Assembly (NCBI RefSeq): GCF_032116555.1
Contig: NZ_CP134949.1
Location: 2,914,001-2,978,000, forward strand
Length of the DNA: 64,000 bases
Source: Halobaculum sp. XH14
Lineage (GTDB): Archaea; Halobacteriota; Halobacteria; Halobacteriales; Haloferacaceae
Reading direction: 5' to 3'
Shown here: positions 1 through 64,000 of the stretch, piece after piece
Layout: each line of letters starts with the position of its first letter
How positions within the stretch are numbered: position 1 is the first letter of the stretch
The notes under the pieces: generated by a model
Databases searched by the model: none
Told to the model about the DNA's origin: nothing
The model's input: only the letters and a program-made list of their open reading frames with translations
Translations under genes and position numbers: made by a program

Positions 1-66
1 CGTACGATCGTGAATTTCAGGGATCCCGACGGCCGTCGGTTCCAGGTCGTCTCCTCCGAAGAGTAA
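1..66 (+). CDS. C-terminal end of a VOC (glyoxalase/dioxygenase fold) protein, cut by the window edge
   Basis: Frame 1 is open from the first base to a TAA at 64-66. It ends in a stretch containing FRDPDGRRFQVV, which resembles the DPDGxxxxxV ending of vicinal-oxygen-chelate proteins, where the last strand places a metal ligand or substrate contact. Only 21 residues are visible, so substrate and metal cannot be judged. It points toward the convergent dehydrogenase that follows. Confidence 0.5.
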   Translation, partial: RTIVNFRDPDGRRFQVVSSEE

Positions 67-151
67 CAGCATCGACGAGAGCGGAGTCGAACCGACAGGA
101 ACGAGTCTCGTGGTGGAAGAGTAACCGCCCCTCCCACGGGCCTATCGTCGC

Positions 152-1114
152 TTACTCCGGATCGACTGCGAGGTACTCGTCGTTGATCGATTCACCACGA
201 AGGAGTGCGAGCGTGTTACCTGCGAGCATGTTGATCCCTCGCTTCCGGTAGTCCTCGGTCATGGCTGCGACGTGTGGCGTGGTGATGACGGTATCCAGTT
301 CGTGGAGGCGGGAGTGAGACGGCAGCGGTTCCGTCTCGAAGACGTCGAGACCGGCTCCAGCAAGCCGTCCATTGCAGATCGCCTCGATCAACGCGTCCGT
401 ATCGACGATGGGTCCCCGTGCGGTGTTGACGAGGATTGCGTCGTCCTGCATCGCATCGAACGCACCTTCATCGAACGTCCCACGCGTCTCGTCGGTGAGT
501 TCCGCGTTTACAGAGATGAACTCGCTCTCGGAGAGGAGGCGCTCGAACGTGACGAGTTCCGTATCGGTGAGCTCCGACTCGATTTCCTGCACGTACGGAT
601 CATACGCGATCGTGTGGACACCGAACCCCGAGAGGAGCTTTCCGACTCGGCGTCCGATGTTCCCGTAACCGTAGATGCCAACCGTCTTTCCGGATACCAT
701 CGTTCCCAGTGGAGCCGTATCCCGCCAGTTCCCATCCCGAAGAAGCGCCTGTGTCGGTCCGACCTTTCGCGCGACGGCGAGGAGGAGGGCAACGGTGTGT
801 TCAGCGACCGAAAGTGCGTTCATTCCGGGCGTATGCGTAACGACGACTCCCCGTTCACTGGCCGCCTCAAGGTCGACGTTGTCGATGCCCGTACCCAGTT
901 TTGCGACGACACCGAGATCGGTCTCTGCGAGGACCGATTCCGTGACCGACAGCCGGGAAGTGGTGAACAGGACGTCCAGACCGTCTAGTGCGTCGATCAG
1001 CGCCCCTTCGCTCGCGTCGATTCCAATCTCGAGATCGATCTCCGGTGTGACTGCGTCCCGCAGGATTTCGTTGGGCTGAACGTCCTGATCGGCGATCGCG
1101 TGCCACGAACTCAT
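152..1114 (-). CDS. D-isomer-specific 2-hydroxyacid dehydrogenase (phosphoglycerate/glyoxylate reductase type)
   Basis: A 320-residue NAD(P)-dependent dehydrogenase that should interconvert a 2-keto acid and a D-2-hydroxy acid in the cytosol. The Rossmann motif GYGNIG is at residues 149-154. The catalytic set of the family is present: Arg233 in TARG, Glu262 in DVFETEP and His281 in TPH. There is no ACT domain, so it is not full-length SerA. An AT-rich box (about 1138-1150 on the opposite strand) lies about 27 bases before the ATG, which supports this start. It is on the same strand as the aldolase at 1169, 54 bases away but with its own promoter. The keto-acid substrate could be an aldolase product; that is inference. 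Confidence 0.85.
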   Translation of the reverse strand: MSSWHAIADQDVQPNEILRDAVTPEIDLEIGIDASEGALIDALDGLDVLFTTSRLSVTESVLAETDLGVVAKLGTGIDNVDLEAASERGVVVTHTPGMNALSVAEHTVALLLAVARKVGPTQALLRDGNWRDTAPLGTMVSGKTVGIYGYGNIGRRVGKLLSGFGVHTIAYDPYVQEIESELTDTELVTFERLLSESEFISVNAELTDETRGTFDEGAFDAMQDDAILVNTARGPIVDTDALIEAICNGRLAGAGLDVFETEPLPSHSRLHELDTVITTPHVAAMTEDYRKRGINMLAGNTLALLRGESINDEYLAVDPE

Positions 1115-1168
1115 GCTCGGTTCTCACAGGCCAAGGATAGTATATATTCCCCTTCGTTCGTTTCTCCT

Positions 1169-1936
1169 CTACTGGATCCGCCTCAGCCGATCTCGAACCG
1201 CCCGCTGAACGGCCCCGAATTCGCTCGCGATGCGGACGATCTGATACCCATCCTCAATCGCGCGAGCAGCAGCGTCGGGGTCGCCTTCGATACATCCGAC
1301 GGGGACGCCGGCGTCGAGGCTTCGGGACCGTACCTCCGCGATCCGCCGCTGGAACTCGGGGTCGTCCTTCTCGAAACCCATCTGCACGGACAGATCCGAC
1401 GGGCCGACGAAGGTGAACCCGAGTTCGGGCACCGATAGGATCTCGTCGAGGGTATCGATTGCACTCGCCTTCTCGATCATGACGCCGACACACACCTGCT
1501 CGTCTTCGGTTTGCAGGTATCGGTCGGTGTTACGCCACGTGTTCGTGCGAGCAGTGGAGTTACCTCGCTCGCCCGGCCCGTCCTCGTACGTATACCGCGC
1601 AGCCTCCACACACCGACGAACTTCAGCGGCGGTGTCGATCCGCGGGACGAGAACGTTCCGGACGCCGGTGTCCAGTACTTTGCGCACGAGTGCCGGATTC
1701 GGTTCCGGAATACGGACTAACAACTCCGTGTCGACGAGTTCGGCGGCACGTGACAGGTTCTCGAGAGCGTGGCTGTCCCATGGGGTAGCGCCGTGATGCT
1801 CGTAATCGAGCCACACGAAGTCGAGCCCGAGTTCGCCGTAGAGTTCGACCAGGCTCGGAGCGAACGTGTCCGCGCTCGCGCCCAGAACGACGGTACCCTC
1901 TTCTAGCTTGGTCCGGAATGAGTTCGTCTGATCCAT
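1169..1936 (-). CDS. HpcH/HpaI-family class II pyruvate aldolase
   Basis: A 255-residue TIM-barrel aldolase that cleaves 2-keto-3-deoxy or 2-keto-4-hydroxy acids to pyruvate (or a related enolate) and an aldehyde with a divalent metal. The expected residues are present: DYEH with His47, Arg75 in VRIP, the metal ligand Glu155 in VMIE and Asp181 in GPSDLS. Length matches the family (about 250-265). A GGAGG stretch 10-15 bases upstream of the ATG supports the start, and an AT-rich box lies further up. It is divergent from the ABC importer at 2260, so the imported compound may feed this aldolase. The natural substrate (glucarate-type, hydroxyheptanedioate-type or other) cannot be told from sequence. 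Confidence 0.85.
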   Translation of the reverse strand: MDQTNSFRTKLEEGTVVLGASADTFAPSLVELYGELGLDFVWLDYEHHGATPWDSHALENLSRAAELVDTELLVRIPEPNPALVRKVLDTGVRNVLVPRIDTAAEVRRCVEAARYTYEDGPGERGNSTARTNTWRNTDRYLQTEDEQVCVGVMIEKASAIDTLDEILSVPELGFTFVGPSDLSVQMGFEKDDPEFQRRIAEVRSRSLDAGVPVGCIEGDPDAAARAIEDGYQIVRIASEFGAVQRAVRDRLRRIQ

Positions 1937-2259
1937 TTACGTAGCCTCCTCGTTATCGGATTAGTATAGGTATTTGGGAAGAGCCAGCAACCACCGGATA
2001 GGCTCTCGTTCGATGGGAATGCCCGGCTGAGGTCCCACGAACGTCCCTGGTCCACACGACGGCGTGTATCGGGAGTGGAGAGGGCGTTGGACCAATGGAA
2101 GCACGTCGTCCGCTCGGGAGGAGCGCTTCGAGGGAACCCCCCACTGAGACACGGTGGACTCGAGGTTGAACGGAGCTCGGGCTAAATCCATCGAATGTAT
2201 TTGAGTACATCAACCAGTACAGTTATAGTGACTCATCATAGAGGCTGAATCGCAATACC
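1937..2259. promoter_or_regulatory. Divergent intergenic region between the aldolase and the ABC importer
   Basis: This 323-base stretch has no convincing gene. The aldolase side has a TATA-like box near 1957-1967 and a purine-rich ribosome site. The importer side has a TATA-like run near 2220-2230, about 30 bases before the ATG at 2260. Shared control of both units is plausible; I found no clear operator palindrome. Confidence 0.45.
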
Positions 2260-3333
2260 ATGGCAGAGAATGACGGTTCACAGGGGCAGGTGCACGATTC
2301 GCCCAGTCGTCGGTCGGTCCTTGCCGGCGGTGCGACGCTCGCAGCAAGCGGGATCGCTGGCTGTATGGGTGGCTCAGGTAGTACGGACGGAGGCGGTTCC
2401 AGTGACCTCACCGAGATCCACATGTTGAACCTAGAGGGGTCGATGTTCGTCCCGGTGTTCTTCTACGGACGGGAACAGAACCTCTGGGAAGATCGCGGGA
2501 TCGACCTCTCGATCGAGGTCGCAGGGTTCGGGAAGTTCTCACGAACCTTCTCGGAGGGGCTCGCGACCGGGCTCTCCCCGCTGTCATCGCTTCCGATGGC
2601 GGGGAACCTGGCGGGCGATACGTCCGTCAAGTGTTTCGGCCAGACGATGAACTTCATCAACCAGTGCTTCGTTCAGGCCGATTCCGACATCCAGGAGCCC
2701 GGTGACCTCGAAGGAATGACAGTCGGCGTTCCCGGTCGGGGCTCGTCAACGACCCGATACTACATCGCGCAGTGGGCGGAACTGTACGATTTCGACCTGC
2801 TCGAAGCGCCGGCCGAGATCGTCGATTCGCCGACGTCGACGCTGTACAACTTCCTCGAAAACGACGAGGAGATCGACGCCGGGATCCTCTTCACTGGAGA
2901 CACGATCAAGGCACTCGCGAACGACGACCTACGCTCCATCTACAATCCGGTTCCCGCGTGGAAGGAGGACCACGGATACCCGCCCTCGGTCACGATGTTC
3001 GGGGTGTACGACGAGTTCCTCGAGACGAACCCGGGCGTCGTGATGGACTTCTGGAACGGCTGGGTCGAAGCGGTGGAACTGTTCCGAGACGAGTTCGACC
3101 AGGCGATGAACCAGTATGGGGCAGTCGGGGGAATCGACCTCTCCTCGGACGGGGAAGTCGAACAGGTTCGCAGCCTGGTCGAGAACGGGCAGCTGTTCCC
3201 GACCGAGTGGAACGAGGACTGGATCGAAATGAACGCGAACCTCTTCGAACTCGTCGCACAGCACGGGGGGCTGGAGGCCGCTCCGGGAACGGACCAGTTC
3301 CGGACACACGAACAGATTCAGGAAACCTCATGA
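2260..3333 (+). CDS. ABC importer substrate-binding lipoprotein, SsuA/TauA/ThiY type
   Basis: A 357-residue exported binding protein. The N-terminus has a twin-arginine stretch (RRSVLAGG, residues 18-25) followed by a hydrophobic run and the lipobox IAGC, so it should be Tat-exported and lipid-anchored on the outer face of the membrane. The mature part resembles the NMT1/SsuA family that captures sulfonates, nitrate, thiamine precursors or aromatic acids. It begins a four-gene operon (binding protein, permease, ATPase, permease). The substrate is not evident. The divergent aldolase and dehydrogenase suggest an organic acid rather than a sulfonate, since no desulfonating enzyme is nearby. Confidence 0.8.
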   Translation: MAENDGSQGQVHDSPSRRSVLAGGATLAASGIAGCMGGSGSTDGGGSSDLTEIHMLNLEGSMFVPVFFYGREQNLWEDRGIDLSIEVAGFGKFSRTFSEGLATGLSPLSSLPMAGNLAGDTSVKCFGQTMNFINQCFVQADSDIQEPGDLEGMTVGVPGRGSSTTRYYIAQWAELYDFDLLEAPAEIVDSPTSTLYNFLENDEEIDAGILFTGDTIKALANDDLRSIYNPVPAWKEDHGYPPSVTMFGVYDEFLETNPGVVMDFWNGWVEAVELFRDEFDQAMNQYGAVGGIDLSSDGEVEQVRSLVENGQLFPTEWNEDWIEMNANLFELVAQHGGLEAAPGTDQFRTHEQIQETS

Positions 3334-3367
3334 ACCGCCGTCGGGAAGCAGGAGCTAACGCAACCAG

Positions 3368-4201
3368 ATGACAACAAACGCTCGCTCAACGCGGTCGACG
3401 GTGACCGAGAGACTTCGTGACTCGCGGCTGTACCAGCCGAGTTTGATCGCGATCGCGCTGTTTCTTGGGGGGTGGCAGCTCGTCTCCCAATCGTTCGACC
3501 CATCCGTGTTCCCCGGGTTAGCACTGCTCGCGGATAACATATGGATGGTCCTGACGGAGGAGACCCAGTTCGGGTTCATCGAGAATCTGCGTCCCTCAGT
3601 TATCCGGATCGCGGTCGGGTTCAGTCTCTCTATGATCATCGGAGTCGTTCTAGGGACGAGCATGGGGATTTATCCCGTGTTCGAGGAGTACGTCACCGCC
3701 CCCGTGATGGCGGTAATGACGTTCCCCGCGGTCGTGTGGGCGTTCCTTGGTGTTCTCTGGTTCGGAATCACCGACTACGTCGTGTCGATATTCGTGATCA
3801 CGCTCGCGGTGGCCCCGTACGTGGCAGTGAACATCTGGAAAGGGGCGGAAGCCGTAGACCACGAGATCGTCGAGATGGCGGAGACCTTTGAAGCGTCCCG
3901 CATCAGCAAGTGGCGGCACATCCACATACCGCACCTGCAGCCGTTCACGTTCTCATCGGCACGGCTCGCGTTCGCGCTCTCGTGGAAGATCTCGCTGATC
4001 GCGGAGGTGTTCGGCGCGACCTCCGGAGTGGGATACGTCGTCGACTACTACTTCCAGACGCTCCGGGCCGATATGGTCATCGCGTGGGCACTCCCGGTCA
4101 TGATCGGGATGTTCCTCGTCGAGCGGATGTTCAAACGCCTGGAAGAGCGGTCGTTCGAATGGCGTCCCGAACTCGAGGAAAGCGCCGGACAGAGGCGATA
4201 A
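3368..4201 (+). CDS. ABC importer permease, SsuC/TauC type
   Basis: A 277-residue membrane protein with several hydrophobic helices and a coupling-loop motif near EIVEMAETFEASRISKWRHI, which contacts the ATPase in BPD_transp_1 permeases. It follows the binding protein by 34 bases and ends two bases before the ATPase start. The GTSMG segment after the second helix is typical of this class. The operon holds a second, different permease at 5033, so the channel is probably a heterodimer, whereas SsuC and TauC normally work as homodimers. Confidence 0.85.
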   Translation: MTTNARSTRSTVTERLRDSRLYQPSLIAIALFLGGWQLVSQSFDPSVFPGLALLADNIWMVLTEETQFGFIENLRPSVIRIAVGFSLSMIIGVVLGTSMGIYPVFEEYVTAPVMAVMTFPAVVWAFLGVLWFGITDYVVSIFVITLAVAPYVAVNIWKGAEAVDHEIVEMAETFEASRISKWRHIHIPHLQPFTFSSARLAFALSWKISLIAEVFGATSGVGYVVDYYFQTLRADMVIAWALPVMIGMFLVERMFKRLEERSFEWRPELEESAGQRR

Positions 4202-4203
4202 CT

Positions 4204-5043
4204 ATGGAACTCAAGATACGCAATCTCACGAAAACGTTTGAAGAGCCCAGCGGGGACCGACTTGTCGTCCTCGACGACATCAGCTTCCCCGTCGAAGTAG
4301 GTTCCTTCACGAGCATCATGGGCCCGTCCGGATGTGGCAAGTCGACGCTACTGAACATCCTCGCTGGGCTCCATACGTACGATGACGGGAAGATCGAGTG
4401 GGAGGGGAGTGTCGTTGATCCGGGGGATCTCCCGGTCGGGTACGTCTTTCAGGAGCCCCGTCTCCTGAACTGGCGCACCGTCGAGGACAACATCAAATTC
4501 GCACTCAACGCCCAGGGGGTTCCCGAGAAAGAACACGAGGATCGGATTCACGACGTCCTCACGACCGTCGGACTCGCGGACGAAAAGCAGTCATACCCAC
4601 TCCGTCTCTCGGGTGGGATGCGACAGCGCGTCGGCATCGCCCGCGCGCTAGCCGTCGATCCGGATATCCTCCTGATGGACGAACCGTTTAGCGATCTCGA
4701 CGAACTCACCGCACGAAATCTTCGCGACGACCTCATCGAACTCTGGCAGGAGACAGGAAAGACCATCGTCTTCGTGACCCACGACATCAGCGAAGCCGTC
4801 TACCTCTCCGATGAGATCAAGTTCCTGGACACGATGGGACTCCTGTTCAACGAGGTCAGCATCGACCAGCCCCGTCCACGGAAGCCGAACGACTCCGAGC
4901 TGCTCCAGATCGAGTCCGACCTCATGGACACGTTCTTCGCTCGGATGGAGGAGATCGACGCCAACGAGGCGATGACGCGGGACGACGAAGACGCCGAACG
5001 GACCTCACAGGCCGCCAGTTCGGGGGGCCCCGATGTCGTCTGA
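4204..5043 (+). CDS. ABC importer ATPase, SsuB/TauB type
   Basis: A 279-residue nucleotide-binding subunit that powers the importer. Visible motifs are Walker A GPSGCGKST, Q-loop VFQEPRLLNW, signature LSGGMRQRVGIARAL, Walker B ILLMDEPFSDLD and switch histidine VTHD. The open frame runs further upstream, but that part lies inside the preceding permease in another frame. The ATG at 4204, two bases after the permease stop, aligns with family starts (MELKIRNLTKTF). The 3' end overlaps the next permease by 11 bases, suggesting translational coupling. Confidence 0.9.
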   Translation: MELKIRNLTKTFEEPSGDRLVVLDDISFPVEVGSFTSIMGPSGCGKSTLLNILAGLHTYDDGKIEWEGSVVDPGDLPVGYVFQEPRLLNWRTVEDNIKFALNAQGVPEKEHEDRIHDVLTTVGLADEKQSYPLRLSGGMRQRVGIARALAVDPDILLMDEPFSDLDELTARNLRDDLIELWQETGKTIVFVTHDISEAVYLSDEIKFLDTMGLLFNEVSIDQPRPRKPNDSELLQIESDLMDTFFARMEEIDANEAMTRDDEDAERTSQAASSGGPDVV

Positions 5044-5875
5044 GACCGAACCAGGGGCAACGGCCCGGGGGAGCGCGCTCGGCCGGTCGCTTCCCGAAAA
5101 CATCCACGGGAAGGCTCTCGCCCGCGGCAAGCAGATCCTCGTCCCGTTGTTCGTACTGGTCATCATGTGGCACGTCGGGGCGGTCCTGCTCAGAGACCCG
5201 ACCCAGCTTCCCACTCCGGCCGCGACGTTCGCCCAGACGTACGAGGTCTTTACCACGACAGACTTTCGCGGGCTGACCGTCGTCCATCACCTCCAGCTGA
5301 CGCTCCAACGGGCACTCCTGTCGAGCACCGTTGCGATCGTCCTTGCGATGGCCGGCGGTATCCTGATGTCGACCAACGAACTCTTCGAGGACTCCGTGGG
5401 CAGCTGGTTGCCGTTCTGGATGACGACGCCGACGGTTGTCATCATCCTGCTCGCGATGGTCTGGTTCAGTTTCAGCGAAACGGCAGTCTACTTCGCGGTC
5501 ATCGTCGCGTCAACGCCGTTCGGCACGGTGAACATGTGGGAGGGTGCAAAGGACGTCGACACGAAACTGCTGACGATGGCTGATACTTTCGATGCGAGTT
5601 CGGCGAGTGTCTGGCGGCACATTTACCTGCCGCACCTCCTCCCGTATTTCTTCGGAAGTTACCGATACGTCCTCGGGATGGTATGGAAAGTCGTCGTGCT
5701 CGCCGAGGTGTTTGGGCTTTCCTCCGGGATCGGGGCGATGTTCCGGTACTACTTCCAGCAGGGGGAGATCATCATGGTCTTCGCCTACCTGATCCCGTTC
5801 ATCGTGATCGTCCTCACGATCGAATACGGCGTGTTGAAGCCGCTCGAAACGTATCTGTTCCGCTGGCGGGACTAG
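5033..5875 (+). CDS. Second ABC importer permease, SsuC/TauC type
   Basis: A 280-residue BPD_transp_1 permease, clearly different from the one at 3368 but with the same architecture. The coupling loop is seen as LLTMADTFDASSASVWRHI. It starts inside the ATPase gene and ends the operon. The pair of unequal permeases with one ATPase suggests a heterodimeric channel over an ATPase homodimer. Confidence 0.85.
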   Translation: MSSETEPGATARGSALGRSLPENIHGKALARGKQILVPLFVLVIMWHVGAVLLRDPTQLPTPAATFAQTYEVFTTTDFRGLTVVHHLQLTLQRALLSSTVAIVLAMAGGILMSTNELFEDSVGSWLPFWMTTPTVVIILLAMVWFSFSETAVYFAVIVASTPFGTVNMWEGAKDVDTKLLTMADTFDASSASVWRHIYLPHLLPYFFGSYRYVLGMVWKVVVLAEVFGLSSGIGAMFRYYFQQGEIIMVFAYLIPFIVIVLTIEYGVLKPLETYLFRWRD

Positions 5876-5929
5876 CGCTACCGTTCCATCGAAGGCAGGT
5901 TGCGGTTCGACCTTTCCCTGTGGACCCGT

Positions 5930-6607
5930 TCAGATGTCGCTTCCGAACTCGTGGTACACCCGAAGGATGTCCGCGTTGGTCACGTCCGCGGGCCCGCCGT
6001 GATGACAGAGGACCGTATCGATCGCCAGGTCCGTTAGCCGTCCGATGGATTCGTGTGCCGTCTCGAGGTTCGGCGTCATTTCGAGGTTCGGCCCCCCGAA
6101 TCCACCCTCGTTGTACAGCAAGTCCCCCGCGATGAGAACGTTCTCCTCCTCGAAGTAGAAGACGAGATGCCCCGGTGCGTGGCCCGGCGTGAAGATGGCC
6201 CGAAGCGGGCCTGCGTGGGTCCGGAACCGAGCGCCATCCGTGAGTTCGAGGTCGACGGAGACTCCCGGATACGGCTCCTCAGGGCGCTTCAACATTTTCA
6301 CCTCACCACTAACGTACGGGGCGGCATACTCGTGTGTGACGATTTCTGCCTCCGTTCGTTCGGCGACGGGGGCGAGACATCCCAGGTGGTCGTAGTCCTG
6401 GTGAGTCAGGACGATCGTATGGACGTCCTCGTATGAGAATCCGTGCTCGGCAAGTGCATCAGCGAGGATGTCCTCGTCGCTGGGGCCGCCGACGTCGAAC
6501 AGGAGGAGGCCACGGCGCGTCTCGACGCCGGTAATGTAGAACGTCCGTTCGTTTCCGAAGTACGTTGTTTCGACTGGGAAAACGTATACGTGGTCGCGTA
6601 TCTCCAT
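5930..6607 (-). CDS. Metallo-beta-lactamase-fold hydrolase
   Basis: A 225-residue protein of the MBL superfamily (hydrolysis of thioesters, lactones or similar with one or two metals). The metal motif is THQDYDHLG at residues 68-76. The usual second histidine of HxHxDH is Asp71, a variant seen in a recognised subgroup. Other ligands follow in the expected order: a histidine in THEYAAPY, then TPGHAPGH, AGDLLY and CHHGG. It is convergent with the ABC operon, so it need not be functionally linked. It may clear a lactone or thioester intermediate; that is a guess. Confidence 0.8.
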   Translation of the reverse strand: MEIRDHVYVFPVETTYFGNERTFYITGVETRRGLLLFDVGGPSDEDILADALAEHGFSYEDVHTIVLTHQDYDHLGCLAPVAERTEAEIVTHEYAAPYVSGEVKMLKRPEEPYPGVSVDLELTDGARFRTHAGPLRAIFTPGHAPGHLVFYFEEENVLIAGDLLYNEGGFGGPNLEMTPNLETAHESIGRLTDLAIDTVLCHHGGPADVTNADILRVYHEFGSDI

Positions 6608-6799
6608 ATCCAGACCTCTACAGCGAACTCCTTAACGGTTCTGTCATCAGTAATCTTCGGCCGTTCCGTGATCGTGTCCAAAAAATCAGTGTGTCCGGAC
6701 GGACTGCCGAACACTCCCGCAAAAACAGAATGTCCACTGCTTGCGGGCGAGGACGGCAGTGATCTCCCGGGTCGCCCGACTGACGACGTTCTAACGTTG

Positions 6800-7305
6800 C
6801 TCGCACGCCGAACTGAGTCCGCTTTCGAGTAGTGTTCAAATAATCTGATTCCACGCGAAGACGAACGCTTACTGACCAGTTCTCGACGACCTGGTTTCGG
6901 CATGGATGGAAATATTTGAGAACCGTCTTGTTCGACGTTTTGGTTTTCAGAGAACACGTTTCCGCCGTCCCGATTCCCGCGGAATTCGTGCTGGAACGGA
7001 AGCCCGTACCAGTGTCAGGCTGCCTGCAACGACGACGTGCCGTCGACGAGAAAGACCGCGTCGTTGACGGGATATCTCGCGAAGTTCGGTCCGGACAGTT
7101 CGGTCGGGGGCTGTTTTTAGTCATGACTATTCGGCGTGGGACAACCGAATGGTGGTGGATTGACAGCGGCGTGCGGCCAGTATCGCTCGTCGTCGAGCGG
7201 GACCACGGTCTCGTCGACTGGGACGTGATCCGGATCAGTACCACCATTCGACCGTCGATCGGCGTACCGAATCCGGTTGTAAACGGGCGAGCGACGACGA
7301 TCCAC
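6800..7305 (-). pseudogene. Decayed IS6-family-type transposase
   Basis: Translating the minus strand in switching frames recovers an IS6-type DDE transposase in order: RSPVYNRIRYADR, then DPDHVPVDETVVPLDDERYW (first catalytic Asp in VDET), then NDAVFLVDGTSSLQAA (second Asp), an in-frame stop, FQHEFRGNRDGGNVFSENQN and LKYFHPCRNQVVENW. At least two frameshifts and one stop separate these blocks, and the third catalytic residue (Glu in the usual VERxFxExK block) is not evident. This is a fossil. I could not identify its inverted repeats with confidence. Confidence 0.7.
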
Positions 7306-7497
7306 ACTATACCTATCAAATATATGCTATATATGAATGGGATAGTTCTGCCGGAGATGGGACTCGGTGTCACGGCGACCTTCCACGATATGAAGAATAT
7401 GATTACTGCATGGATTCAGTATATGTGGGCATCATTCGGTGGCAGTTCCTCGTCGATCACCGGATACAACAGGCGAACTATGGAAGGTGGAACCGAT

Positions 7498-7922
7498 TTA
7501 TGCAGCGGTCGATGAGTCGATCGATTCGTGATCCGACGGACTGTTCTCACACTCGGGACACCGCGTCGTGATGATCGGCACCCGGATCCGGGAGCGGACC
7601 CGCCGTCCTGCACCTACCGGTCGAACTCAATCTGCAGGGTTCGATACCCAGCGACCCTGGTCGCTGCTGGACACTGGAGTGCAATGAGCAGCGTATTTCG
7701 ATGTGAGTAGTCGTGAACGCGGCTCTGGACGGCGAGCCACCGCTCGAACTGCTCGCTCGCTCTCGCATCAGAGATTCCGTCCACGAGTTCGTGTGCCCAT
7801 GTTTCGATCGTGCTGTGCATCTCGTCGTCACGGTCGTCCGAGTCGGTGAACGAAACCGGTGCCTCCGGCTCGTCCAGTGTGGCGTCAGTGAATTTTGCAG
7901 GCATTTCTTTCTCGCTCCGCAC
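7498..7922 (-). pseudogene. ArdC-like N-terminal domain remnant, frameshifted
   Basis: The first about 100 residues read well, with FERWLAVQSRVHDYSHRN, LLIALQCPAATRVAGYRT and EFDR, characteristic of the N-terminal ssDNA-binding domain of ArdC-like proteins carried on haloarchaeal plasmids. A stop occurs at 7614. Shifting frame restores VPIITTRCPECENSPS, an expected downstream block, before a final TAA at 7498-7500. The rest of the gene is missing. Together with the adjacent transposase fossil, it suggests debris of a plasmid or integrated element. Confidence 0.65.
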
Positions 7923-8614
7923 CCATCGGGAGCGGATAAACTGGCTGTGCTACCTCACGGATACTGGCCTGTGATACGTCAGACACTCCTCCCCGTACTC
8001 TTCCATCTCGAGTGCTCGTAGCGTCAGGACGCAGGAACGTGTTGATCGAAACACAAGACATACTCAAAATACGATAATTCTCGGTTTATAATTTTTTGTG
8101 GGTATATAAAACAGCATATTCGCTTGTAGGTTCATTCTCGGATTAGCGTCCGTGGAGAGACTGTCTTCCGGAGGGAGCAACCGTCAATCGGCGAAGAATG
8201 ATCGAAGAGACCGTCGAACTGCACCACAGCGACGAGTGAGTATTCACTCGAGGAGAGCAGGTGTGTTCCCCAGGCCTTTGACAGAGTTGTCATCAAGACT
8301 GTTCCCCCTGTTGTATCGGAGTACTGCGTTTTCCTAACGAAAGCTCAGTTCAGGTAGTGCCGTAGCATGACGAGAAGTGATTCGTTCTACTCGATCCCGA
8401 ATGCTCTGCCACCATACATAATCCAAAATTCATAATAGTATAATGTATAACTAAATTTTTATGCTTCTGTGGATCCAGCGTCACCATGGCTCGACAATCG
8501 GCTGCTCCACACACAGCGCAAGCACTGGTAGTGCCTCGTGACTCGACGAGACGAACCATGGGGCAGCGATGAGCCACCCAAATCCTGATTGGAGGGGACG
8601 CCATACGGATTCGT
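7923..8614. other. Intergenic region without a supported gene
   Basis: About 690 bases. Two AT-rich patches (8065-8125 and 8410-8465) could be promoters; the second precedes the small membrane-protein gene at 8615. On the minus strand near 8500-8560 a CAVCGAADC stretch appears in a short frame, but there is too little context to call a zinc-finger protein. Confidence 0.4.
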
Positions 8615-8857
8615 ATGAGATCCAGCCGAGGTCGGAGACGCGGTCGAGCCAAGATCGCGCTCGGACTCTCGATCCTGTTCGCTGTCGGCCTCGTCGGCTA
8701 TTTCGCCCTCGCCGGGACGCCGGTCACTGGTATGCTCCTCGGAATCCTCGTGGTTGGGGCTGGTGGCTGGGAGTACCGCCGAACACTCCAGGACGTTCGA
8801 ACCGCAGAGCGCTACGAAGCAGAGGCCGAAGCGAGCGCCCGAGAGGGTCGGCGCTAA
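8615..8857 (+). CDS. Small two-helix membrane protein, unknown function
   Basis: An 80-residue protein with a basic start (MRSSRGRRRGRAK), two hydrophobic helices (about residues 14-32 and 36-50) separated by a short turn, and an acidic/basic tail rich in Ala, Glu and Arg. The layout matches small conserved haloarchaeal membrane proteins, and base composition resembles the neighbouring real genes. It is convergent with the dipeptide transporter. I do not recognise a named family. Confidence 0.5.
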   Translation: MRSSRGRRRGRAKIALGLSILFAVGLVGYFALAGTPVTGMLLGILVVGAGGWEYRRTLQDVRTAERYEAEAEASAREGRR

Positions 8858-8920
8858 GCGGCTGTCCAGAAAAGACGCGTATCGCGATGAACCCATTCTG
8901 GGGTGAGTGACACGCGCTTT

Positions 8921-9973
8921 TTATGACGGGGATCTATCGGAATCGAGCGTGGCCTCGATCGGGTCCCCCTCCTCATAGAGGTGACACGCCACACGTCGAT
9001 CATCGGCAACGTCCCGCTTTTCCGTGAGCGGAGGGACCACCTGATCACAGACATCGCCGATGTACTCCGAGCAGCGATTCTTGAATCGGCAGCCGGTCGG
9101 AACGTCGATCGCGTCACCGACTTCGCCCTCGAGCTCGACACGTTCTCGGTCCGCACGCGGGTCAGGGACCGGGACGGCATCGATGAGCGAGCGCGTATAC
9201 GGATGTTTCGGGTCAGTGATGATCTGTTCTGTTGGCCCCTGCTCGACGATCTTCCCCATGTACATGATCGCCAGTCGATCGCACATGTGCCGGAGGAGCG
9301 AGAGGTCGTGACTGATGTAGACGACGGAGACGTTGAACTCGTCAGTGAGCCGTTCCAGCAGCGAGAGGACGCCCGCCCGCAGGCTGACGTCGAGCATCGA
9401 CACCGGTTCGTCGGCGACGATGAAGTCCGGATCGATGACGAGCGCCCGTGCGATGGCGAGCCGCTGTCGTTGGCCACCGGAGAGCTCGTGAGGGTACTGG
9501 TCGAAGAACTTTCGCGCCGGCGTCAGTTCAGCGAACTCGAGCGCCCGCTCGACCCGCGCCTGCTGGTTCGGAACGTCGTGGATTCGGAGCGGCTCGACGA
9601 CGGTGTCATAGACCGTTCTGAGCGGATTGAGACTTTCGAACGGGTCCTGGAAGATCATCTGGGCGTTCTGCCGGAAGTCTGCTAGTTCCGACCCACTCTT
9701 CTGTGCGATGTCTTCGCCGTCATACGTGATCGAGCCGTCTGTCGGGTCGTAGAGCTTCACGAGCGACATCCCTGTCGTCGTCTTCCCACACCCGGACTCG
9801 CCTGCAATCCCGAACGTCTCCCCTCGGCGTAGTTCGAACGACACGCCGTCGACGGCGTGAACACGCCGAGGCTCACGGCCACGAACCCGGTTCATGACGT
9901 CCGTGAGGAGGCCACTCTCGACGTCGAAGTGTTTCTGGAGCTCCTCGACCTCGACGAGCGTCTCATCACTCAT
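8921..9973 (-). CDS. dppF: Oligopeptide/dipeptide ABC transporter ATPase, DppF type
   Basis: A 350-residue ATPase with the C-terminal oligo/dipeptide extension (CRFKNRCSEYIGDVC). Motifs are GESGCGKTTTGMS, QDPFESLNP, LSGGQRQRLAIARAL and VADEPVSMLD. The frame is open further upstream within the previous gene, but the ATG at 9973 is chosen because it overlaps the DppD stop by 8 bases, has a GGGAGGGA ribosome site and gives the family N-terminus ([16 protein letters not shown]). It is the last gene of the transporter operon and should energise uptake together with DppD. Confidence 0.9.
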   Translation of the reverse strand: MSDETLVEVEELQKHFDVESGLLTDVMNRVRGREPRRVHAVDGVSFELRRGETFGIAGESGCGKTTTGMSLVKLYDPTDGSITYDGEDIAQKSGSELADFRQNAQMIFQDPFESLNPLRTVYDTVVEPLRIHDVPNQQARVERALEFAELTPARKFFDQYPHELSGGQRQRLAIARALVIDPDFIVADEPVSMLDVSLRAGVLSLLERLTDEFNVSVVYISHDLSLLRHMCDRLAIMYMGKIVEQGPTEQIITDPKHPYTRSLIDAVPVPDPRADRERVELEGEVGDAIDVPTGCRFKNRCSEYIGDVCDQVVPPLTEKRDVADDRRVACHLYEEGDPIEATLDSDRSPS

Positions 9974-11006
9974 GGGAGATCCCTCCCAGCGAGCCGCCGT
10001 CATCCTGCCACGTCTCGGCTTGGTTTGCGACCGGCCGCAGCGCCGAATCAACGTCATCCGTGTGATGACAGTATGTTCGGAGCGACTCTCGCTTCTCCTC
10101 CGGTGGAGCGACCTCGGTGCACTCACTCGTGGCCATCGGACAGCGCTCCGCAAACCGGCATCCCATCGGTGGGTCATGGAGATCAGGTGGATGTCCGCCG
10201 ATCGTCACGAGATCTTGATCCGCCATCTGAATGTTGGGGAACGCACTCTTCAGGCCGATCGTGTACGGATGATATGGCTGTTCGAATATCCGCTCTGCAG
10301 GGCCTTCCTCTGCGACTTTACCGGCGTACATGACGACGACGCGATCACACGTCTCGGCGACGACCGCGACGTCGTGTGTGATCACCATCATCGACGCGTT
10401 CGTCTCCAGCTGGATCTCGTTGATCCGTTTCAGGATCTGATCCTGCATGATGACGTCGAGCGCCGTCGTCGGTTCGTCTGCCAGGATGAGCGACGGTTCG
10501 AGGACCAGTGCCATCGCAATCATCGCTCGCTGGCGCATCCCACCCGAGAACTGGTGTGGATAGTCGGTCTGGCGGTCGCGGTCCAGCCCGACGAGGTCGA
10601 ACATTTCGTCGATTCGATCCTGGGCATCAGTTTGGCCCATCGCCGGATGGTGGGTATCGATCGCTTCCATGATCTGTTCACGGATGGTGTAGACGGGGTC
10701 GAGCGCGTTCATCGCCGACTGAGCGATCATGGAAATTTCGTCCCACCTGAGTTCGCGTCGACGACGATCGGGCATGTCGGTAAGATCCTCGCCATCGAAT
10801 CGGATTTCCCCGCCGTTGATGTAGCCGTTCGGGGGGAGGATGCCGATGATTGCCTTCGCCAGCGTGCTCTTTCCACAGCCGCTTTCACCAACGATCCCGA
10901 GATTCTCGCCGGCCTCGATATCGAAGCTGACGCCGTCGACTGCTTGTACTGTTCCCTCGTCCGTCTCGTAGTAGACTTCCAGATCCCGTACCTCGAGCAT
11001 CGTCAC
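9966..11006 (-). CDS. dppD: Oligopeptide/dipeptide ABC transporter ATPase, DppD type
   Basis: A 346-residue ATPase with Walker [13 protein letters not shown], the [11 protein letters not shown]-loop typical of DppD, signature [15 protein letters not shown], Walker [13 protein letters not shown] and the C-terminal [14 protein letters not shown] motif of the oligopeptide family, which in homologues can bind an Fe-S cluster. A perfect GGAGGTGA ribosome site lies before the ATG. It sits between the permease DppC (34-base gap) and DppF (8-base overlap). Confidence 0.9.
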
Positions 11007-11040
11007 TGTCGTTCACCTCCACACGGTGCCGTCACTTGAT

Positions 11041-12021
11041 TCATTGTTCCACCTGGAGTTCAGGATTCACGATCTCCTCGTAGCCACGACCGATGAGGAA
11101 CCCACTGATCACGACCAGTGCGATACAGATCCCGGGCGGCACGAACCACCACCACGTGCCTTCGGCCATCGCGCTGTACGAACGAGCACTCTGGAGCATC
11201 ACACCCCAGGACACCGTTTCCGGGTCACCCAGACCGAGGAACGAGACGCCTGCTTCCGTGATGATGGCCCAGGCGATTGCAAACGAGCCGTAGAGGAACG
11301 ACATCGGCAACACGTTCGGTGCGATGTGCCGGGAGATGATCCGCCAGTTGCTTGCACCGGACACCCGTGCCGCTTTCACGAAGGACCGCTCCCGAAGCGA
11401 CAGGACGAGCGAGCGAATGACTCGGGCTGACGTCCGCCACTGGAGCAGGACGAACGCGAAGATGATGCTGTCGAGCCCGGGCCCGAGAACGGTGACGAGA
11501 ACGATCACGGTCGGGAGCAGCGGAAGTCCGTAGACGAAGTCGACGAGCCGCATCAGCACGTCGTCGACGTACCCGCCGTAGTAGCCCGCAGTGAGCCCGA
11601 CCATCGTCCCGATTCCCACCGTCATCAACGCGGCGATGAAACCGACGATGAGCGCCGGTCTGGCCCCGTAGATGAGCTGGCTGAAGATGTCGTATCCCTC
11701 AGCCGTCGTGCCGAGCAGGAATCCGCCCTCTCCTCCGAGGAGCGACGGTTCCATCCACTTTGCGATCAGGACCCCATCCGACTGGTACAGTCGTGCCGTC
11801 GGTTCATGGGGTGCGAGCAGAGGTGCGAATAGTGCAATGAGGATGAACGACGCGAGGACGCCCATCGCAGTGACGACGAGCGGGTCGTCAGTCAGGACCG
11901 CCCATTGTTGGCGAATCGTCTCCTTCCAGAGCCGGAGATTCCGACGCCACATGCTGACCGTTTCATCCGGATCGTATTCGTCGATGTCGTCGAAGATCGT
12001 TCGATCGTGTTGTTGGCTCAT
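11041..12021 (-). CDS. dppC: Oligopeptide/dipeptide ABC transporter permease, DppC type
   Basis: A 326-residue permease with an extended cytoplasmic N-terminus, about six helices and the conserved coupling segment SFVKAARVSGASNWRIISRH. The frame extends upstream through the previous gene, but the ATG at 12021 (MSQQHDRTIFDD) is 5 bases after the DppB stop and matches family length. The periplasmic-type insert (SLLGGEGGFLLGTTAEGYDI) after helix 1 is normal for DppC. Confidence 0.9.
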   Translation of the reverse strand: MSQQHDRTIFDDIDEYDPDETVSMWRRNLRLWKETIRQQWAVLTDDPLVVTAMGVLASFILIALFAPLLAPHEPTARLYQSDGVLIAKWMEPSLLGGEGGFLLGTTAEGYDIFSQLIYGARPALIVGFIAALMTVGIGTMVGLTAGYYGGYVDDVLMRLVDFVYGLPLLPTVIVLVTVLGPGLDSIIFAFVLLQWRTSARVIRSLVLSLRERSFVKAARVSGASNWRIISRHIAPNVLPMSFLYGSFAIAWAIITEAGVSFLGLGDPETVSWGVMLQSARSYSAMAEGTWWWFVPPGICIALVVISGFLIGRGYEEIVNPELQVEQ

Positions 12022-12026
12022 TGTGT

Positions 12027-13004
12027 TTAGTCGTACGTGACGCGCGGGTCGAGGATCCCGTACAGGAGGTCCGCGACGAAGTTCATGACTACTACTGACA
12101 GTGCAAGTACGAGGAACGTCCCCTGGGCGACGGGATAGTCCCGACGGAGGACTGCACGGATCATTTCCCGTCCGATGCCTGGCCAGCCGAACACCGTTTC
12201 GATCAGCACGCTCCCACCGATAGCGAATCCAATGGCGATCGCTGCTGCCGTCAGCACCGGGAGCATCGCGTTCCGTGCCGCGTGTTTGAACATGATCGTG
12301 CGATCCGACAGTCCCTTCGCGCGGCAAATCTCGATGAAGTCCTCTGAAAGCGTCTCGAGCATGCTGTTGCGCATGATCAACAGGGGGTATCCCAGATAGT
12401 AGAACGAGAGGACCAGCATCGGAGCGATGAGATGGTGGAGGAAGTCGGCCGAGAACACCATCTCGAGAAATCCTTCAGGCTCGGTGCCGATGCTCGTCAT
12501 CCCACTCATTGGGATGACACCGAACTTCGCTCCGAACACCCAGAGGACGAGGATACCGACCCAGAAGCTCGGGATGCTTCGACCGACGAGTGCCGTCACC
12601 ACGGTCGTCTTCTCGAACTGGGAGCCACGATACCAACCGGCGAGCACGCCCAGCGTCACGCCCATGCCGTACGCCACTATGAACGCAGAAAGCATGAGCA
12701 CGAGCGTGTTCGGAAGATAGTTCACGAGGATGTCCGTGACGGGCACGTTGGTCGTGAATGAGCGGCCAAGGTTCAGCGTCGCTAGATTCTCCAGATAGCG
12801 GAGGTACTGCACCCAGAGCGGATCGTTCAGCCCGTAACTCTCGATGATGCTCTGTCTGACCTCCGGCGTCAGCTGGGGCGAAATGATGTAGGACGTCGGA
12901 TCCCCGGGCATCAACCGGAAGAGCGCGAACAGAGCGGTCGCGATCGCCCAGATGGTGACGAAGAGCTGGATCGTCCGACGGACGACGAAGTTTGCTTTGC
13001 CCAT
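12027..13004 (-). CDS. dppB: Oligopeptide/dipeptide ABC transporter permease, DppB type
   Basis: A 325-residue permease, first gene of the dppBCDF run. It starts with a single helix and the FRLMPGDP motif characteristic of DppB/OppB, then five more helices and the coupling loop DFIEICRAKGLSDRTIMFKH. A GGAGGTAA ribosome site lies before the ATG. A TATA-like box near 13170 on the minus strand would give a leader of about 140 bases. The matching binding protein is not adjacent but at 18321-20030 on the same strand. Confidence 0.9.
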   Translation of the reverse strand: MGKANFVVRRTIQLFVTIWAIATALFALFRLMPGDPTSYIISPQLTPEVRQSIIESYGLNDPLWVQYLRYLENLATLNLGRSFTTNVPVTDILVNYLPNTLVLMLSAFIVAYGMGVTLGVLAGWYRGSQFEKTTVVTALVGRSIPSFWVGILVLWVFGAKFGVIPMSGMTSIGTEPEGFLEMVFSADFLHHLIAPMLVLSFYYLGYPLLIMRNSMLETLSEDFIEICRAKGLSDRTIMFKHAARNAMLPVLTAAAIAIGFAIGGSVLIETVFGWPGIGREMIRAVLRRDYPVAQGTFLVLALSVVVMNFVADLLYGILDPRVTYD

Positions 13005-13231
13005 CGATACGTATTACCTCCGGATTCGGTCCCGTGGTGCTGCATTGGGATCTGTCGAACACTCACCGAGACGGCTGGGCCGATCACGGATCGAACCGGG
13101 CGGTCTGATCGAGTCTGTGGAGAGCAAGGAACCCCTCACCATGTAACAGGGTACCGTAGCGCAAAATTGTACATAAATCCTTTGGTGTCAGCAACCCACT
13201 GCTGCGACGGCCCCGAGCGGGCACTCGTCGG

Positions 13232-14707
13232 TCAATCCGTCACACAGAGTGTCGCGGATATGCTGATTGCGGGTGTCGTAACGGCGTATGGGATCGTCGA
13301 TCGATGTTTCTCACACGTTCCGGTCAGGGTTTCGCGAGCCGATCCGATTGCGGAGATCGTCTGAAGATCGGGAAGAGACACCTCAAGCAGCCCGTTTGTG
13401 ACAAGCCTGTCACTGCCCTCGTGTCGGAGACGGTATCCCTCTTCGATCGGGAATCGGACCGTCTGTGAGGTACTCTCATCGTCGTACTCCGCAGGCGTCG
13501 TCTCCTCGATATCTTTGGCATACAGCGAACTCGGGGGAAGGCCACTCGCTCGCTTCGTCCGCGTGGCTTCGTTCCCGAATCGAGGCGTCCCGAATCGAGT
13601 CACACGCAGATCCATCCCATCCTGGAGTTCATCGAGAGACGCACCTCCGGGGTGGACGCTGAGATGGCGTGCATGGATCCGAGGCGGCTGGTCTAACCCG
13701 AGACTCGGAATGAAGTTTCCGGCAGGGTGAGCGTTTTCTTCGATCGCGGACGAGGTATCGTACATCCGATTGCGGACGACGCCGTTTTGAATCAACGAGA
13801 CTGGGTGACACGGTCGTCCCTCCGCATCGTATGCCCGAGCCGCCCAGGACCCCGGTTCGACGGTATCGTCGACCGAGAGCAGAGCAGACGCGACCTGCTC
13901 TCCAGGTTCGATCGAGCTTGCACCGATGTATGCTGTATCGATCTCCAGATAGTGAGCAAGCTGATGGATGAGCTCACCCGCCGCGAGTGGATCGAGGATC
14001 ACATCCACCGACTCGGTTCGGTCGACCGTGGTCGAGGGGGTGTCGGCGACCCGGCGTGCGCGTGCAGCGAGTCGGTCGAATCTGGGTGCAAGCGTCTCCA
14101 GAAACGAGCTGCCGCTCGTCGACCCGAAGTGGTCGCGAACGGGTTGACCGTCCGTCGGGACGATGACCGTGTCAGCAGACGCCCGTTCGGTGGTCGTACT
14201 GACGGCCGTTCCGTTGGTCGTCATCAGTACGGACTCAGCCAGTTCGTCGCGGTAGGTACTCCGAGTTCGTTCGACAGACAGGCCGTCTATCGCCGTCTGG
14301 ATCGCGCGCTGGATGCGATCGACCTTCTCCTCGGTATCCACATCAGCAAGCGATGTGCTATCAGGTCCCCATCCAGGATGGCTAGCACACACGGTCGTTC
14401 CGGCGTCGACGGATGCGGGTCGTGACTGTGCCAGAAGCCTCGCTGATCGAATTGACCGTTCGATTTCGGTGTCGAGCTGTGATTCGTCCACCATCGTCGT
14501 ATACCGATAATCGGCCGTACCGTCGGTGAACTGGCGCCACCATACGCCCGAATGAACTGTGTCAGTTTGCGTTCGAACACCAGCGTCCGTGATGACAGCG
14601 TCGGTCACCTCACGTGTGATCCCACCGACTTCGGCATATGACACGGCGTCATTCGATTCGAACCGGGACTGAACCCAGTCGACCGCGTCGATCACCGATT
14701 CATCCAT
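13232..14707 (-). CDS. TldD/PmbA-family protein with a degenerate metal motif
   Basis: A 491-residue member of the TldD/TldE (PmbA) family, metalloproteases that degrade or trim peptides. The frame is open further upstream, but the ATG at 14707 (MDESVIDAVDWV) gives the family start. Family features include SSGSS-like and PGGASLDELQDGMDL segments and a GLLEV C-terminal block. The zinc site HExxxH of active TldD appears here as HQLAH within LIHQLAHYLEID: the Glu is Gln and the spacing is one residue shorter. It may be a TldE-like non-catalytic partner, although no separate TldD lies nearby. It sits upstream of dppB on the same strand and is divergent from the FAD oxidoreductase at 14888. Confidence 0.75.
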   Translation of the reverse strand: MDESVIDAVDWVQSRFESNDAVSYAEVGGITREVTDAVITDAGVRTQTDTVHSGVWWRQFTDGTADYRYTTMVDESQLDTEIERSIRSARLLAQSRPASVDAGTTVCASHPGWGPDSTSLADVDTEEKVDRIQRAIQTAIDGLSVERTRSTYRDELAESVLMTTNGTAVSTTTERASADTVIVPTDGQPVRDHFGSTSGSSFLETLAPRFDRLAARARRVADTPSTTVDRTESVDVILDPLAAGELIHQLAHYLEIDTAYIGASSIEPGEQVASALLSVDDTVEPGSWAARAYDAEGRPCHPVSLIQNGVVRNRMYDTSSAIEENAHPAGNFIPSLGLDQPPRIHARHLSVHPGGASLDELQDGMDLRVTRFGTPRFGNEATRTKRASGLPPSSLYAKDIEETTPAEYDDESTSQTVRFPIEEGYRLRHEGSDRLVTNGLLEVSLPDLQTISAIGSARETLTGTCEKHRSTIPYAVTTPAISISATLCVTD

Positions 14708-14887
14708 TGGCGATGCTCGTAAGGCCACGCCGATATAGCTGTCCCCTTCTGCGTCTCGGCCCGATGACAGTTCATTCTCCGAACGAGCTCCCCGTGTGCT
14801 GGCCGGGCGACTCGAGATTGAGACGAAGCTCACCAAAAAACCTGGGAAACACTTATGCGGTCCCCAGCGACTTTTTCGGTCAGCCTC

Positions 14888-16084
14888 ATGAGTAGAGACT
14901 ACGTCGTCATCGGTGGCGGTATCTATGGCGCATACGTCGCGTGGGAACTGGCGAAACGAGATGAGGACGTATTGTTGCTGGAGAAACGGCAACTCGCGAA
15001 CGAAGCCTCCGGTGGGCCGGGAAAACGTGGTGTCAGAGCGAACGGGCGAGACCCGCGTGAACTCCCGCTCATGCAGACCGCCTACGACATCTGGCCACGG
15101 CTTTCCGACGAGATCGGCGAATCGATCGGGTACGAACGGGTCGGCGGTCTCGAACTCATCGAGCGTTCCGTCCCGGAGCTTCACGCGTCATCGCTGCAAA
15201 GTGCCCCCGCACAAGTGTGGCTGCAACGCCAGTATGAGATTTCTTCGAAGATCTTGAGCAGAGAGGAAGTCATTCAGAAGGAGCCGCACGTAAGTGATGC
15301 AGTACAGGGGGCGATCTACTGTGAGAACGATGGCGTCGTCGATCAGACCGCGGTGACACGGGCAGTCGGTGCGGCTGCTGCCCGCGAGGGCGCAGAGATT
15401 CGAGAAGGTGTCGCAGTCGCTGGACTCGACGTGAACGAGCAGCAGGTGACGGCGGTGCGAACTGATGACGGAGAGACGATCGAAGTCGGCGATACAGCAC
15501 TGCTTCTTTCGAATAGCCACGCACCGGAGTTCCTGAAGCGAGAACTCGACATCTCCCTTCCCGTGTGGAACTTCCTCCCACAGGTTCTGCTCACCGAACC
15601 GGTCGAAGAGATGCCCATCTCACACCTGATCGGCCATTCGCACCGGTTGCTCGCAATGAAGGGACTACCCGATGACAGGCTCATGATCACCGGCGGCTGG
15701 CCTGCAGAAGTCACTCACGGTGGCGACGGGGTCGGTCGGCCCATCCCCGAACAGGTAGAACAGAACTTCGCCCAGGCCGAGGCGGTCTTCCCCGATATTT
15801 CAACTCTCGAAATCGACGAGATCGCGACCGATCATCTGGAATCCTGCACGCTCGATTCGCTTCCGATCATCGACCAGTATCCCGCCGCGAAGAACCTGAT
15901 TGTGGCCACCGGCTGGACCGGACACGGATTCGCGATTTCGCCGGCGGTCAGCGAACTGCTCGCACAGTGGGCAGCGGAGCATCAGCGACCATCGTTGCTG
16001 CGTCCGTTTTCGCTGCAACGGTTCACCGGACGCCGCCAAGGCGCTCCAGAACCGACTGAACCGACGGCCGAGAGTTCAGTCTGA
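14888..16084 (+). CDS. FAD-dependent oxidoreductase, DAO family
   Basis: A 398-residue flavoprotein with the N-terminal FAD motif GGGIYGAYVAWEL and a following acidic strand end (VLLLEK). A C-terminal ATGWTGHGF block closes the FAD site, as in glycine, sarcosine or D-amino-acid oxidases. It probably oxidises a secondary or D-amino acid. A second in-frame ATG lies 33 bases upstream, but 14888 fits the family and a TATA-like box at 14848-14856. It is the only plus-strand gene within the peptide cluster, divergent from the TldD-like gene. The link to peptide catabolism is contextual. Confidence 0.8.
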   Translation: MSRDYVVIGGGIYGAYVAWELAKRDEDVLLLEKRQLANEASGGPGKRGVRANGRDPRELPLMQTAYDIWPRLSDEIGESIGYERVGGLELIERSVPELHASSLQSAPAQVWLQRQYEISSKILSREEVIQKEPHVSDAVQGAIYCENDGVVDQTAVTRAVGAAAAREGAEIREGVAVAGLDVNEQQVTAVRTDDGETIEVGDTALLLSNSHAPEFLKRELDISLPVWNFLPQVLLTEPVEEMPISHLIGHSHRLLAMKGLPDDRLMITGGWPAEVTHGGDGVGRPIPEQVEQNFAQAEAVFPDISTLEIDEIATDHLESCTLDSLPIIDQYPAAKNLIVATGWTGHGFAISPAVSELLAQWAAEHQRPSLLRPFSLQRFTGRRQGAPEPTEPTAESSV

Positions 16085-16266
16085 GCAACGAGCCGAGCCC
16101 GCAATTCTCCCAGGTCCGTTCCGGAGTCGTGAATAGTCGTTGGCAAACAGGCCGCTCATTCCAGCCAAGACTGTCCCCGCCTGGCGGTAGCGGCTCCGGT
16201 CAAGATCGGAATCAGTAGGGTGCCAGGAGTTCAGTTCGCTGCGATCGTGAAACCGTCCGACGTCGG

Positions 16267-18225
16267 TTACTGATCGCTCGTGTCCGTGCGGTCGTCGAAC
16301 CAGCCGACGATCCGTTCGAGTCGATCAATGACGTGTGCCGGTTCTCCCCCTCGAGAGAGTTCGTGTCCCTCCCGTGGGTACCGAACGAACTCAGTGTCGA
16401 CACCGCTCCGTTTCAGAAACGTGAACAGCATCTCGGCGTTATTGATCGGCGCAACGTAATCCTCCTCACTATGCAAGAGCAGCGTCGGTGTCGACACCTC
16501 GTGAGCGTGCGCGACCGGTGAGCGCTCCTGATACAGTTCGGGGTCTTCCCATGGCGTGGCGTCGAGTTCCCATTCCATGAGTTTGTGGCAGGTCGATGAG
16601 CCATCGAAACTCGCCAGGTCGTAAACCCCGCGCTGGGCCACGGCGCCCGCGAACCGATCCGTGTGACTGACGATCCACGCCGTGAGGTAGCCGCCGTAAC
16701 TGCCACCGGTGACGAAGAGTGCCTCCTCGTCGACGTACTCGTGCTCCACGACGACGTCCAGCCAGGTCATGATGTCACGATAGTCGATCCCGCCCCAGTC
16801 ACGTTTGATCGCTTGCATGAATTCCTGCCCGTAGCCGGTCGAGCCATGTGGGTTACACCAGCAGACGACGTAGCCGGCCGCAGCAAGCGTCTGGAACTCG
16901 TGCCACATCGTCCCGCTCGTGGTCCACATCGCGTGTGGACCACCGTGGACTTCGAGGATGAGCGGATACGTCCCGTCGGGATCGAACCCGGGCGGCGTCA
17001 GTATCCAGCCTTGGATCTCCGTTCCATCCTCGGCTTCGAACCTGAGTTCTTCCGGTTCCGAAAGACGCCGCTCATCGAGGAGTTCGCCGTTAGCCCGCCT
17101 CACGCGATCGAGTTCGTCGTCGGCTTCTGCTGCGTAGTAGAGATCGCCCGGTGAGTCCCACTCCGATTTGAGCAGGCATACGCCGTTACTGGACACGTCG
17201 AACTCGGTGATCGTCCCGGTTGCACTCCGTGCGACTTCGGTCGGATGCGCCGTGTCGTCTCCTTCAGTTGCGAATAGGGTGTACCCCCCTGCGTCGGGGA
17301 CGACGAAGTACACTCGTTCCCCAGATGGGTCCCACTGGATCGAGGTGCTTCGTGCCACTGTCCGATTGAGTGACTCCGTGACCACCGTCGTGTCACCGGT
17401 CGATCTATCGAGGACGGCGATCTGGGTTTGCCGCATCGACCGGTTTTCTGTGGGGCCGTAGGTGTACGCAAGTCGGGCGGGCGTTGCTGCCAGGTCCGGG
17501 TACCACGCGTCTGCCTCCGTTATCGAGTCGACGACAGTCTCCACCGTATCCGTCCTCACGTCGTGAGCGATGATCTCGTGTGTCCGGTAGTCGGTTTTCC
17601 GTGTGTAGTAAAGCGTGTCATCGTCACCCCACTCCGGACAGGTGTGGTCAGTCGCTTCGGTCGTGAGTCGACTGACCGATCCCGAGTCACGGTCAAGCAG
17701 ACACACCTGCGTCCGGGACTCGTCGAAATATCCCTCCGACCCGCGATAGATCGTTCGGGAAATCACTCGCGGATCAGGTGAATTACCCGAATCGGCTCGG
17801 ACACCGGGACGACCATCGCCGCTGGGAGCCGACTTCGGGTCGACCCGCTGGATGAATGCGATCGTTTGTCCGTCCGGAGACCATCGCGGGGTCGATACCG
17901 CGCCGTCGACAGCCGTTACCTGCTCGATGGACCCGCTCGTAGCCGAATAGATCCAGAGATCAGCACCCGGTTGCTCCGAAGCCGTCGACGCGACGGCGAG
18001 GTGGTCTCCCGATGGACTCCAGCGGAGTTCCCGTTCGGCACCCTGCGTGAGACTCACGCGTTCACCGTCCGCACCTGACGTCGTATCGATTCGAAGCGAG
18101 GTCTCGTAGGCGCGATCCGACTCCGGACGTCGTTCGATGACGGCGATTCGGTCCCCCTCCGGCGAAAACTGCGGATTCTGAAGCATCCGCAGATCGGTGT
18201 AATCAGCGGCTGTAACGCGGTTCAT
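16267..18225 (-). CDS. S9-family prolyl oligopeptidase / acylaminoacyl peptidase
   Basis: A 652-residue cytosolic serine peptidase. The N-terminal two-thirds contains TolB/WD40-like propeller repeats (SPEGDRIAV, WSPSGDHLAVAS, WSPDGQTIAF). The C-terminal alpha/beta-hydrolase domain has an HGGPH oxyanion motif and the nucleophile in VTGGSYGGYLTAW. The catalytic Asp is probably in HSEEDYVAP and His in PREGHEL. A TATA-like box (near 18262-18270 on the minus strand) precedes the gene. It follows the peptide-binding protein on the same strand, 95 bases after it, so it likely hydrolyses imported short peptides. Confidence 0.9.
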   Translation of the reverse strand: MNRVTAADYTDLRMLQNPQFSPEGDRIAVIERRPESDRAYETSLRIDTTSGADGERVSLTQGAERELRWSPSGDHLAVASTASEQPGADLWIYSATSGSIEQVTAVDGAVSTPRWSPDGQTIAFIQRVDPKSAPSGDGRPGVRADSGNSPDPRVISRTIYRGSEGYFDESRTQVCLLDRDSGSVSRLTTEATDHTCPEWGDDDTLYYTRKTDYRTHEIIAHDVRTDTVETVVDSITEADAWYPDLAATPARLAYTYGPTENRSMRQTQIAVLDRSTGDTTVVTESLNRTVARSTSIQWDPSGERVYFVVPDAGGYTLFATEGDDTAHPTEVARSATGTITEFDVSSNGVCLLKSEWDSPGDLYYAAEADDELDRVRRANGELLDERRLSEPEELRFEAEDGTEIQGWILTPPGFDPDGTYPLILEVHGGPHAMWTTSGTMWHEFQTLAAAGYVVCWCNPHGSTGYGQEFMQAIKRDWGGIDYRDIMTWLDVVVEHEYVDEEALFVTGGSYGGYLTAWIVSHTDRFAGAVAQRGVYDLASFDGSSTCHKLMEWELDATPWEDPELYQERSPVAHAHEVSTPTLLLHSEEDYVAPINNAEMLFTFLKRSGVDTEFVRYPREGHELSRGGEPAHVIDRLERIVGWFDDRTDTSDQ

Positions 18226-18320
18226 CTACGGGTCTGACTGATGGAGAGGGGTGATAAATAGATTATGAAGGGTCGAATCGTTGATGCATCACCGAAGAAC
18301 GGCGATGAAGGTGAGCGAGC

Positions 18321-20030
18321 TTAATTCGACGGTGCGTGGACGAAGCCGTCGTCGTCCCACGTGTAGCCCGCTTCCTCGAGGCGCGTTCGTCCATGATCGA
18401 CACCCTCCTCGAACTGCTTGACGTCCGGATTGTAGTACTGGCCGAACGCCGGCGAGACGAGGTTGTCCGCGATTTCGGGCAGGCCGTACTGGATCTGTTC
18501 GACGATCGGCGTTCGCGGAATGCTGTTCACGATCGCCTGTCGGACAGCGACGTCATCGAGTCCGGACCGTCGCGTGTTGATCGCGACTTCCCAGAATCCG
18601 GTGCCCGGCATCGTCACCACGCTGATGTCCTCAGCGCTCCGGTTGTTATCGAGCTGGCTTCCGATCCGGCTGAACGGCAGGTAGTTGAGGGTACCCTCTC
18701 TGAGCATCTGCCAGCTCGTCGAGGATTCCGGGATGATCTGCCAGATTCGCCGGTTGAACTTCGGAGGCCGCCAGTGAGCGTCGTTACTTTGGAGGCTTAG
18801 TTCCGTGCCCTGATCCCAGTACTCGACTTGGAACGGGCCACTCCCGACGGGCTCGCTCACGGCGGTGTTCAGGGGATCGTCCCGCGTTTCCCAGATGTGT
18901 TTCGGGATGATCGGCAACTGTGAGGAGAAGATCGCGTGAACCGGACCTGGCGGGTCCGAGAACGTGATCCGAACTTCGTTTTCTGACAGCACCTCGGTGC
19001 TCTCGACACGCTCCCAGCGTTCCTTGTACACCGGGACCTCGTGTTCGGCCATGTAATCGAGGGTGAACGCGACGTCCTCCGCGGTGAGCGGCTCCCCATC
19101 GTGCCATTCGTGTTCGCGCAGCGTGAACTCCATCACGTCGCGAGACGGTCGATTCCAGTCGGTAGCGAGACTCAACTTGGCAGAGGGCTCGAAGTTCTCG
19201 TCTAATCTGACCAGCCGATCATAGAGGACCTCGAACGTCCGAATCCGCTGGGCTTCCGTCTGATGGCTCAGGACGTTCAATGACCCGATCGTCTGTGGCC
19301 AGGCCCCGCGCAACTCCCCGTCCTCGTTGTCGACCTCGATCGAGGTCATGTTGTAAAAGGAGTTGTAGTTGAACTTGGTCGGGTGATCGATCCAGCCGCT
19401 CACCTGGCTGTTGTTGTACGCCATGATGAACGGCATCCAGTTGATCGGGTTCGTCGGGCAGTCCCGGGTGACGATCCGTTGGATTTCGTGGAGAACATCG
19501 GCCCGCTCGCCCGCGTCAGTCAACTGCCCTTGCTCTTCCAGCAGCGGATCAAGTTCCGCGTTCTCGTACCCGGTGTAGTTTCCGTTCCCCGGATCCGTGT
19601 TGTCCGAATGGAAAAAGCGGGGCATTCTGAGCCCCGGATCCGCGAGCGTCCGTCCCCACGTGGCCAGGTCGAAATCGTGTTCGCTCAAGGCCTTCGTCAC
19701 GAGCGTCCCCCACTCGAACACCTGAACGCTCACGTCGAGCCCCAGCTCCGTCAGCTGCTCGCCGATCAGGTTGATCGTGTCGTGCCGCGCGGGGTTGTAG
19801 TCCTGCGGATTGTTCAAATAGAGGTACTCTGGGAGCTTCTCGCCCGAGTCGGCCGACGAACTCCCGGATCCACTCTCATCCGGTGACCCCGATTGGTCCC
19901 CATCACCCGAACAGCCTGCCAGCACGGCCGTTCCGAGTGTTCCGCCCGTTCCCGCCGTTAACTGGAGAAATCGCCTGCGGTCGAACTGGCCGGGCGACTG
20001 GTCGTCATGGGGCATGCTGTCTTTCGACAT
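18321..20030 (-). CDS. Peptide ABC transporter substrate-binding lipoprotein, family 5
   Basis: A 569-residue SBP_bac_5-type binding protein. The Tat signal FDRRRFLQLTAG is followed by a hydrophobic run and the lipobox LAGC, then a Ser/Gly/Asp-rich linker, typical of haloarchaeal lipoproteins. The mature protein has the family blocks WHDGEPLTAEDVAFTLDY and SGPFQVEYWDQG. A strong TATA-like box (near 20055-20066) precedes it. It is the probable partner of dppBCDF; the two parts are separated by the peptidase, oxidoreductase and TldD-like genes. Peptide, nickel or opine-like ligands are all possible for the family. Confidence 0.9.
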   Translation of the reverse strand: MSKDSMPHDDQSPGQFDRRRFLQLTAGTGGTLGTAVLAGCSGDGDQSGSPDESGSGSSSADSGEKLPEYLYLNNPQDYNPARHDTINLIGEQLTELGLDVSVQVFEWGTLVTKALSEHDFDLATWGRTLADPGLRMPRFFHSDNTDPGNGNYTGYENAELDPLLEEQGQLTDAGERADVLHEIQRIVTRDCPTNPINWMPFIMAYNNSQVSGWIDHPTKFNYNSFYNMTSIEVDNEDGELRGAWPQTIGSLNVLSHQTEAQRIRTFEVLYDRLVRLDENFEPSAKLSLATDWNRPSRDVMEFTLREHEWHDGEPLTAEDVAFTLDYMAEHEVPVYKERWERVESTEVLSENEVRITFSDPPGPVHAIFSSQLPIIPKHIWETRDDPLNTAVSEPVGSGPFQVEYWDQGTELSLQSNDAHWRPPKFNRRIWQIIPESSTSWQMLREGTLNYLPFSRIGSQLDNNRSAEDISVVTMPGTGFWEVAINTRRSGLDDVAVRQAIVNSIPRTPIVEQIQYGLPEIADNLVSPAFGQYYNPDVKQFEEGVDHGRTRLEEAGYTWDDDGFVHAPSN

Positions 20031-20108
20031 GGAGCAGAGTATTCAATCAGCACCACTTATATTTTTCCCTCTCACGCCCAGTATTCCGACGCGGGCAGGC
20101 GGCATTCC

Positions 20109-21275
20109 TCACTCGTCAAACCGGTCCATAGAGAGCGCTTCGGCGCCCATCAAAGGTTCTTTGTCTGCGAGCTGTCTCGCGATTGTTCTCCCTGCGGCCG
20201 GCGCCAACTGGATCCCGGAGGTACTGAATGCGACCAGTGCGAACCCGTCGACCGCGGTGGTGCTCGCAATCGGGTTCCCGTCCGGAGTCGCAGATCGAAC
20301 GCCGACCCACTCGTCAACGACCGACGAATCGGCCAGTTCCGGGAGGATCGAGTCGATGGCTTCCCAGGCACCCGAACGAAGATCGTCCGGGACACGCTCT
20401 GGAACGTCGCTCGGCTGGAATTCAGTCGCCACGTCCCACCCACCTGGGTTGTTGCCGACCAGAACCGTTCCGTCCTCCTTGACGCCGCGGAAGCCGTAGC
20501 CAGTCTCCACCTCACTGATGCTCATCAGGGTGTGAGGAAGCGGACGCGGTGGTTTCAGTTTGAGGACGGGCGCAAGCGTGTGCCTGACAGGAATGTCGAG
20601 CCCAACCATTCGGGCAACCTCGACGTTCCATGGGCCGGCAGCTGAGACGACGCTATCAACGACGATCTCACTCTCGGCTGTCTGGATGGCAGTGACTTCC
20701 CCATCGCGAACCAAGATATCCTGAACCGGCGTGTGTTCGTGCACCTCGACTCCGTTGCTGCGGGCGCGGTTAAGAAACTCCGTGCAGATTTCCACCGGGG
20801 AAACGTACCCGACTTTCGGTCGATAGATCGCCCCTTCGATCGCCGAGTCATCGATGAGGGGGGCGGCGAGTAACTCCTTCAGCTCTGAGGGTTCGAGGAA
20901 CTCCATGGGAATCTCGTCCGTGTTCGTGGTGAGTTTCGAGTCGTCGCTCGGCTCGCTGTCGGCCACTGAGCGACGAAGCCGAGTTGCCTCCTCGACGGAC
21001 GTTGCGAGTCCGAGTCGGCCGATCTGTTCATACCGAATTGACGTGTCCGTTTCGGCCATGAATCGGTTGTAGAGCCCCATGGCGTATCGTTTCATCCGAT
21101 ACTGCACCGAATCCCCATAGTAGCCGAACAGCGCGAACGACTTCGCAGTCGTTTCGTTCGCGACTGACCCTCGTTCGAGGATCATGATCGACGCGTCCGT
21201 CAGTTCGCTGAGGTGGTACGCGACGCTCGCACCGGCAATTCCGCCACCGATGATAGCAACGGTTTCGTTGGACAT
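20109..21275 (-). CDS. FAD-dependent oxidoreductase, DAO family (second copy type)
   Basis: A 388-residue flavoprotein with IIGGGIAGASVAYHL at the N-terminus and the ERGSVANETTAKS segment seen in sarcosine/glycine oxidase-like proteins. The C-terminal block GFALVAFSTSGIQLAPAAG completes the FAD site. It is only distantly like the oxidoreductase at 14888. It diverges from the IclR gene at 21561, and a TATA-like box (AGCTATATGAG on the minus strand) lies about 30 bases before the ATG. The likely role is oxidative deamination or demethylation of an imported amino compound, under control of the neighbouring IclR protein. Confidence 0.8.
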   Translation of the reverse strand: MSNETVAIIGGGIAGASVAYHLSELTDASIMILERGSVANETTAKSFALFGYYGDSVQYRMKRYAMGLYNRFMAETDTSIRYEQIGRLGLATSVEEATRLRRSVADSEPSDDSKLTTNTDEIPMEFLEPSELKELLAAPLIDDSAIEGAIYRPKVGYVSPVEICTEFLNRARSNGVEVHEHTPVQDILVRDGEVTAIQTAESEIVVDSVVSAAGPWNVEVARMVGLDIPVRHTLAPVLKLKPPRPLPHTLMSISEVETGYGFRGVKEDGTVLVGNNPGGWDVATEFQPSDVPERVPDDLRSGAWEAIDSILPELADSSVVDEWVGVRSATPDGNPIASTTAVDGFALVAFSTSGIQLAPAAGRTIARQLADKEPLMGAEALSMDRFDE

Positions 21276-21560
21276 GCGTACAGGACCACTACACGGCGCT
21301 CATATAGCTATTCGCCCGGCAGGCGAGCGCTGTACGGTTCGAGTAGGCGAGATGCTCGAGACCTGCTCGAAGATACTGTTTTGACACACTCAAAAGAATT
21401 CAGGAAATATCGACCCGAAATCGCGGGGTTCCCTCGGCTCGTACTTAACTGAAGGAATAGTACGATTATAGATATAGAAAATAAAATATACTGGAGAAGA
21501 ATAAAATTCTGAATTTGATATTTCACACATATTTATAATGCTCCCGTCGCATGGGCCTCC

Positions 21561-22331
21561 ATGGGTTCGAATTCACGGACGATCAAATCGGTCGAGAACG
21601 CGCTCGACATCATCGACGTACTGAAAGAGCGTGACGGGGCAACCCTCTCCGAACTCGCAGACAGCGTCGGCCTCTCTCCCGGGACCGTCCACACATATCT
21701 CACGACGTTTGCCCAGCAAGGGTACGTCGACAAACAGGGAGGAAACGAGTACGCACTCGATCTCGAATTCCTCCATCTCGGCTCTCACATCCGCGAACGG
21801 ATTCCGATCTACAAACACGGAAAAAGTGCCGCGGACGAACTCGCATGGATTACGGGTGACGTCACCCAGCTCGCGGTTGAATCAGGCGGCGTCGTCCACA
21901 TTCTGTACTCGACACGCGGAGACAAAGAGTCGCTGAAGGGACCGACCCCGAGCGGTGGAACCCTCCCGATGCACGTCACCGCTGCAGGGAAGGCAATCCT
22001 CGCGGAGCTGCCCGACGCGCACATCGAGTCGATCATCGACGAGCACGGGCTCGAGCCCTTCACGGAATACACGATCGCCGATCGAGCGGTCCTGGTCGAC
22101 GAACTGTCATCAATTCGCGAGACCGGATACGCACGAAACGACGAGGAGCAAACGATCGGAGCGACGACCCTCGCAAAAGCCGTTCACCGACCGGATGGAA
22201 GCGTCGTTGGCTCAATCGGCGTGAGCGGAACTGTCGGCCGATTCGAGACGAAAGATACTGACACGCTGGTCAGCGAACTCACCGAAGCGGCAAATCAGAT
22301 CGAGATCAATATTCACAACGAGATCGGATGA
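21561..22331 (+). CDS. IclR-family transcriptional regulator
   Basis: A 256-residue regulator with an N-terminal winged helix (about residues 10-70, VENALDIIDVLKERDGATLS) and a C-terminal ligand-binding domain with the conserved block MHVTAAGKAILAELP. IclR proteins sense small metabolites and act as repressors or activators. A TATA-like box at 21527-21540 sits the expected distance upstream. The divergent FAD oxidoreductase and the peptide cluster are its probable targets; this is inferred from position. Confidence 0.9.
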   Translation: MGSNSRTIKSVENALDIIDVLKERDGATLSELADSVGLSPGTVHTYLTTFAQQGYVDKQGGNEYALDLEFLHLGSHIRERIPIYKHGKSAADELAWITGDVTQLAVESGGVVHILYSTRGDKESLKGPTPSGGTLPMHVTAAGKAILAELPDAHIESIIDEHGLEPFTEYTIADRAVLVDELSSIRETGYARNDEEQTIGATTLAKAVHRPDGSVVGSIGVSGTVGRFETKDTDTLVSELTEAANQIEINIHNEIG

Positions 22332-22728
22332 CACGGCCCCCTGGCCGAGGCTGGGAACTCGGTTGTAATGCCCATTACAGCTGTATCGGTGTAATTACTG
22401 CACCAACTGGCCCGCATGATGAGAGAACACATAAGATGGAATTATACTATATTAGATAGTCATGACTGTTTCTATAGTAGAGATCTCGTCGGGGGTGTAC
22501 TCCGGAATCGAAAGTCTCGGACCTGAAACTTCGATCTTCTCGATTGTACCTGATCTGGATTCTGAGAGTTGAAAAGGAGAATTCCGGAGAATATCACGGG
22601 TAGAACAGCTTAAGTGGCAGATTTGCCTTCCAGAATAATATTTTGGATGTAATTAATAGAAATATTATATTGAGGTGGACGAAGCACAAGAGCATCATGT
22701 TGAGGGGTGCACTCCATCGTGGAGCGCG
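22332..22728. other. AT-rich intergenic stretch, no gene seen
   Basis: About 400 bases with marked AT richness at 22430-22460 and 22600-22670. A short palindromic-looking run occurs near 22370-22395. No open frame shows a recognisable family. It leads into the histidine-kinase relic. Confidence 0.4.
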
Positions 22729-23004
22729 TTACTCCGGGATGTTGACGCCGTTTATTTCGAATCGTGCACCGCCAGTCGGCCCTGACGTCGCCAGAATCGT
22801 CCAGCCGTGTGCCCTGGCGATCTGTCGAACGATCCCGGGTCCAAGACCAGTACCGTCCTCCGCGGAGGTATACCCACGGTCGAACACGCTCGCGCGTTCC
22901 TCGGGGGAATCCCTCGGTCGTCGTCTTCGACGTAGAATCCGCCCGACGGTGACCTGCACCTCCGCACCACCATGTTCGACGGCGTTCCGAAAGAAATTTT
23001 CGGC
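22729..23004 (-). pseudogene. Relic of a histidine-kinase ATPase (HATPase) domain
   Basis: The minus strand reads NKAENFFRNAVEHGGAEV (N box of a HATPase), then after a frameshift FYVEDDDRGIPP (G1 box), then after another shift ASVFDRGYTS and AEDGTGLGPGIVRQIARAHG (G2 box), ending in TSGPTGGARFE. This is the C-terminal catalytic domain of a haloarchaeal sensor kinase broken by two frameshifts. The sensor, dimerisation domain and phosphoacceptor histidine are absent. The upstream edge overlaps a dispersed repeat also found upstream of the intact kinase at 60799. Confidence 0.7.
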
Positions 23005-23064
23005 TTTGTTGAAATCCTATTAGTTCGACACTCTCGTCGCTGGAACGGCCGATGGGTAGGTTTG
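23002..23064. repeat. Dispersed repeat, copy 1 (partner at 61884-61946)
   Basis: Aligned by eye with 61884-61946, roughly three quarters of positions are identical. Cores include TTGAAATCCT, a shared CACTCTC and the tail TGGGTAG. Both copies lie at the 5' side of histidine-kinase sequences. It could be an insertion-sequence end, a short non-autonomous element or a shared ancestral kinase upstream region. Confidence 0.5.
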
Positions 23065-23322
23065 CGAAAGATAACAGTAGTTTCAATTCCTATTATTTCG
23101 GATATCTTCCTGCGTCCCTGAGACTGTTCCGTCCTCTCGGGGTCTATCCTCTATCTGACTTTGGTATACGTCAGGTCGAAACGTGTTCCCATTCAGTATT
23201 ACTTATCAGTCATCGTGAATACGATTTCTTTATTCAGAGGGGTGGCTGAAAAATTAGTTCAGTCTGTTGCAACTGGCCCGACTGGGAGCACGAAGAGAAA
23301 TCGCTCGTGGGAGTGGTTTGTA

Positions 23323-23799
23323 TTAGGCTTCTGAAGTCGCGTTACCGTTGCAGCGGCGACCAAACAGTCTGGTACTTCGACGGGCAACCACACCGACCGT
23401 GAATCCGACTAGCCTTATCGGGATTCCCCACAGAAGAGCGAGGAACAGAGCAGTACTAAGAGTTTCTAACGGACCAACAGTTTCGAAGTGCATCGCTGTC
23501 GCACCGAAGAGTCGGTGAAGTTTACTCGGTGAAAAATGTTCGATTGTCATCCCATATCGAGCAAGACCGATGCCAAAAATCGGACCCATAACCAGAATAG
23601 TTGTCGGTGCCAATCCGGCTTTTTTGGCGCTTAAAGCCGCGGACACCGCTACAAGCAGAATGATACTGATAATCGCAACGGCCTGTGGACCTGTCCCGAA
23701 CGCGCGTGCGACCCATTGTCCGGGAGTGAGGGCATCGCCTACCACCACGTGTTCGATATGACTGTAACCATACGTGGTGGATACGAGTAGACCCGTCAC
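23323..23799 (-). CDS. Hypothetical multi-helix membrane protein, possibly 5'-truncated
   Basis: A 158-residue frame from a GTG with about four hydrophobic helices (IISIILLVAVSAAL, ILVMGPIFGIGLA and two more) and a basic C-terminus. The same frame stays open about 210 bases upstream without ATG or GTG and reads sensibly (LTSIWNGIFG), while an ATG at 24029 leads into that region in another frame. Either the GTG is the true start or a frameshift has removed the normal N-terminus. The family is not recognised. AT content is higher than in most neighbours. Confidence 0.4.
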   Translation of the reverse strand: MTGLLVSTTYGYSHIEHVVVGDALTPGQWVARAFGTGPQAVAIISIILLVAVSAALSAKKAGLAPTTILVMGPIFGIGLARYGMTIEHFSPSKLHRLFGATAMHFETVGPLETLSTALFLALLWGIPIRLVGFTVGVVARRSTRLFGRRCNGNATSEA

Positions 23800-24161
23800 G
23801 ATTGCCGATATGGGGGCACACAGGACTGCTATCGTCGACAGCTCTCGTCTTGTGCCGAAGATTCCGTTCCAGATGGACGTAAGCAGATGTCGGGTTGTGA
23901 GAGTACTTCTAATGGAGCGGCTTTCTGGAGGGATATCTTTCCCGGAGGGGATAGTAGCGGATATACTATTACCCTTATTATAGTTTTCCTGTCGTATCGA
24001 TCACTCTCCCGTGAATCGATTCGCCGCATTCACAACGGCTGTTATCAGACGGTTCGTTCAGTTACGAAGTGGAAAATAACTACCCCGTGAACAGTTCTTG
24101 GCACCTGCGATCAGAACCCTCCCAGTCGAGGTGAGCAGCCACGCCGCGCAACCCCCCGCGT

Positions 24162-24292
24162 TTACCCGCTGGCGTCGAGACCGGATTCATTTTAGCCCGG
24201 ACCGGGCGCTCGGGGTGCGGAGAGCGCCCGCACGCCCGGAATGGTCGGTCGCGAGCGACGCGGAGGGCGGCAGCGGCGAGCGGGGCGTGCCG
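24162..24292. repeat. GC-rich dispersed repeat, copy 1 (partner at 60544-60633)
   Basis: Two blocks are shared with the region around 60.6 kb: TTACCCGCTGGCGTC (24162-24176 and 60544-60558) and a longer block (24226-24292 and 60567-60633) ending in GGCGGCAGCGGCGAGCGGGG. About 45 extra bases lie between the blocks in this copy. On the minus strand both copies read GTPRSPLPPSA. The arrangement suggests a mobile or recombination-prone element; it is not a known insertion sequence to me. Confidence 0.6.
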
Positions 24293-24339
24293 TCTCGTAC
24301 TATCTGTCCAGCCGGCCACGTCGCTCGGTGAGCCATCGA

Positions 24340-24620
24340 CAGTCCTGGTGGACTCAGAACGGGCGAGGCCGCCTGATATCGCTCGTAGAGCTGGTGGACC
24401 TCGTCGTCGACCGCCGCCGCGCGTTCTGCGACCGATTTCGGCAGGTCGAGCGCGCCCGTCATCCGTATCAGTTCGCCACAGGCGTGTGCGAGATTCCGCT
24501 CGGCTATCGAGTCGAACCGGGCGCGGTTGTGTTCGCGACGCAGCCGGCAGAGTTGGGCGCGTTTTCGGCGTGTGAGCCCGCTGTTCGAGTCACCCGAACC
24601 AAAGCCGATCCCGGTGGAGC
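24340..24620 (-). pseudogene. tfb: TFB (archaeal TFIIB) relic, linker and first cyclin-fold part
   Basis: The minus strand reads TGIGFGSGDSNSGLTRRKRA, RLRREHNRARFDSIAERNLA and HACGELIRMTGALDLPKSVA, the block joining the zinc-ribbon/B-finger region to the first cyclin repeat of haloarchaeal TFB. The zinc ribbon is missing upstream, and after about residue 90 the frame runs into unrelated GC-rich repeat sequence and stops at 24187. It cannot encode a working initiation factor. A separate TFB C-terminal piece lies at 57132-57485. Confidence 0.7.
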
Positions 24621-24663
24621 GTCCGCGATTCTAAGCTCGCGGACCAGTACATTACAGTCATAG

Positions 24664-25316
24664 GACTGTAATCATTAAGATGGTATTGCCCCAGTGGGGA
24701 GAACACACTGTCCGACAATATCGGACGTTCGGGCGGTGGGACGCGCTCCGGAGGTGAAACAGAATTACCTTTGTATGGGCCACGAAGACGAATGATCCGA
24801 ACGACAATTGCTCGAAATATGTCTCATCCCAGCCCAAGAAGAGACTGGCTGAACGGATCTGGTCCGATAATACCGAAAGCACACGACGTGCCAAGTCGGT
24901 ACGCGACTGCCACATGGTTTCGAGTGGTACAGGCCTCAACCAGTTAGTGGTGTGATCTCGGGACGACATGGAGTGATACCCTTTGAGGATGGATACGGTA
25001 GCGATTTCCAGCAGTACTCCCTAGTTGATCGTCCGAAAGTGAAAGAGACTCCTCGATAATCGCTAGACTGCGATTGGAAAAGATCGAAGGAAGAACAGAG
25101 GTGATGTCCCCGTATGAAGGGTCGTTGAATCCAAACTGTACGACATTACCGGATGCGATAGTTTCCTGGCTACAGAACAACAGTTCCAAAACGCTGGATT
25201 ATCCCGTGCATTTTCTCGTGGCCAATGTTACAACCCACCCTGCCGAGAGATAAAGAGTTATATGATATAGACATCAATCCGACTGTATCCAGGTCGCCCC
25301 TGCTAACCAGACAGAC
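24664..25316. other. Region without a recognised gene
   Basis: About 650 bases. Short minus-strand frames exist (24658-24969 and 24944-25189) but show no family motif, and their composition differs from nearby genes. The last 60 bases hold a TATA-like box (GTTATATGATATAG, near 25258-25272) for the dehydrogenase at 25317. Confidence 0.4.
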
Positions 25317-26351
25317 ATGAAAGCGATTGTGCAGACGGCAGCTGAGGAGGTAAGGGTAGAGGATCGTGACAAACCGACGCCTGGCCCAGACGGAGTACTC
25401 GTTCAAGTCCACTCCGCAGGGCTCTGTGGAAGCGACGCCGGGGCCTATAGCTACGAGGGTGGGTACGAGTGGATTCCAGTCCCTCGGATAATGGGCCACG
25501 AGTACTCGGGCGAAGTCGTCGCCGTCGGCGATAACGTTGACCGGTTTGAGATTGGACAAAAGGTCGTCGAAGAGCCAATTCACCACTGCGGTCACTGTTT
25601 CCAGTGCCAGAACGGGCAGGAGAACGTGTGCCAAAACTTCTCGATTACTGGGATGCACACCGACGGCGCGTATGCTGAGTACACGACAGTTGAGCAGCGC
25701 CATCTCCACGCCGTTCCCGAGTCAGTGCCCCTTGAGTATGCAGCAGTCACGGAACCGACGAGCATTGCGACCAGAGCGGTCTTGGAGCAATCACGTCTCA
25801 AGCCCGGTGACACGGTCCTCGTGGAGGGCCCTGGACCGATCGGCATACTAACCGCGGTGATCGCGGACTCCATCGGCGCGAACGTAGTCGTGTCAGGCCT
25901 CAATAAAGACGCGAAGTATCGGCTTCCGCTCGTCGAACAGCTGGGGTTGGCGACGGTGAACATAGAGGAGCGAGAGTTGGAGTCGATCGTCGACGAACGA
26001 ACTGATGGCCTCGGGTTCGATCTCGTGTTCGACGCGACGGGGCATCGAAGTGGCGTTGAACTCGCCATCGATGGGGTTCGAAAAGGCGGCCAGGTTGTCG
26101 TTGTTGGGATTCCGGCTTCAGCAAGCGAACTCTTTTTCGCTCCGCTTGTCCGGGGAGAGATCGATATGAATACTTCGTACGGGTCAAAGTGGCGGAATTT
26201 TGAACAGGCGCTCCGCCTGATGGAGAACGACACGATCGATATCGAGGGAATAATCGATACGTCGTGGGACGTGGAAGATGCCGGTGCGGCGTTCGATGCC
26301 TTCCTCGCCTCCGAGACGTGCAAGCCGGTGTTTCAATTCACGGACGAATAG
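25317..26351 (+). CDS. Zinc-dependent medium-chain alcohol/polyol dehydrogenase
   Basis: A 344-residue MDR enzyme of the sorbitol/threonine dehydrogenase type. The catalytic zinc ligands are Cys37 and His61-Glu62 (GHE). The structural zinc loop has Cys91, Cys94, Cys97 and Cys105 (CGHCFQC...C). The cofactor motif is EGPGPIGI. It opens the sugar island and is followed by an acid-sugar dehydratase, so it may oxidise a sugar or a deoxy-sugar-acid intermediate. It could supply the missing apiose or rhamnose dehydrogenase step, or act on 2-keto-3-deoxy-rhamnonate; the sequence does not decide. Confidence 0.85.
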   Translation: MKAIVQTAAEEVRVEDRDKPTPGPDGVLVQVHSAGLCGSDAGAYSYEGGYEWIPVPRIMGHEYSGEVVAVGDNVDRFEIGQKVVEEPIHHCGHCFQCQNGQENVCQNFSITGMHTDGAYAEYTTVEQRHLHAVPESVPLEYAAVTEPTSIATRAVLEQSRLKPGDTVLVEGPGPIGILTAVIADSIGANVVVSGLNKDAKYRLPLVEQLGLATVNIEERELESIVDERTDGLGFDLVFDATGHRSGVELAIDGVRKGGQVVVVGIPASASELFFAPLVRGEIDMNTSYGSKWRNFEQALRLMENDTIDIEGIIDTSWDVEDAGAAFDAFLASETCKPVFQFTDE

Positions 26352-26548
26352 CGTCAATAGAGATCATTCGAACGGTAGCCGTCGTGTTGGTGCGGTCCGT
26401 TCCTCGGAGATGGTCCCCCGAGACCATCGCAGTTTTCTCGATAGAGCCGTTCGAGACGTCTTCGACGGCGTCGATACCTCGCCGCTCCACAAAGACTTAA
26501 GTCACTGTTACGCGCAATCATGGGATACGGGCAGCGCCCGGGTGCACG

Positions 26549-27754
26549 ATGGAAATTACCGACATATCCGTAACGAAAGTGAGTACCGACTCTTGGGGCG
26601 AGTTCGTTGAATTCCCCCTCGTTACCGTGATGAGCCAGTTCGACGAATACCGAAACTCAGACGGAGACAATCCGCAAGCCCGACGCAACTGGATGGGGCC
26701 AGTTGGTGACGTGGTCGTAGAAGTCGAAACGGACGCAGGGATTACCGGGACAGGTCACGGGAACTGGGCGACCGGCGCCATCGAGACCATAGTCGAAGAG
26801 ACGCTCTCGAAGCTCGTCGTCGGGGAGGACCCGGGCGAGCGCGAGCGACTCTGGGATATGATGTACCGGGCGACGATTCCATTCGGCCGCAAGGGGGCCG
26901 CCGTCGAGGCCATCAGCGCCGTTGACCTCGCACTCTGGGACATCGCGGGCAAGGAAAGTGGAAAGCCGGTTTATGAGTTGCTCGGCGGCCCGGTGAAGGA
27001 CGAGATCCCCTGTTATGCGAGCAATCTCCATCCCGTCGACATGGAGACGCTCGAACGAGAAGCGATGGAGTATGCCGAGAACGGATTCGAGGTGATGAAA
27101 CTTCGTTTCCGACACGGACCCGAGGCCGGCCGTAAAGGGATGAAAGAAAACGAACAGATCGTCGAGACTGTTCGAGACGCTGTCGGCGACGAGATCGAGA
27201 TTGCCGGTGACGTATACATGGGCTGGACGGTCAAGTACGCCAAGCGCATGGTCGACCGCCTCGAACCGTATGATATGGCGTGGATCGAAGAGCCTGTTAT
27301 CCCGGACGACATCGATGGATACGCGGAAGTCAGAGAGGCGGCGCCGATGCCAATCTCCGGTGGGGAGCACGAGTTCACCCGCTGGGGCCACAAGGAACTT
27401 CTCGAGCGCGACGCCGTCGACATTCTCCAGCCGGATGTTCACCGCTGTGGTGGCCTAACGGAACTGCAGCGAATCGATGCCTTGGCGAGCACACACGGCG
27501 TCCCAGTCATCCCGCACACGGGGACGAATCCACACCTTCACTTCATCGCCGCGTCCAGAAACGCCCCGATGGCCGAGTACTTCCCGATTCCGGAGTGGTA
27601 CCGGGAGCAACAAGAGGAGAAGGAGTCGACGTACGCAGATGCGATATACGCCGATCCGCCAAACGCCGAGAACGGCGTTATTCCGCTCCCGACGGGTACC
27701 GGCCTGAGTGCCGAACTCAACCGTGAAGCCCTGGACCACTTCGCCGTCGAGTAA
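26549..27754 (+). CDS. Enolase-superfamily acid-sugar dehydratase, L-rhamnonate dehydratase-like
   Basis: A 401-residue mandelate-racemase-type enzyme. Magnesium ligands are Asp221 (GDVYMGW), Glu247 (WIEEPVIPDD) and Glu273 (GGEHE). His323 in PHTG is the candidate base. WIEEPVIPDDIDGYAE and PISGGEHEF are strongly reminiscent of L-rhamnonate dehydratase (RhmD), which makes 2-keto-3-deoxy-L-rhamnonate; related acid sugars such as lyxonate or galactonate remain possible. A TTTAAG-like box (about 26500) precedes it, and the next gene starts 2 bases after its stop, so the two form an operon. GH78 alpha-L-rhamnosidase downstream supports the rhamnonate reading. Confidence 0.8.
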   Translation: MEITDISVTKVSTDSWGEFVEFPLVTVMSQFDEYRNSDGDNPQARRNWMGPVGDVVVEVETDAGITGTGHGNWATGAIETIVEETLSKLVVGEDPGERERLWDMMYRATIPFGRKGAAVEAISAVDLALWDIAGKESGKPVYELLGGPVKDEIPCYASNLHPVDMETLEREAMEYAENGFEVMKLRFRHGPEAGRKGMKENEQIVETVRDAVGDEIEIAGDVYMGWTVKYAKRMVDRLEPYDMAWIEEPVIPDDIDGYAEVREAAPMPISGGEHEFTRWGHKELLERDAVDILQPDVHRCGGLTELQRIDALASTHGVPVIPHTGTNPHLHFIAASRNAPMAEYFPIPEWYREQQEEKESTYADAIYADPPNAENGVIPLPTGTGLSAELNREALDHFAVE

Positions 27755-27756
27755 CT

Positions 27757-28785
27757 ATGTCTGAAATCAGCTTCGAGTACAACATACCAGTGTTCGCCGG
27801 CGCGCCAGAGAGCGGGTCGGAGCCGGTACACCGTGACACGCCCTGTTATGAGGAACTCAGTTGGAGCCGCACGAAAACGGCGGTTCAGAAGGCCGAACGA
27901 CTCGGATTTGAGACCGTCTGGGCACCGGATCATCTCATGCTCGGCCGCGACCACGCCGAGTACGAGTGCTGGACGCTCCTGTCGGCCATCGCCGGGTTCA
28001 CCGACGACGTTAACGTTGGGTCGCTGGTGTTGTGTAATGACTACCGGAATCCGGCGCTCGTTGCCAAGATGGCCGCGACGCTTGATGTCGTCTCCGAAGG
28101 CCGCCTCGAGCTCGGTCTCGGTGCGGGATGGCACGAGCCCGAATACGACGCATACGGGTGGGAGTTCCGTGATGGCTTCGAGCGATTGATGCGCCTGGAT
28201 GAGGCCATTCGGGCAATGAAGCGTCTCTGGTCGGCGGGCAGTGAAGGAGCGAGTTTCGACGGCGATCACTACCAGATCGAGGACGCCTACTGTGTCCCGG
28301 CACCGGTACAGGAGCCGCACCCGCCAATCCTCGTCGGCGGTCAGGGCGAGGAGGTGACGCTCAAACTCGTCGCGAAGCATGCCGACGTTTGGAACACTGA
28401 CGTGTTCAACGGCGATGTGGACACGCTGACCCACAAGACCGGCGTCATCGAAGACCACTGCGAGACGGTCGGTCGTGACCCGGATGAGATCGAGTATTCG
28501 TGGGACGGTCACGTCATCTGTACCCGCGATGAGACGAAGCTCGATCGGCTACTCAACCGGATGCTACCAATTCAATTCGAGACTGAGTACACCGACCAAC
28601 CTGACATCGAAACGAAGGAAGACGCCCGCGAGTACTTCGTCATGGGGACGCCAGAGGAGTGTGCTGCGGCCATCGAAGACCGCATCGAGGTTGGCGTCAC
28701 CAAGTTCCAGGGGTGGTTCGTCGACTTTCCCGACGCCGACGGGATGGAACTGTTCGCCGACGAAGTCATCCCGGAGTTCACCTGA
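27757..28785 (+). CDS. Luciferase-like (LLM class) flavin/F420-dependent oxidoreductase
   Basis: A 342-residue TIM-barrel oxidoreductase of the bacterial luciferase/F420-dependent family. Visible blocks are LGFETVWAPDHLML near the N-terminus, RLELGLGAGWHEPEYDAYGW and PPILVGGQGEEVTLKLVAKH. Haloarchaea make F420, so F420 is a plausible cofactor. It is translationally linked to the rhamnonate-dehydratase-like gene (2-base gap), suggesting it acts on the same pathway, for instance oxidising a deoxy-keto acid or an aglycone. That role is inferred. Confidence 0.75.
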   Translation: MSEISFEYNIPVFAGAPESGSEPVHRDTPCYEELSWSRTKTAVQKAERLGFETVWAPDHLMLGRDHAEYECWTLLSAIAGFTDDVNVGSLVLCNDYRNPALVAKMAATLDVVSEGRLELGLGAGWHEPEYDAYGWEFRDGFERLMRLDEAIRAMKRLWSAGSEGASFDGDHYQIEDAYCVPAPVQEPHPPILVGGQGEEVTLKLVAKHADVWNTDVFNGDVDTLTHKTGVIEDHCETVGRDPDEIEYSWDGHVICTRDETKLDRLLNRMLPIQFETEYTDQPDIETKEDAREYFVMGTPEECAAAIEDRIEVGVTKFQGWFVDFPDADGMELFADEVIPEFT

Positions 28786-28983
28786 GGGAACTGCCCGCGT
28801 TCGCGTCGATATTGGCGACAGAGTACGCGAGTGATCCCGCCCAATCACGCGTCTACATCCGACGCCAACACCCGTTCTACCCTCCCCTGGATCACCGATA
28901 ACGAGACCAACTTGCCGGCCACTGTGTCGCTCTCGGTTCGACCTGCGTTTGGCCCAGAAGGAAGGGGGACGTAATCCAGCGCG

Positions 28984-29829
28984 CTACGACTCCTTGTCGG
29001 TGATCGATGCCGTGGATGCTTCCACGTATGCCGGTTCGAAGATGGTGTCCCAATCTTCACGGAAGATATCATCTTTTGCTTCGCGGACAATCTGTTGGGC
29101 ACCATCTGACAGAGGATATTCCACCTCGTCGAAGAGTATCGCCGATTCGATGCGCAAATGTCCCAGTACGAAGTCGCGAGCGGCCGCTTCGGGGACACCC
29201 ATTTCGACCGCTGTGTCGAGCCCTTCTCGGATGATCGTAAGACAGGTCGCAGTGAGTGTTTCCCCGAGAGCCGGTTCCAGGATGGCCATCTGCTCGGTGG
29301 TCAAACGATGGGCCTCGTCGACCGGGGCGTAGATGTCTCTCGCTATCGACTCCCCGACGTCGTAGTCCGATTCCGGCCCTTGTTCCAGCGCACAGACGAT
29401 GTTTTGTTCCGCCAGACCGCGTCCCCCGAAGAGGTCGGCCTGGGCCTCTCGGTCGGTTTCCGTTGCGAAGAGTTGCGGGTGACACGGATGGCTGATGAAA
29501 TACGTCACGTCGTCGCGTTCGTGCAAGACTCCCGCATGCGCGGCGGCGGGATCGAGTAGGAAGATGACCGTCCCTGCATCAAGGTGGGGAACTATCTCTT
29601 CGGTCAGGTCGCTGATTACCGTATCCGGAACTGCGAGGATCACGACGTCCGCCCCGGGGAGCGCCTCATCCTGGGACATCGGGGAGAGACCCCGTTCGGA
29701 AAGACGTTCGTGCCCTTCGGTACTCGGTTCGACACACCGGAGGTTGTAACTGGACACTCCGCCCAACTGGTCGACGATCCGGCATCCCATTTTGCCGCCG
29801 GCTCCCATGACTGTAATGGTGGTTGGCAT
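28984..29829 (-). CDS. PGDH-like NAD-dependent enzyme, D-apionate oxidoisomerase (ApnO) candidate
   Basis: A 281-residue protein with an N-terminal Rossmann motif GAGGKMG and a C-terminal all-helical domain of the phosphogluconate-dehydrogenase C-terminal type (EQMAILEPALGETLTATCLT; AARDFVLGHLRIESAILF). This architecture is what I recall for D-apionate oxidoisomerase, which converts D-apionate to 3-oxo-isoapionate. Two in-frame ATGs exist (29844 and 29829). The TATA-like box at 29857-29866 is about 27-32 bases from the second, so I chose 29829 (MPTTITVMGAGG). The RLP and DUF1537 kinase downstream in the island are the partners expected for this pathway. True 6-phosphogluconate dehydrogenase is unlikely: the protein is too short. 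Confidence 0.65.
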   Translation of the reverse strand: MPTTITVMGAGGKMGCRIVDQLGGVSSYNLRCVEPSTEGHERLSERGLSPMSQDEALPGADVVILAVPDTVISDLTEEIVPHLDAGTVIFLLDPAAAHAGVLHERDDVTYFISHPCHPQLFATETDREAQADLFGGRGLAEQNIVCALEQGPESDYDVGESIARDIYAPVDEAHRLTTEQMAILEPALGETLTATCLTIIREGLDTAVEMGVPEAAARDFVLGHLRIESAILFDEVEYPLSDGAQQIVREAKDDIFREDWDTIFEPAYVEASTASITDKES

Positions 29830-30007
29830 GACGATATCGTCCATTGACTCAACGGGTATTTATAATCTTGCGTTCCTCACAGCTCGACCCGCGAGTCTCG
29901 TACTGCTGCTGGCACATCCTCGGGCACCCACTCTCGACTGATTCGACCTCCACCGACCCTGTTCACCGGTAGATATAAATTCGAATCTTCGGATTTTCCG
30001 AACGGCA
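29830..30007. promoter_or_regulatory. Divergent promoter region between ApnO-like and GH127-like genes
   Basis: Two TATA-like boxes face away from each other: TATTTATAAT at 29857-29866 (for the minus-strand gene) and AGATATAAAT at 29971-29980 (for the plus-strand gene, about 30 bases before the ATG at 30008). Both would give nearly leaderless transcripts. The shared 178-base region suggests co-regulation. Confidence 0.6.
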
Positions 30008-31720
30008 ATGACTGACGACTCGCCGGCAGAGACGAAACAAGTACCGGATACGCTCCTCTTGGAGGATCACGCAAAGCTGGGACTGAACGCACTCACTGGC
30101 TACGTTGACCAGCGACGGGATCACATGCCCTATTTCTACGCCAATCTGAAGGCTGACCCGGCGAAACTGTGCCACTCCCGATGGGATTACGGTTCGTCCG
30201 TAGGTCGTCTCACATCGTCGTTCGCACTTGCACGAGAGATGACGAAGAGCGACGACGGGGCAGACGTGGAGGAGCGCCTCCGTGAGAAGCTCCTCGATTT
30301 CTTCGAGGATGACGGTCTCAACTATCGCCAGGGGTCGGAATCGTACGAAAAGGTCGCGAACATGCACGACCAACGCTCAGTGCTTCTCGGTCTGGTTGGG
30401 TGGGCCCTTTCAACCGACAGCGAGGAACCCCGTGAGGCCGCCGCAGATCTCTGTGCCGGTCTCAAGCGGATCGCAGAGAAGGGGAACAATCACGATGTCG
30501 ACAAGGATGACTTCTGGTACTTCCCTTCGGCCGAACATCCCCGTGGCGGCTGGCAAGCCGACGATATGATCTACCTCGGCATGTCGGTCGACCCTGCACA
30601 CACGAGCGCTCGCATGATCGACCCGCTCGTGAAATTTTACGAACTCACGGGCAATCAGGACGCGCTCGATCTGGCAGAAAACTTCGCCCGCCACACCGTC
30701 GAGTACAGTGGCGCCTTCAACGCCGACGGGAGCTTCAACGACGGCCACGAGTTCCGATTCGGTCACTTCCACAGTCGGACGGTCAGTGTCGCGTCCATTG
30801 CCCGCTACGGAGCCATCACCGGTGACGCGTCCTACCTCACTTGGGCGGAGAACATCTACGACTGGATCCTCGATCAGGGGACGGCATTCGGCTGGTTCCC
30901 GGGAGCACTCATCGAGACCAAGGCCCACCACCACGAAACCTGCACCCTCACCGACATCATCGAGATCGGTATCACGCTCGCACGGAACGGGTACGAGGAG
31001 TACTGGGACGACGTCGAGCGCTTCGTCCGAAATCACCTGGTCGAAACGCAACTCACGGAAAACGACTGGATCGTTGAGGGGGAGGAGTCGATGAACGACG
31101 AGGAGTGCGTCTTCACAGACGTTGGAGAGCGCTCGCTCGGGGCGTTTCCGGGATGGGCCGCTCCGCACGATTTCGTCTGTGACGTTGACCACATGAACGA
31201 CATCATGACGTGTTGTGTCGCCTCCGGCGTTCGCGGACTGTTCCTGGCGTGGGACAACGCCGTCACCGACGAAGGAGACCACCTCGCGGTAAATCTGCTC
31301 GTGAACCGCCAAACCGAGCAACTGGACGTCGAAAGTTACCTCCCCCACCACGGACGACTCGAACTCACAGCCAACGTCGATCTTGACGAGGTTCGTGTTC
31401 GCATCCCCCAATGGGCTGAGAATTCGGAGGTGCTGCTCGAGCGGGAGGATGACGAGCAGACCCCCGAATGGCGCGGGACGTTCGTCACCGTTCCCGACCT
31501 GGCAGAGGACGAATCCGTCACGATCACCTTCCCGGTCAAGGAACGGGAATCGACCGAAGCCGCCTGGAATCGTGACTTCGCCGTCGACTGGCGCGGAGAC
31601 TCCGTCCGCTCCATCTCTCCGTCGGGAACGCATTACCCGCTATACGCCGATCGAGAAGTGTACGACGACGTTCCGATGCGAACTGTCTCGACCGACCGTC
31701 GACGGACCTTCAGTTGGTGA
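30008..31720 (+). CDS. GH127-like glycoside hydrolase (beta-L-arabinofuranosidase/DUF1680 type)
   Basis: A 570-residue protein with a long alpha-helical barrel region (about residues 20-420) and a beta-rich C-terminus (about 430-560). In GH127 enzymes the catalytic zinc is held by a Glu-x-Cys pair and a Cys-Cys pair. Here they appear as Glu310 and Cys312 in HHETCTLTD, and Cys402-Cys403 in IMTCCVASG. No Tat or Sec signal is visible, so it should act in the cytosol on imported oligosaccharides. Beta-L-arabinofuranose and apiose are both furanosidic sugars, so a beta-apiosidase activity is conceivable, but that is speculation. It precedes the sugar transporter, with its own TATA-like box. Confidence 0.7.
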   Translation: MTDDSPAETKQVPDTLLLEDHAKLGLNALTGYVDQRRDHMPYFYANLKADPAKLCHSRWDYGSSVGRLTSSFALAREMTKSDDGADVEERLREKLLDFFEDDGLNYRQGSESYEKVANMHDQRSVLLGLVGWALSTDSEEPREAAADLCAGLKRIAEKGNNHDVDKDDFWYFPSAEHPRGGWQADDMIYLGMSVDPAHTSARMIDPLVKFYELTGNQDALDLAENFARHTVEYSGAFNADGSFNDGHEFRFGHFHSRTVSVASIARYGAITGDASYLTWAENIYDWILDQGTAFGWFPGALIETKAHHHETCTLTDIIEIGITLARNGYEEYWDDVERFVRNHLVETQLTENDWIVEGEESMNDEECVFTDVGERSLGAFPGWAAPHDFVCDVDHMNDIMTCCVASGVRGLFLAWDNAVTDEGDHLAVNLLVNRQTEQLDVESYLPHHGRLELTANVDLDEVRVRIPQWAENSEVLLEREDDEQTPEWRGTFVTVPDLAEDESVTITFPVKERESTEAAWNRDFAVDWRGDSVRSISPSGTHYPLYADREVYDDVPMRTVSTDRRRTFSW

Positions 31721-31924
31721 ACCGAGTGGATCTGAACGGACTCCCTCCAGTGGGGCCGGAGTCGCGATCTGTGGCCGTCCACTGATCCATTGCCACCTGT
31801 TCTGTCTCTCACAGCACACGGAACCCCCCGTCGTGAGTACCGGTGAAGAAATAGCAAGCAATCCGAATATTTATGAACGGTCATAATACTTATATGGGTT
31901 GCTATAGAGTACCAAGATGTAGCC

Positions 31925-33316
31925 ATGCAAGAGGATTCACCTCTTAGTCGACGTAGAGCACTGCAGGCAATGGTTGCCACGGGGGTTCCACTGGCCGCCG
32001 GTTGTCTCGGCGGAGGCGACGGCACCGAGACGCCCGACAGTTCCGGTGGAGGTTCAAACAGTGACGGCAACGGCGAATCGGATTCGAATGACAATCAAGG
32101 AGGCAACTCCAACACGGAGATCAACTTCTGGGCGAAAGAACCCTCTCTCGAGGAGTTTATCCGGGAGCTGGCGAACGATTACGATGGGGCGCAGGTGGAC
32201 ACCAGTATCGTCCCCGAAGCTGACCTCGCCACGGAACTCAACTCCGCCCGGGCGGCGAACACCCTTCCGAACGTCGTTCAGTCCGCGATGGTGACGGGCC
32301 AGTTGATGGTGGAAAACGACATCACCGCGAACGAGCAGGCGACCCAGATCATCGAGGATCTGGGGGAAGACGACTTTTACGATCAGGCGCTCGCTCTCGT
32401 CAGCGCACCTGACGGTGGGTACTTCTCCGTCCCACACAGTATCGACATTCAGACGCTCGGGTGGCGAACGAGCAAGTTCGAGGAGGTCGGTCTCTCGGAA
32501 CCGCCGACGTCGTGGGAAGGGATCGAGGCCGCAGCCGAAGCCTTCCACGATCCAGACAATGACGAGTACGGGATCGGGATCGGAAGCGCCCACCACCGCT
32601 TCACTCGGCAGTGTTTTCAGCCGATCGCGCTCTCGAACGGCGCGCGCGTGTTCAACGAGGACGGCGAGATCATCTTCGACAATCCGGAGATGGTCGAGGC
32701 GATCGAGTTCTACGCGATGCTCCAGAGCGAATACGGTATCCCCGGCGATCACGACCACGTGCCGGTGTTCAACGCCTACGTGGACGAAACCATTCACTTC
32801 CTGTCCTTCTCGTCGTACATCCTCGGGTTGATCACCGACAACGGTGGCGAAGAGATGGCGCGTGACACGAATGCTGCGTTCACGCACAGCTCCAGCAACG
32901 GTGAGGCGGCCGCGGGTAACGCGACGCTGTTCACCGTCTTGGACTCGAACGCACAATCCCAACTCACCGCCTCCGAGGGCTTCGTCGAGTACATGTACAC
33001 GGGCGATGCGTACGTGGAGTGGCTGCACGACAACCTGGGCGCGTTCGGTCCGACACGCAAGTCGGTCTTCGAGAGCGACGCCTACCAGGACCACGACAAC
33101 TGGGACATCTGGGAAGAGGATCTGCAGGAGCGACAAGAGGTAATGGATTCGACGCTCCAACGGTTCGGCATCGTTAACGGAACACCCCAGACTGGGATCG
33201 GCGCTATCACGAGCCAACTCCTGATCGCCGAAGCGGTCAGTCGAGCCATCGACGGCGAAAACGCGAGCGACGTCGCTTCAGAAGTTGCAGACAAGATGCG
33301 AAACGCTATAGAATAA
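31925..33316 (+). CDS. CUT1 sugar ABC transporter substrate-binding lipoprotein
   Basis: A 463-residue family-1 binding protein. The Tat motif SRRRALQAMVATG is followed by lipobox AAGC and a Gly/Ser/Asn/Asp-rich linker (residues about 30-65). The mature part has typical SBP_bac_1 segments such as YFSVPHSIDIQTLGWRTS and PPTSWEGIEAAAEAFHD. Binding proteins of this size usually take oligosaccharides or glycosides. A TATA-like box (31886-31896) precedes it. It begins a five-gene transporter operon. The neighbouring rhamnosidase and GH127-like enzyme make rhamnose- or pentose-containing oligosaccharides the likeliest ligands. Confidence 0.85.
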   Translation: MQEDSPLSRRRALQAMVATGVPLAAGCLGGGDGTETPDSSGGGSNSDGNGESDSNDNQGGNSNTEINFWAKEPSLEEFIRELANDYDGAQVDTSIVPEADLATELNSARAANTLPNVVQSAMVTGQLMVENDITANEQATQIIEDLGEDDFYDQALALVSAPDGGYFSVPHSIDIQTLGWRTSKFEEVGLSEPPTSWEGIEAAAEAFHDPDNDEYGIGIGSAHHRFTRQCFQPIALSNGARVFNEDGEIIFDNPEMVEAIEFYAMLQSEYGIPGDHDHVPVFNAYVDETIHFLSFSSYILGLITDNGGEEMARDTNAAFTHSSSNGEAAAGNATLFTVLDSNAQSQLTASEGFVEYMYTGDAYVEWLHDNLGAFGPTRKSVFESDAYQDHDNWDIWEEDLQERQEVMDSTLQRFGIVNGTPQTGIGAITSQLLIAEAVSRAIDGENASDVASEVADKMRNAIE

Positions 33317-33339
33317 AGACGTCCTCCCCCTATACTGCA

Positions 33340-34254
33340 ATGAACCTTATTACAAACGCGTTTCCGGTACTCGGAATCAGAAATCCGCGGAACATGACGA
33401 TCGAGGAAAAAGAGAAGTTCCTCGGTTATGCGCTCATCCTTCCGTCCATCCTCCTGGTGGGGATCGTGATCATCTACCCCCTGGTGTTCAACGCGTACCT
33501 CAGTTTTACCGAGGTGCCGTTGAACCCGGCAGAGTCACCAACGTGGGTGGGACTCTCGAACTATGACTCGCTCCTCCAGAGTTCCCAGTTCTGGGATTCA
33601 TTCAAAACGACGATCATCTTCACGTTCTTCTCGGACCTGTTCGCGCTGCTGATCGGATTAGCTGCCGGACTGCTGCTTCGGCGACAGTTTCGGGGAAGGC
33701 GGTTCGTCAGAGGACTCGTCCTGCTACCGTTCATCACGCCGGTGATCGCAGTGACGTTCACCTGGCAGTGGATGTTCGAACCCGTATACGGCGTCTTCAC
33801 GATGTTGTACACCACCCTCACCGGTGCGTCGACAGCTCCTGATATTCTCGGTCAAAGCGACACTGCGGTGTGGGTCGTTATCCTCTACAGCTCGTGGCGG
33901 TATTACCCGTTCGCCTTCCTGATGTTGATCGCCCGTCTCCAGGCGATTCCCGGGGAAATGTATGAAGCGGCGAAGATCGACGGGGCCAGTCGTTTCTCAC
34001 AGTTCAAGGACATCACGTTTCCCGAGATCAAGTACATCCTCGGAACCATCTTCATCCTCCGGTGGGTGTGGAACTTCAACACGTACGCGGACGTCTGGCT
34101 CGTCTCAAGCGAGGTGACGACACTGCCCATCTTCACCTATCAAACCGCATTCTCGACCTTCGAACAGGGCATGGCATCGGCCATCTCAATGATCCTGTTC
34201 GTGTTCTTGATGATCTTCGTGTTCGTTTACGTCTCGGTGGTGATAGAATGGTAA
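33340..34254 (+). CDS. CUT1 sugar ABC transporter permease, MalF/UgpA type
   Basis: A 304-residue permease with six hydrophobic helices and the EAA coupling loop EMYEAAKIDGASRFSQFKDI. It begins 23 bases after the binding protein. Its stop overlaps the next permease gene by 7 bases, indicating coupled translation. It forms half of the transmembrane channel. Confidence 0.9.
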   Translation: MNLITNAFPVLGIRNPRNMTIEEKEKFLGYALILPSILLVGIVIIYPLVFNAYLSFTEVPLNPAESPTWVGLSNYDSLLQSSQFWDSFKTTIIFTFFSDLFALLIGLAAGLLLRRQFRGRRFVRGLVLLPFITPVIAVTFTWQWMFEPVYGVFTMLYTTLTGASTAPDILGQSDTAVWVVILYSSWRYYPFAFLMLIARLQAIPGEMYEAAKIDGASRFSQFKDITFPEIKYILGTIFILRWVWNFNTYADVWLVSSEVTTLPIFTYQTAFSTFEQGMASAISMILFVFLMIFVFVYVSVVIEW

Positions 34255-35201
34255 ACGACGACGCCCAGACGGACGGGGGCCGATCGATCGAGGACGGATC
34301 GCCCCTCGCGACAGTACTCCACAACACCAGGTCCGCGTTCGCCATGGTGTTCAAGCGCCAGAGCATCGAGCAAAGCATCTGGGAGAAACTGGCGTTCTAC
34401 GCCGGAATCGTGGGCTTGCTCGTGTTCACGCTGTTCCCGTTCTACGTGATGCTCCTGACGAGCATTACCTCGAGTGCCGAACTCTACTCGATTCCGTTCG
34501 ACATCGTCCCGGAGACGTACACACTCGACCACTACAGCTACGTCCTGCTGTCCGAGGATTTCCCGTTCCTCACCTACTTCACCAACTCGTTCATCGTCGC
34601 CTCGGTAACGAGTGGTCTGGCGGTGATCGTCGCGACGTTCGGCGGGTATAGCTTCGCCCGACTCGACTATCCGGGACGGAAACTCATCGCTCGCCTCGTG
34701 TTGGTCGTCTACCTCTTCGGCGGGATCGTCCTCGTCGTCCCGCTCTTTCGCGTGATCGCCGCACTGGGCCTCATCGACACGCTGGGCAGTCTGATGATCA
34801 CCTATCTCGTCATCGTCTTACCGCTATCACTGTATCTCCTGGGGAACTACTTCAGGAGCATCCCCGAGGAGATAGAGGAGGCGGCCTTGGTCGACGGCTA
34901 CTCGCGATTGGAGACGATTTTCTACATTACGCTCCCGCTTAGCGCACCCGCAATCGTCGCCGTGTTCCTGTTCGCGTTCATCATCGCGTGGAACGATTAC
35001 TTGTTCGCGAGCATCTTCCTCGACTCCCCCGAGAAGTACACCCTCATCATCGGGGTCGAGTATCTGAACGTCCAGTACACGCGGGTTTGGGGTCGAATCA
35101 TGGCGGCATCGGTGGCGACGAGCGCCCCGATCATCGTCTTCTTCCTCTACCTGGAGAAGTACCTCGTCGAAGGACTTACCACCGGGGGAGTGGAGGGCTA
35201 A
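34248..35201 (+). CDS. CUT1 sugar ABC transporter permease, MalG/UgpE type
   Basis: A 317-residue permease with six helices and the EAA loop EEIEEAALVDGYSRLETIFY. The open frame extends upstream into the previous gene, but the ATG at 34248 (MVNDDAQTDGG) overlaps the previous stop and fits family length. The N-terminal cytoplasmic tail of about 45 residues is longer than in bacterial MalG, as is common in haloarchaea. It pairs with the MalF-type permease. Confidence 0.9.
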   Translation: MVNDDAQTDGGRSIEDGSPLATVLHNTRSAFAMVFKRQSIEQSIWEKLAFYAGIVGLLVFTLFPFYVMLLTSITSSAELYSIPFDIVPETYTLDHYSYVLLSEDFPFLTYFTNSFIVASVTSGLAVIVATFGGYSFARLDYPGRKLIARLVLVVYLFGGIVLVVPLFRVIAALGLIDTLGSLMITYLVIVLPLSLYLLGNYFRSIPEEIEEAALVDGYSRLETIFYITLPLSAPAIVAVFLFAFIIAWNDYLFASIFLDSPEKYTLIIGVEYLNVQYTRVWGRIMAASVATSAPIIVFFLYLEKYLVEGLTTGGVEG

Positions 35202-35205
35202 TCAA

Positions 35206-36372
35206 ATGAGCGAGGAGAAACACCAGTCCACGTTGCTCCAAGAACGGGACGGTGATGCATTCGAGTCGGGTGAGAGTGCCGCCGTCGAACTCGCTGACGT
35301 CAGGAAAGAGTACGGAGACATCGTCGCAGTCGACGACATCGATCTCCGGATCGAACCGACCGAGTTTTTCGTGTTACTCGGCCCGTCCGGCTGTGGCAAG
35401 ACGACCACCCTCCGAATGGTCGCCGGGCTCGAAACACCGACTAGTGGTCGTATCTCGATCGGGGACGAGGAGGTCACTGACATGCTCCCCCGCCACCGTG
35501 ACATCTCGATGGTGTTCCAGAGTTACGCGCTGTATCCACACAAGACCGTCAAGGAGAACCTCCGGTTTCCATTGAACAAGATGGATCTCTCGTCGGCCGA
35601 GAAAGCCGACCGAATCGCTGCAACGGCGGAGATGCTCGAGATAGACGACCTCCTCGAAAAAACTCCAGGGCAGTTGAGCGGCGGACAACGACAACGCGTC
35701 GCCGTCGGTCGGACCGTCGTCAGGGAACCGAGTGTATTCCTGATGGATGAACCGCTGAGCAACCTTGATGCCAAACTACGCGTCCAGACCAGGAGCGAAC
35801 TGCGACAACTCCAGCAGGAACTCGAGACGACCACGCTGTACGTGACCCACGACCAGGAGGAGGCGATGAGTCTCGCCGACCGGATGGCGATCATGAACGA
35901 CGGCGACATTGAACAGGTCGGGACGCCCCAAGAGATCTACGAGTCGCCGACGAACGCGTTCGTCGCTGGCTTCCTCGGGGAACCCGCAATTAACTTCCTC
36001 CCCGTGACCGATCGGACCGGAGGCAAGATCGTCGTCGGGAGCCTTCCCACAGGCGTGTTCGGAGATACGTTCCCGGTGGAGACAGAGCGGTTCGGCATCC
36101 GGCCAGAAGACATCGACGTCCTGGACTCCATGGACGGCGAGTGGGAAGACGTCGACGGGAAGAGCGCTCCCGTGGAGTTCACGGTACGATTCATCGAACC
36201 GCTCGGGAACTCATACGAAATCGAACTCACGAGAGAGGAAACCTCGTTGAAGGCTCACACTGTCGATCTGCCCGCCTCCGTCGAAGAGGGCTCGACAGTT
36301 CCGATCGTCTTCGACCTGCAGAACGTGCTCGCCTTCGATGCGAACGGCGATACCATCACTACGGAGGAATAA
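35206..36372 (+). CDS. Sugar ABC transporter ATPase, MalK/UgpC type (first of two)
   Basis: A 388-residue ATPase with Walker A GPSGCGKTTTLRM, Q-loop MVFQSYALYPHKTV, signature LSGGQRQRVAVGR, Walker B VFLMDEPLSNLDA and switch THDQEEAMSLAD, then a TOBE-type regulatory domain (from about residue 240). It starts 4 bases after the permease stop. The operon encodes a second full ATPase immediately downstream, so the transporter may use an ATPase heterodimer, or one subunit may serve another permease. Confidence 0.9.
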   Translation: MSEEKHQSTLLQERDGDAFESGESAAVELADVRKEYGDIVAVDDIDLRIEPTEFFVLLGPSGCGKTTTLRMVAGLETPTSGRISIGDEEVTDMLPRHRDISMVFQSYALYPHKTVKENLRFPLNKMDLSSAEKADRIAATAEMLEIDDLLEKTPGQLSGGQRQRVAVGRTVVREPSVFLMDEPLSNLDAKLRVQTRSELRQLQQELETTTLYVTHDQEEAMSLADRMAIMNDGDIEQVGTPQEIYESPTNAFVAGFLGEPAINFLPVTDRTGGKIVVGSLPTGVFGDTFPVETERFGIRPEDIDVLDSMDGEWEDVDGKSAPVEFTVRFIEPLGNSYEIELTREETSLKAHTVDLPASVEEGSTVPIVFDLQNVLAFDANGDTITTEE

Positions 36373-36375
36373 TCC

Positions 36376-37518
36376 ATGGCGAACGTCACTCTCGACGGGA
36401 TCACAAAGATCTACGACGACGCGAAAGGGACGGAAAGGGCGGTAGACGACATATCACTGGCGGTCGACGAGGGAGAACTCCTCGTGCTCGTCGGCCCGAG
36501 CGGTTGTGGAAAGAGTACGACGCTCCGGTTGATAGCCGGCCTCGAGGCCGTGAGTCAGGGGGCTATCGAGTTCGATGAATCCGAGGTCCAGACGCTGACC
36601 CCGAGCGACCGGAACGTCGCAATGGTGTTCCAGAACTACGCGCTCTATACGAAGATGACCGGCGAGCAGAACATCGAGTACGGGTTGAAACACTCGATGG
36701 ACATCCCGGAATCGGAACGGAAACGGCACGTTCACGAGACCGCTGAACTCCTCGGTATCGATGATCTCCTCGACGACCTGCCCGCAGAGATGAGTGGCGG
36801 ACAGAAACAACGAATCGCGCTCGCCAGAGCCATCGTTCGCGACCCTGCCGTGTTCTTGCTGGACGAACCGCTGAGTAACCTCGATGCGAAGCGGCGTGCC
36901 CAGATGCGGACCGAAGTCCAGCGAATTCACGAGGAGATCGATGTAGCCACGATCTACGTGACCCACGACCAGAAGGAGGCTATGACGATGGCCGATCGCC
37001 TCGCCGTCATGAACGACGGGGAAATCGAACAAATCGCACCCCCTGAGGAGGCCTATGACGACCCGAACAACCGCTTTGTCGCCACGTTCCTGGGTAGTCC
37101 GGCGATGAATGTTCTCGAGTGTGAAACGGAGCGACGTGGCGAGGAGGTGCAGTTGATCAGTTCGGCGAACAAGCGACCACTCCAGCACCTCCCGCGGGAA
37201 CTGGTCCCGGAGGAGTACGACCGGAGTCACCTCGACGTCGGTTTGCGCCCGGAGGACCTCAAGTTATCCACGGACACCAACGAGTACCCCGCGAACGCCG
37301 AAGTCGTCGTCTCCGAGTACCAGGGGAAGGAGAACTTCGTCTACCTCGACTTCGACGGCATCGAGTTGACCGTCCGAACCGGCGACGGTACCGATCTGCG
37401 GCAAGGAATGACGGTGAGTTTCACCGTCGCGCCGGCGAACGTCTACCTCTTCGACCCCGATTCGGGAACGTCCCTGAAGACGCGCTCAGCCGTGCGGGAA
37501 CCGGCGATCGTCGACTGA
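36376..37518 (+). CDS. Sugar ABC transporter ATPase, MalK/UgpC type (second of two)
   Basis: A 380-residue ATPase with all motifs intact: GPSGCGKSTTLRL, MVFQNYALYTKMTG, MSGGQKQRIALARAI, VFLLDEPLSNLDAKR and THDQKEAMTMAD, followed by a TOBE-type domain. It begins 3 bases after the first ATPase stop. It differs clearly from the first copy, so this is an old duplication and not a recent repeat. It ends the transporter operon, before a 370-base gap with an aldolase relic. Confidence 0.9.
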   Translation: MANVTLDGITKIYDDAKGTERAVDDISLAVDEGELLVLVGPSGCGKSTTLRLIAGLEAVSQGAIEFDESEVQTLTPSDRNVAMVFQNYALYTKMTGEQNIEYGLKHSMDIPESERKRHVHETAELLGIDDLLDDLPAEMSGGQKQRIALARAIVRDPAVFLLDEPLSNLDAKRRAQMRTEVQRIHEEIDVATIYVTHDQKEAMTMADRLAVMNDGEIEQIAPPEEAYDDPNNRFVATFLGSPAMNVLECETERRGEEVQLISSANKRPLQHLPRELVPEEYDRSHLDVGLRPEDLKLSTDTNEYPANAEVVVSEYQGKENFVYLDFDGIELTVRTGDGTDLRQGMTVSFTVAPANVYLFDPDSGTSLKTRSAVREPAIVD

Positions 37519-37569
37519 TCGAACGATGATGGCTCAGTTTCGAAGGTTCGGCGTTACTGAGACGCACCC

Positions 37570-37860
37570 ATAACTGAGTCAGGATCCTTCCTCGACGCCG
37601 AAGAAACCGTCGCGACGACCGGTCGCGAACTGCTCCACGAGGCACTCATTTTCGGGAGCGGCGGGACCGTGCGTGTCCAAGACGGCGATCGGTCGCCGTC
37701 AATCCCTCTTGATCCATACGCGGATGTCACACCCGAGGACGCCCCTGCGCCCGGATTCAGTACCGGACACGTGCCATCGGCGACCCGGCAGTGCGAGACG
37801 ACGCCGTCGCCGAGTCGTCGACGACGTTCACCAAGAATACGGACAGTAGCAATTCTTATC
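37570..37860 (+). pseudogene. Relic of a class II (AraD/FucA-type) aldolase N-terminus
   Basis: Read in one frame from about 37585, the sequence gives TTGRELLHEALIFGSGGTVR, then VQDGD, then YADVTPEDAPAPGFSTGHV. This resembles the class II aldolase/adducin N-terminal pattern (GNxSxRxGD...DVTPEDxP). The start codon region is disrupted and the zinc-binding histidine region is absent, with the sequence leading into the promoter of the next gene. Such aldolases partner DUF1537 kinases in tetronate pathways, so the relic fits its location upstream of a DUF1537 gene. Confidence 0.5.
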
Positions 37861-37888
37861 ACCCTCCGTCGAGACCAGAAAACGTCAC

Positions 37889-38548
37889 ATGAGCAGTGTA
37901 TGCTTCTTCCACACGGGAGCAGTGCTAACGGAGACGTTCGACGAACTAGCATCGGAATACATTCCGGACACCGAGTACTACCACATGGTAGACGAAAGCG
38001 TCATCGACGAGTTGCTCTCGGAGGGCGCGTTGACGCCCGGGATCACACAACGGATCTGCTCACAACTCACGCTCGCCGAGCAGGCGGGGGCGGACGTCGT
38101 CCTTGATACCTGCTCGAGCACATCCCCCGCGGTGAACGTGGCCCGGCAAATCGTCGATATTCCGATCGTCAAGATAGACGATCCGATGACGGAACGGGCA
38201 GTCGAAGTCGGTGACCGGATCGCAGTGATCGCGACGGCGGCGTCGACACTCGAACCGAGCACTGAACTGGTCGAGCGCAAAGCAGCCCGGACCGACAGAC
38301 CCATCGAGATTCAGTCGTCGCTCGTCGACGACGCGTTCGAAGCACGCCAGAACGGTGAGACGGAGCGTCACGACCGGCTCGTCACCGAACGCGCTCGCGA
38401 GGTCGCGGACGACGTCGACGTGATCGTGCTGGCGCAGGCGTCGATGAGCCACCTCGAGAACGAACTGTCTGAAGAGACTGGCCTGACGGTGCTCTCAAGC
38501 CCCGACTTAGCGATGGAGCGGATCGCAGACATCGCCCACTCGTCGTAG
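37889..38548 (+). CDS. Aspartate/glutamate racemase-family protein with only one catalytic cysteine
   Basis: A 219-residue protein with the Asp/Glu/hydantoin racemase fold. The first active-site cysteine is at Cys75 in VLDTCSSTSPAV. Where true racemases have the second cysteine (xxxxCT), this protein has VLAQASMSHLE without Cys, so a two-base racemisation is unlikely. A one-cysteine member could act as an isomerase, decarboxylase or hydrolase. A TATA-like box at 37851-37860 lies about 30 bases upstream. It precedes the RLP and kinase, suggesting a role on an acid-sugar intermediate; I cannot assign the reaction. Confidence 0.7.
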   Translation: MSSVCFFHTGAVLTETFDELASEYIPDTEYYHMVDESVIDELLSEGALTPGITQRICSQLTLAEQAGADVVLDTCSSTSPAVNVARQIVDIPIVKIDDPMTERAVEVGDRIAVIATAASTLEPSTELVERKAARTDRPIEIQSSLVDDAFEARQNGETERHDRLVTERAREVADDVDVIVLAQASMSHLENELSEETGLTVLSSPDLAMERIADIAHSS

Positions 38549-38653
38549 CGTCCGCGTCCTCCCCGGCTGGACGTGTTATGAACACCGGGCGAAAGCCGCC
38601 AGGATGGTCAAAAGTTATGAGACTCGAATCAGTCATGGAGAGGTATACCACGC

Positions 38654-39916
38654 ATGGAGAGAATTAGGGCCCGCTATCGGATAGAGACACCATATCCACT
38701 CGACGAAGCAGCAGCAGCGATAGCCGGTGAACAGTCCTCGGGAACGTTCGTCGACGTCCCCGCCGAGACGGAGTCGCTCCAGGAACGACACGGCGCCACG
38801 GTCGAGGAGATAACCGAACTCGAAACAGTCGAGGAACCGACCCTCCCTGGCGCACGCACGCCGGCGGAGATCGACGATTCGGACGGGTATCGCCGTGCGG
38901 AAGTCGTCGTCTCGTATCCCGGGGAAAACGTCGGAACGTCGCTCCCGAATCTGGTGACGACTGTGGGCGGAAACCTCTTCGAACTCCGCCATTTCTCCGG
39001 ACTCCGGCTGTTCGACATCGACGTGCCAGCCGCACTGGCAGATGCGTACCCGGGTCCGCAGTTCGGTATCGAGGGCACGCGTGAGATCGTCGACGTGTAC
39101 GACCGGCCGCTCATCGGGACGATCATCAAACCCAGTGTGGGCCTCTCTCCGGCGGAGACCGGTGAGCTCGTCGGGGAGTTGCTAGAGGCGGACCTCGATT
39201 TCATCAAGGACGACGAACTCATCGCAAGCCCGCCGTACTCGCCCGTCAAGGACCGCGTGACCGCGGTGATGGGGGCTATCGACTCGTATCGAGATGAGAC
39301 GGGCAACGAAGTGATGTACGCCTGTAACATTACAGGCGACGTGGACGAGATGCTCGAACGACATGACGCCGTCGTCAACGCGGGCGGCAACTGCGTCATG
39401 GTGAGTATGAACAGCGTGGGGCTGTCTGCACTGACTGAACTCCGCAAGCACGCGGACGTCCCCATTCACGCCCACCGGAACGGCTGGGGTGCACTTTCAC
39501 GCTGTCCCGAACTCGGATACGAATATCAGGCGTATCATCAGTTCTTCCGACTGGCTGGAGCAGACCAGATGCACGTCAACGGCATCCGGAACAAGTTCTG
39601 TGAATCCGACGAGTCCGTGATCAAGTCCGCGAAAGCGGTGCAGACGCCCATCGCGTCGGACGACGACGTCGCGATGCCCGTGTTCTCGTCGGGACAGTGG
39701 GCCGACCAGGCGGCCGATACCCACGAGGCGCTCGGGAACGTCGACTTACTGTACCTCGCCGGCGGCGGCATCCTCGGTCATCCGGACGGTCCCGCGGCGG
39801 GCGTGGATCACCTCAAACAGGGATGGGAGGCCGCCATGAAGGGCATCCCGTTAGACGAACACGCCAAGGACCACCAAGAACTACGCGTGGCCCTCGATCA
39901 CTACGAGAGACGATGA
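38654..39916 (+). CDS. RuBisCO-like protein (RLP, form IV), candidate 3-oxo-isoapionate-4-phosphate enzyme
   Basis: A 420-residue RuBisCO large-subunit homologue. Key positions are Lys159 in GTIIKPSVGLSP, the metal site FIKDDE with Lys185-Asp187-Glu188 (the lysine is carbamylated in true RuBisCO), His274-Arg275 in HAHRNG, Lys314 in GIRNKF, Ser346-Gly347 in SSGQ and GGGILGHPDG at 370-379. The loop-6 sequence and spacing differ from carboxylating RuBisCO, and no phosphoribulokinase-type partner is nearby, so it is form IV. RLPs paired with DUF1537 kinases decarboxylate or cleave 3-oxo-isoapionate-4-phosphate in bacteria. The kinase gene overlaps its stop by 4 bases (ATGA). Confidence 0.85.
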   Translation: MERIRARYRIETPYPLDEAAAAIAGEQSSGTFVDVPAETESLQERHGATVEEITELETVEEPTLPGARTPAEIDDSDGYRRAEVVVSYPGENVGTSLPNLVTTVGGNLFELRHFSGLRLFDIDVPAALADAYPGPQFGIEGTREIVDVYDRPLIGTIIKPSVGLSPAETGELVGELLEADLDFIKDDELIASPPYSPVKDRVTAVMGAIDSYRDETGNEVMYACNITGDVDEMLERHDAVVNAGGNCVMVSMNSVGLSALTELRKHADVPIHAHRNGWGALSRCPELGYEYQAYHQFFRLAGADQMHVNGIRNKFCESDESVIKSAKAVQTPIASDDDVAMPVFSSGQWADQAADTHEALGNVDLLYLAGGGILGHPDGPAAGVDHLKQGWEAAMKGIPLDEHAKDHQELRVALDHYERR

Positions 39917-41292
39917 CGGACACTGACCTCCTCCTCGCCTACTACGGCGACGATATCACCGGGTCGACGGACGCACTGGAAGGGCTGGCGCGAAATGGCG
40001 TCCGGGCAGTCCTCTTCCTCGCCCCGCCCGACTCCGACGACCTCGACGAGTTCGACGGGATTCAGGCGGTGGGCGTCGCGGGACGCAGTCGTTCGATGAC
40101 GCCGGACGAGATGGACGAGACCTTGCCGTCGGCGTTCGAGTCACTCGCAGCACTTGACCCGCCGCTCGTCCACTATAAGGTATGTTCGACGTTCGATTCA
40201 GCCCCCGAAATCGGAAGCATCGGCCACGCGATAGACCTCGCCCAGGACGTCTACGACTCACCGTTCGTCCCCGTATCACAGGGCTCGACGGTTCCACACG
40301 GCCGGTACGTCGCGTTCGGGAACCTATTTGCGGTCCAGGACGGGACGCCGTACCGGATCGACCGTCATCCGACGATGAGCGACCACCCGGTGACGCCCAT
40401 GTCGGAGAGCGACCTCCGTCGCCATCTGGCAGAACAGACCGACCGGTCGATCGGCACCGTCGACGTTCGCAGTTTGGCGACCGTCGACTCGGCAGTCGAC
40501 TCTCTCGACGAAGCGACGGACAACCACGAGATCGTCGTGTTCGACGGGATCACGACCGATCACCTCGAGACGATTGGACGGGTCCTCTGGGACCGGGCGA
40601 CGAGCGAGTCCGATCCGCTGTTTGCCGTCGGGTCGTCCGGCCTCGAACACCACGCGCTGTCGAGCCGATGGGACGCGCTCGGAGAGATCGACCGCTCCCA
40701 GTCCGTTCTCGAGCCACGGTCCCCCGTCGACCGGATCGCGGTGATGTCCGGCAGTGCCTCGCCGGTGACTGCCCGTCAAATCGAGGTCGCCGCGGAGACC
40801 GGATTCACTATCATCGATCTCGAGACGGCACGTCTCGTCGACCCCGCAGAAGCGGCGGACGCGCGCGCGATCGCCGTCGAAGCTGCGGTTCAGGCCATCG
40901 ACGGCGGCCAGAGCGTCGTGCTCGCGGCCGCTCGCGGCCCTGACGATGCCGCAATCGCCGAGACACGACTACGATTCGAATCGGTCGATAGCGACGAGAC
41001 GCTCGGTGCGGTACTCGGTCGGGAACAGGGCGAAATCTTCCGTCGCGTGCTCGAGGAGACCGGAATCGAACGCGCCTGTGTAGCCGGTGGTGATACGAGT
41101 GGCTTCGTCGTGCCAGCACTGGACGTCACGGCGCTAGAGCCCATCGCGCCAACCGCCCCGGGTGCTCCTCTGTGTCGCGCCGCGAGCAATGACCCAACGT
41201 TCGATGGCCTCGAGTTATCGCTCAAGGGCGGTCAGACCGGCGACGATGACTACTTCGAACTCGTCCGACGGGGCGGTGTCCCCGCGGAGTAA
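39913..41292 (+). CDS. DUF1537 four-carbon/branched acid-sugar kinase, OiaK-like candidate
   Basis: A 459-residue kinase of the OtnK/DtnK/OiaK family. Visible blocks are YYGDDITGS at the N-terminus, VHYKVCSTFDSAP, YRIDRHPTMSDHPVTPM and the C-terminal nucleotide-binding AGGDTSGFV and LKGGQTGDDDYF. The frame extends upstream inside the RLP gene, but the ATG at 39913 overlaps the RLP stop and gives the canonical start. In the apionate pathway the family phosphorylates 3-oxo-isoapionate on C4, supplying the RLP substrate. 3-oxo-tetronate kinase is the main alternative; the missing class II aldolase argues against it. Confidence 0.85.
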   Translation: MTDTDLLLAYYGDDITGSTDALEGLARNGVRAVLFLAPPDSDDLDEFDGIQAVGVAGRSRSMTPDEMDETLPSAFESLAALDPPLVHYKVCSTFDSAPEIGSIGHAIDLAQDVYDSPFVPVSQGSTVPHGRYVAFGNLFAVQDGTPYRIDRHPTMSDHPVTPMSESDLRRHLAEQTDRSIGTVDVRSLATVDSAVDSLDEATDNHEIVVFDGITTDHLETIGRVLWDRATSESDPLFAVGSSGLEHHALSSRWDALGEIDRSQSVLEPRSPVDRIAVMSGSASPVTARQIEVAAETGFTIIDLETARLVDPAEAADARAIAVEAAVQAIDGGQSVVLAAARGPDDAAIAETRLRFESVDSDETLGAVLGREQGEIFRRVLEETGIERACVAGGDTSGFVVPALDVTALEPIAPTAPGAPLCRAASNDPTFDGLELSLKGGQTGDDDYFELVRRGGVPAE

Positions 41293-41590
41293 GGCGTCCC
41301 GACGTACCGACGCTGCTGATCGAACGAATCGTCACCCCCGGTTCGAAGACAGCCACGCGACGTCTCGTCCGTTCCGGTTCCGGGATCCCTCTCGTTGAAC
41401 CCATGGTATCGTCGGGGTGCCGACGTACGTTCTGACGGTCGATGAGAGTCCCGGACGATAGATCCCAATCCGGATGGTGATGAATCTGTTACGTCCCGTT
41501 CTGCGTCGACGGTAGTGTTTCAGTGAGCGAACACCATTGGTATCCATCAGGCACCGAAAGGCATATCGTGAGCAGATGAAACTAATTTCC

Positions 41591-42466
41591 ATGGATATTG
41601 TCGTTACGGGCGCCGTTGGACAGACGGGGAGCTGGACCGTGGACCATTTCGCTGATATGGGATACGAGGTACTGGGCCTCGACCTACGGCGACCGCCTGG
41701 TGACCGGTCGAACGTCGATTTCCGTCCGGCAGACGTGACCGACCAGGGCGATGTCCTCGAATTCATCCTCGACGCTGACCCCGACACAGTGATTCACTTC
41801 GGGGGACTACGAAGCGATCGCGGCTCGGACAACGCGATCTTTCACACGAACGTCCAGGGGACGTACAACGTATTAGAAGCGGCCGGACGGACGGACGCGA
41901 ACGTGATCTGGGCCTCCAGCGAGGCCGCATACGGTCGGTTCCTCCCGGACAATCCGGTCGAATACCTCCCGATCGATGAATCACATCCGGTGCGACCGAA
42001 GAGACCGTACGGCACGTCGAAACTCCTCGGCGAAGAGGCCGGCAAAGCGGCGTCCAGACGATACGGGATTTCCGTCGTCTCACTGCGAGCGACTTACATC
42101 CGCTACCCCGGTGAGTACTGGACGGGGATACTCGAATCCGACGACGAAGATCGACTTGGCGAGTCCGGAAATCTCTGGAGCTACGTCGACATTCGCGACG
42201 TACTCGCCTTCATCGAGGCGGCCATCGAGACCGACCTCGACGGGCACGAGGCGTTCAACGTCTCTGCCGTCGATAACCGTGCCGGTGCCCCTACACGGTC
42301 CATCGTCAAAGCGATGTACGGTGACCTGCCCGACCGTTGTGACATCTCCGGCGAAGAGTCAATCTACTCGATCGAGAAGGCCCGCAACCTTCTCGATTGG
42401 ACGCCCGCGCACCGATGGCGGACCGCGGCTGAGGAGGAATCTTACACCCCCTCCTTCCTAGAGTGA
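41591..42466 (+). CDS. NAD-dependent epimerase/dehydratase (extended SDR), sugar dehydrogenase candidate
   Basis: A 291-residue extended SDR with VTGAVGQTGSW (GxxGxxG-type cofactor loop), DLRRP after the second strand (suggesting NAD), a serine in WASSEAAYG and the catalytic PYGTSK. Upstream ATGs at 41537 and 41576 exist, but a TATA-like box near 41561-41568 favours 41591. Relatives include uronate dehydrogenase and nucleotide-sugar epimerases. In this island an oxidation of free apiose, rhamnose or a uronate to its lactone would be sensible; the exact substrate is not readable from sequence. Confidence 0.75.
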   Translation: MDIVVTGAVGQTGSWTVDHFADMGYEVLGLDLRRPPGDRSNVDFRPADVTDQGDVLEFILDADPDTVIHFGGLRSDRGSDNAIFHTNVQGTYNVLEAAGRTDANVIWASSEAAYGRFLPDNPVEYLPIDESHPVRPKRPYGTSKLLGEEAGKAASRRYGISVVSLRATYIRYPGEYWTGILESDDEDRLGESGNLWSYVDIRDVLAFIEAAIETDLDGHEAFNVSAVDNRAGAPTRSIVKAMYGDLPDRCDISGEESIYSIEKARNLLDWTPAHRWRTAAEEESYTPSFLE

Positions 42467-42934
42467 TCAATGGGGTCGCCGGGGCCTCCGCACTGATACT
42501 CACGAACGAGACAATGTTCGACGAGAAGGGGAACGGTGCATTGGTGTTGCGCAGCGCCGAGCGGATCTCCGTTCAGGTTCGGATGCACGCCGGCGGCGGG
42601 TTCCACTCGGTCGATCGAGTCACCGAACGAACGACTCGAAAGCCGTTGTCAATCGAGGACGTTCGATCACCGCCTCCTTCGAGTCGTGGTCACTGATCCC
42701 GCCCGACGTGCTCGGTGTCAACCTCGATTACGACCCGAAAGGCCGAACCATCCGACCGTGATGAACAGTGCGTCGAGGCGTTCTACAACGAGGGACGACG
42801 GGGTGGCTCTGCCGAGTCACAGGTCCGGTGGCAAGAGCGATCAGAATCTGCTCACCCGTCGCCGTCGATTTCGCGAGCGGTCCGAGACGGCAGATCCCAA
42901 CCTATAAGCGAGTTTCCAGCGAATCCCCGACGAC
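42467..42934. other. Intergenic region with possible unrecognised gene fragment
   Basis: About 470 bases between the SDR and the rhamnosidase. One plus-strand frame (42480-42690) reads smoothly (ISVQVRMHAGGGFHSVDRV), and another continues as PPDVLGVNLDYDP, hinting at a decayed reading frame with a shift near 42670. I do not recognise a family. The TATA-like CCTATAAGCG at 42901-42910 is the promoter of the rhamnosidase. Confidence 0.35.
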
Positions 42935-45900
42935 ATGCCATCTCCTCCCCGGATATCGGAACGTCCAACGGTCATCGCTCCGAAAGTAGAGTACGAGAGG
43001 GCACCGAACAACGTGGTTCCCAGCGAACCGCGATTTTCGTGGCAGGCGAACGCCGACCGGCGAGGAGTCGTCCAGACTGCATATCGGGTCATCGTCGGCC
43101 GGACGAGAGACGATGTCGTAGAGAAACGGGGGTCACTCTGGGATTCGGGGAAAGTGGACGGATCCGATTCGACGTCCGTCGTGTACGACGGTGTTCCCCT
43201 GGAGGCGGACAGCGACTACTACTGGAGGGTGCGGATCTGGGACGAGGACGACCGACCCTCGAAATGGTCCGACCTCTCCAGCTTCTCGACTGCGCTCTCC
43301 GGCGAGCACGAGTGGGATGGCGAGTGGATCAGCTACCAACCGGGCGCCGGCGACTCGAACGGCTACCGGAGTCGCTGGCATCCCGCCACCAAGGACCCCG
43401 AGGAGTGGGTACAGGTCGACCTCGGTGAGTCGCGTCCGATCACGCGGATCGAACTCCATCCGGCGTCGCCGTGCGACGGTCCGGAGACGCCCGATGGCGT
43501 GGTGGTCTCGAACGTCTACTCGATCGACGATGACCTTGAGAGCGGTCCCAGGGGATTCGGGTTCCCCGTTCGCTACCGGATCGAGGTTTCGGACGACGAG
43601 ACGTTCGCCCAGTCGAGCGTCGTCGTCGACAGAACCGAGGAGGCGCAAGCGAACCCGGGGACCGATTCGCGCTCGTTCGACGTGAACACGACCGCACGGT
43701 ACGTCCGGGTCGTTGCCACCGACCTGTACACGTTCGATCCGGCGACTCCTCCAAGAGACCGGTTTGGCCAGCTACGGACCGAGTTTGCCCCGGAGGCCTA
43801 CGGGTCGTGGCAGACCTTCGCCCTCGCCGGCCTCGGAGTGTACAACGGCGGTGAAACCGACGTCGCAGCCGACCGGCCGGTGACCGCATCGTCCAGTGTC
43901 GAGCGAGAGGGGTGGGGCCGATCCAACCTCGTCGACGGATGGTACGCGTCGCGGACGGCGGCCGCCTCACCGCTGTTTCGGACCGACGTGGCGCTCGATG
44001 GAGATGTCGTACGTGCCAGAGCGCACGTCTGCACGCTCGGGTACGGTGAACTGTATGCCAATGGCGAACGAGTGGGTAACGAGGTTCTCAACCCAGGGTG
44101 GACCGAGTACGACGAGCGGGCGCTGTACAGCACGTACGACCTCAGTGAACACCTCGAAGCGGGCGAGAATGCACTGGGCCTCTGGCTCGGGCGGGGATGG
44201 TTCTCGAAGAACGCGCAGGGATGGACGGGCTTCGGTTCGCCGCGTGCCCTCCTGCATCTGACCCTCGAGTACGCGGACGGTTCGACCCGGACGATCGGGA
44301 CCGACGAGTCGTGGACGGCGACGGAGAGCCCCATCGTCGAACACGACCTCTACGATGGCGAGCGGTACGACGCCCGCCTGGAACAGCCGGGATGGACGGA
44401 ACCAGATTTCGACGGCGAATGGGAGTACGCGACGGTCGTCGAGGGCCCGGACGGGGAGCTCACACCCCAGCGACTCCCGCCGATCCGCGTGACGGAACAG
44501 ATCGATCCGGTTGAGGTTCACGACCACGAGAAGGGCCCGATCTTCGATTTCGGCCAGAACCTCGTCGGCTGGGTGGCGATCAACGTACACGGCGCTGACG
44601 CCGGCGACGAGATAACGATTCGGCACGCAGAGACCCTCCTGGACGATGGAAGTCTCGCGATGGGAGATCTCCGAACGGCCGACGCGACGGACACCTACGT
44701 CGCTGCCGATTCGAGCCGGGCAACTTACCGACCTCGATTTACGTACCACGGATTCAGATACGTGCAGGTGTCGAACTACCCGGGCGATCTCTCGACGGAC
44801 GACCTACGCGCACACGTCGTCCATTCCGATCTCGACCGGATCGGTTCGTTCGACTGCTCGAATACGGACCTCCGTCAAGTGCAACGGAACGCGATGTGGG
44901 GCCTTCGGGGTAACGTACACAGCGTCCTCACGGACTGTCCACAGCGCGACGAACGGTTCGGCTGGACCGGCGATAACCACATCGCCGGCCGGTCACTGAT
45001 GTTCAACTTCGACGCGGCGCTGTTTTACGAGAAGTGGATGAACGACCACGCTGACGTCCAGTCGGACCACGGCTACGTGGCGGACACGATCCCGTACGGC
45101 TATGGATCTACGCCAGAAGACCCGACCTGGGGCATCACGCAGGTCACCATTCCCTGGCACCTGTACCGGCACTACGGTGACCGTGGCGTCCTCAAGCGTC
45201 ACTACGAACGGATGCGTCGGTACGTCGACTACTGGGATGAACAGTCGAACGACGGGATCATTCCCGACAAGTACGGGAAATACGGTGACTGGCTCGCGTT
45301 CGAAAACGCCGACGGGCGACGGGGACTGCCGTTCGACCTGTTCAATAGCGCGTTCCATTACCACACGACGAATCTGTTCGCGAAGATAGCGACGACGCTC
45401 GGAAACGAGGCTGACGCCGCCACGTATCGACGGCGCGCAGAACACATCGCTGACGCCATCAACAACGAATTCTTCCGAGCTGATGAGGCGCGGTACGGAC
45501 CTGGAACGCAAGCATCGTACACGGTTCCGCTGTTCGTGGGACTCGTCCCGGACGAACACGTGAACGACGTCGCCACGCGGTTGGCTGAGACTGTCCGTTC
45601 GGACGGTTGCAAACTGAAGACCGGCTTCCTCGGCACACGTCCGCTCCTCCATACCCTCGTCGACCATGGGTACGAGGAGATCGCCTACGAAGTCGTGAGC
45701 CAACCGGAGCAGCCCGGATGGGTGTACATGGTCCGGCAGGGCGCGACGACGATGTGGGAGCGCTGGGACTCGGACTCCCGGATCGGTTCCGGGATGAACT
45801 CGTTTAATCACTCTCCGTTCACGTTCGTCTCCGAGTACCTCTACGAGGCGATCGCCGGACTCCGACTGGGCGACGATCCAGTCACTGACCATGCGACGGT

Positions 45901-46225
45901 CGCACCGACGCTCGTTGACGCCCTCGACTGGGCCGAAGGGCAGGTGGAGACGCCCAACGGCGAGTTCACGGTGGCCTGGGAGCGGACTGACTCCGACCGG
46001 GGATACGAACTCTCCACGACAGTCCCATGGAACACGACCGCAACGGTTCGCCTGCCCGGTGCGGCTGACTCGCTCGTCACCGAGTCCGGCACGCGACTCG
46101 CTGGGACGACCGGTGACGTTCCGGACGGTATCGACGCTGTTCGCCAAGAGGAGGGCGATCTCGTCGTCGAAGTCGGTTCCGGGACGTACCAGTTCGCCGT
46201 TGAATCGGAGCAGCCCTCCCGCTGA
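42935..46225 (+). CDS. Alpha-L-rhamnosidase, glycoside hydrolase family 78
   Basis: A 1096-residue enzyme releasing terminal L-rhamnose. The N-terminal fibronectin/Ig-like region has FSWQA, QTAYRVIVG and LWDSGKV (residues about 30-75). An inserted discoidin-like segment (VQVDLGESRPITRIELHPAS, about 157-300) could bind carbohydrate. The next beta domain has GYGELYANGERVG, then an (alpha/alpha)6 barrel with DCPQRDERFGWTGD at residues 667-680, Glu673 being the likely general acid, and Glu942 in TTMWERW the likely base. A beta-sandwich closes the protein. No Tat or Sec signal is present, so it probably acts on imported rhamnosides. TATA-like box at 42901-42910; nearly leaderless start. Confidence 0.92.
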   Translation: MPSPPRISERPTVIAPKVEYERAPNNVVPSEPRFSWQANADRRGVVQTAYRVIVGRTRDDVVEKRGSLWDSGKVDGSDSTSVVYDGVPLEADSDYYWRVRIWDEDDRPSKWSDLSSFSTALSGEHEWDGEWISYQPGAGDSNGYRSRWHPATKDPEEWVQVDLGESRPITRIELHPASPCDGPETPDGVVVSNVYSIDDDLESGPRGFGFPVRYRIEVSDDETFAQSSVVVDRTEEAQANPGTDSRSFDVNTTARYVRVVATDLYTFDPATPPRDRFGQLRTEFAPEAYGSWQTFALAGLGVYNGGETDVAADRPVTASSSVEREGWGRSNLVDGWYASRTAAASPLFRTDVALDGDVVRARAHVCTLGYGELYANGERVGNEVLNPGWTEYDERALYSTYDLSEHLEAGENALGLWLGRGWFSKNAQGWTGFGSPRALLHLTLEYADGSTRTIGTDESWTATESPIVEHDLYDGERYDARLEQPGWTEPDFDGEWEYATVVEGPDGELTPQRLPPIRVTEQIDPVEVHDHEKGPIFDFGQNLVGWVAINVHGADAGDEITIRHAETLLDDGSLAMGDLRTADATDTYVAADSSRATYRPRFTYHGFRYVQVSNYPGDLSTDDLRAHVVHSDLDRIGSFDCSNTDLRQVQRNAMWGLRGNVHSVLTDCPQRDERFGWTGDNHIAGRSLMFNFDAALFYEKWMNDHADVQSDHGYVADTIPYGYGSTPEDPTWGITQVTIPWHLYRHYGDRGVLKRHYERMRRYVDYWDEQSNDGIIPDKYGKYGDWLAFENADGRRGLPFDLFNSAFHYHTTNLFAKIATTLGNEADAATYRRRAEHIADAINNEFFRADEARYGPGTQASYTVPLFVGLVPDEHVNDVATRLAETVRSDGCKLKTGFLGTRPLLHTLVDHGYEEIAYEVVSQPEQPGWVYMVRQGATTMWERWDSDSRIGSGMNSFNHSPFTFVSEYLYEAIAGLRLGDDPVTDHATVAPTLVDALDWAEGQVETPNGEFTVAWERTDSDRGYELSTTVPWNTTATVRLPGAADSLVTESGTRLAGTTGDVPDGIDAVRQEEGDLVVEVGSGTYQFAVESEQPSR

Positions 46226-46334
46226 CTGCGCCCAAGACACGCCTGAACGATGGTTGTGGGCGATCCGTTCGGATCTTCGAGCCGGATACCCCCTCGCTTT
46301 ATTAGAATCCATCTCTCGTGTCTATCCGTCTGTC

Positions 46335-47636
46335 ATGAGCGAACAGTATGGACACGAACGCGAGTTCGTTCGAACGTTCTTCACGTCTCCGACCGCGGTG
46401 AAGGGGGAGGACGACTCCGCCAAGATGATCCGCAGCGCGGCCGGACTCCGCGGGCTCCAGGCCCCCGACGTCTGGGTCCCCGACAACGAGGACGCGACCG
46501 CGCCCGCCATGCGTGAGGAGGGCGTCGAGAACATCGTCGAGGTCGTCGCCGAGCACGGTGCCGAGTTCCCCGGCGAGATCCACCCCCGCGTCGTCTGGCA
46601 CCGCGACAGCCCCACCACGCGTCACTCGGGGTTCCAGCAGATCATGGAGATCGCCGACCCCGACAACGGCGCGGTCGAGCACGTCGACGGGTTCGTCATT
46701 CCGGAAGTGGGTGACGTCGACGACTGGAAGAAGGCCGACGAGTTCCTCACCATCGTCGAGACCGAGCACGGACTGGAGGAGGGGAGCCTCTCGATGTCCG
46801 TGATCGTCGAGAGCGGCGAGGCCGAACTCGCCATGGCCGACCTCCGCGAGGAGATGGGCAAGCCCTCGAACAATCTCGAACGGCTGTTCATGCTCGTCGA
46901 CGGCGAGGTCGACTACACCAAGGACATGCGGGCGATGACGCCGACCGGCGAACTGCCGCCCTGGCCCGAACTCCGGCACAACACCTCCCGCGGTGCCAGC
47001 GCCGCCGGCCTGATCGCCGTGGACGGCCCGTACGACGACATCCGCGACGTCGAGGGCTATCGCGACCGGATGCGGGACAATCGGGCCAAGGGGATGACCG
47101 GCATCTGGTCGCTGACGCCCACACAGGTCGAAGTGGCGAACACCGACCCGCTCCCGCCGACAACCGGAAGCTGGCTGCTCTCGGTCGGGGACGACGAGGT
47201 CGACCTCCCCGCCGAGGGCGACCGGGCCGTCTACGACGGCGAGGACCTCTCGCTGGCGGAGACCGACGACGGGTACGTCCTGGGTGTCGACGGCGACGAG
47301 CACGAACTGGACGCCGACGGCCTGCACGAGGAACTGCTCGACCGCATCTCGTACGTGCCGAGCATGGACGACATCGTCGACTCGATGGAGGAGTTCGAGG
47401 CCGCAAAGGAGGCGGGCAGGGGCGCGATCGCCATGACCCAGTCCACGACGCTCGTCCTCGACGGCGTCGAGGTGGCGTTCAGCACGGATCGGATGTGGGA
47501 CGAGGCGACCTACCAGGCGGCCCAGACGCCGATCACGCTGTTCCAGGACGTCTACGAGCACCGACCCGACCAGCACGCGGAACTCGAGGAGATGTACGGC
47601 CCCGACGTCGTCCAACGGGCGAGGAACCTCGGATAG
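46335..47636 (+). CDS. aceB: Malate synthase, haloarchaeal type
   Basis: A 433-residue protein matching in length and sequence the atypical short malate synthase of haloarchaea, which condenses glyoxylate and acetyl-CoA to malate and CoA. Recognisable blocks are VRTFFTSPTAVKGEDDSAKM, VWVPDNEDATAPAM and SLSMSVIVESGEAELAMAD. The frame is open upstream into the rhamnosidase gene, but the ATG at 46335 lies about 34 bases after a CTTTATTAG TATA-like box. No isocitrate lyase is in the window. Its neighbour is a glycolate/D-lactate oxidase, so glyoxylate is more likely to come from glycolate. Codon GC is higher than in neighbours, suggesting a core-type gene. Confidence 0.9.
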   Translation: MSEQYGHEREFVRTFFTSPTAVKGEDDSAKMIRSAAGLRGLQAPDVWVPDNEDATAPAMREEGVENIVEVVAEHGAEFPGEIHPRVVWHRDSPTTRHSGFQQIMEIADPDNGAVEHVDGFVIPEVGDVDDWKKADEFLTIVETEHGLEEGSLSMSVIVESGEAELAMADLREEMGKPSNNLERLFMLVDGEVDYTKDMRAMTPTGELPPWPELRHNTSRGASAAGLIAVDGPYDDIRDVEGYRDRMRDNRAKGMTGIWSLTPTQVEVANTDPLPPTTGSWLLSVGDDEVDLPAEGDRAVYDGEDLSLAETDDGYVLGVDGDEHELDADGLHEELLDRISYVPSMDDIVDSMEEFEAAKEAGRGAIAMTQSTTLVLDGVEVAFSTDRMWDEATYQAAQTPITLFQDVYEHRPDQHAELEEMYGPDVVQRARNLG

Positions 47637-47687
47637 TTCCGTCCCCGGGAGGCGATGCCGGTCCGCTCGACGATCAGCAAGTCGGTA

Positions 47688-50600
47688 TCAAACGATCGCT
47701 TCGTGAACCTTCTCGATGGGATGAGACACGCGCTCACCGTATCGGTCGTCGAGTTGTGTCCGACATGATGCCCCCGGTGCCACGACGCTCTCACCCGGAC
47801 TTCGGTCCACCTGGTCGTACAGGATCCGTCCGATGGCCTTCGAGAGGTCGTAGTGTTCGGCCTCGTATCCGAAGGAGCCAGCCATGCCACAACAGCTGGA
47901 GTCGAGGGAGTCGACTTCGTATCCGACCGCCCGTAACACCGCTGCGGTGTGGTGGTCGCGGTTCAACGCCGACTGGTTGCAGTGGCCATGGTACGTGAGG
48001 TGTTCTCCGGACACACGGAACTCGATCTCGTCGTACACTCGATACGTGTTCAGGTACTCACATATCCCGTAGGCGTTCGCGGAGACGGTCCGAACGTCCC
48101 CGCCGGAGAGTAGGTCGAGATACTCGTCCTGGAACATCGCCGCATCCGACGGCTCGACGAAGACGACCGACCATCCATCCTCGAGGAAGGGTGCCAGCGC
48201 GTCGACGTTAGTCGACGCCCGGTCGCGAGCCTCGTCCAAGAGACCCATCGAGAACGCCGCTCTTCCGCTCGGTTCGACTTCACTGGGAGCGAGGACTCGA
48301 ACGTGGACGTTTGCCTCCTCGAGGACGTCCACGGCGGCCTTTCCGGGTTCGGGGTAGCTGTAGTTCGTGTACGTGTCCGGAAACAGGAGGACTTTGTCGC
48401 TCGAGGCATCGATCGAGACACGGTTCTCGCGGGACCGCGCCCAGTCGACGAATGTCTCTCGCCGAAACGTGGGCGTATCGCGCTCGGCTGCGATACCGAA
48501 CAGCCGTTCTCCGAGGAAGTCGGCACCGGGAAGCTGTTGCATCCAGTTCGAGAGCGGCGCGAGGTTGCTTCCGATGGCACTGACTCGGTCGACGTTGGCA
48601 AACAGTCGCTCGCGAACCGTGCGTCCCGCCTCCTGATGGTATTCGTGTTTCACTTCAGCCTTGAGTTTCGCCAGGTCGACACCGGTGGGGCAGTCGCTCT
48701 TACAGCCCTTACAGCCCACGCAGAGGTCCAGGACCTCCGTCTGGAATCGTTCGGAGTACAGTTCCGATTCAGGGAGTTCCCCACTGATCGCAGCGCGGAG
48801 AAGGTTCGCCCGGCCACGCGTCGTCTGGATCTCCTCGTTGGATGCACGGTAGGTCGGGCACATGACGTCGCTACCCGTCTGGCGACACGTCCCGCATCCG
48901 TTGCAAAGTTCGACGAGATCGGAGAACCCACCTTCGTCGGTGAAATCGAGCGTCGTCTGTGGCTCAAGCGACTGATAGTCCGCGCCATACCGGAGGTTCT
49001 CGCGCATGTCGGCACCGACGCCACGTTCGGAGTCCGGCCCGATGTCATCCGGCCCGTCGCGGTAGACGACGTTACCAGGATGCATGTCCCATCCGGGATC
49101 GAAGGCTGTCTTGACCGCCTTGAACGCTGCCCAGAGATCTTCACCGTACATCTTGGGATTGAATTCGGTGCGAGCCATCCCGTCGCCGTGTTCGCCCGAG
49201 AACGCACCGTGGTGTTCGAGTACCAGGTCAGTCACGTCTTCGGTGATCGAGTGCATCGTCTCGATGCCCGCCTCCGTCTTCAAGTTCAGAACGGGGCGGA
49301 TGTGAAGCGTTCCCGACCCAGCGTGGGCGAAGTAGGCAGCCGAGGTACCGTGGGTGTCGAGGACGGCTTCGAACTTCTCGACGTACTCGGCCAATTCGGC
49401 CGGCGGGACCGTCGCATCTTCGATAAACGGGTACGGCTTTGGGTCCCCTTCGAGTGACATGAGTAGAGGGATGGCCGCTTTTCGCAATTTCCAGATGTCG
49501 GCCTGGTCCTCGTCGGTGTACGCTTCGACGACATCGAACGCGTTACCGTCATCGAGAAACCGTTCGTTGGTCGCGGCGATGGCCGCCTCGAAATCGTCGT
49601 GGAGTTCCGAGTCGTACTCGAGCATCAAGGCGGCCGCCGTTCCTTCAGGTAGGGGTTCGACGTACTCGGCATACCCGTCCGACTCGGAGGCGAGCCGGAA
49701 GACCTCATCGTCCATCAGTTCGACGGCGCTGACGTCGTACTCCAGGGCGACCGGAACCGCCTGCATCGCCTTGACCAGATCGTCGAAACAGTACAAAGCG
49801 AGCGTCGTCGCCTCGGGCACGGTCACCAGTGAGATCTCGGCTTCGACGATGACGCCCAGCGTGCCTTCTGCGCCGACGAACAGTTTCGCGAGGTTGATCA
49901 CCTGCTCGCCGTCTTCGTTCTCGTAGATCACCCGGTCGAGATTGTAGCCGGACACGCGGCGTTTGAGTTCGGGGTAGCGTTCGGCGATCTCTTCTTCATT
50001 GTCCTCGACAAGTTGGCGAACGGTCTCGTACACGTTGGCCTCACGGTCGTCTTTCCCGACGATGTGGTCGTATTCCTCGCTATCGATGACGACCTCACGG
50101 GCGTGGAGGAGGGTACCGTCGGAGAGCACGGCCTTCACTTCTTCCGTATACGCGTCGGTGATGCCATAGCGCACGGAGTGTGCACCGGTCGAGTTGTTGC
50201 CGATGCCGCCACCGACGGTCGCACGATTCGACGAGGCGGGGTCCGGCGCGAACTGTAGTCCGTGCTCGGCCAGCACCGCGTCGAGGTCGTCCTGGACGAC
50301 GCCCGGTTGGATCCTCGCTCGCTGCTCGTCGGGGCGAACGTCGAGCACCTCGTTCATGTGTCTGGACATATCAAGGATGACACAACCCGGGCCGACAGCC
50401 TGACCCCCGAGAGATGACCCCGTTCCCCTTGGCATCACCGGGACATCGTGGTCCGTCGCTACCTCGACTGCCGTCTGCACGTCCTCGACCGAGGTGGGAT
50501 AGACGACGCCGGCGGGCCGAGACTGGTAAATGCTGCCGTCCGTGGCGTAGAGAATTTGTGCGTATTCGTCGAAGCGAACGTCACCGGCAACTGCGGCTCC

Positions 50601-50720
50601 GAGGTCAGTCGCGAGCGCCCGATACTCCGGAACGACATCGTCGACTTCACGATCGAGATCTGAAGGATTGGCCGGCGATTCTACTGGCTGTACCGACGGC
50701 TCTCGCTCTTGGGCGCCCAT
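47688..50720 (-). CDS. Fused FAD/Fe-S oxidase: glycolate or D-lactate dehydrogenase (GlcD-GlcF type)
   Basis: A 1010-residue protein. Residues about 60-290 form the FAD-binding PCMH domain (MPRGTGSSLGGQAVGPG; TVGGGIGNNSTGAHS), about 300-560 the FAD-oxidase C-terminal domain with the SGEHGDGMARTEF block, then two 4Fe-4S motifs (CNGCGTC from Cys606 and CVGCKGCKSDCP from Cys667) and C-terminal CCG domains (SCCGMAG with Cys943-Cys944). This combines GlcD and GlcF in one chain and would pass electrons to the membrane quinone pool. Convergent with malate synthase, it would turn glycolate into glyoxylate. D-lactate is the main alternative substrate. Confidence 0.85.
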   Translation of the reverse strand: MGAQEREPSVQPVESPANPSDLDREVDDVVPEYRALATDLGAAVAGDVRFDEYAQILYATDGSIYQSRPAGVVYPTSVEDVQTAVEVATDHDVPVMPRGTGSSLGGQAVGPGCVILDMSRHMNEVLDVRPDEQRARIQPGVVQDDLDAVLAEHGLQFAPDPASSNRATVGGGIGNNSTGAHSVRYGITDAYTEEVKAVLSDGTLLHAREVVIDSEEYDHIVGKDDREANVYETVRQLVEDNEEEIAERYPELKRRVSGYNLDRVIYENEDGEQVINLAKLFVGAEGTLGVIVEAEISLVTVPEATTLALYCFDDLVKAMQAVPVALEYDVSAVELMDDEVFRLASESDGYAEYVEPLPEGTAAALMLEYDSELHDDFEAAIAATNERFLDDGNAFDVVEAYTDEDQADIWKLRKAAIPLLMSLEGDPKPYPFIEDATVPPAELAEYVEKFEAVLDTHGTSAAYFAHAGSGTLHIRPVLNLKTEAGIETMHSITEDVTDLVLEHHGAFSGEHGDGMARTEFNPKMYGEDLWAAFKAVKTAFDPGWDMHPGNVVYRDGPDDIGPDSERGVGADMRENLRYGADYQSLEPQTTLDFTDEGGFSDLVELCNGCGTCRQTGSDVMCPTYRASNEEIQTTRGRANLLRAAISGELPESELYSERFQTEVLDLCVGCKGCKSDCPTGVDLAKLKAEVKHEYHQEAGRTVRERLFANVDRVSAIGSNLAPLSNWMQQLPGADFLGERLFGIAAERDTPTFRRETFVDWARSRENRVSIDASSDKVLLFPDTYTNYSYPEPGKAAVDVLEEANVHVRVLAPSEVEPSGRAAFSMGLLDEARDRASTNVDALAPFLEDGWSVVFVEPSDAAMFQDEYLDLLSGGDVRTVSANAYGICEYLNTYRVYDEIEFRVSGEHLTYHGHCNQSALNRDHHTAAVLRAVGYEVDSLDSSCCGMAGSFGYEAEHYDLSKAIGRILYDQVDRSPGESVVAPGASCRTQLDDRYGERVSHPIEKVHEAIV

Positions 50721-50945
50721 ACACTCGATGGCTAACCGAACCTACAAACGCTTTACGATGACATGTGTTCGCTGCTCGGACTGACGGACGGAGAGACGAC
50801 ACCACAGCGTGGTAACCAGATTATCTATGCCCACCGGCCACACTCAGGAGTACGGCCTCCGAACCGGAATGAGCCAGAATCCGGATATGCCGGATGGTAT
50901 CCGTGCGGGAGCGTGTTCTCGGTGTACGTTGCACTTCAAGCACCA

Positions 50946-51480
50946 GTGGAGGCGACGAAGGCTTCCCTCACGATCGTGGAGAATCTTCGGAGATCCGATG
51001 GCTCTGATGGCGCTGAATCGACAGACCGACTCGAGATGCTGTCATGAATCGCCCACGACCACCTTGCAGACGCAAAAAGAGGAGTATTCGGTCAGGGACG
51101 GCGACACGTAGCACGAGCGCACTCGGTTCTTTTAGCTGTAGGAGCCGAACAAAGCTGAGGATTCGAACATTCGAGGTGAGGGAACCGGAGATCGCGGACA
51201 TCACCGGCCGAACGGGCGAACACGCCACCAGCACGATCGAGGAGGACGGCCATTTGGCAATTCTCTCTCAGACCAGCGATTCCCCGAATGAAATCGACGG
51301 AGACGGTCTCGATTGAAGCTGGCTCGAGAGTGTACGAACCACTGACTGCAAAGAGCACTCTGAGGCCGTCGATAAACGGGCGGCCTGCATCGATCCCAGT
51401 CTGTACTACCGGGATAGCAGATGCGACGGAGGACAGAACGCAACGGACCGGTACTGTGAGTCGACTTGCTTGGCGAAACG
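50946..51480 (+). pseudogene. Decayed IclR-family regulator
   Basis: Switching among plus-strand frames recovers an IclR protein in order: VEATKASLTIVENLR (winged helix), TDRLEML, AHDHLADAKRGVFGQG, RSRTKLRIRTFEVREPEIAD, ITGRTGEHATSTIEEDGHL and TVSIEAGSRVYEPLTAKSTL. Stops and shifts separate them. It parallels the intact IclR at 51587 block by block (FEVTKPEIDELAEKTGEHAN there), so it is probably a dead tandem paralogue. Confidence 0.7.
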
Positions 51481-51586
51481 TTCAATCCCGACACCGAAGC
51501 ACCGAGACAGATCGTGTGAGAACGTGCCGGCACTTCAATCCGACATTCCCGGAATGATTTTGCCGGTGGAGTCCAATCGTCGATCA

Positions 51587-52345
51587 ATGTCGAATCAAGT
51601 TCCGATCAAGGCCGCAAAAGTGGCCCACGAGATCGTCGAATTACTCCGCGAACTCGGGGGTGCGCGCGTTTCGGAAGTCGCAGAACAGATGGACATGCCC
51701 ACGAGTACCGCGCATGATTACCTCCGGACGCTCGAACAGGAAGAGTATCTGGTGAAAGAAGGCAGCCTCTATCAGATTAGCACTCGATACCTCCAGCTAG
51801 GGGAACAGGCTCGCCTCCGCCGAAAGGCGTTCGAGGTCACCAAGCCGGAGATAGACGAACTAGCCGAGAAAACCGGTGAGCACGCCAACCTCATGATAGA
51901 AGAGCACGGGCGTGGCGTGTTTCTGTACAAGGCCCGTGGGTCCGTCGCCGTCCAACTCGACACGCACGCGGGTATGCGCGTCCCGCTTCAGACGACGGCG
52001 CTCGGGAAGTCCATGATGGCCCATCGACCGCGCGAAGAAGTGGAGGCTATCCTCGACCGGCACGGCATGCCGAAGGTGACCGAGAGCACGATCACCAGTC
52101 GAGAGGCGCTGTTCGATGAACTCGATCAGATTCGAGAGCGGGGGTACGCATACGATGACGAGGAACGCGTAAAGGGGATGCGTTGCATCGCCGCGCCGAT
52201 CATCGGCGAGAATGAACGCGCGATCGCCGCCGTCAGCGTCTCGGGCCCCAAGAGTCGGATGCGAAAAGAACGGTACACCGAAGAGGTCCCGGAACTGGTC
52301 CTCAGCAGTGCTAACGTTGTCGAGGTGAATCTCACGTATTCGTGA
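51587..52345 (+). CDS. IclR-family transcriptional regulator
   Basis: A 252-residue regulator, the standard IclR length. The winged helix spans about residues 8-70 (PTSTAHDYLRTLEQEEYLV), and the effector domain includes VQLDTHAGMRVPLQTTALGK. The frame extends upstream, but the ATG at 51587 gives the family start and lies about 27 bases after an AT-rich stretch. It precedes the FAH-family hydrolase and lactonase candidate and is the likely regulator of the sugar island. Inducer unknown; a deoxy-sugar acid or keto acid would fit the family. Confidence 0.9.
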   Translation: MSNQVPIKAAKVAHEIVELLRELGGARVSEVAEQMDMPTSTAHDYLRTLEQEEYLVKEGSLYQISTRYLQLGEQARLRRKAFEVTKPEIDELAEKTGEHANLMIEEHGRGVFLYKARGSVAVQLDTHAGMRVPLQTTALGKSMMAHRPREEVEAILDRHGMPKVTESTITSREALFDELDQIRERGYAYDDEERVKGMRCIAAPIIGENERAIAAVSVSGPKSRMRKERYTEEVPELVLSSANVVEVNLTYS

Positions 52346-52458
52346 GTCTTCGGCGGTTGGCGTCGGGATTCGGGCCGATACGCTGCTAGCGTTCGGGATA
52401 CGCTGCTCAGTGAAACACAACAGTTAGGAGGGTGTGGCCTGACCACAGGGAGGAGACG

Positions 52459-53316
52459 ATGCAGTTTGTTCGCTACACCAACGGTAGCAACGCACAATGG
52501 GGCGTTTGTCAGGACGACACGATCGTACCGGTCGCTGGTCTCCGAGAGGAGGTCTCCTACCAGCAGTTGACCGACTCCGGCTTCCTGCGACTCGTCGAGA
52601 ATGCGGTCAAGGCTGCAGGATCGAATTCGGTCGCCGTCGACGAGACCCGGATCCTGACGCCGGTTCCTCGCCCCGGGAAGATCGTCTGTGTGGGACTCAA
52701 CTACCACGACCACGCCACAGAGCAGGACGAGGACGTCCCCGAGCGCCCGCTGTTGTTCGGGAAAGCAAGTACTTCGGTAACCAATCCGAGAGACCCCATC
52801 GTGCACCCGGCGGACCTGGAGCAAGTGGACTACGAGGTCGAGCTCGGCGTTGTGATCGGACGCACTGCGAAGGACGTCTCAGCGAGTGACGCCCGCGACT
52901 ACGTCGCCGGATATACGGCGATAAACGACGTCAGCGGGCGCGATGCCCAGTTCGTCGACGAACAGTTCTACCGCGGGAAGAGTTACGATACGTTCGCACC
53001 AATGGGTCCAAGCCTGGTACCGGACGAGTACCTCGAACCAGACAGCCTTGATGTGGCGTGTCGAGTTAACGGCGAAACGAAACAGTCATCCAACACGAGC
53101 GAATTCATCTTTGCCGTCGACGAGCTCATCGAGTACATTTCCGGGATCACGACGCTGCGTCCCGGAGACGTCATCTCGACGGGAACGCCCGGTGGCGTCG
53201 GGATCTTCCGGGATCCGCCCGAACTCCTGGAACCAGGCGATACCGTCGACGTCGAGATCGAGGGGATCGGGACGTTGCGGAACCCGGTCGTCGCTGAGAG
53301 CGACCCTGGGGTCTGA
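52459..53316 (+). CDS. Fumarylacetoacetate hydrolase (FAH)-family enzyme, diketo-acid hydrolase candidate
   Basis: A 285-residue FAH-fold enzyme. Metal ligands are Glu126 and Glu128 in DYEVELG and Asp157 in AINDVSGRD. His83/His85 in NYHDHA and Lys174 in RGKSYDTF line the expected active site. A purine-rich GGAGGAGA ribosome site precedes the ATG. Members hydrolyse 2,4-diketo acids; in oxidative L-rhamnose and L-fucose pathways, including the haloarchaeal one, such an enzyme splits 2,4-diketo-3-deoxy-rhamnonate to pyruvate and lactate. With the dehydratase at 26549 this is the best role. Ureidoglycolate lyase or catechol-pathway use cannot be excluded. Confidence 0.8.
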   Translation: MQFVRYTNGSNAQWGVCQDDTIVPVAGLREEVSYQQLTDSGFLRLVENAVKAAGSNSVAVDETRILTPVPRPGKIVCVGLNYHDHATEQDEDVPERPLLFGKASTSVTNPRDPIVHPADLEQVDYEVELGVVIGRTAKDVSASDARDYVAGYTAINDVSGRDAQFVDEQFYRGKSYDTFAPMGPSLVPDEYLEPDSLDVACRVNGETKQSSNTSEFIFAVDELIEYISGITTLRPGDVISTGTPGGVGIFRDPPELLEPGDTVDVEIEGIGTLRNPVVAESDPGV

Positions 53317-53422
53317 TCTCGATCCTGGCCCTCCCTGGGTCCGGGGACCCAACTACGCCGGTTTTGAACTCAGACAGTTGTCACACCCCAACGTTTAGTA
53401 GCATATCCTCGGTTCTCCCGTC

Positions 53423-54292
53423 ATGGTACTAGATTCGCACACCCATGCGTGGGGCCCCGCGAGCGATGAGCACCCGTGGGTCAACGGACCGCTCCTCGAC
53501 CGGGTGGATGAGTTCGAAGTGCACACCGTGTATACCGCGGACCGATTGCTCGACGATATGGATCGCAACGGCATCGATGAGGCCGTAGTCGTGGGGTACC
53601 CGATCTGCGACTGGACTGATAACTGGTATACTATCCGGGCGGTCGAAGACAGCGAGCGGTTGTCCGGTATCGTCATGATCGACCCGTTTGCCGACGACGC
53701 GAGTGAGCAGTTTAGGGAGTGTATGGCCGTCGACGGCGTCATCGGAATTCGGCTGGGCGGAGCGTGCCCGTACGATCGGATGTGGGAAACATTCGACCCG
53801 GACGTATCGTGGCTGCGAGAGACGCTCGACGAGACGGCGTTTTGGGAGACCGCCGTCGAAACCGACGCAGTCGTCCAGCTCCTCTGTGACCACAGGCAGC
53901 TCGATCAGGTGATTGACATCGTCGAGACCTATCCCGAACTGACCTACCTGATCGACCATTTCGCACACGCCGGTCCGGACACGCCGAAAGACGAGGGAAC
54001 GTTCGCGCAGTTCGAACGACTCGCCGAATACGAGACCGTTGCCGCGAAAATCTCCGAGGTTCCCCACATGTCGGAGCTGGGTTTTCCATACGGCGACATG
54101 CACGCCCACGTCGCGTGGCTCGTCGACCGATTCGGTAAAGAGCGAGTGATCTGGGGGTCTGACTACCCGAACGTCAGTGATGTGGCCACCTACGGCGAGG
54201 CGTACCACTGGCTTCGATCCGTCGATTGTCTCTCCGAGACGGATCGACGGTGGCTCAGGGGCCGGTCGTTCCGACGGCACGTCGGCCTCTAG
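53423..54292 (+). CDS. Amidohydrolase-2-family hydrolase, sugar lactonase candidate
   Basis: A 289-residue TIM-barrel hydrolase. The metal motif HTH is at residues 6-8 (LDSHTHAWG). Later ligands appear as His in LIDHFAHAG and Asp in WGSDYPN. This family includes L-fuconolactonase and L-rhamnono-lactonase as well as dicarboxylate lactonases. A TATA-like box at 53391-53400 is 26 bases before the ATG, giving a leaderless message. It closes the sugar island next to the FAH-family gene, so hydrolysis of rhamnono- or apionolactone is plausible but unproved. Confidence 0.78.
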   Translation: MVLDSHTHAWGPASDEHPWVNGPLLDRVDEFEVHTVYTADRLLDDMDRNGIDEAVVVGYPICDWTDNWYTIRAVEDSERLSGIVMIDPFADDASEQFRECMAVDGVIGIRLGGACPYDRMWETFDPDVSWLRETLDETAFWETAVETDAVVQLLCDHRQLDQVIDIVETYPELTYLIDHFAHAGPDTPKDEGTFAQFERLAEYETVAAKISEVPHMSELGFPYGDMHAHVAWLVDRFGKERVIWGSDYPNVSDVATYGEAYHWLRSVDCLSETDRRWLRGRSFRRHVGL

Positions 54293-54359
54293 TCCCTGGC
54301 CGTCACGTCGGGCCGGTTGCCCCAGTCCTCCTTGGCTCCCACACCGTACATCGAGGTCT

Positions 54360-54575
54360 CTCGAACGCTACGTCGATGTTGGACACGACAGTATCGTCAT
54401 CGAACCGAGCGGCCATGTGCTGGTTCAGCGCGAATACGAACGGTTGCTCGCGATGGAGCAGTATCGTCACTTCGCATCCAATCGCGTCGAGTTCGAGGAA
54501 TACATCTATGGGTTGCTTGATCACGAGGCTCTCGGGGACGCGTCATGCGACGGTTCGGGGGAACGGATTGCATGA
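54360..54575 (+). pseudogene. C-terminal fragment of an unrecognised protein
   Basis: The frame reads VGHDSIVIEPSGHVLVQREY, then ERLLAMEQYRHFASNRVEFE and EYIYGLLDHEALGD before a stop. The acidic, regularly helical composition looks like real haloarchaeal protein, but there is no start, and upstream it collides with the end of the lactonase-like gene. I do not recognise the family. Confidence 0.35.
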
Positions 54576-54736
54576 TTGCAGATCACAGCCACTGCCAGCT
54601 ACGGACGCGTGGGTTCGAATTACACGCGGGGGCCGTCCGTTCCTCTCGTCCGGCAATTCCGGACGGTGGGTCCCCAGCGTGAGTACCAATATGAAGTCAG
54701 TCATCCGTATTTGTGCAGATAGGGCACCCGTTGGGA

Positions 54737-54791
54737 GTGTCCGACTCCGGTTCGTTACTCTCCAGGCGGTTCGCACTGAGGAGTCGGACAC
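54737..54791. repeat. Perfect 12-base inverted repeat with 31-base loop
   Basis: GTGTCCGACTCC at 54737-54748 is exactly complementary to GGAGTCGGACAC at 54780-54791. It lies at the 3' edge of the SDR pseudogene. It could be a hairpin terminator, a small mobile-element end pair or a regulator site; no T-run follows on either strand. Confidence 0.55.
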
Positions 54792-55640
54792 GACAATGCT
54801 TCCGAAATAATCGGATCCATTGTCACGGTGGATTTGACTGCGGCTGCGACGTCGCCTGGCTCGCCAACGTATTGAGTTGCAACGGTGTTTTTCGACGTCC
54901 TCCCAGTCGTCCACGACCATGTTTCGAAATCGTGCCGTCTCGACGGGTCCTACACAGGGGGCGTTCTCCGTCACGCCGGTCGGCCACTACTCAACTGCCA
55001 CTTGCCGAGTGAGATTCGACACCGCAGCTTTCGACCCACAGTCGGCTACCGAGTCGATCCAGCGGCAAGTCCTCGCTGAGCGGAGCTGTTGACGATGCGC
55101 CCACATGGACTTTCTGGAGACAGGGAAGAGCGAGTTTCGAGCAGAGGAATGGTCCCAGGAAGTTGACGCCGAGTACGACATTCGAGTATCCGATGTTTAG
55201 CTCAGTGACGCGGGTGCATGCAGCGATTCCGCGTTATTGGCGAGGATATCCAGGCGATCGAACTCCTCGGCGTCGTATCGACGAGATCGCTGACGTCCTG
55301 ATCTGTCGAAACCTCCGGCTCACGAACCACCGCCGTTCTGCCGTCGGCACGGATCCGTTCGACCGTGGTGCCGGACGCATGCTCGAGTCATGGGCCATCC
55401 GTGATCTCGGCGACGACAGCGGTCGTCTTCTCGTGTACAGTCCGTTCACTCGGGTCGTCGTTCTCTCGCCATCCTCGTCGAGGGATGTCTTTGTACGCCG
55501 CCAATCCCGTCCGAGCTCCCGTTCCGCACGGTTCGTTTTTCGATTCGATGACGCCTCTGTGAACTCGAGCGAGGATGCGTTCTCAACCGAGCGGTTCCCA
55601 CATAGCCACTACCCGGAACCCGAGGTGGTTGGTGTTTGAT
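54790..55640 (-). pseudogene. Decayed short-chain dehydrogenase/reductase (SDR)
   Basis: Minus-strand blocks in family order, in shifting frames: GSSDGIGG (cofactor loop), VNGLYT, then RADGRTAVVREPEVSTDQDV, SDLVDT, LDILANNAES (the NNAG motif), VVLGVNFLGPFLCSKLALP and GEPGDVAAAV near the C-terminus. Stops and frameshifts occur throughout, and the catalytic YxxxK is not clear. It was a classical SDR and is now dead. Confidence 0.6.
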
Positions 55641-55814
55641 GTGGACAAACGACCATGAACGGCCCAACCGGCATCATCGAACAGTGAGGCGTTACACGCG
55701 TATCTTTGTAATTTAGAACGGCTCTCCCGGAGACGATATCTGAGTTGTCATCAGCGTCCCCATCGCAATCGTTCGATTCGACCCAGCCGATGGTTTCCCC
55801 AGAACGGGTCACAG

Positions 55815-55989
55815 ACACGAACCAGATGCTCGAACAGTCGATGGCCGAGGACATCTTCTCTACTCGAGCAACTGGCCCCACCAGACGCTCGAGTCGGCAA
55901 CGTGGGCGTTCACCAACCCGGCGTTCGACGAGGACCTCCGGACGGCCATCCTCTACGAGAACGCCGAGGAATCCCCGGGATCTATCTGA
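55815..55989 (+). pseudogene. C-terminal relic of a second amidohydrolase-2-family protein
   Basis: MLEQSMAEDIF continues after a one-base shift as YSSNWPHQTLESATWAFTNP and AFDEDLRTAILYENAEE, which matches the SSDWPHxTxD...ILxxNAxxLY ending of amidohydrolase-2 proteins. The key Asp is replaced by Asn in SSNWPH. It is followed by the Rieske relic, a pairing seen in aromatic or phthalate-like catabolic clusters. Confidence 0.55.
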
Positions 55990-55995
55990 GCTCGA

Positions 55996-56343
55996 ACCAG
56001 CACACCGAAACGGCGGACGTGAACGACCTGGAACCGGGGAACGGCATGGACGTGAAGGTCGACGGGATCGAGATCGCGCCGTTCAACGTCGACGGCGAGT
56101 ACCACGCCCTCAGCAACCGGTGGCCCACCAACGTGCGCCGCTCTGCAAGGTTGGTGAGAAGACGAGAACGGTGAGAAGTGCTGGAACGAGAACCGTGGTG
56201 GCTTTACCGACGCACCAGCAGTCACCTGCCCGTGGCACCTGTGGGGGGATCGATCTCGAGAGCGGCGACATGAGACGTCCGGCACGTGTATCGGCGTGTT
56301 TGACGTGAAAATGGATGACGACAAGGTGCTTGTGGACGGTTGA
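55996..56343 (+). pseudogene. Decayed Rieske [2Fe-2S] ferredoxin-like protein
   Basis: The frame from 55996 reads DVNDLEPGNGMDVKVDGIEI, APFNVDGEYHALSNR, then needs a shift to recover HQRAPLCKVGE and another to recover VTCPWHLW and IGVFDVKMDDDKVLV before TGA. The second cluster motif CPWHLW is intact, but the first Cys-His pair is damaged (the cysteine of CPH is lost). It is an electron-transfer component of an oxygenase or similar system, no longer functional. Confidence 0.65.
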
Positions 56344-57131
56344 GACGCTAGTCGTCCGACAGGTCGCGTTCAAAGTCGCGACTCTCACGGGATTACGACC
56401 GCTGTTGGCCCGATTTCACAGTGTCTGTCCGTGCGCTGAAATAATTGTATGAAGGTTGATTGTTCTGGTGTATGCATTCTTAATCGATATATCTGGCACT
56501 CTTCTGGCTCCCATGGATTTCGTGGTGAGATTGGATCAGCTGCGATGAGAGATTTTCGACAGTTCCGGTGCGCTATTGACGAACGCCACTGCATCAGTGG
56601 GATAGATACGCCGTGCTACAGTGTGTCGTTCGAAACCGATCCGCGATTTTTCCATTATACTGGCCCAAATTGGCTATTTTTCGAACGTATCTGAATCGAG
56701 AGTCGGCACTAGCACCGTCTGTTGTCAGATTGGTCCAGAGAGATTGGATAAGCCCCTACTACTGAGCTCGCACACGATACCCCGTAGCGGTCATTCAGCT
56801 GTACCCTGTTGCAGACGATCAGTCGACACTGCTTGGAGAACTGATTGTAATTCTACTATAAATTATGTTTTATATGTGTGGATTCTCGATGTGGATTGCG
56901 AGCGATACTACCGTGCGTGAGAGTGGCGACGAATATCTTCGCTCCAGCCGGATATCGAAACTCCGTGATCAACCCTCACCGATCGGACGATGCCGACGAT
57001 TCAATCGGATGGCTGAGAGCAGGAGACGGCCGAGGGATCGTTCGACGGTGAGTAAACGGACGACGTGGGTTCGTTGTCGAAATCGGATACACAGTCTCCG
57101 TCCATCACGCGTGGACTCGTCTCGTGTGGGG
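56344..57131. other. Region without a supported gene
   Basis: About 790 bases, more AT-rich than the neighbours. Several short frames (for example 56449-56694 and 56865-57203) have no recognisable motif and unusual composition (Cys, Trp and Phe rich). I see no RNA gene or terminator with confidence. Confidence 0.4.
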
Positions 57132-57485
57132 TCAGTTCGAGTGACTCAGTGCCTGAAGCTCCCGAACCCGATTTCGAATCGTCACCGGCGTCACGTCCGC
57201 TAAGTCAGCGAGTTCCGCCTGCGTGACCCGTTCGGCCAGCTCGATCCCCGCGACGTAGACACACGCTGCGGCGACCCCGTTGGGATTTCGACCGTTCGCG
57301 ATACCCGCATCGACCGCATCACGAGCAAGTCGCTGTGCCCGCTGTTCGACCGCAGACGCGAGTCGCGCCACGAGTTCGGGTGGCTGGCGAGGCTTCGCAT
57401 CGAGTCCGAGTTCGGCGTTCAGCACCCGATATCCCAGCCGCACCTTCGGCTCCTCACACCGCGCGACCTCTGCAACCTCTGCCAA
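57132..57485 (-). pseudogene. tfb: TFB C-terminal cyclin-repeat fragment
   Basis: A 117-residue frame containing RLGYRVLNAELGLDAKPRQP, PPELVARLASAV, then RDAVDAGIANGRNPNGVAAA, CVYVAG and TQAELADLADVTPVTIRNRV. This is the second cyclin repeat of archaeal TFB, which binds TBP-DNA and the BRE. The zinc ribbon, B-finger and first repeat are missing. It could in principle be expressed as a decoy TFB domain, but truncation is the simpler reading. Confidence 0.65.
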
Positions 57486-57506
57486 GGGACATCGACTGCG
57501 CTCGTG

Positions 57507-57547
57507 TTAACCAACACAATCCGCGAATCCATAGGATTGTTGGTTAA
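57507..57547. promoter_or_regulatory. Near-perfect inverted repeat upstream of the HTH gene
   Basis: TTAACCAACACAATCC at 57507-57522 faces GGATTGTTGGTTAA at 57534-57547; the arms match except for two extra bases in the left arm. It lies between the TFB fragment and the HTH gene, about 85 bases upstream of the latter's start. An operator for the HTH protein or ends of a small element are both possible. Confidence 0.5.
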
Positions 57548-57629
57548 GACGATGAGGCGACTCCCGTGCCTGCTGACTGTAACACTACTCGAAACTTCTT
57601 TATATATAATTTTCGTACTATGTTACACT

Positions 57630-58553
57630 GTGCTCAGGCGCATCGAACTCGAGGTCCTCGCCACGGTCGACCGCGGCGACACGATCTCCGAGCTCGCGAT
57701 GAAGCTCGACCACAGCGAGAGCTACCTCTCCCGTGCCGTCGCCGACCTCGTCGAGAAGGGGCTCGTCTACACGGAACGCGACGGCCGCCGAAAGCGAGTA
57801 GTCCCATCGGATGCTCGTACTGTCGAACTCTACCAGGACCTCGTCCGCCAGCACTCCCACATCGACTTCCCCGAGCTGCTGACCGGCAAGGCACTCGAGG
57901 TGCTGTACTACATCGACCAGCCACGAACAGTCTCCGAGATCGCCGACCGGAGCGACAACTACCGCAACACGGTTAACCGCGTCCTCAAACGGTTTCGCGA
58001 CCGTGGGCTCGTCGGGACGGCCGACGGCCACTACGAGTTCAACGCCGACCTCGACCGCCTCCACGCGTTCGCACGTGAACTCGCACACCATCTGCATCGC
58101 CACCGCCTCGAAGCCGTCGCCCCGAAGGGCACGATTCTCTGGGAGGACTACGACGAATTCCTCGCCCAGGCCGAGACGGAGATCGACGCGGAGGCGTTCC
58201 ACGAAACCGGTCTCGCTCGGTTCGCGGCCTTCGACCTCCAGTTCCTGCTCACCGGCCACCGGTACTACGTCTACTCCAAGGAACTCAATACAGTCTCACC
58301 AGCGGAGCTGTGTTGTCACACGCTGTTAATCGACGACGGCAGCCGCCACCGCTCGTACTGTCTCCTCCTGCTCAGCCACGTCGATGTCGACGAGGAGAAC
58401 CTCCGAGAGCAGGCGGTGAAGTATGGCCTCGACGACGAAATCGACGCCTTGCTTCGCTACCTCGAGACGCACGGCGAGGTCGATGACGAGCGGCTCCCGG
58501 AGTGGAACGAGTTCCAGGAGCTGGCGGCTGACTACGAGGCACGACTATCCTGA
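57630..58553 (+). CDS. Two-winged-helix regulator of haloarchaeal type, unknown target
   Basis: A 307-residue protein with one winged helix at about residues 1-60 (DTISELAMKLDHSESYLSRA) and a second at about 78-135 (VSEIADRSDNYRNTVNRVLK), then an acidic domain of about 170 residues. A longer frame exists upstream, but the TATA-like TTTATATATAAT (57598-57610) lies about 27 bases before the GTG at 57630, which indicates a leaderless GTG start. It is convergent with the VapC gene. I have seen similar HTH proteins beside PIN or nucleotidyltransferase genes in haloarchaea; a link to the toxin-antitoxin pair is possible. Confidence 0.7.
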   Translation: MLRRIELEVLATVDRGDTISELAMKLDHSESYLSRAVADLVEKGLVYTERDGRRKRVVPSDARTVELYQDLVRQHSHIDFPELLTGKALEVLYYIDQPRTVSEIADRSDNYRNTVNRVLKRFRDRGLVGTADGHYEFNADLDRLHAFARELAHHLHRHRLEAVAPKGTILWEDYDEFLAQAETEIDAEAFHETGLARFAAFDLQFLLTGHRYYVYSKELNTVSPAELCCHTLLIDDGSRHRSYCLLLLSHVDVDEENLREQAVKYGLDDEIDALLRYLETHGEVDDERLPEWNEFQELAADYEARLS

Positions 58554-58590
58554 GACCGAACTTCGTCGCCAGCCGTGGCGTCAGCCAGCG

Positions 58591-59025
58591 TTAGTTCGGA
58601 TCGTAGGGATTCGTCGCTGTTTCGAGCCGATAGACGTCCTCGACTGCATCAAAGTCGTCGTCGAACGCATACAGGTAGCCGAGCCCCTCGGTTTGCATAT
58701 ACGCCAGAATGCAGGCATCGACGAAGGAGAGGGGTTCGTGTTGGCGAAAGATGGCCTTCCCTGTCGCGAGGGCGTCGGTGGTGAGTGAGTCGATGTGGAA
58801 GCGGGCGTTTTCTTCGATGCGATCAAGGAGATCGACGGCTGCGTCGTGGCCGGCGTGGGACGTGAGGTCGTTGAGCGTTTCCGCGAGGACGTAGTCCAGG
58901 ACGACTGCTTCGGGTAGCGTTCCATCGTCGATGCCTTGGAGCACCGGGAGCGCGGCATCGTGGGAACTATCGCGCTGGTATGCGGCGGAAAAGAGGACCG
59001 TCGTATCGATGAGTGCCCGAGGCAT
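58591..59025 (-). CDS. vapC: PIN-domain toxin, VapC type
   Basis: A 144-residue PIN nuclease, which in this family cuts RNA. Acidic residues expected for the metal site are Asp7 (ALIDTTVLFSAAY), Glu in LAETLND, Asp in SFVDACILAYM and the Asp cluster in AFDDDFDAV. Its start codon abuts the antitoxin stop (59025/59026). All motifs look intact, so it is probably active. Confidence 0.85.
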   Translation of the reverse strand: MPRALIDTTVLFSAAYQRDSSHDAALPVLQGIDDGTLPEAVVLDYVLAETLNDLTSHAGHDAAVDLLDRIEENARFHIDSLTTDALATGKAIFRQHEPLSFVDACILAYMQTEGLGYLYAFDDDFDAVEDVYRLETATNPYDPN

Positions 59026-59277
59026 TTACTCGACGTCGACGCCCCAGGCGTCGTGATCACTCGTTACATCGGTCGGCTCCTCACCAGCGTAGCCGTCGAA
59101 TTCGGCGAACGTGCCCGTTTGTTGTTGGATGAACTGTACTCGAATACTCCCGTCATCTTCGATCTGCCAGCGGAGTTGGTCGCCGTCGTCGATATCGAGT
59201 TCACGCCGAATCCGGGCGGGGATGTTTGCCTGGTTTCCAGACACCTTGCTTTCGGCGTCGATTCTGTCGCTACTCAT
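59026..59277 (-). CDS. vapB: AbrB/SpoVT-type antitoxin, VapB
   Basis: An 83-residue protein with an N-terminal swapped-hairpin AbrB domain (SKVSGNQANIPARIRRELDI, about residues 9-28, then GDQLRWQIEDDG) and an acidic tail that would wrap the toxin. The frame continues upstream, but the ATG at 59277 gives the standard start, with an AGGAGA site before it. It precedes vapC directly, the usual order, and probably autorepresses the operon. Confidence 0.8.
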   Translation of the reverse strand: MSSDRIDAESKVSGNQANIPARIRRELDIDDGDQLRWQIEDDGSIRVQFIQQQTGTFAEFDGYAGEEPTDVTSDHDAWGVDVE

Positions 59278-59346
59278 ATCTCCTAATGGGTGATCGGCCG
59301 TGAAAAGTCTAGTGTGCCGCCACACTACTTTCGATTTGGGTGCTCA

Positions 59347-59480
59347 TTTTTCGTTCGGCCGCGGCGCATTCTCGTACTTGACCATCTTCGCGGGCTTGTC
59401 GGAGATGGTGTCGTAGATCTGCTGGAGCGTCTCTTCCGCGGCGAGCAGGTTGTGGTCGTCGAGGAACTCCCGGCACGTTT
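59347..59480 (-). pseudogene. C-terminal fragment of an unrecognised haloarchaeal protein
   Basis: The frame reads CREFLDDHNLLAAEETLQQI, YDTISDKPAKMVKYENAPRP and NEK before a stop at 59347. The composition is that of a real halophile protein. Upstream it runs into unrelated sequence on both strands, so only the last about 45 residues survive. Family not recognised. Confidence 0.4.
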
Positions 59481-59529
59481 CGCTTCTCCCTTCACAGCGA
59501 CGCTATCCGCTCGCCGTCTCCGGATTCAA

Positions 59530-59926
59530 CAGAGCAGTTCAAACTGATCACAGGCCGCGACGACGACATCGAGGACATGAATGTGCTCGTACAGGCCGGC
59601 CTCGAGTACGACGTCGTCCGAGAAGAACTCGAAGCCCAGATCGAACGCCCGGGTGACGATTAGTTTGCCACGTTCGCGAACGAGGCCCTGGTCGAACTCG
59701 AGGAGCGGTACGGGGTGACCACGCCGATCGAGGGCCGCGTCCAGGAGCTCACGAATAGGTACTACCGGGGCTCGAAGTCCTCCAGGCACTCGACGAACCG
59801 ATGACTGTCGACGACCTGGCCGCCGAACTGGAGCTGGATACCGACGAGGTTCACGACAGGATCGCGTATCTCTCGGCGTTCGACCGGGTCCAACGAGAGG
59901 GCGACACAGTCCGTCCCGTGGAGTAG
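59530..59926 (+). pseudogene. Broken nucleotidyltransferase-like / winged-helix protein C-terminus
   Basis: The frame reads FKLITGRDDDIEDMNVLVQA, GLEYDVVREELEAQI, then a TAG where Gln is expected, then TFANEALVELEERYGVTTPI and ELTNRYYRG. A frameshift follows, then VLQALDEPMTVDDLAAELEL and IAYLSAFDRVQREGDTVRP before TAG at 59924-59926. The GRDDDIEDM block is like DUF6036-type nucleotidyltransferases and the end is a winged helix. One stop and one shift make it non-functional. Such genes often sit in toxin-antitoxin neighbourhoods. Confidence 0.5.
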
Positions 59927-59937
59927 TCCGCTCACGA

Positions 59938-60341
59938 CTATGGGGAGGGAAGGCGGCCGTCTGGTCGGGGAACGCGGCCACGCTTGATCTCGTGATCGAC
60001 GCGACGCAGGTGCTTCCAACCGCCTTCTGGTGAGCGCTGCTGCCAGTCAGGGCAGGTACACGACTCGTCGATGACGTCGGCTTCGTACCTGTTGCCGGAC
60101 GCGGACTGTACCTCGTAGCGGCCACCTTTCGAGAGGAGCGAGACGTCCATCGCTTCGGCGACGGCACGCTTCGTGCGGGGCTCGAGATCGTCCTGTGACT
60201 CTGCGTTCTCGTCGACGACCAGTCGGTCGCGAACGTCGGCGTGTCCACACCCTCGACCCCGTCCGCATCGCGCTCGGCTGCCTGCTCGAATCCCTGTTCA
60301 TCCACCGAAACGACGTCACTGATGGCGTTCTCACTAGACAT
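59938..60341 (-). pseudogene. SWIM zinc-finger protein, frameshifted and missing a zinc ligand
   Basis: From ATG at 60341 the frame gives MSSENAISDVVSVDEQ and DTPTFATD. A shift near 60235 then gives DRLVVDENAESQDDLEPRTK and MDVSLLSKGGRYEVQSASGN, ending with ESCTCPDWQQRSPEGGWKHL and RRVDHEIKRGRVPRPDGRLP. SWIM domains need CxC...CxH; here the third ligand is Trp (GGWKHL), so both the frame and the zinc site are broken. Haloarchaeal SWIM proteins of this kind are common on plasmids. Confidence 0.6.
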
Positions 60342-60543
60342 TGGTCTCACTACGACCGAAGGCGCTCACTCGGCGTCTTCGTTCGACACCACGACTCTCC
60401 AGCCGTGGCTCTCACACCGACCGACAGGTCCGCGCGCCGCTCGCGCCAGATGTCTGGTCACCCAGCCAGCACCGCGCGCCGACCCGCCCAGCGCGACCGT
60501 CCAGCGGAGTAAGCGCAGCGGGTGAGCCCGCGAACCCCTGGGC

Positions 60544-60633
60544 TTACCCGCTGGCGTCCAACCAGACGCCCGCACGCCCGGACTGGTCGGTGACGAGGGC
60601 GCGCTGGGCGGCAGCGGCGAGCGGGGCGTGCCG
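60544..60633. repeat. GC-rich dispersed repeat, copy 2 (partner at 24162-24292)
   Basis: It shares the TTACCCGCTGGCGTC block and the block ending in GGCGGCAGCGGCGAGCGGGG with copy 1, minus about 45 internal bases. In both places it adjoins broken genes (TFB relic at copy 1, SWIM relic at copy 2). The surrounding 60400-60540 is also very GC-rich and holds no recognisable gene. Confidence 0.6.
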
Positions 60634-60798
60634 GTGAGGATATCCTGTGTATCCTTGGGAGCTACAGACGACACAACGGGTATCGGCATCAAACCCCGAT
60701 CACCCAGTGCAGACGGTGGCACTGACACGAGGTGTCGCTGCCGCTTATCAGTAGTCCCCAAGAACAATCCATCATACCGATTCGCCGTGTAGATGGAG

Positions 60799-61845
60799 TT
60801 ATTCTGCGAGTGGGAGCTGGACAACGAAGACGGCGCCCATCGGCTCATTGTCTTCCGCCCAGATCTCGCCCCCGTATTCGGTGACAAGCGTGTCTACAAG
60901 GTAGAGGCCGATTCCTGTGCCAGGACTTCCGAGCCCTCGCTGCCCTTTGCCGAAAACGGTGTCTTTGTGATCGTCGGAAATTCCGGACCCGTTGTCGGCG
61001 ATTCGAACTTCAACCTCGTCGTCTCGGACCTCACACGAAACCTCGATATGAGGGGTATCCGCGTCATTGTGTTGGACAGCGTTGTTGAGGAGGTTCCGGA
61101 AGACCGAACTGAGCATACTGTTCGCAGCGACCTCCACATCAGGCGGGGGGGTTTCCAGGACGAACTCTGCCTCCGGGAAGGACTCCTCGCGAAGCGACAG
61201 CTCGGTTTCGAGGACTGAACCCAGTGGCACGGGTTCCACGGTAGGCGCTTCATCTGAGACAACCGTTTCCACGTACTCACGCGCGACCTCGGTCAGTTCA
61301 ACGACGTGTTCCCCGCTGGCAAGAATATTCTGCAGGTAGTCGCGGCCCTCGTCGTCGACGTGGTCTTCGAGCAGTTCTGCCCAGCCGAGTACGACCGCCA
61401 TATCGTTGCGGATATCGTGCCGAACGATCCGATTCAACAGTTCAAGCTCTTGCTCGCGACGTTTTTGATCCGTGATGTCGGTGGAGATACCGACGATCTC
61501 CGAGACGTTCCCCGCCTCATCTCGGAGGATAACTTGCCGAGTGAGCGTCCATCGGACCGAACCATCCGGGCGAACGATGCGCCCTTCATACTCGGTGTCA
61601 CGGAGTTCGCGGGTTGATTCCTCGATGTTTGCACGAACACGCTCTCGGTCGTCGGGGTGAATCGTCTCGATCAGTGTATTGATGTCGTCTTTGATTTCGT
61701 CGGGTGGGATCCCCCAGACCTCCTCGAATCCGGCACTGATGTACTCGAATTCCCCGGGCTCGGACGCTGTCCAGAGAGCCACGCCGTCGAGTTCATCGAA
61801 AAGCGACCGAAAATCACGATGATTACCAAGCGAGGAGTTGTTCAT
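60799..61845 (-). CDS. PAS-domain sensor histidine kinase
   Basis: A 348-residue soluble kinase. The PAS domain covers about residues 12-128 (FEYISAGFEEVWGIPPDEI; GEIVRPDGSVRWT-like block; VGISTDITDQK). The phosphoacceptor is His143 in RIVRHDIRNDM. The ATPase domain has the N box NLLNNAVQHND, G1 DNGSGIS and G2 GTGIGLYLV. No membrane segment is present, so it senses a cytoplasmic signal such as redox, ligand or light. A TATA-like AATTTATCC (61867-61878 region, minus strand) lies about 27 bases before the ATG, implying a leaderless message. No response regulator is adjacent, as is common in haloarchaea. Confidence 0.9.
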   Translation of the reverse strand: MNNSSLGNHRDFRSLFDELDGVALWTASEPGEFEYISAGFEEVWGIPPDEIKDDINTLIETIHPDDRERVRANIEESTRELRDTEYEGRIVRPDGSVRWTLTRQVILRDEAGNVSEIVGISTDITDQKRREQELELLNRIVRHDIRNDMAVVLGWAELLEDHVDDEGRDYLQNILASGEHVVELTEVAREYVETVVSDEAPTVEPVPLGSVLETELSLREESFPEAEFVLETPPPDVEVAANSMLSSVFRNLLNNAVQHNDADTPHIEVSCEVRDDEVEVRIADNGSGISDDHKDTVFGKGQRGLGSPGTGIGLYLVDTLVTEYGGEIWAEDNEPMGAVFVVQLPLAE

Positions 61846-61883
61846 ACGGTTTCCTGTAGCCCAAATCGGATAAATTCTGGTTC

Positions 61884-61946
61884 GACTCTGTTGAAATCCT
61901 GTTGGTTCATCACTCTCCCGACTGAAACAGCCGCTGGGTAGACTTA
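61884..61946. repeat. Dispersed repeat, copy 2 (partner at 23002-23064)
   Basis: See copy 1. This copy lies 40-100 bases upstream of the intact PAS kinase start, just beyond its TATA-like box. The rest of 61947-62231 holds no gene; a GGTTAAGTC box at 62201-62209 serves the next gene. Confidence 0.5.
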
Positions 61947-62231
61947 TGCTAGTGGTGAGGTGACATGAAACATGTCGATGTAAAATCGAACCGGTGAAAT
62001 TCGTGGTCTGGCTTTCGCTATCGTGATGGTCTATTTTCGGTCAACGTAATCAGTAGATTCACATGTGTACTTACCGATCATCCTCAGATCTGTCCCAGGT
62101 CGAGGGTTTCAACTGAGCTAAGTACATTTACCTACACTCTCGTGGAGGCACAACGGGATTTGATTGAATATGAGTCGGCACTGGCTGTACCGATCTAGAG
62201 GGTTAAGTCTGAGTAACGTCTCCTACTGCCT

Positions 62232-62906
62232 ATGACAGTGACTGCGGAACTCCTCGTCAGTTCCCCCTCGCTTCCGTTCGTTAGTTTCGCAGAATCGTTA
62301 CCGTCCAATCAGCTCGAATGTGAACACGGCCTGTGTCTCGGCGGGGACTCTCAGGTGTTCGTCGTCCATCTCGACCCAGCTGATGGTGTTACCGAAGACG
62401 ATCTCGTTGCTCTCGATGAAGTAGTCGGGACGACCCCCCTCGGACGCGAGAGTGGCAGGGACGTCTATCAGCTCGACGTCGAACTGGAGGATACTGTTTC
62501 GGAAGCGTTCGTTCCCGGACAGTTCGCGAAGGCTCAAACAGAACCGACGACCATCATCCCGGAGGGATGGTACGAAACGAAGATTTTTCGGGATTATGAG
62601 TCGCTCAATACTATGCGGAAGCATTGCGATGAGCACGACATCCGGGTCGATCTTCTCTCGATCACGCAGGACTCTCCGTCCCCGGACGAGCACTCACCGT
62701 ACGGGTTAACTGCCCGGCAATACGAGGCACTGGCGCTCGCTATCTCTCGCGGATACTACGATAATCCCCGACAGGCTACAGCCGGCGACCTGGCAGAGGA
62801 GATGGGTATTTCTCAACCCTCGATGTCGGACCTTCTTCGCCGAGGGGAGCGCCAGTTACTCACGTCGACGATCGGCACACAGCCACAGCAGACGTTCCAT
62901 ACGTGA
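62232..62906 (+). CDS. Bacterioopsin-activator-type HTH transcriptional regulator
   Basis: A 224-residue protein. The N-terminal about 150 residues form the divergent sensor-like domain of the Bat/HTH-10 family. The C-terminal HTH is clear: GLTARQYEALALAISRGYYD, then ATAGDLAEEMGISQPSMSDL and LRRGERQLL. The TATA-like box at 62201-62209 is 26 bases before the ATG, so it is leaderless. It is divergent from the PAS kinase and might respond to the same signal. Confidence 0.85.
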   Translation: MTVTAELLVSSPSLPFVSFAESLPSNQLECEHGLCLGGDSQVFVVHLDPADGVTEDDLVALDEVVGTTPLGRESGRDVYQLDVELEDTVSEAFVPGQFAKAQTEPTTIIPEGWYETKIFRDYESLNTMRKHCDEHDIRVDLLSITQDSPSPDEHSPYGLTARQYEALALAISRGYYDNPRQATAGDLAEEMGISQPSMSDLLRRGERQLLTSTIGTQPQQTFHT

Positions 62907-63045
62907 ACCACTCACTGAGTCTCTACTCGGATAGTGCTATCTAGTACGCACCATATGGAGTGTTCGGACTCGGCGAAGGGACTTAAATGGGGTTTTAGAA
63001 TAGCATCGAATCCAAATGGCGTGCGGTCTACATTCAACTGTAGAA

Positions 63046-63897
63046 ATGGAAACCGTCACGCTAAACAACGACGTGGAAATGCCGATCCTCGGATTCGGTA
63101 CGTACCAGATCAGGGATCTCGCAGTCTGTGAACGAAGCGTCTCCGACGCGCTCCGTACTGGGTATCGTCTCATCGATACGGCGGCCGGGTACGAGAACGA
63201 AGAGGCCGTCGGTAGAGCGATCGAAACGAGCGGTGTGGCGAGAGAGGACGTGTTCGTCACCACGAAGCTCTGGATACAGGACGCTGGCTACGAGAGCACG
63301 AAGCGGGCGTTTGAACGGTCACTCGATCGACTGGGACTGGACTATCTGGATCTGTATCTGATCCATCAGCCCTTCGGTGACGTTCATGGCTCATGGCAGG
63401 CAATGGAGGACCTCTACAACGAAAACAAGATTCGAGCGATCGGCGTTAGCAACTTCCACCCGGATCGCTTGATCGACCTGATCGTCCACAACGAGGTCGT
63501 CCCCGCAGTCAATCAGATCGAGACACACCCCTTCTACCAGCGGACCGAAGACGCTGAGTTCCTGAGCGAGCATGAAATTCAGCACGAGTCCTGGGGGCCA
63601 TTCGCTGAAGGACGGAACAACCTCTTCGAGAACGACGTGCTGGTTTCGATCGGCGAACAGTACGGCAAATCGGCTGCACAGGTCGTGCTTCGGTGGCTGA
63701 TACAGCGAGAAATTGTTGCGATTCCCAAGTCAGTCCATGCGGAGCGGATCGTCGAGAACTTCGATATCTTCGATTTCGAATTGAATAATGAAGATATGCA
63801 CACGGTCTTGGAGCTAAATGAGTCTGAATCTCTGTTTCCTGACCACCGAGATCCGGAATTCGTCAAACAACTGAGTGAAGTGGAGGCCAATACCTGA
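63046..63897 (+). CDS. Aldo/keto reductase
   Basis: A 283-residue AKR that reduces aldehydes or ketones with NADPH. The catalytic tetrad is visible: Asp and Tyr in [10 protein letters not shown], Lys in TTKLW and His in LIHQP. The cofactor end includes [13 protein letters not shown]. An alternative ATG at 63016 would add ten residues ([10 protein letters not shown]); METVTLNND at 63046 matches the usual family start. No direct functional link to neighbours is visible. It could reduce glycolaldehyde or similar products from the sugar island, but the distance makes that weak. Confidence 0.88.
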
Positions 63898-64000
63898 GCG
63901 CTCACGAGCGCCAACTCCCCCTCAGTTCCACCCAGTCCTCGGCTGCTTTCCGATCGGACCGACACTGACGTAGTGGCTGAATCGGATGCTGACAGCCGTC
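63898..64000. terminator. Short palindrome after the aldo/keto reductase, possible terminator
   Basis: GCGCTCACGAGCGC at 63898-63911 can form a six-base-pair stem directly after the TGA. There is no T-run, so the terminator role is weak. The last 90 bases show no gene. Confidence 0.3.

Follow-up and report, generated by a model that had tools for sequence, protein, structure and literature searches.

Which sugar acid would be degraded by a RuBisCO-like protein (RLP) and a DUF1537 acid-sugar kinase encoded side by side in a haloarchaeon, and by which kind of RLP reaction? The question is raised by a 64,000-nt stretch of Halobaculum sp. XH14 (GCF_032116555.1, NZ_CP134949.1), here called the window, in which the RLP, the kinase and a PGDH_C protein are intact open reading frames. 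An earlier note had read these families as one island for D-apiose or D-apionate catabolism with an importer, two glycosidases and glycolate-consuming enzymes. Its three family calls (RLP at 38654, DUF1537 kinase at 39913, PGDH-type enzyme at 28984) were borne out by profile scores, and the CUT1 importer genes (31925-37518) as well as the GH127-like (30008) and GH78 (42935) glycosidase genes are present. The three families do lie in one island, but the ApnO-like PGDH_C gene is on the opposite strand, with its start 8.8 kb upstream from the RLP. The island and its flanks contain the following genes.

25317..26351, + strand: Zn-dependent sugar/polyol dehydrogenase (ADH_N/ADH_zinc_N)
26549..27754, + strand: enolase-superfamily acid-sugar dehydratase, L-rhamnonate dehydratase-like (NF011968 259 bits, cut-off 393)
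28984..29844, - strand: PGDH_C protein, ApnO-like (predicted D-apionate oxidoisomerase; PF16896 181 bits)
30008..31720, + strand: divergent GH127-type glycosidase (PF07944 5e-7)
31925..33316, + strand: CUT1 lipoprotein solute-binding protein (PF01547)
33340..34254, + strand: CUT1 permease (PF00528)
34344..35201, + strand: CUT1 permease (PF00528; start codon uncertain)
35206..36372, + strand: ABC ATPase, UgpC/MalK type (NCBIfam NF008653 398 bits)
36376..37518, + strand: ABC ATPase, UgpC/MalK type (NCBIfam NF008653 407 bits)
37889..38548, + strand: Asp/Glu-racemase-like protein with a single catalytic Cys (C75), candidate carbonyl-shift isomerase (PF01177)
38654..39916, + strand: RLP of the OiaT/OiaX family, predicted 3-oxo-isoapionate-4-phosphate (and homologue) transcarboxylase/hydrolase (OiaX model, 3nwr, clade, residues)
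39913..41292, + strand: DUF1537 acid-sugar kinase, OiaK-like (OiaK model; ATG overlaps the RLP stop codon)
41591..42466, + strand: SDR epimerase/dehydrogenase, extended type (PF01370; 52% homologue on the RLP contig of genome G347)
42935..46225, + strand: GH78 alpha-L-rhamnosidase (PF17389 364 bits; 6i60 630 bits)
46335..47636, + strand: malate synthase AceB, haloarchaeal type, extra copy (NF041315 832 bits, over cut-off)
47688..50720, - strand: FAD/Fe-S 2-hydroxyacid (glycolate/lactate) dehydrogenase, glcDF-like (FAD-oxidase_C, FAD_binding_4, Fer4, CCG)
51587..52345, + strand: IclR regulator (PF01614; 62% homologue on the G347 RLP contig)
52459..53316, + strand: FAH-family hydrolase, 2,4-didehydro-3-deoxy-L-rhamnonate hydrolase-like (NF053535 221 bits, cut-off 500)

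The best curated match of the RLP is OiaX (NCBIfam NF042437, 496 bits, under the equivalog cut-off of 700); it scores 404 bits against structure 3nwr and 244 bits against Pfam RuBisCO_large. MtnW of methionine salvage, an identity that the earlier note had weighed, and form III RuBisCO were rejected at no more than 200 and 268 bits, respectively. The kinase is best matched by OiaK (NCBIfam NF042436, 457 bits, below the equivalog cut-off of 700), with 3-oxo-tetronate kinase, a type also named in that note, next best at 184 bits and threonate kinase reaching 73. The ApnO-like protein carries the PGDH_C domain, has 5t57 and 3c24 as its nearest solved relatives and is 48% identical to its counterpart in a rhizobial apiose cluster; its gene, about 9 kb from the RLP/kinase pair in XH14, lies near OiaK/RLP in other haloarchaea and directly adjoins the pair in several of them; in Halalkalicoccus, a GntP permease gene is found there as well.

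Of 394 haloarchaeal genomes, ten encode an OiaX-type RLP, and nine of these have the kinase gene next to it; among the 88 RLP loci that span 14 kb or more, 80 show this adjacency. ApnO-like genes were found in only 7 of the 394 genomes, six of which are among the ten with an RLP (6/10 vs 1/384 others; p ~3e-10, not corrected for relatedness). Given the 80 of 88 loci and this co-occurrence in haloarchaea, the RLP-kinase adjacency and the association with ApnO are not due to chance. Some bacterial RLP-kinase pairs lack ApnO and racemase and are accompanied by SDR, aldo-keto reductase, BKACE or TRAP genes. This would be expected if the ApnO-like gene were a chance neighbour and the kinase and RLP used an unrelated acid sugar, such as a tetronate or pentonate that the Zn-dehydrogenase or the SDR oxidises. 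We consider this reading very improbable in view of the skewed distribution of ApnO and of the kinase's far higher score with the OiaK model than with the tetronate and threonate kinase models. The RLP and kinase very probably act on a branched 3-oxo acid, and apionate is rather likely to be a substrate of the island. The apiose reading of the earlier note keeps its ApnO-like link and loses some of its ground, as apiose dehydrogenase (ApsD), apionolactonase (ApnL) and an apiose-type binding protein were not found in the window, which makes apiose less sure than apionate.

Since no OiaT model occurs among the NCBIfam matches of the RLP, the OiaX name cannot decide its mode of action. On a tree, the haloarchaeal RLPs form a single clade apart from the OiaX-labelled (decarboxylase) clade; the OiaX/OiaT type suggested in the earlier note is supported by the scores. 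RLPs of Ancylobacter, which we take to belong to the same family as Xanthobacter, share a wider clade with them (SH-aLRT 93, in a tree built without the Xanthobacter OiaT sequence). The XH14 protein keeps the RuBisCO catalytic set E60, N123, K175, K201, D203, E204, H294, R295, H327 and K334, position K177 (S/N) being the sole catalytic residue changed. E60, N123 and H327 are kept in 13/13 haloarchaeal RLPs vs D, G and Q in 9/9 OiaX-clade RLPs, and we infer that the retained set is a hallmark of OiaT. The rhizobial OiaX pathway shares the RLP-kinase-ApnO set with the island, but its RLP is about 44-48% identical, carries the D, G, Q replacements and in some cases has triose-phosphate-isomerase-like and RpiB genes beside it. 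RpiB is absent from 10/10 haloarchaeal RLP genomes, XH14 included, a search of the XH14 genome gave no match for transketolase, and the window holds no triose-phosphate-isomerase-like or RpiB-like gene. An RLP acting as 3-oxo-isoapionate-4-phosphate decarboxylase (OiaX mode), yielding L-erythrulose-1-phosphate, would agree with OiaX being its best curated model; we doubt this assignment by name and judge it improbable, because the score is under the cut-off, the protein lies outside the OiaX clade and keeps the residues altered there, and the RpiB and triose-phosphate-isomerase-like partners are missing from the genome and window as described. Pyruvate kinase and enolase genes adjoin one haloarchaeal RLP, which fits 3-phosphoglycerate as a product. 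The clade, the kept E60/N123/H327, the lack of RpiB and transketolase and an extra aceB beside the glycolate-oxidase-like gene all favour the transcarboxylase/hydrolase mode, in which the RLP probably works.

Directly upstream of the RLP lies an Asp/Glu-racemase-like gene (37889) that the earlier note left unmentioned. Its product is modelled (pLDDT 95.6) with the fold of Asp/Glu, hydantoin and allantoin racemases, and C75 and A182-Q183 are invariant in 28 homologues; a two-cysteine Asp/Glu racemase was rejected, the second Cys site, whose equivalence was judged from the motif, being Ala in 28/28. The gene was also discarded as an RLP-specific marker, for the family is wider: in loci that lack an RLP, some of its members accompany alpha-glucosidases, others a kinase together with a class II aldolase.

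RLP/kinase loci fall into two main contexts: (i) loci with ApnO, often with apiose genes, and (ii) loci, most of them lacking ApnO, with Asp/Glu-racemase-like, GH127, GH78 and GH137 genes. The GH127 superfamily is present in 12/17 racemase-type loci vs 0/36 ApnO-type bacterial loci without racemase, and GH78 in 7/17 vs 0/36, counts that are not corrected for shared ancestry; phylogenetically independent pairs numbered only five, too few to decide, and no test reached 0.05. The XH14 island shows both contexts, and its racemase, GH127-like and GH78 signature alongside the ApnO-like gene suggests that the island probably handles other substrates besides apionate, and that apionate may not be the principal one. 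In a plain apionate (apiose) pathway, ApnO-like protein, OiaK-like kinase and RLP would act in series and the GH78, GH127-like and racemase-like genes would serve other plant glycans, e.g. apiosylated flavonoid rhamnosides. Such a pathway, possible but on the unlikely side, would suit the haloarchaea whose ApnO-like gene adjoins the pair and the class of bacterial RLP loci dominated by ApnO, ApsD-like and ApnL-like genes; however, with GH127-type and GH78 genes in none of the 36 ApnO-type loci, their presence in XH14 needs another reason, and the window lacks an ApsD or ApnL homologue.

In the GH127-like protein, a Zn-cysteine site (E310-T-C312 and C402-C403), which we take to be equivalent to that of HypBA1, is invariant in eight proteins; its 21 best fold matches are GH127/GH146, BT_1003 included, for a moderate model (pLDDT 66). 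No signal peptide was noticed on it or on the GH78 protein. In several bacteria, the GH127 encoded upstream of the RLP has its closest match in BT_1003 (5mqo, 809 bits), and the GH137-like proteins of racemase-type loci are nearest to 5mt2/5mui/5muj, presumably BT0996. BT_1003 is an aceric acid hydrolase (PMC10850190) and the GH137 domain of BT0996 acts on chain B of rhamnogalacturonan-II (RG-II) (PMC9843283). The second context thus points to RG-II side chain B. In a reverse test on plasmids, a pectic cluster of Rufibacter with a BT_1003-like GH127 had no annotated RLP within 15 kb. The RG-II loci of Bacteroides thetaiotaomicron (BT_1003 GH127, BT0996 GH137), where we know of no RLP, resemble the racemase-type RLP loci in their BT_1003-like GH127, GH137-like and GH78 genes. 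On the RLP-carrying contig C11 of G347, ten island genes have homologues, and GH137-like, GH106, GH29 and GH2 genes are present as well, the last three extending this likeness; the Zn-dehydrogenase (25317) has a 64-68% homologue in G347, 3.8 kb from the RLP. The window, in contrast, has only the divergent GH127-like and the GH78 gene, with no GH137 or GH2 gene found. Haloarchaea with pectinolytic genes did not grow on pectin or rhamnogalacturonan (PMC9726719).

From the gene content, families, co-occurrence and residue conservation observed, we infer every substrate and reaction in Halobaculum sp. XH14, and tentatively propose that the island serves the catabolism of rare branched plant sugars, namely apionate and a second acid, with the RLP in transcarboxylase/hydrolase mode. 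The sugars probably come from pectic RG-II type oligosaccharides, which the CUT1 importer would take up and the GH78 and GH127-type enzymes would cut inside the cell. The ApnO-like protein would oxidise and rearrange apionate to 3-oxo-isoapionate, while the racemase-like protein would assist in turning aceric acid, the most likely second branched acid, into the homologous 2-hydroxy-3-oxo acid, which is the weakest step; on chemical grounds, isomerised aceric acid would be the methyl homologue of 3-oxo-isoapionate. After phosphorylation of the terminal hydroxyl by the DUF1537 kinase, the RLP would proceed in RuBisCO-like fashion: decarboxylation would leave an enediolate, the carboxyl group would move to the adjacent carbon, and hydration would be followed by C-C cleavage. 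The products would be 3-phosphoglycerate and glycolate, or 3-phosphoglycerate and lactate from the aceric homologue. The FAD/Fe-S enzyme would oxidise glycolate and the extra AceB condense the product to malate. AceB (46335) and the glycolate/lactate-oxidase-like protein (47688), in line with the glycolate-consuming enzymes of the earlier note, are present, and glycolate use is plausible; the island aceB, beside the glcDF-like gene, is identical over 1269 bp to a second genomic copy. Linkage of glcDF to the RLP was rejected as specific evidence, because the protein occurs in 146/146 haloarchaea sampled.

Aceric acid as the second substrate is possible though somewhat doubtful. To our knowledge, no route for its breakdown has been established, and a literature search found no paper dedicated to the subject. 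An undescribed aceric acid pathway in several bacterial phyla and haloarchaea, whose kinase and RLP also serve apionate, is likewise a doubtful but specific proposal: GH127 would act on side chain B of RG-II and set aceric acid free, the one-cysteine isomerase would form 3-C-carboxy-5-deoxy-pentulose, the DUF1537 kinase would phosphorylate C1 and the RLP would release 3-phosphoglycerate and lactate.

Haloarchaea possess an L-rhamnose diketo-hydrolase pathway, which the rhamnonate dehydratase-like (26549) and FAH-family (52459) genes flanking the island recall; however, both are under cut-off, and that pathway does not need the RLP and kinase. A D-apiose/D-apionate pathway with OiaT was reportedly described by Carter et al. 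in 2018. The island resembles it in its ApnO, OiaK and RLP families, in an RLP that retains RuBisCO catalytic residues and falls outside the OiaX clade, and in the predicted 3-phosphoglycerate and glycolate, the Xanthobacter sequence lying outside the comparison. It differs in its archaeal host, in lacking ApsD, ApnL and an apiose-type importer in the window, and in adding racemase-like, GH127-like and GH78 genes and an extra aceB. Xanthobacter autotrophicus is the organism named for the OiaT pathway (PMC6302742). In the literature, no description of an RLP/kinase branched-sugar acid island in archaea was found.

Apionate and aceric acid are rare branched sugars of plant pectin. If true, our reading would place a RuBisCO-like transcarboxylase/hydrolase in haloarchaeal carbon catabolism and would provide a concrete proposal for the fate of aceric acid, and it suggests that a single RLP chemistry may serve two homologous branched acids.

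The three genes on which the earlier note had built a probable apionate pathway, coding for the RuBisCO-like protein (RLP; 38654-39916), the DUF1537 kinase (39913-41292) and the PGDH_C protein resembling D-apionate oxidoisomerase (ApnO; 28984-29844, minus strand), proved intact at those coordinates; the host genome is haloarchaeal, and the window spans G000:C1:2914001-2978000 of its main contig. The kinase ATG sits on the RLP stop codon in an ATGA overlap. Curated models best named the RLP as OiaX (3-oxo-isoapionate-4-phosphate decarboxylase; 496 bits) and the kinase as OiaK (457 bits), both below the 700-bit cut-off, and the RLP was the sole RuBisCO-family gene found in the genome.

An OiaX-type RLP was present in 10 of 394 haloarchaeal genomes, scoring 461-515 bits versus at most 196 bits for other RuBisCO-family genes; the kinase adjoins it in nine and lies 9 kb off in the tenth. 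PGDH_C occurred in seven of the 394, six of them RLP genomes, and in each of these six it shares a contig with the RLP. Another haloarchaeon, G122, has genes for an OiaK-like kinase, an ApnO-like protein and a class I aldolase-like protein (L157:7657-10910), as well as a putative GntP-like permease identified by eye, but gave no RLP match.

In a tree of 111 sequences, with SH-aLRT as the only branch support, the haloarchaeal RLPs form one clade (100), apart from the OiaX-labelled RLPs, which form another on a long branch (100). In plant RuBisCO numbering, by our own assignment, E60, N123 and H327 are retained across the haloarchaeal RLPs and almost all the rest of the set, while all nine OiaX-clade members have D, G and Q. 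For RLPs from Agrobacterium K84 and Xanthobacter, decarboxylation and transcarboxylation/hydrolysis have been reported (PMC6302742). None of the ten haloarchaeal RLP genomes has RpiB; transketolase had no match in the window's genome and only short partial matches in six of the ten, so that erythrose-4-phosphate would be hard to use. At one haloarchaeal locus pyruvate kinase and enolase adjoin the RLP-kinase pair. Within aceB, 1269 bp (46354-47622) are identical to a second copy near C1:1636642-1637910 of the same genome, which also adjoins a glcDF-like gene; an isocitrate-lyase match is found 0.4 Mb away. Taken together, the tree, the residues, these absences, the glycolytic neighbours and the aceB copies favour 3-phosphoglycerate and glycolate as the predicted RLP products. 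On either side of the identical 1269 bp the sequences diverge, a pattern that fits gene conversion or a recent duplication.

The island is flanked by rhamnonate dehydratase-like (26549-27754) and 2,4-didehydro-3-deoxy-L-rhamnonate hydrolase-like (52459-53316) genes, the latter next to an amidohydrolase-family gene (53423); together these perhaps represent a rhamnose pathway supplied by GH78. Haloarchaea have been described with pectin genes but without matching growth on pectin (PMC9726719), and growth in liquid was marginal or none (PMC12343721).

Gene context was compared in 76 bacterial RLP loci, each 14 kb or longer; being those nearest to the window's RLP, they are a selected sample. Of these, 39 contain ApnO, 17 the Asp/Glu-racemase-like gene and three both. 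Only the ApnO-type loci, those with ApnO and without the racemase-like gene, yielded ApsD-like and ApnL-like genes (19 and 21 of 36). Racemase-type loci (all 17 with that gene) carry the GH127 superfamily (12/17 versus 0/36, p ~2e-8), GH78 (7/17 versus 0/36) and GH137-like genes (5/17 versus 0/36), loci being counted as independent. On independent pairs from the RLP tree, only five in number, no test was significant; where the pairs differ, GH127, GH137 and GH2 mostly go in the expected direction. On the tree, loci of both types intermingle, as expected if one RLP chemistry served both. At loci L127, L133 and L142 the RLP-kinase pair has a third context: a BKACE-family gene and aldo-keto reductases accompany it, and ApnO is missing. 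Directly upstream of the RLP, L032 encodes a 268-aa protein without Pfam match (8935-9741); L035 and L037 have similar-looking proteins, and L124 has a hypothetical gene in the corresponding position.

GH137-like proteins of bacteria and of haloarchaeon G347 match 5mt2/5mui/5muj, which we take to be BT0996. The GH127 upstream of the RLP matches BT_1003 (5mqo, 809 bits) in several bacteria and is a divergent form in some others. BT1003 is an aceric acid hydrolase (PMC10850190), and the GH137 domain of BT0996 is the first enzyme acting on rhamnogalacturonan-II side chain B (PMC9843283). The window's GH127 form also occurs in Firmicutes, Streptomyces plasmids and haloarchaea: on only two of 72,556 plasmids, both times beside RLP, kinase and GH78, and in two of 388 haloarchaeal genomes, the window's and G347. 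Contig C11 of G347 has homologues of ten island genes together with GH137-like, GH106, two GH29, GH2, BNR and GH88-like genes.

The racemase-like protein keeps only one of the two cysteines usual in such enzymes; its confident model (pLDDT 95.6) shows a racemase fold, with 11-19% sequence identity to the 50 top-ranking structural matches. Its gene also occurs beside other glycosidases. Loci such as L165 and L166 combine it with a class II aldolase and the kinase but have no RLP, whose role the aldolase may take over there. We would guess that the protein is a candidate isomerase. From known chemistry, isomerised aceric acid would be 3-oxo-isoapionate with CHOH-CH3 replacing CH2OH.

Follow-up and report, generated by a model that had tools for sequence, protein, structure and literature searches.

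A haloarchaeal RuBisCO-like protein and DUF1537 kinase of the isoapionate type, RuBisCO-like at four sites that differ in the OiaX clade

Judged by sequence, the RuBisCO-like protein (RLP) and the DUF1537 kinase encoded together in Halobaculum sp. XH14 are archaeal members of the isoapionate-type RLP-kinase family that lie outside the OiaX clade, the RLP being RuBisCO-like at four sites. The window, that is the whole stretch of 64,000 nucleotides that was analysed (NZ_CP134949.1:2914001-2978000), carries a gene set, unmatched by curated models, in which we see a variant form of a pathway already known from bacteria, most likely used to degrade a branched sugar acid from plants. We find it highly probable that the pathway class is that of a phosphorylated branched 3-oxo sugar acid. 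Our best full explanation, to which we give somewhat better than even credence, is a D-apionate-type route in which the RLP would cleave its substrate to 3-phosphoglycerate and glycolate. The case draws on gene order, homologies, active-site residues and conserved linkage, all of which were observed directly. The two central genes are located where the earlier note had placed them:

38654..39916, plus strand: RLP, RubisCO-like protein of the 3-oxo-isoapionate-4-phosphate type, 420 aa
39913..41292, plus strand: DUF1537 kinase (SBD_N and NBD_C domains) of the OiaK type, 459 aa; PF07005/PF17042

For the kinase, a GTG start at 39697 from the mechanical ORF list was discarded as too early and the ATG at 39913 was taken.

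The RLP matches RuBisCO_large (PF00016, E 3e-72) and PF02788. In a gap-free alignment with haloarchaeal form III RuBisCO, its K159 corresponds to K175, K185-D186-D187-E188 to K201/D203/E204, H274-R275 to H294/R295, and G370-G371-G372 to the G403/G404 loop. All the residues listed in the earlier note (K159, the KDDE motif at 185-188, His274-Arg275 and the GGG loop) are therefore present, and the lysine and acid ligands fall on true RuBisCO positions, so that the misalignment feared there did not occur. Altogether, E26, T31, N107, K159, K185, D187, E188, H274, R275, H307, K314, S345, G371 and G372 are retained, while S161 replaces K177 and F315 replaces L335, and the RuBisCO positions W66, H298 and G380 are changed as well. 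Among the 14 active-site residues of RuBisCO listed in PMC5786004, 11 are kept and 2 changed, Tyr20 lying outside the comparison. The protein thus has the domains and fold of the RuBisCO superfamily with at least one active-site residue replaced, as in form IV. As K177 and L335 are replaced, the former family-wide, we regard it as an RLP and not as a RuBisCO, and the data support the prediction that it is a catalytically intact RLP paired with a kinase acting on a phosphorylated sugar acid. Where the earlier note went too far was in treating the listed residues as distinctive: in a set of 109 distinct RLP and RuBisCO sequences (19 from the OiaX clade, 70 other family members and 20 form III RuBisCOs), they are common to the whole family, and of the 89 family members compared, only a single degenerate copy departs from them. 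They do not separate activities, because the decarboxylase OiaX keeps all of them.

What does separate the groups is a set of four other positions, E26, N107, H307 and S345 in the RLP, which equal E60, N123, H327 and S379 of RuBisCO; E60, N123 and H327 are active-site residues according to PMC5786004. All 19 OiaX-clade sequences carry E60D, N123G, H327Q and S379C/G, whereas the other family members, window RLP included, keep E60, N123, H327 and S379 in 70 of 70 cases. Form III RuBisCOs have N123, H327 and S379 in 20/20, and E60 in all 5 of the 20 in which that column was aligned. In the tree, OiaX forms its own long branch and the haloarchaeal RLPs a clade (96/97). PMC6302742 describes decarboxylation of 3-oxo-isoapionate-4-phosphate by the RLP of A. 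radiobacter K84 and, citing Carter et al. 2018, transcarboxylation/hydrolysis of the same compound by that of X. autotrophicus. One plausible explanation of the residue pattern is that OiaX dispensed with residues required only for the steps that follow decarboxylation, and that the window RLP kept those serving recarboxylation and cleavage. As it keeps all four, the predicted activity is decarboxylation, recarboxylation and hydrolytic cleavage, rather than OiaX-type decarboxylation or an MtnW-type enolase reaction. The same reaction type is thus predicted for it as for the X. autotrophicus protein, the two being likened by reported reaction and not by sequence; such a reaction calls for the entire RuBisCO-like series of steps. 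If this is true, recarboxylation takes place in the catabolism of an archaeon at an active site like that of RuBisCO, the four residues divide RLPs limited to decarboxylation from RLPs possibly capable of recarboxylation and cleavage, and the family offers a natural comparison of the RuBisCO residues required after enediol formation.

The curated models lead to a similar placement. OiaX (NF042437) is the top family model for the RLP by about 230 bits (E 6e-149), but the score of 496 bits stays below the cut-off of 700, while Rhizobiales OiaX proteins score 758-791. Likewise, OiaK (NF042436) is the best model for the kinase by about 270 bits (E 5e-137, 457 bits; next best 184 bits), yet the equivalog cut-off of 700 is not reached; both domains, SBD_N with 182 bits and NBD_C with 112 bits, are above the gathering score. 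Since the two proteins score below these cut-offs, neither was filed as an OiaX or OiaK member. OiaX identity was rejected for the RLP on its score and on the absence of the D60/G123/Q327/C-or-G379 pattern, which was derived in this analysis and is not a published definition. Rhizobiales OiaX is nevertheless alike in many respects: it belongs to the same family (about 49% identity), has the same kinase partner, retains K175/K201/D203/E204/H294/R295/K334/G403/G404, and in Shinella its locus contains ApnO. It differs in forming a separate clade and in the four substitutions.

The pair is surrounded by the following genes:

28984..29844, minus strand: ApnO-like D-apionate oxidoisomerase (Rossmann and PGDH_C domains), 286 aa; PF16896 E 2e-53, PDB 5t57 E 7e-75
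30008..31720, plus strand: GH127-like glycosidase, 570 aa; PF07944 29.5 bits; E-T-C312 and C402-C403
31925..37518, plus strand: sugar ABC importer (SBP_bac_1, MalG-like and MalK families), composed of the next three entries
31925-33316, plus strand: ABC binding protein, SBP_bac_1
33340-34254 and about 34248-35201, plus strand: two ABC permeases, MalG-like
35206-36372 and 36376-37518, plus strand: two MalK-type ATPases, MalK families
37889..38548, plus strand: Asp/Glu-racemase-fold protein, 219 aa; PF01177 E 3e-21; AlphaFold pLDDT 93 with racemase-fold hits
41576..42466, plus strand: NAD-dependent epimerase/dehydratase-type SDR, possible sugar dehydrogenase; PF01370; start codon uncertain
42935..46225, plus strand: GH78-type alpha-L-rhamnosidase; NCBIfam rhamnosidase 621 bits (cut-off 1720)
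46332..47636, plus strand: haloarchaeal malate synthase AceB; NF041315 832 bits, above the cut-off of 780
47688..50720, minus strand: fused FAD/Fe-S 2-hydroxyacid dehydrogenase (glycolate or D-lactate dehydrogenase-like); GlcD, GlpC and YdiJ matches, none above cut-off

From these genes we infer a substrate, an order of steps, RLP products and a use of glycolate, as follows. The ABC importer would bring in a glycoside, from which the GH127-like glycosidase (and GH78) would release sugars; oxidation would yield D-apionate, which ApnO would convert to 3-oxo-isoapionate and the DUF1537 kinase, in turn, to 3-oxo-isoapionate-4-phosphate. The RLP, with Mg on carbamylated K185, would decarboxylate the latter to the enediolate, re-add CO2 at the neighbouring carbon, hydrate and cleave as RuBisCO does. 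The products would be 3-phosphoglycerate and glycolate, which the X. autotrophicus reaction reportedly yields. The nearby flavin dehydrogenase and malate synthase would then take glycolate through glyoxylate to malate, a step for which the case is circumstantial.

Several observations count against the D-apionate route: RLP and kinase stay below the OiaX and OiaK cut-offs, there is no apiose dehydrogenase or lactonase among the assigned genes, the ApnO homologue lies 9 kb from the RLP-kinase pair on the opposite strand, and, as described below, the genome has no GH140 apiosidase, AceB above cut-off is missing in most RLP haloarchaea, and the racemase-fold gene is elsewhere mostly found in the absence of ApnO. 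The ApnO homologue is 54-60% identical to the kinase-adjacent gene in Halorubrum, in a same-genus genome and in Halalkalicoccus, and RLP, kinase and ApnO genes are repeatedly found as neighbours in haloarchaea, Alphaproteobacteria and Paenibacillus. One Paenibacillales locus (G874, L168) has the window's gene set contiguously, as ABC-GH127-racemase-ApnO-RLP-kinase, which argues that the window genes belong together. (In relatives, neighbouring genes were called by codon usage, with the RLP, the kinase and further matched genes as training set, and their starts are approximate.) The GH127-like protein is 42-45% identical to a GH127-like gene beside racemase-RLP-kinase in Paenibacillus and Cohnella, whose clusters also contain GH78. 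The Cys3-Glu zinc motif which defines the site of Clan GH-P, i.e. GH127/GH146 (PMC10850190), was recognised as a sequence motif in the window protein and in 10 of its 11 relatives. A search of solved structures found no close one and placed the protein near neither aceric acid hydrolase nor arabinofuranosidase. For the SDR, the best NCBIfam matches were GalE (55 bits) and Azf G6PDH (48 bits). Further upstream, 25317-28785 holds a Zn-dependent dehydrogenase, an L-rhamnonate dehydratase-like enolase-superfamily gene and an LLM oxidoreductase, which may together form a rhamnose branch to go with the downstream GH78.

The dehydrogenase/AceB pair lies 5 kb downstream of the kinase. Adjacency of the two genes was found in three other RLP haloarchaea (G105, G311, G191) and at a second site in this genome (G000), and in Natronoglomus the RLP has a copy of the dehydrogenase at a distance of 14 kb; AceB scoring above cut-off is missing in six of the ten RLP haloarchaea. 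The genome has a second AceB copy (C1:1636631-1637914), 98% identical to that of the window. The dehydrogenases beside the two copies are about 67-69% identical, convergent with AceB in the window and divergent from it at the second site; this looks like a recent duplication or conversion of AceB alone. Isocitrate lyase gave only weak partial matches, in one open frame.

These neighbours matter for the alternative that the pathway is the same and the RLP a plain decarboxylase like OiaX, giving L-erythrulose-1-phosphate and CO2, with the dehydrogenase and malate synthase as chance neighbours. OiaX is after all the best family model, both reactions begin with decarboxylation as their first half, and AceB is not beside the RLP in most RLP haloarchaea. 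On the other hand, the four residues lost in 19/19 OiaX-clade proteins are kept here, and OiaX is a separate branch of the tree; we thus hold this reading to be possible, though rather doubtful, and prefer cleavage to 3-phosphoglycerate and glycolate.

The RLP stop and the kinase start share ATGA, as noted before, a junction of -4. The same value occurs in Natronoglomus, but it is -1 in Halorubrum, -8 in four other haloarchaea and +1, +22 or +28 in further related ones, and at one haloarchaeal locus the kinase gene is about 8 kb from the RLP. Close RLP-kinase linkage is thus usual and the 4-base overlap is not conserved. The reading of stoichiometric production from the overlap was rejected, as the junction varies among haloarchaea; moreover, translational coupling alone would not give a 1:1 ratio. 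A close RLP homologue was present in 10 of 391 sampled haloarchaeal genomes and many haloarchaeal RLP-kinase loci are plasmid-borne (plasmid hits H1-H8), which together suggest horizontal spread of RLP-kinase.

The racemase-fold protein keeps the first catalytic cysteine (C75, TCSS). The second, required in addition for an Asp/Glu racemase, is absent, the position reading LAQ(A/G)SM in 18/18 sequences; with a single catalytic Cys, the protein is probably not a two-base racemase. In 38/49 Paenibacillales loci its gene immediately precedes the RLP (within 100 bp in 37), and it does so in some haloarchaea as well. Counted per Paenibacillales genome, racemase and ApnO occur together in 2, racemase only in 34, ApnO only in 5 and neither in 2 (Fisher p 4e-4, phylogeny not controlled). 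A high-scoring GH140 apiosidase was found in 6/7 ApnO-positive and 1/13 ApnO-negative Paenibacillales (Fisher p 0.001, phylogeny again not controlled), and in neither the window genome nor nine other RLP haloarchaea (0/10). That RLP-linked GH140 tracks ApnO in Paenibacillales supports the apionate assignment of ApnO-bearing loci; as apiose use tracks ApnO, the substrate of the racemase branch is probably a different one. The conserved racemase-fold partner points to an unassigned enzyme of plant-sugar breakdown across Bacillota and haloarchaea. In two Paenibacillales genomes, G685 (L169, L170) and G705, the racemase gene lies about 90-105 kb from the RLP, in the former next to esterase and Gfo/Idh genes, so that RLP-kinase and the racemase unit need not travel together. 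In one Paenibacillales RLP clade (L133, L135, L137-L140), the phosphate loop at 379-381 reads SSKQW (G381 to K), and the loci of this clade have an esterase-like gene, not GH127, upstream of the racemase.

It is therefore worth weighing whether the GH127-racemase-kinase-RLP unit serves another carboxylated branched sugar by an undescribed catabolic route, the sugar being e.g. the aceric acid found in rhamnogalacturonan II. ApnO would then be replaced by the racemase-fold protein, acting as a one-base aldose-ketose isomerase with CH2OH-CO-C(OH)(COOH)-CHOH-CH3 as its product. C1 would be phosphorylated by the kinase, and the RLP would form 3-phosphoglycerate and lactate, or a 5-deoxyketopentose phosphate and CO2; apionate would be a second substrate in the window, supplied through ApnO. 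What recommends such a route chemically is that the required 3-oxo acid would need no enzyme beyond an aldose-ketose isomerase, and the missing second cysteine fits a one-base isomerase. The racemase gene stands upstream of the RLP mostly in genomes without ApnO, where GH140 is rare, BT1003, an aceric acid hydrolase, belongs to GH127 (PMC10850190), and GH78, GH106, GH43 and GH42 occur as neighbours. A pectin locus of Croceibacterium moreover combines GH28, GH95, a fucosidase, GH127-RLP-kinase and D-lactate dehydrogenase with no ApnO beside them, but this locus also lacks the racemase beside RLP-kinase. Against this reading, the GH127 structures solved so far are only distant relatives of the GH127-like protein, some clusters have an esterase in its place, and ApnO lies within the unit in G874 and near it in the window. 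We consider it unlikely that the unit serves such another sugar and retain the D-apionate-type route.

Structure modelling, proposed in the earlier note, was carried out for the RLP with AlphaFold from 12 sequences (pLDDT 86), and the model aligned with RuBisCO and RLP structures at Z 37-51. The nearest solved structure, PDB 3nwr (Z 51.0, 1.9 A, 401 residues), is the Burkholderia fungorum RLP, 45-46% identical yet of a different clade; form III RuBisCO with bound 2-CABP gave Z about 40, and DK-MTP-1-P enolases Z about 41-42. The common fold and the shared enediolate step would suit an RLP of the enolase or isomerase kind, like that of methionine salvage. However, the MtnW enolase models are far from their cut-offs (TIGR03332 141 of 513.6 bits, NF007095 200 of 409), and the kinase and the ApnO neighbour belong to the isoapionate family, which makes this reading very improbable. 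Of what had been proposed earlier, action together with the kinase on a phosphorylated sugar acid is thus supported and the "enolase-type" label is not; with OiaX as the best model, one expects a 3-oxo acid to be decarboxylated or transcarboxylated. That the protein is a true CO2-fixing RuBisCO is practically out of the question, as haloarchaeal form III, for all its shared fold, most catalytic residues and about 34% identity, has K177 and L335, which are replaced here together with W66, H298 and G380, and as the form III model scores 267 bits (cut-off 497) and the genomic context differs, being catabolic.

In four haloarchaea, a protein of roughly 267 aa with an apparent internal repeat (SHGG/SHGER motifs) is encoded directly upstream of the RLP (L046:8377-9183, L047:8435-9241, L048:8497-9297, L049:8483-9286); the two of the four that were compared had no Pfam or NCBIfam match. 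At Pullulanibacillus L005:11357-12664, an MFS transporter gene sits between RLP and kinase. Finally, the RLP at L130:6931-8190, probably a degenerate or repurposed copy, has replacements at the positions equivalent to E204, H294 and K334.

Follow-up and report, generated by a model that had tools for sequence, protein, structure and literature searches.

A RuBisCO-like protein of Halobaculum sp. XH14, probably glycolate-forming, in a low-G+C island that also holds a malate synthase and a fused GlcD-GlcF oxidase

Analysis of 64,000 nucleotides of the chromosome (C1) of Halobaculum sp. XH14, a haloarchaeon with a 3.68-Mb genome, showed a RuBisCO-like protein (RLP) that is probably glycolate-forming, as judged from its active-site residues, the genome-wide lack of an erythrulose-phosphate route and the content of its operon. 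The whole stretch (C1:2914001-2978000) is referred to as the window. The RLP (38654-39916, + strand, 420 aa) was of the OiaT-like, non-OiaX type by Pfam, NCBIfam and residue comparison. We regard it as rather likely that it is an OiaT-type 3-oxo-isoapionate-4-phosphate transcarboxylase/hydrolase, with glycolate and 3-phosphoglycerate as products and with the glycolate passing to a GlcDF oxidase and, where present, to malate synthase. The protein probably extends a known enzyme type by a new member from the archaea, and to our knowledge the re-fixation of internal CO2 by a RuBisCO relative is a reaction type so far assigned in bacteria only. If the proposal is true, archaea re-fix internal CO2 with a RuBisCO relative during the catabolism of plant cell-wall sugars.

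The RLP scored 243.7 bits against Pfam RuBisCO_large, and at 47% identity to the solved RLP structure 3nwr its fold can be taken as fixed. It shared 49% identity with a Shinella OiaX and about 48-57% with the RLPs of Xanthobacteraceae that were compared. Assignment to RuBisCO form III was rejected (TIGR03326, 267.5 bits, cut-off 497). The best NCBIfam match was the OiaX decarboxylase model NF042437, at about 496 bits and short of the equivalog cut-off of 700, while true OiaX proteins scored 774-786 bits (six OiaX-type reference sequences gathered, five scored). Orthologues, 64-75% identical to the window RLP, were present in 10 of 394 Halobacteria genomes, this genome included. A literature search found nothing specific on haloarchaeal apiose use or haloarchaeal RLPs.

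The RuBisCO residues E60, T65, N123, K175, K201, D203, E204, H294, R295, H327 and K334 were all present in the window RLP, where E60, N123 and H327 correspond to E26, N107 and H307 of its own numbering. N123 takes part in the carboxylation half-reaction of RuBisCO, as does the pair E60-K334. In an excerpt of PMC4085280, E60, N123, H327 and K334 are listed as RuBisCO active-site residues. At RuBisCO positions 60, 123, 177 and 327 the window RLP had E/N/S/H, whereas all six OiaX sequences had D/G/A/Q, and identification as OiaX by residues was rejected on the absence of this D60/G123/A177/Q327 set. In the alignment, E60, N123, H327 and K334 were retained in 89 of 90 non-OiaX relatives, a set that includes every haloarchaeal RLP collected and 14 additional Xanthobacteraceae/Alsobacter RLPs; position 177 was S or N (89 of 90), and K334 was conserved throughout the family. 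The OiaX signature is that of the decarboxylase, so that transcarboxylation/hydrolysis, the other activity, is the most likely one for the window RLP. All Xanthobacteraceae RLPs examined shared the E60/N123/H327 set with it, and OiaT, which we take to be the gene name of the Xanthobacter autotrophicus 3-oxo-isoapionate-4-phosphate transcarboxylase/hydrolase, would for that reason itself be of the E/N/H type. More positions peculiar to OiaX were observed (window numbering: 225 N->G, 279 G->D, 315 F->Y and 345 S->G), and these are possible decarboxylase determinants. In a separate observation, an Armatimonadetes RLP (L148 10001-11245) had L, G and S in place of E60, T65 and N123, with glycines 403/404 altered, and possibly represents a further RLP type.

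The first-pass annotation had counted two known RLP outcomes for 3-oxo-isoapionate-4-phosphate, decarboxylation and transcarboxylation/hydrolysis, which a passage of PMC6302742, citing Carter et al. 2018, credits to Agrobacterium and Xanthobacter RLPs. That count falls short by one, as a third outcome is published: in the D-hamamelose pathway an RLP works as an oxygenase (Kim et al. 2018, cited in passages of PMC8914248 and of PMC10176493, ref. 95), using O2 on a branched-chain sugar-acid derivative, and is linked to 3-phosphoglycerate and glycolate. The residues retained in the window RLP indicate competence for carboxylation-like chemistry and would fit an oxygenase equally, with everything compatible with oxygenation in place. 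Even so, it seems unlikely that the RLP is such an oxygenase, with a related sugar-acid phosphate of branched chain as substrate and the same two products formed via O2 and not by internal CO2 transfer: D-apionate is suggested by the gene for a D-apionate oxidoisomerase (ApnO)-like protein, which lies in the island and next to several RLPs of other haloarchaea.

The decarboxylation branch of the Carter pathway reportedly needs the erythrulose-phosphate isomerases LerI and DerI. Genome-wide searches found no RpiB/DerI family member (PF02502) in any of the 10 RLP-bearing haloarchaeal genomes, this one included; a transketolase N-domain was absent from this genome and gave short, weak partial matches in six others. 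Lacking both an RpiB-type isomerase and a transketolase, Halobaculum sp. XH14 would have in erythrulose or erythrose phosphate a dead end by known routes. These absences, the score far under the equivalog cut-off and the missing D60/G123/A177/Q327 set make it improbable that the RLP is a simple OiaX-like decarboxylase releasing erythrulose phosphate and CO2 beside an unrelated malate synthase-oxidase (aceB-glcDF) pair, even though the OiaX model is its best NCBIfam match and the pair is, as described below, a module independent of RLPs. Local absence of isomerases was discarded as a discriminator in favour of the genome-wide search, since by itself it says too little: several OiaX loci likewise lack them nearby. 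DerI with a triose-phosphate-isomerase homologue was found in 1 of 111 RLP loci (Rhizobium BG6, whose RLP is an OiaX), and DerI was not nearby in 3 of the 4 OiaX loci with longer flanks. An aldo-keto reductase, a pyruvate kinase and an enolase followed directly behind RLP-kinase in Haloterrigena KLK7, and B. elkanii and Azohydromonas likewise had a pyruvate kinase close to the RLP, as expected if 3-phosphoglycerate forms. The minimal set of Halalkalicoccus consisted of RLP, kinase, ApnO-like protein and GntP permease, with no isomerase.

The genes around the window RLP fit an OiaT-type cluster, with both a kinase and an ApnO-like gene in the island. The four-carbon acid sugar kinase (39913-41292, +; SBD_N and NBD_C domains) was OiaK-like, scoring 457.7 bits against NCBIfam OiaK (cut-off 700), and its ATG overlapped the RLP stop (ATGA at 39913). 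Each of the nine 40-kb neighbourhoods of haloarchaeal RLPs had a homologue, which adjoined the RLP in eight. The candidate ApnO, a PGDH_C-type dehydrogenase (28984-29844, - strand; PF16896, 181 bits), was 49% identical to its counterpart in a Shinella OiaX locus and recurred beside RLPs; it lay 9 kb upstream of the window RLP on the opposite strand, with tighter clusters in Halalkalicoccus and Haloterrigena. Substrates of the kinase and of the ApnO-like protein are those predicted from homology, and the substrate proposed for the RLP is in turn read from its neighbour genes.

Directly upstream of the RLP lay an Asp/Glu racemase-like protein (37889-38548, +; PF01177, 76.6 bits). Such a gene accompanied RLP-kinase in numerous loci of bacteria and haloarchaea, for the most part where ApnO was lacking, and its product may stand in for the oxidoisomerase or indicate a different substrate. 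This recurrence and the position of the gene would suit an RLP whose substrate, supplied via the racemase-like protein and not ApnO, is a different acid-sugar phosphate of four or five carbons, the oxidase then handling glycolate or another D-2-hydroxyacid of that route; we give this little credence, as the island has the ApnO-like gene too and the RLP-kinase-ApnO combination recurs. As a further observation, plasmids of Haloterrigena and Haloarcula shared a conserved block upstream of RLP-kinase (L162 7349-13927, L163 7672-13942 and L168 7299-13925) with a TRAP transporter, an HpcH/HpaI-type aldolase, an SDR, a VOC or hypothetical protein and a protein of ~268 aa without Pfam match.

Pfam domains showed a sugar ABC transporter (31925-37518, +) made up of a solute-binding protein, two permeases and two ATPases. 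Between the RLP operon and aceB lay a GH78-type alpha-L-rhamnosidase (42935-46225, +; Bac_rhamnosid6H, 364 bits), with an epimerase family gene before it and downstream of the kinase; the GH78 gene next to the RLP operon is a plant-glycan context. A rhamnonate-dehydratase-like enolase-superfamily protein and a fumarylacetoacetate-hydrolase-family protein were also in the window. The 570-aa product of 30008-31720, which matched GH127 weakly, shared 42-45% identity with genes close to RLPs in Paenibacillus and Cohnella; BLAST gave no match in the window for the 620-aa protein from the OiaX loci of Shinella.

In the proposed mechanism, a D-apiose-derived acid would be taken up, oxidised and rearranged in an ApnO-type step, and the OiaK-like kinase would phosphorylate the rearranged acid. 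The RLP would form an enediolate with the CO2 held in the site, re-add this CO2 at the neighbouring carbon in a RuBisCO-like manner and hydrolyse the adduct to glycolate and 3-phosphoglycerate. The latter would enter lower glycolysis, and the GlcDF oxidase would convert glycolate to glyoxylate, which would become malate where a malate synthase exists.

About 6.4 kb beyond the RLP, a malate synthase and a fused oxidase lay in the convergent arrangement described by the first-pass annotation, 51 bp apart. The malate synthase aceB (46335-47636, +, 433 aa) scored 831.6 bits against the NCBIfam model of the haloarchaeal H isoform (NF041315, malate_syn_AceB_Halo), above the cut-off of 780, and matched the Haloferax volcanii structure 3oyx over its full length (741 bits). 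The catalytic residues of that isoform, given as Asp388 and Arg84 in an excerpt of PMC3112382, were preserved as D389 and R85. By these matches the island aceB is a true H-isoform malate synthase. The glcDF gene (47688-50720, -) encodes a 1010-aa FAD/Fe-S D-2-hydroxyacid oxidase in which the Pfam domains FAD_binding_4 and FAD-oxidase_C, 4Fe-4S dicluster and CCG make up a GlcD-GlcF fusion with both GlcD-type and GlcF-type parts. All its NCBIfam scores were under cut-off (YdiJ 549 bits; GlcD 244.9, cut-off 567.9; GlpC 233; GlcF 93.2, cut-off 333), and it is a probable glycolate oxidase. An IclR-family regulator stood beside the oxidase (51470-52345, +; IclR_C, 148 bits), with BhcR, the regulator of the beta-hydroxyaspartate cycle, as best NCBIfam match (188 bits, cut-off 350); IclR-family genes adjoined aceB-glcDF in several other haloarchaea.

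Enzymes of the GlcD type use D-2-hydroxyacids, which counts against an oxidase working on lactate from an L-rhamnose pathway of the island and not on glycolate. That reading, which we consider unlikely, draws on the GH78 rhamnosidase, the rhamnonate-dehydratase-like protein and the fumarylacetoacetate-hydrolase-family protein of the window, and on a passage of PMC8305020 according to which Hfx. volcanii breaks rhamnose down to pyruvate and lactate. However, the same source describes a deletion of LudBC, a candidate L-lactate dehydrogenase, as impairing growth of Hfx. volcanii on rhamnose, and homologues of the island oxidase paired with malate synthase in many genomes. From this pairing across haloarchaea, glycolate is the likeliest substrate of such oxidases.

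The distribution of the pair was surveyed in the 394 Halobacteria genomes. H-type aceB was present in 161, and the GlcDF oxidase, with two candidates scored per genome, was near-universal (380). The two genes lay within 12 kb of each other in at least 42 genomes, at least 38 of them without RLP. With an RLP, 4 of 10 genomes had aceB; without one, 157 of 384 did (odds ratio 0.96), and there was no association. Three RLP-bearing genomes (G106, G192 and G313) had the aceB-glcDF pair far from the RLP. The pair is thus a haloarchaeal module in its own right, independent of the RLP, and the argument of the first-pass annotation, which had predicted a glycolate-forming RLP from a malate synthase and oxidase beside it, loses its force; the predicted outcome itself remains the best-supported reading by residues, missing route and operon content. 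Co-location of aceB and glcDF as evidence for the RLP product was discarded after this survey, and in haloarchaea a malate synthase and oxidase beside an RLP are not pathway evidence by themselves. GlcDF was near the RLP in 2 of the 10 RLP genomes (this genome and G347), a slight excess over chance whose rough Poisson estimate of 0.02 to 0.06 varies with the assumed copy number and is not relied on. At the threshold used, H-type aceB was missing from six of the 10 RLP-bearing haloarchaea, and an A/G-type malate synthase (PF01274) was found in none of the 10, so glyoxylate must go elsewhere in those six. The aceB-paired oxidases did not form one clade, and the nearest tree relatives of the island oxidase were unpaired with aceB.

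The G+C content was 59-60% across window positions 1-64000 and the 20 kb upstream (C1:2894001-2914000, L222) and 69-71% in five other sampled chromosome stretches, and the simplest reading of this region of at least 80 kb around the RLP is a large imported island. Third-position G+C was 0.75 in the island glcDF and the RLP and 0.92 in the island aceB, like the native aceB. The native aceB belongs to a second aceB-glcDF pair at about C1:1636631, and the two aceB copies were 100% DNA-identical over 1269 bp (window 46354-47622 and about C1:1636642-1637910, L064 9642-10910). This block was nearly coextensive with the coding sequence, with flanks otherwise diverged or unrelated, and the island and native glcDF were merely 71% identical, with the oxidases in different clades of the tree. 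On the simplest reading, gene conversion has probably replaced the island aceB with the native sequence; recent copying, or an assembly fault, may instead account for the identity. The first-pass statement that exactly these two genes occur, with no isocitrate lyase, is correct for the annotated genes of the island and does not extend to the genome, which has the second pair and, outside the island, a probable isocitrate lyase of 345 aa (within L062, near C1:2552000) with a KRCGH motif and 106 bits to PF00463, below the cut-off of both NCBIfam models (isocitrate lyase and methylisocitrate lyase). Given a glycolate-forming RLP, we lean slightly towards the island pair, and not the native one, as serving it.

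The wider proposal, held tentatively and at a little under even confidence, is that haloarchaea have a complete D-apionate pathway via a CO2-recycling RLP that gives glycolate and 3-phosphoglycerate and never forms erythrulose phosphate, at least one lineage having a dedicated glycolate branch in its island (a foreign glcDF and an aceB overwritten by the native gene). If it is true, three active-site residues could separate the decarboxylases of the RLP family from its carboxylation-competent members. The split between E60/N123/H327 and D/G/Q would then be a cheap predictor of decarboxylating or re-carboxylating activity for hundreds of unassigned RLPs, and it bears on the gain and loss of carboxylation chemistry in the RuBisCO family.

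Among known systems, the ace operon of Hfx. volcanii pairs malate synthase with isocitrate lyase. The island aceB resembled the AceB H isoform of that species (3oyx) in its full-length match and catalytic residues but was paired with a glycolate-type oxidase. The oxidase shared FAD (GlcD) and Fe-S/CCG (GlcF) domains with the GlcD/GlcF glycolate oxidase and YdiJ-type D-2-hydroxyacid dehydrogenase; unlike these, it joined the GlcD and GlcF parts in a single polypeptide and was below all three model cut-offs. The D-hamamelose RLP, compared by its description in the cited passages alone, likewise takes a branched-chain substrate and differs from the proposed reaction in its use of O2. With OiaX of Agrobacterium radiobacter K84 (a passage of PMC6302742; NF042437) the window RLP shares its superfamily and probably its substrate, and it differs in scoring under the equivalog cut-off and in its residues at positions 60, 123, 177 and 327. 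It is most like OiaT of X. autotrophicus in its operon partners, a kinase of OiaK type and a gene of ApnO type, and, as judged through the Xanthobacteraceae RLPs examined and not an assigned OiaT sequence, in retaining the RuBisCO carboxylation residues; unlike OiaT, it is archaeal.
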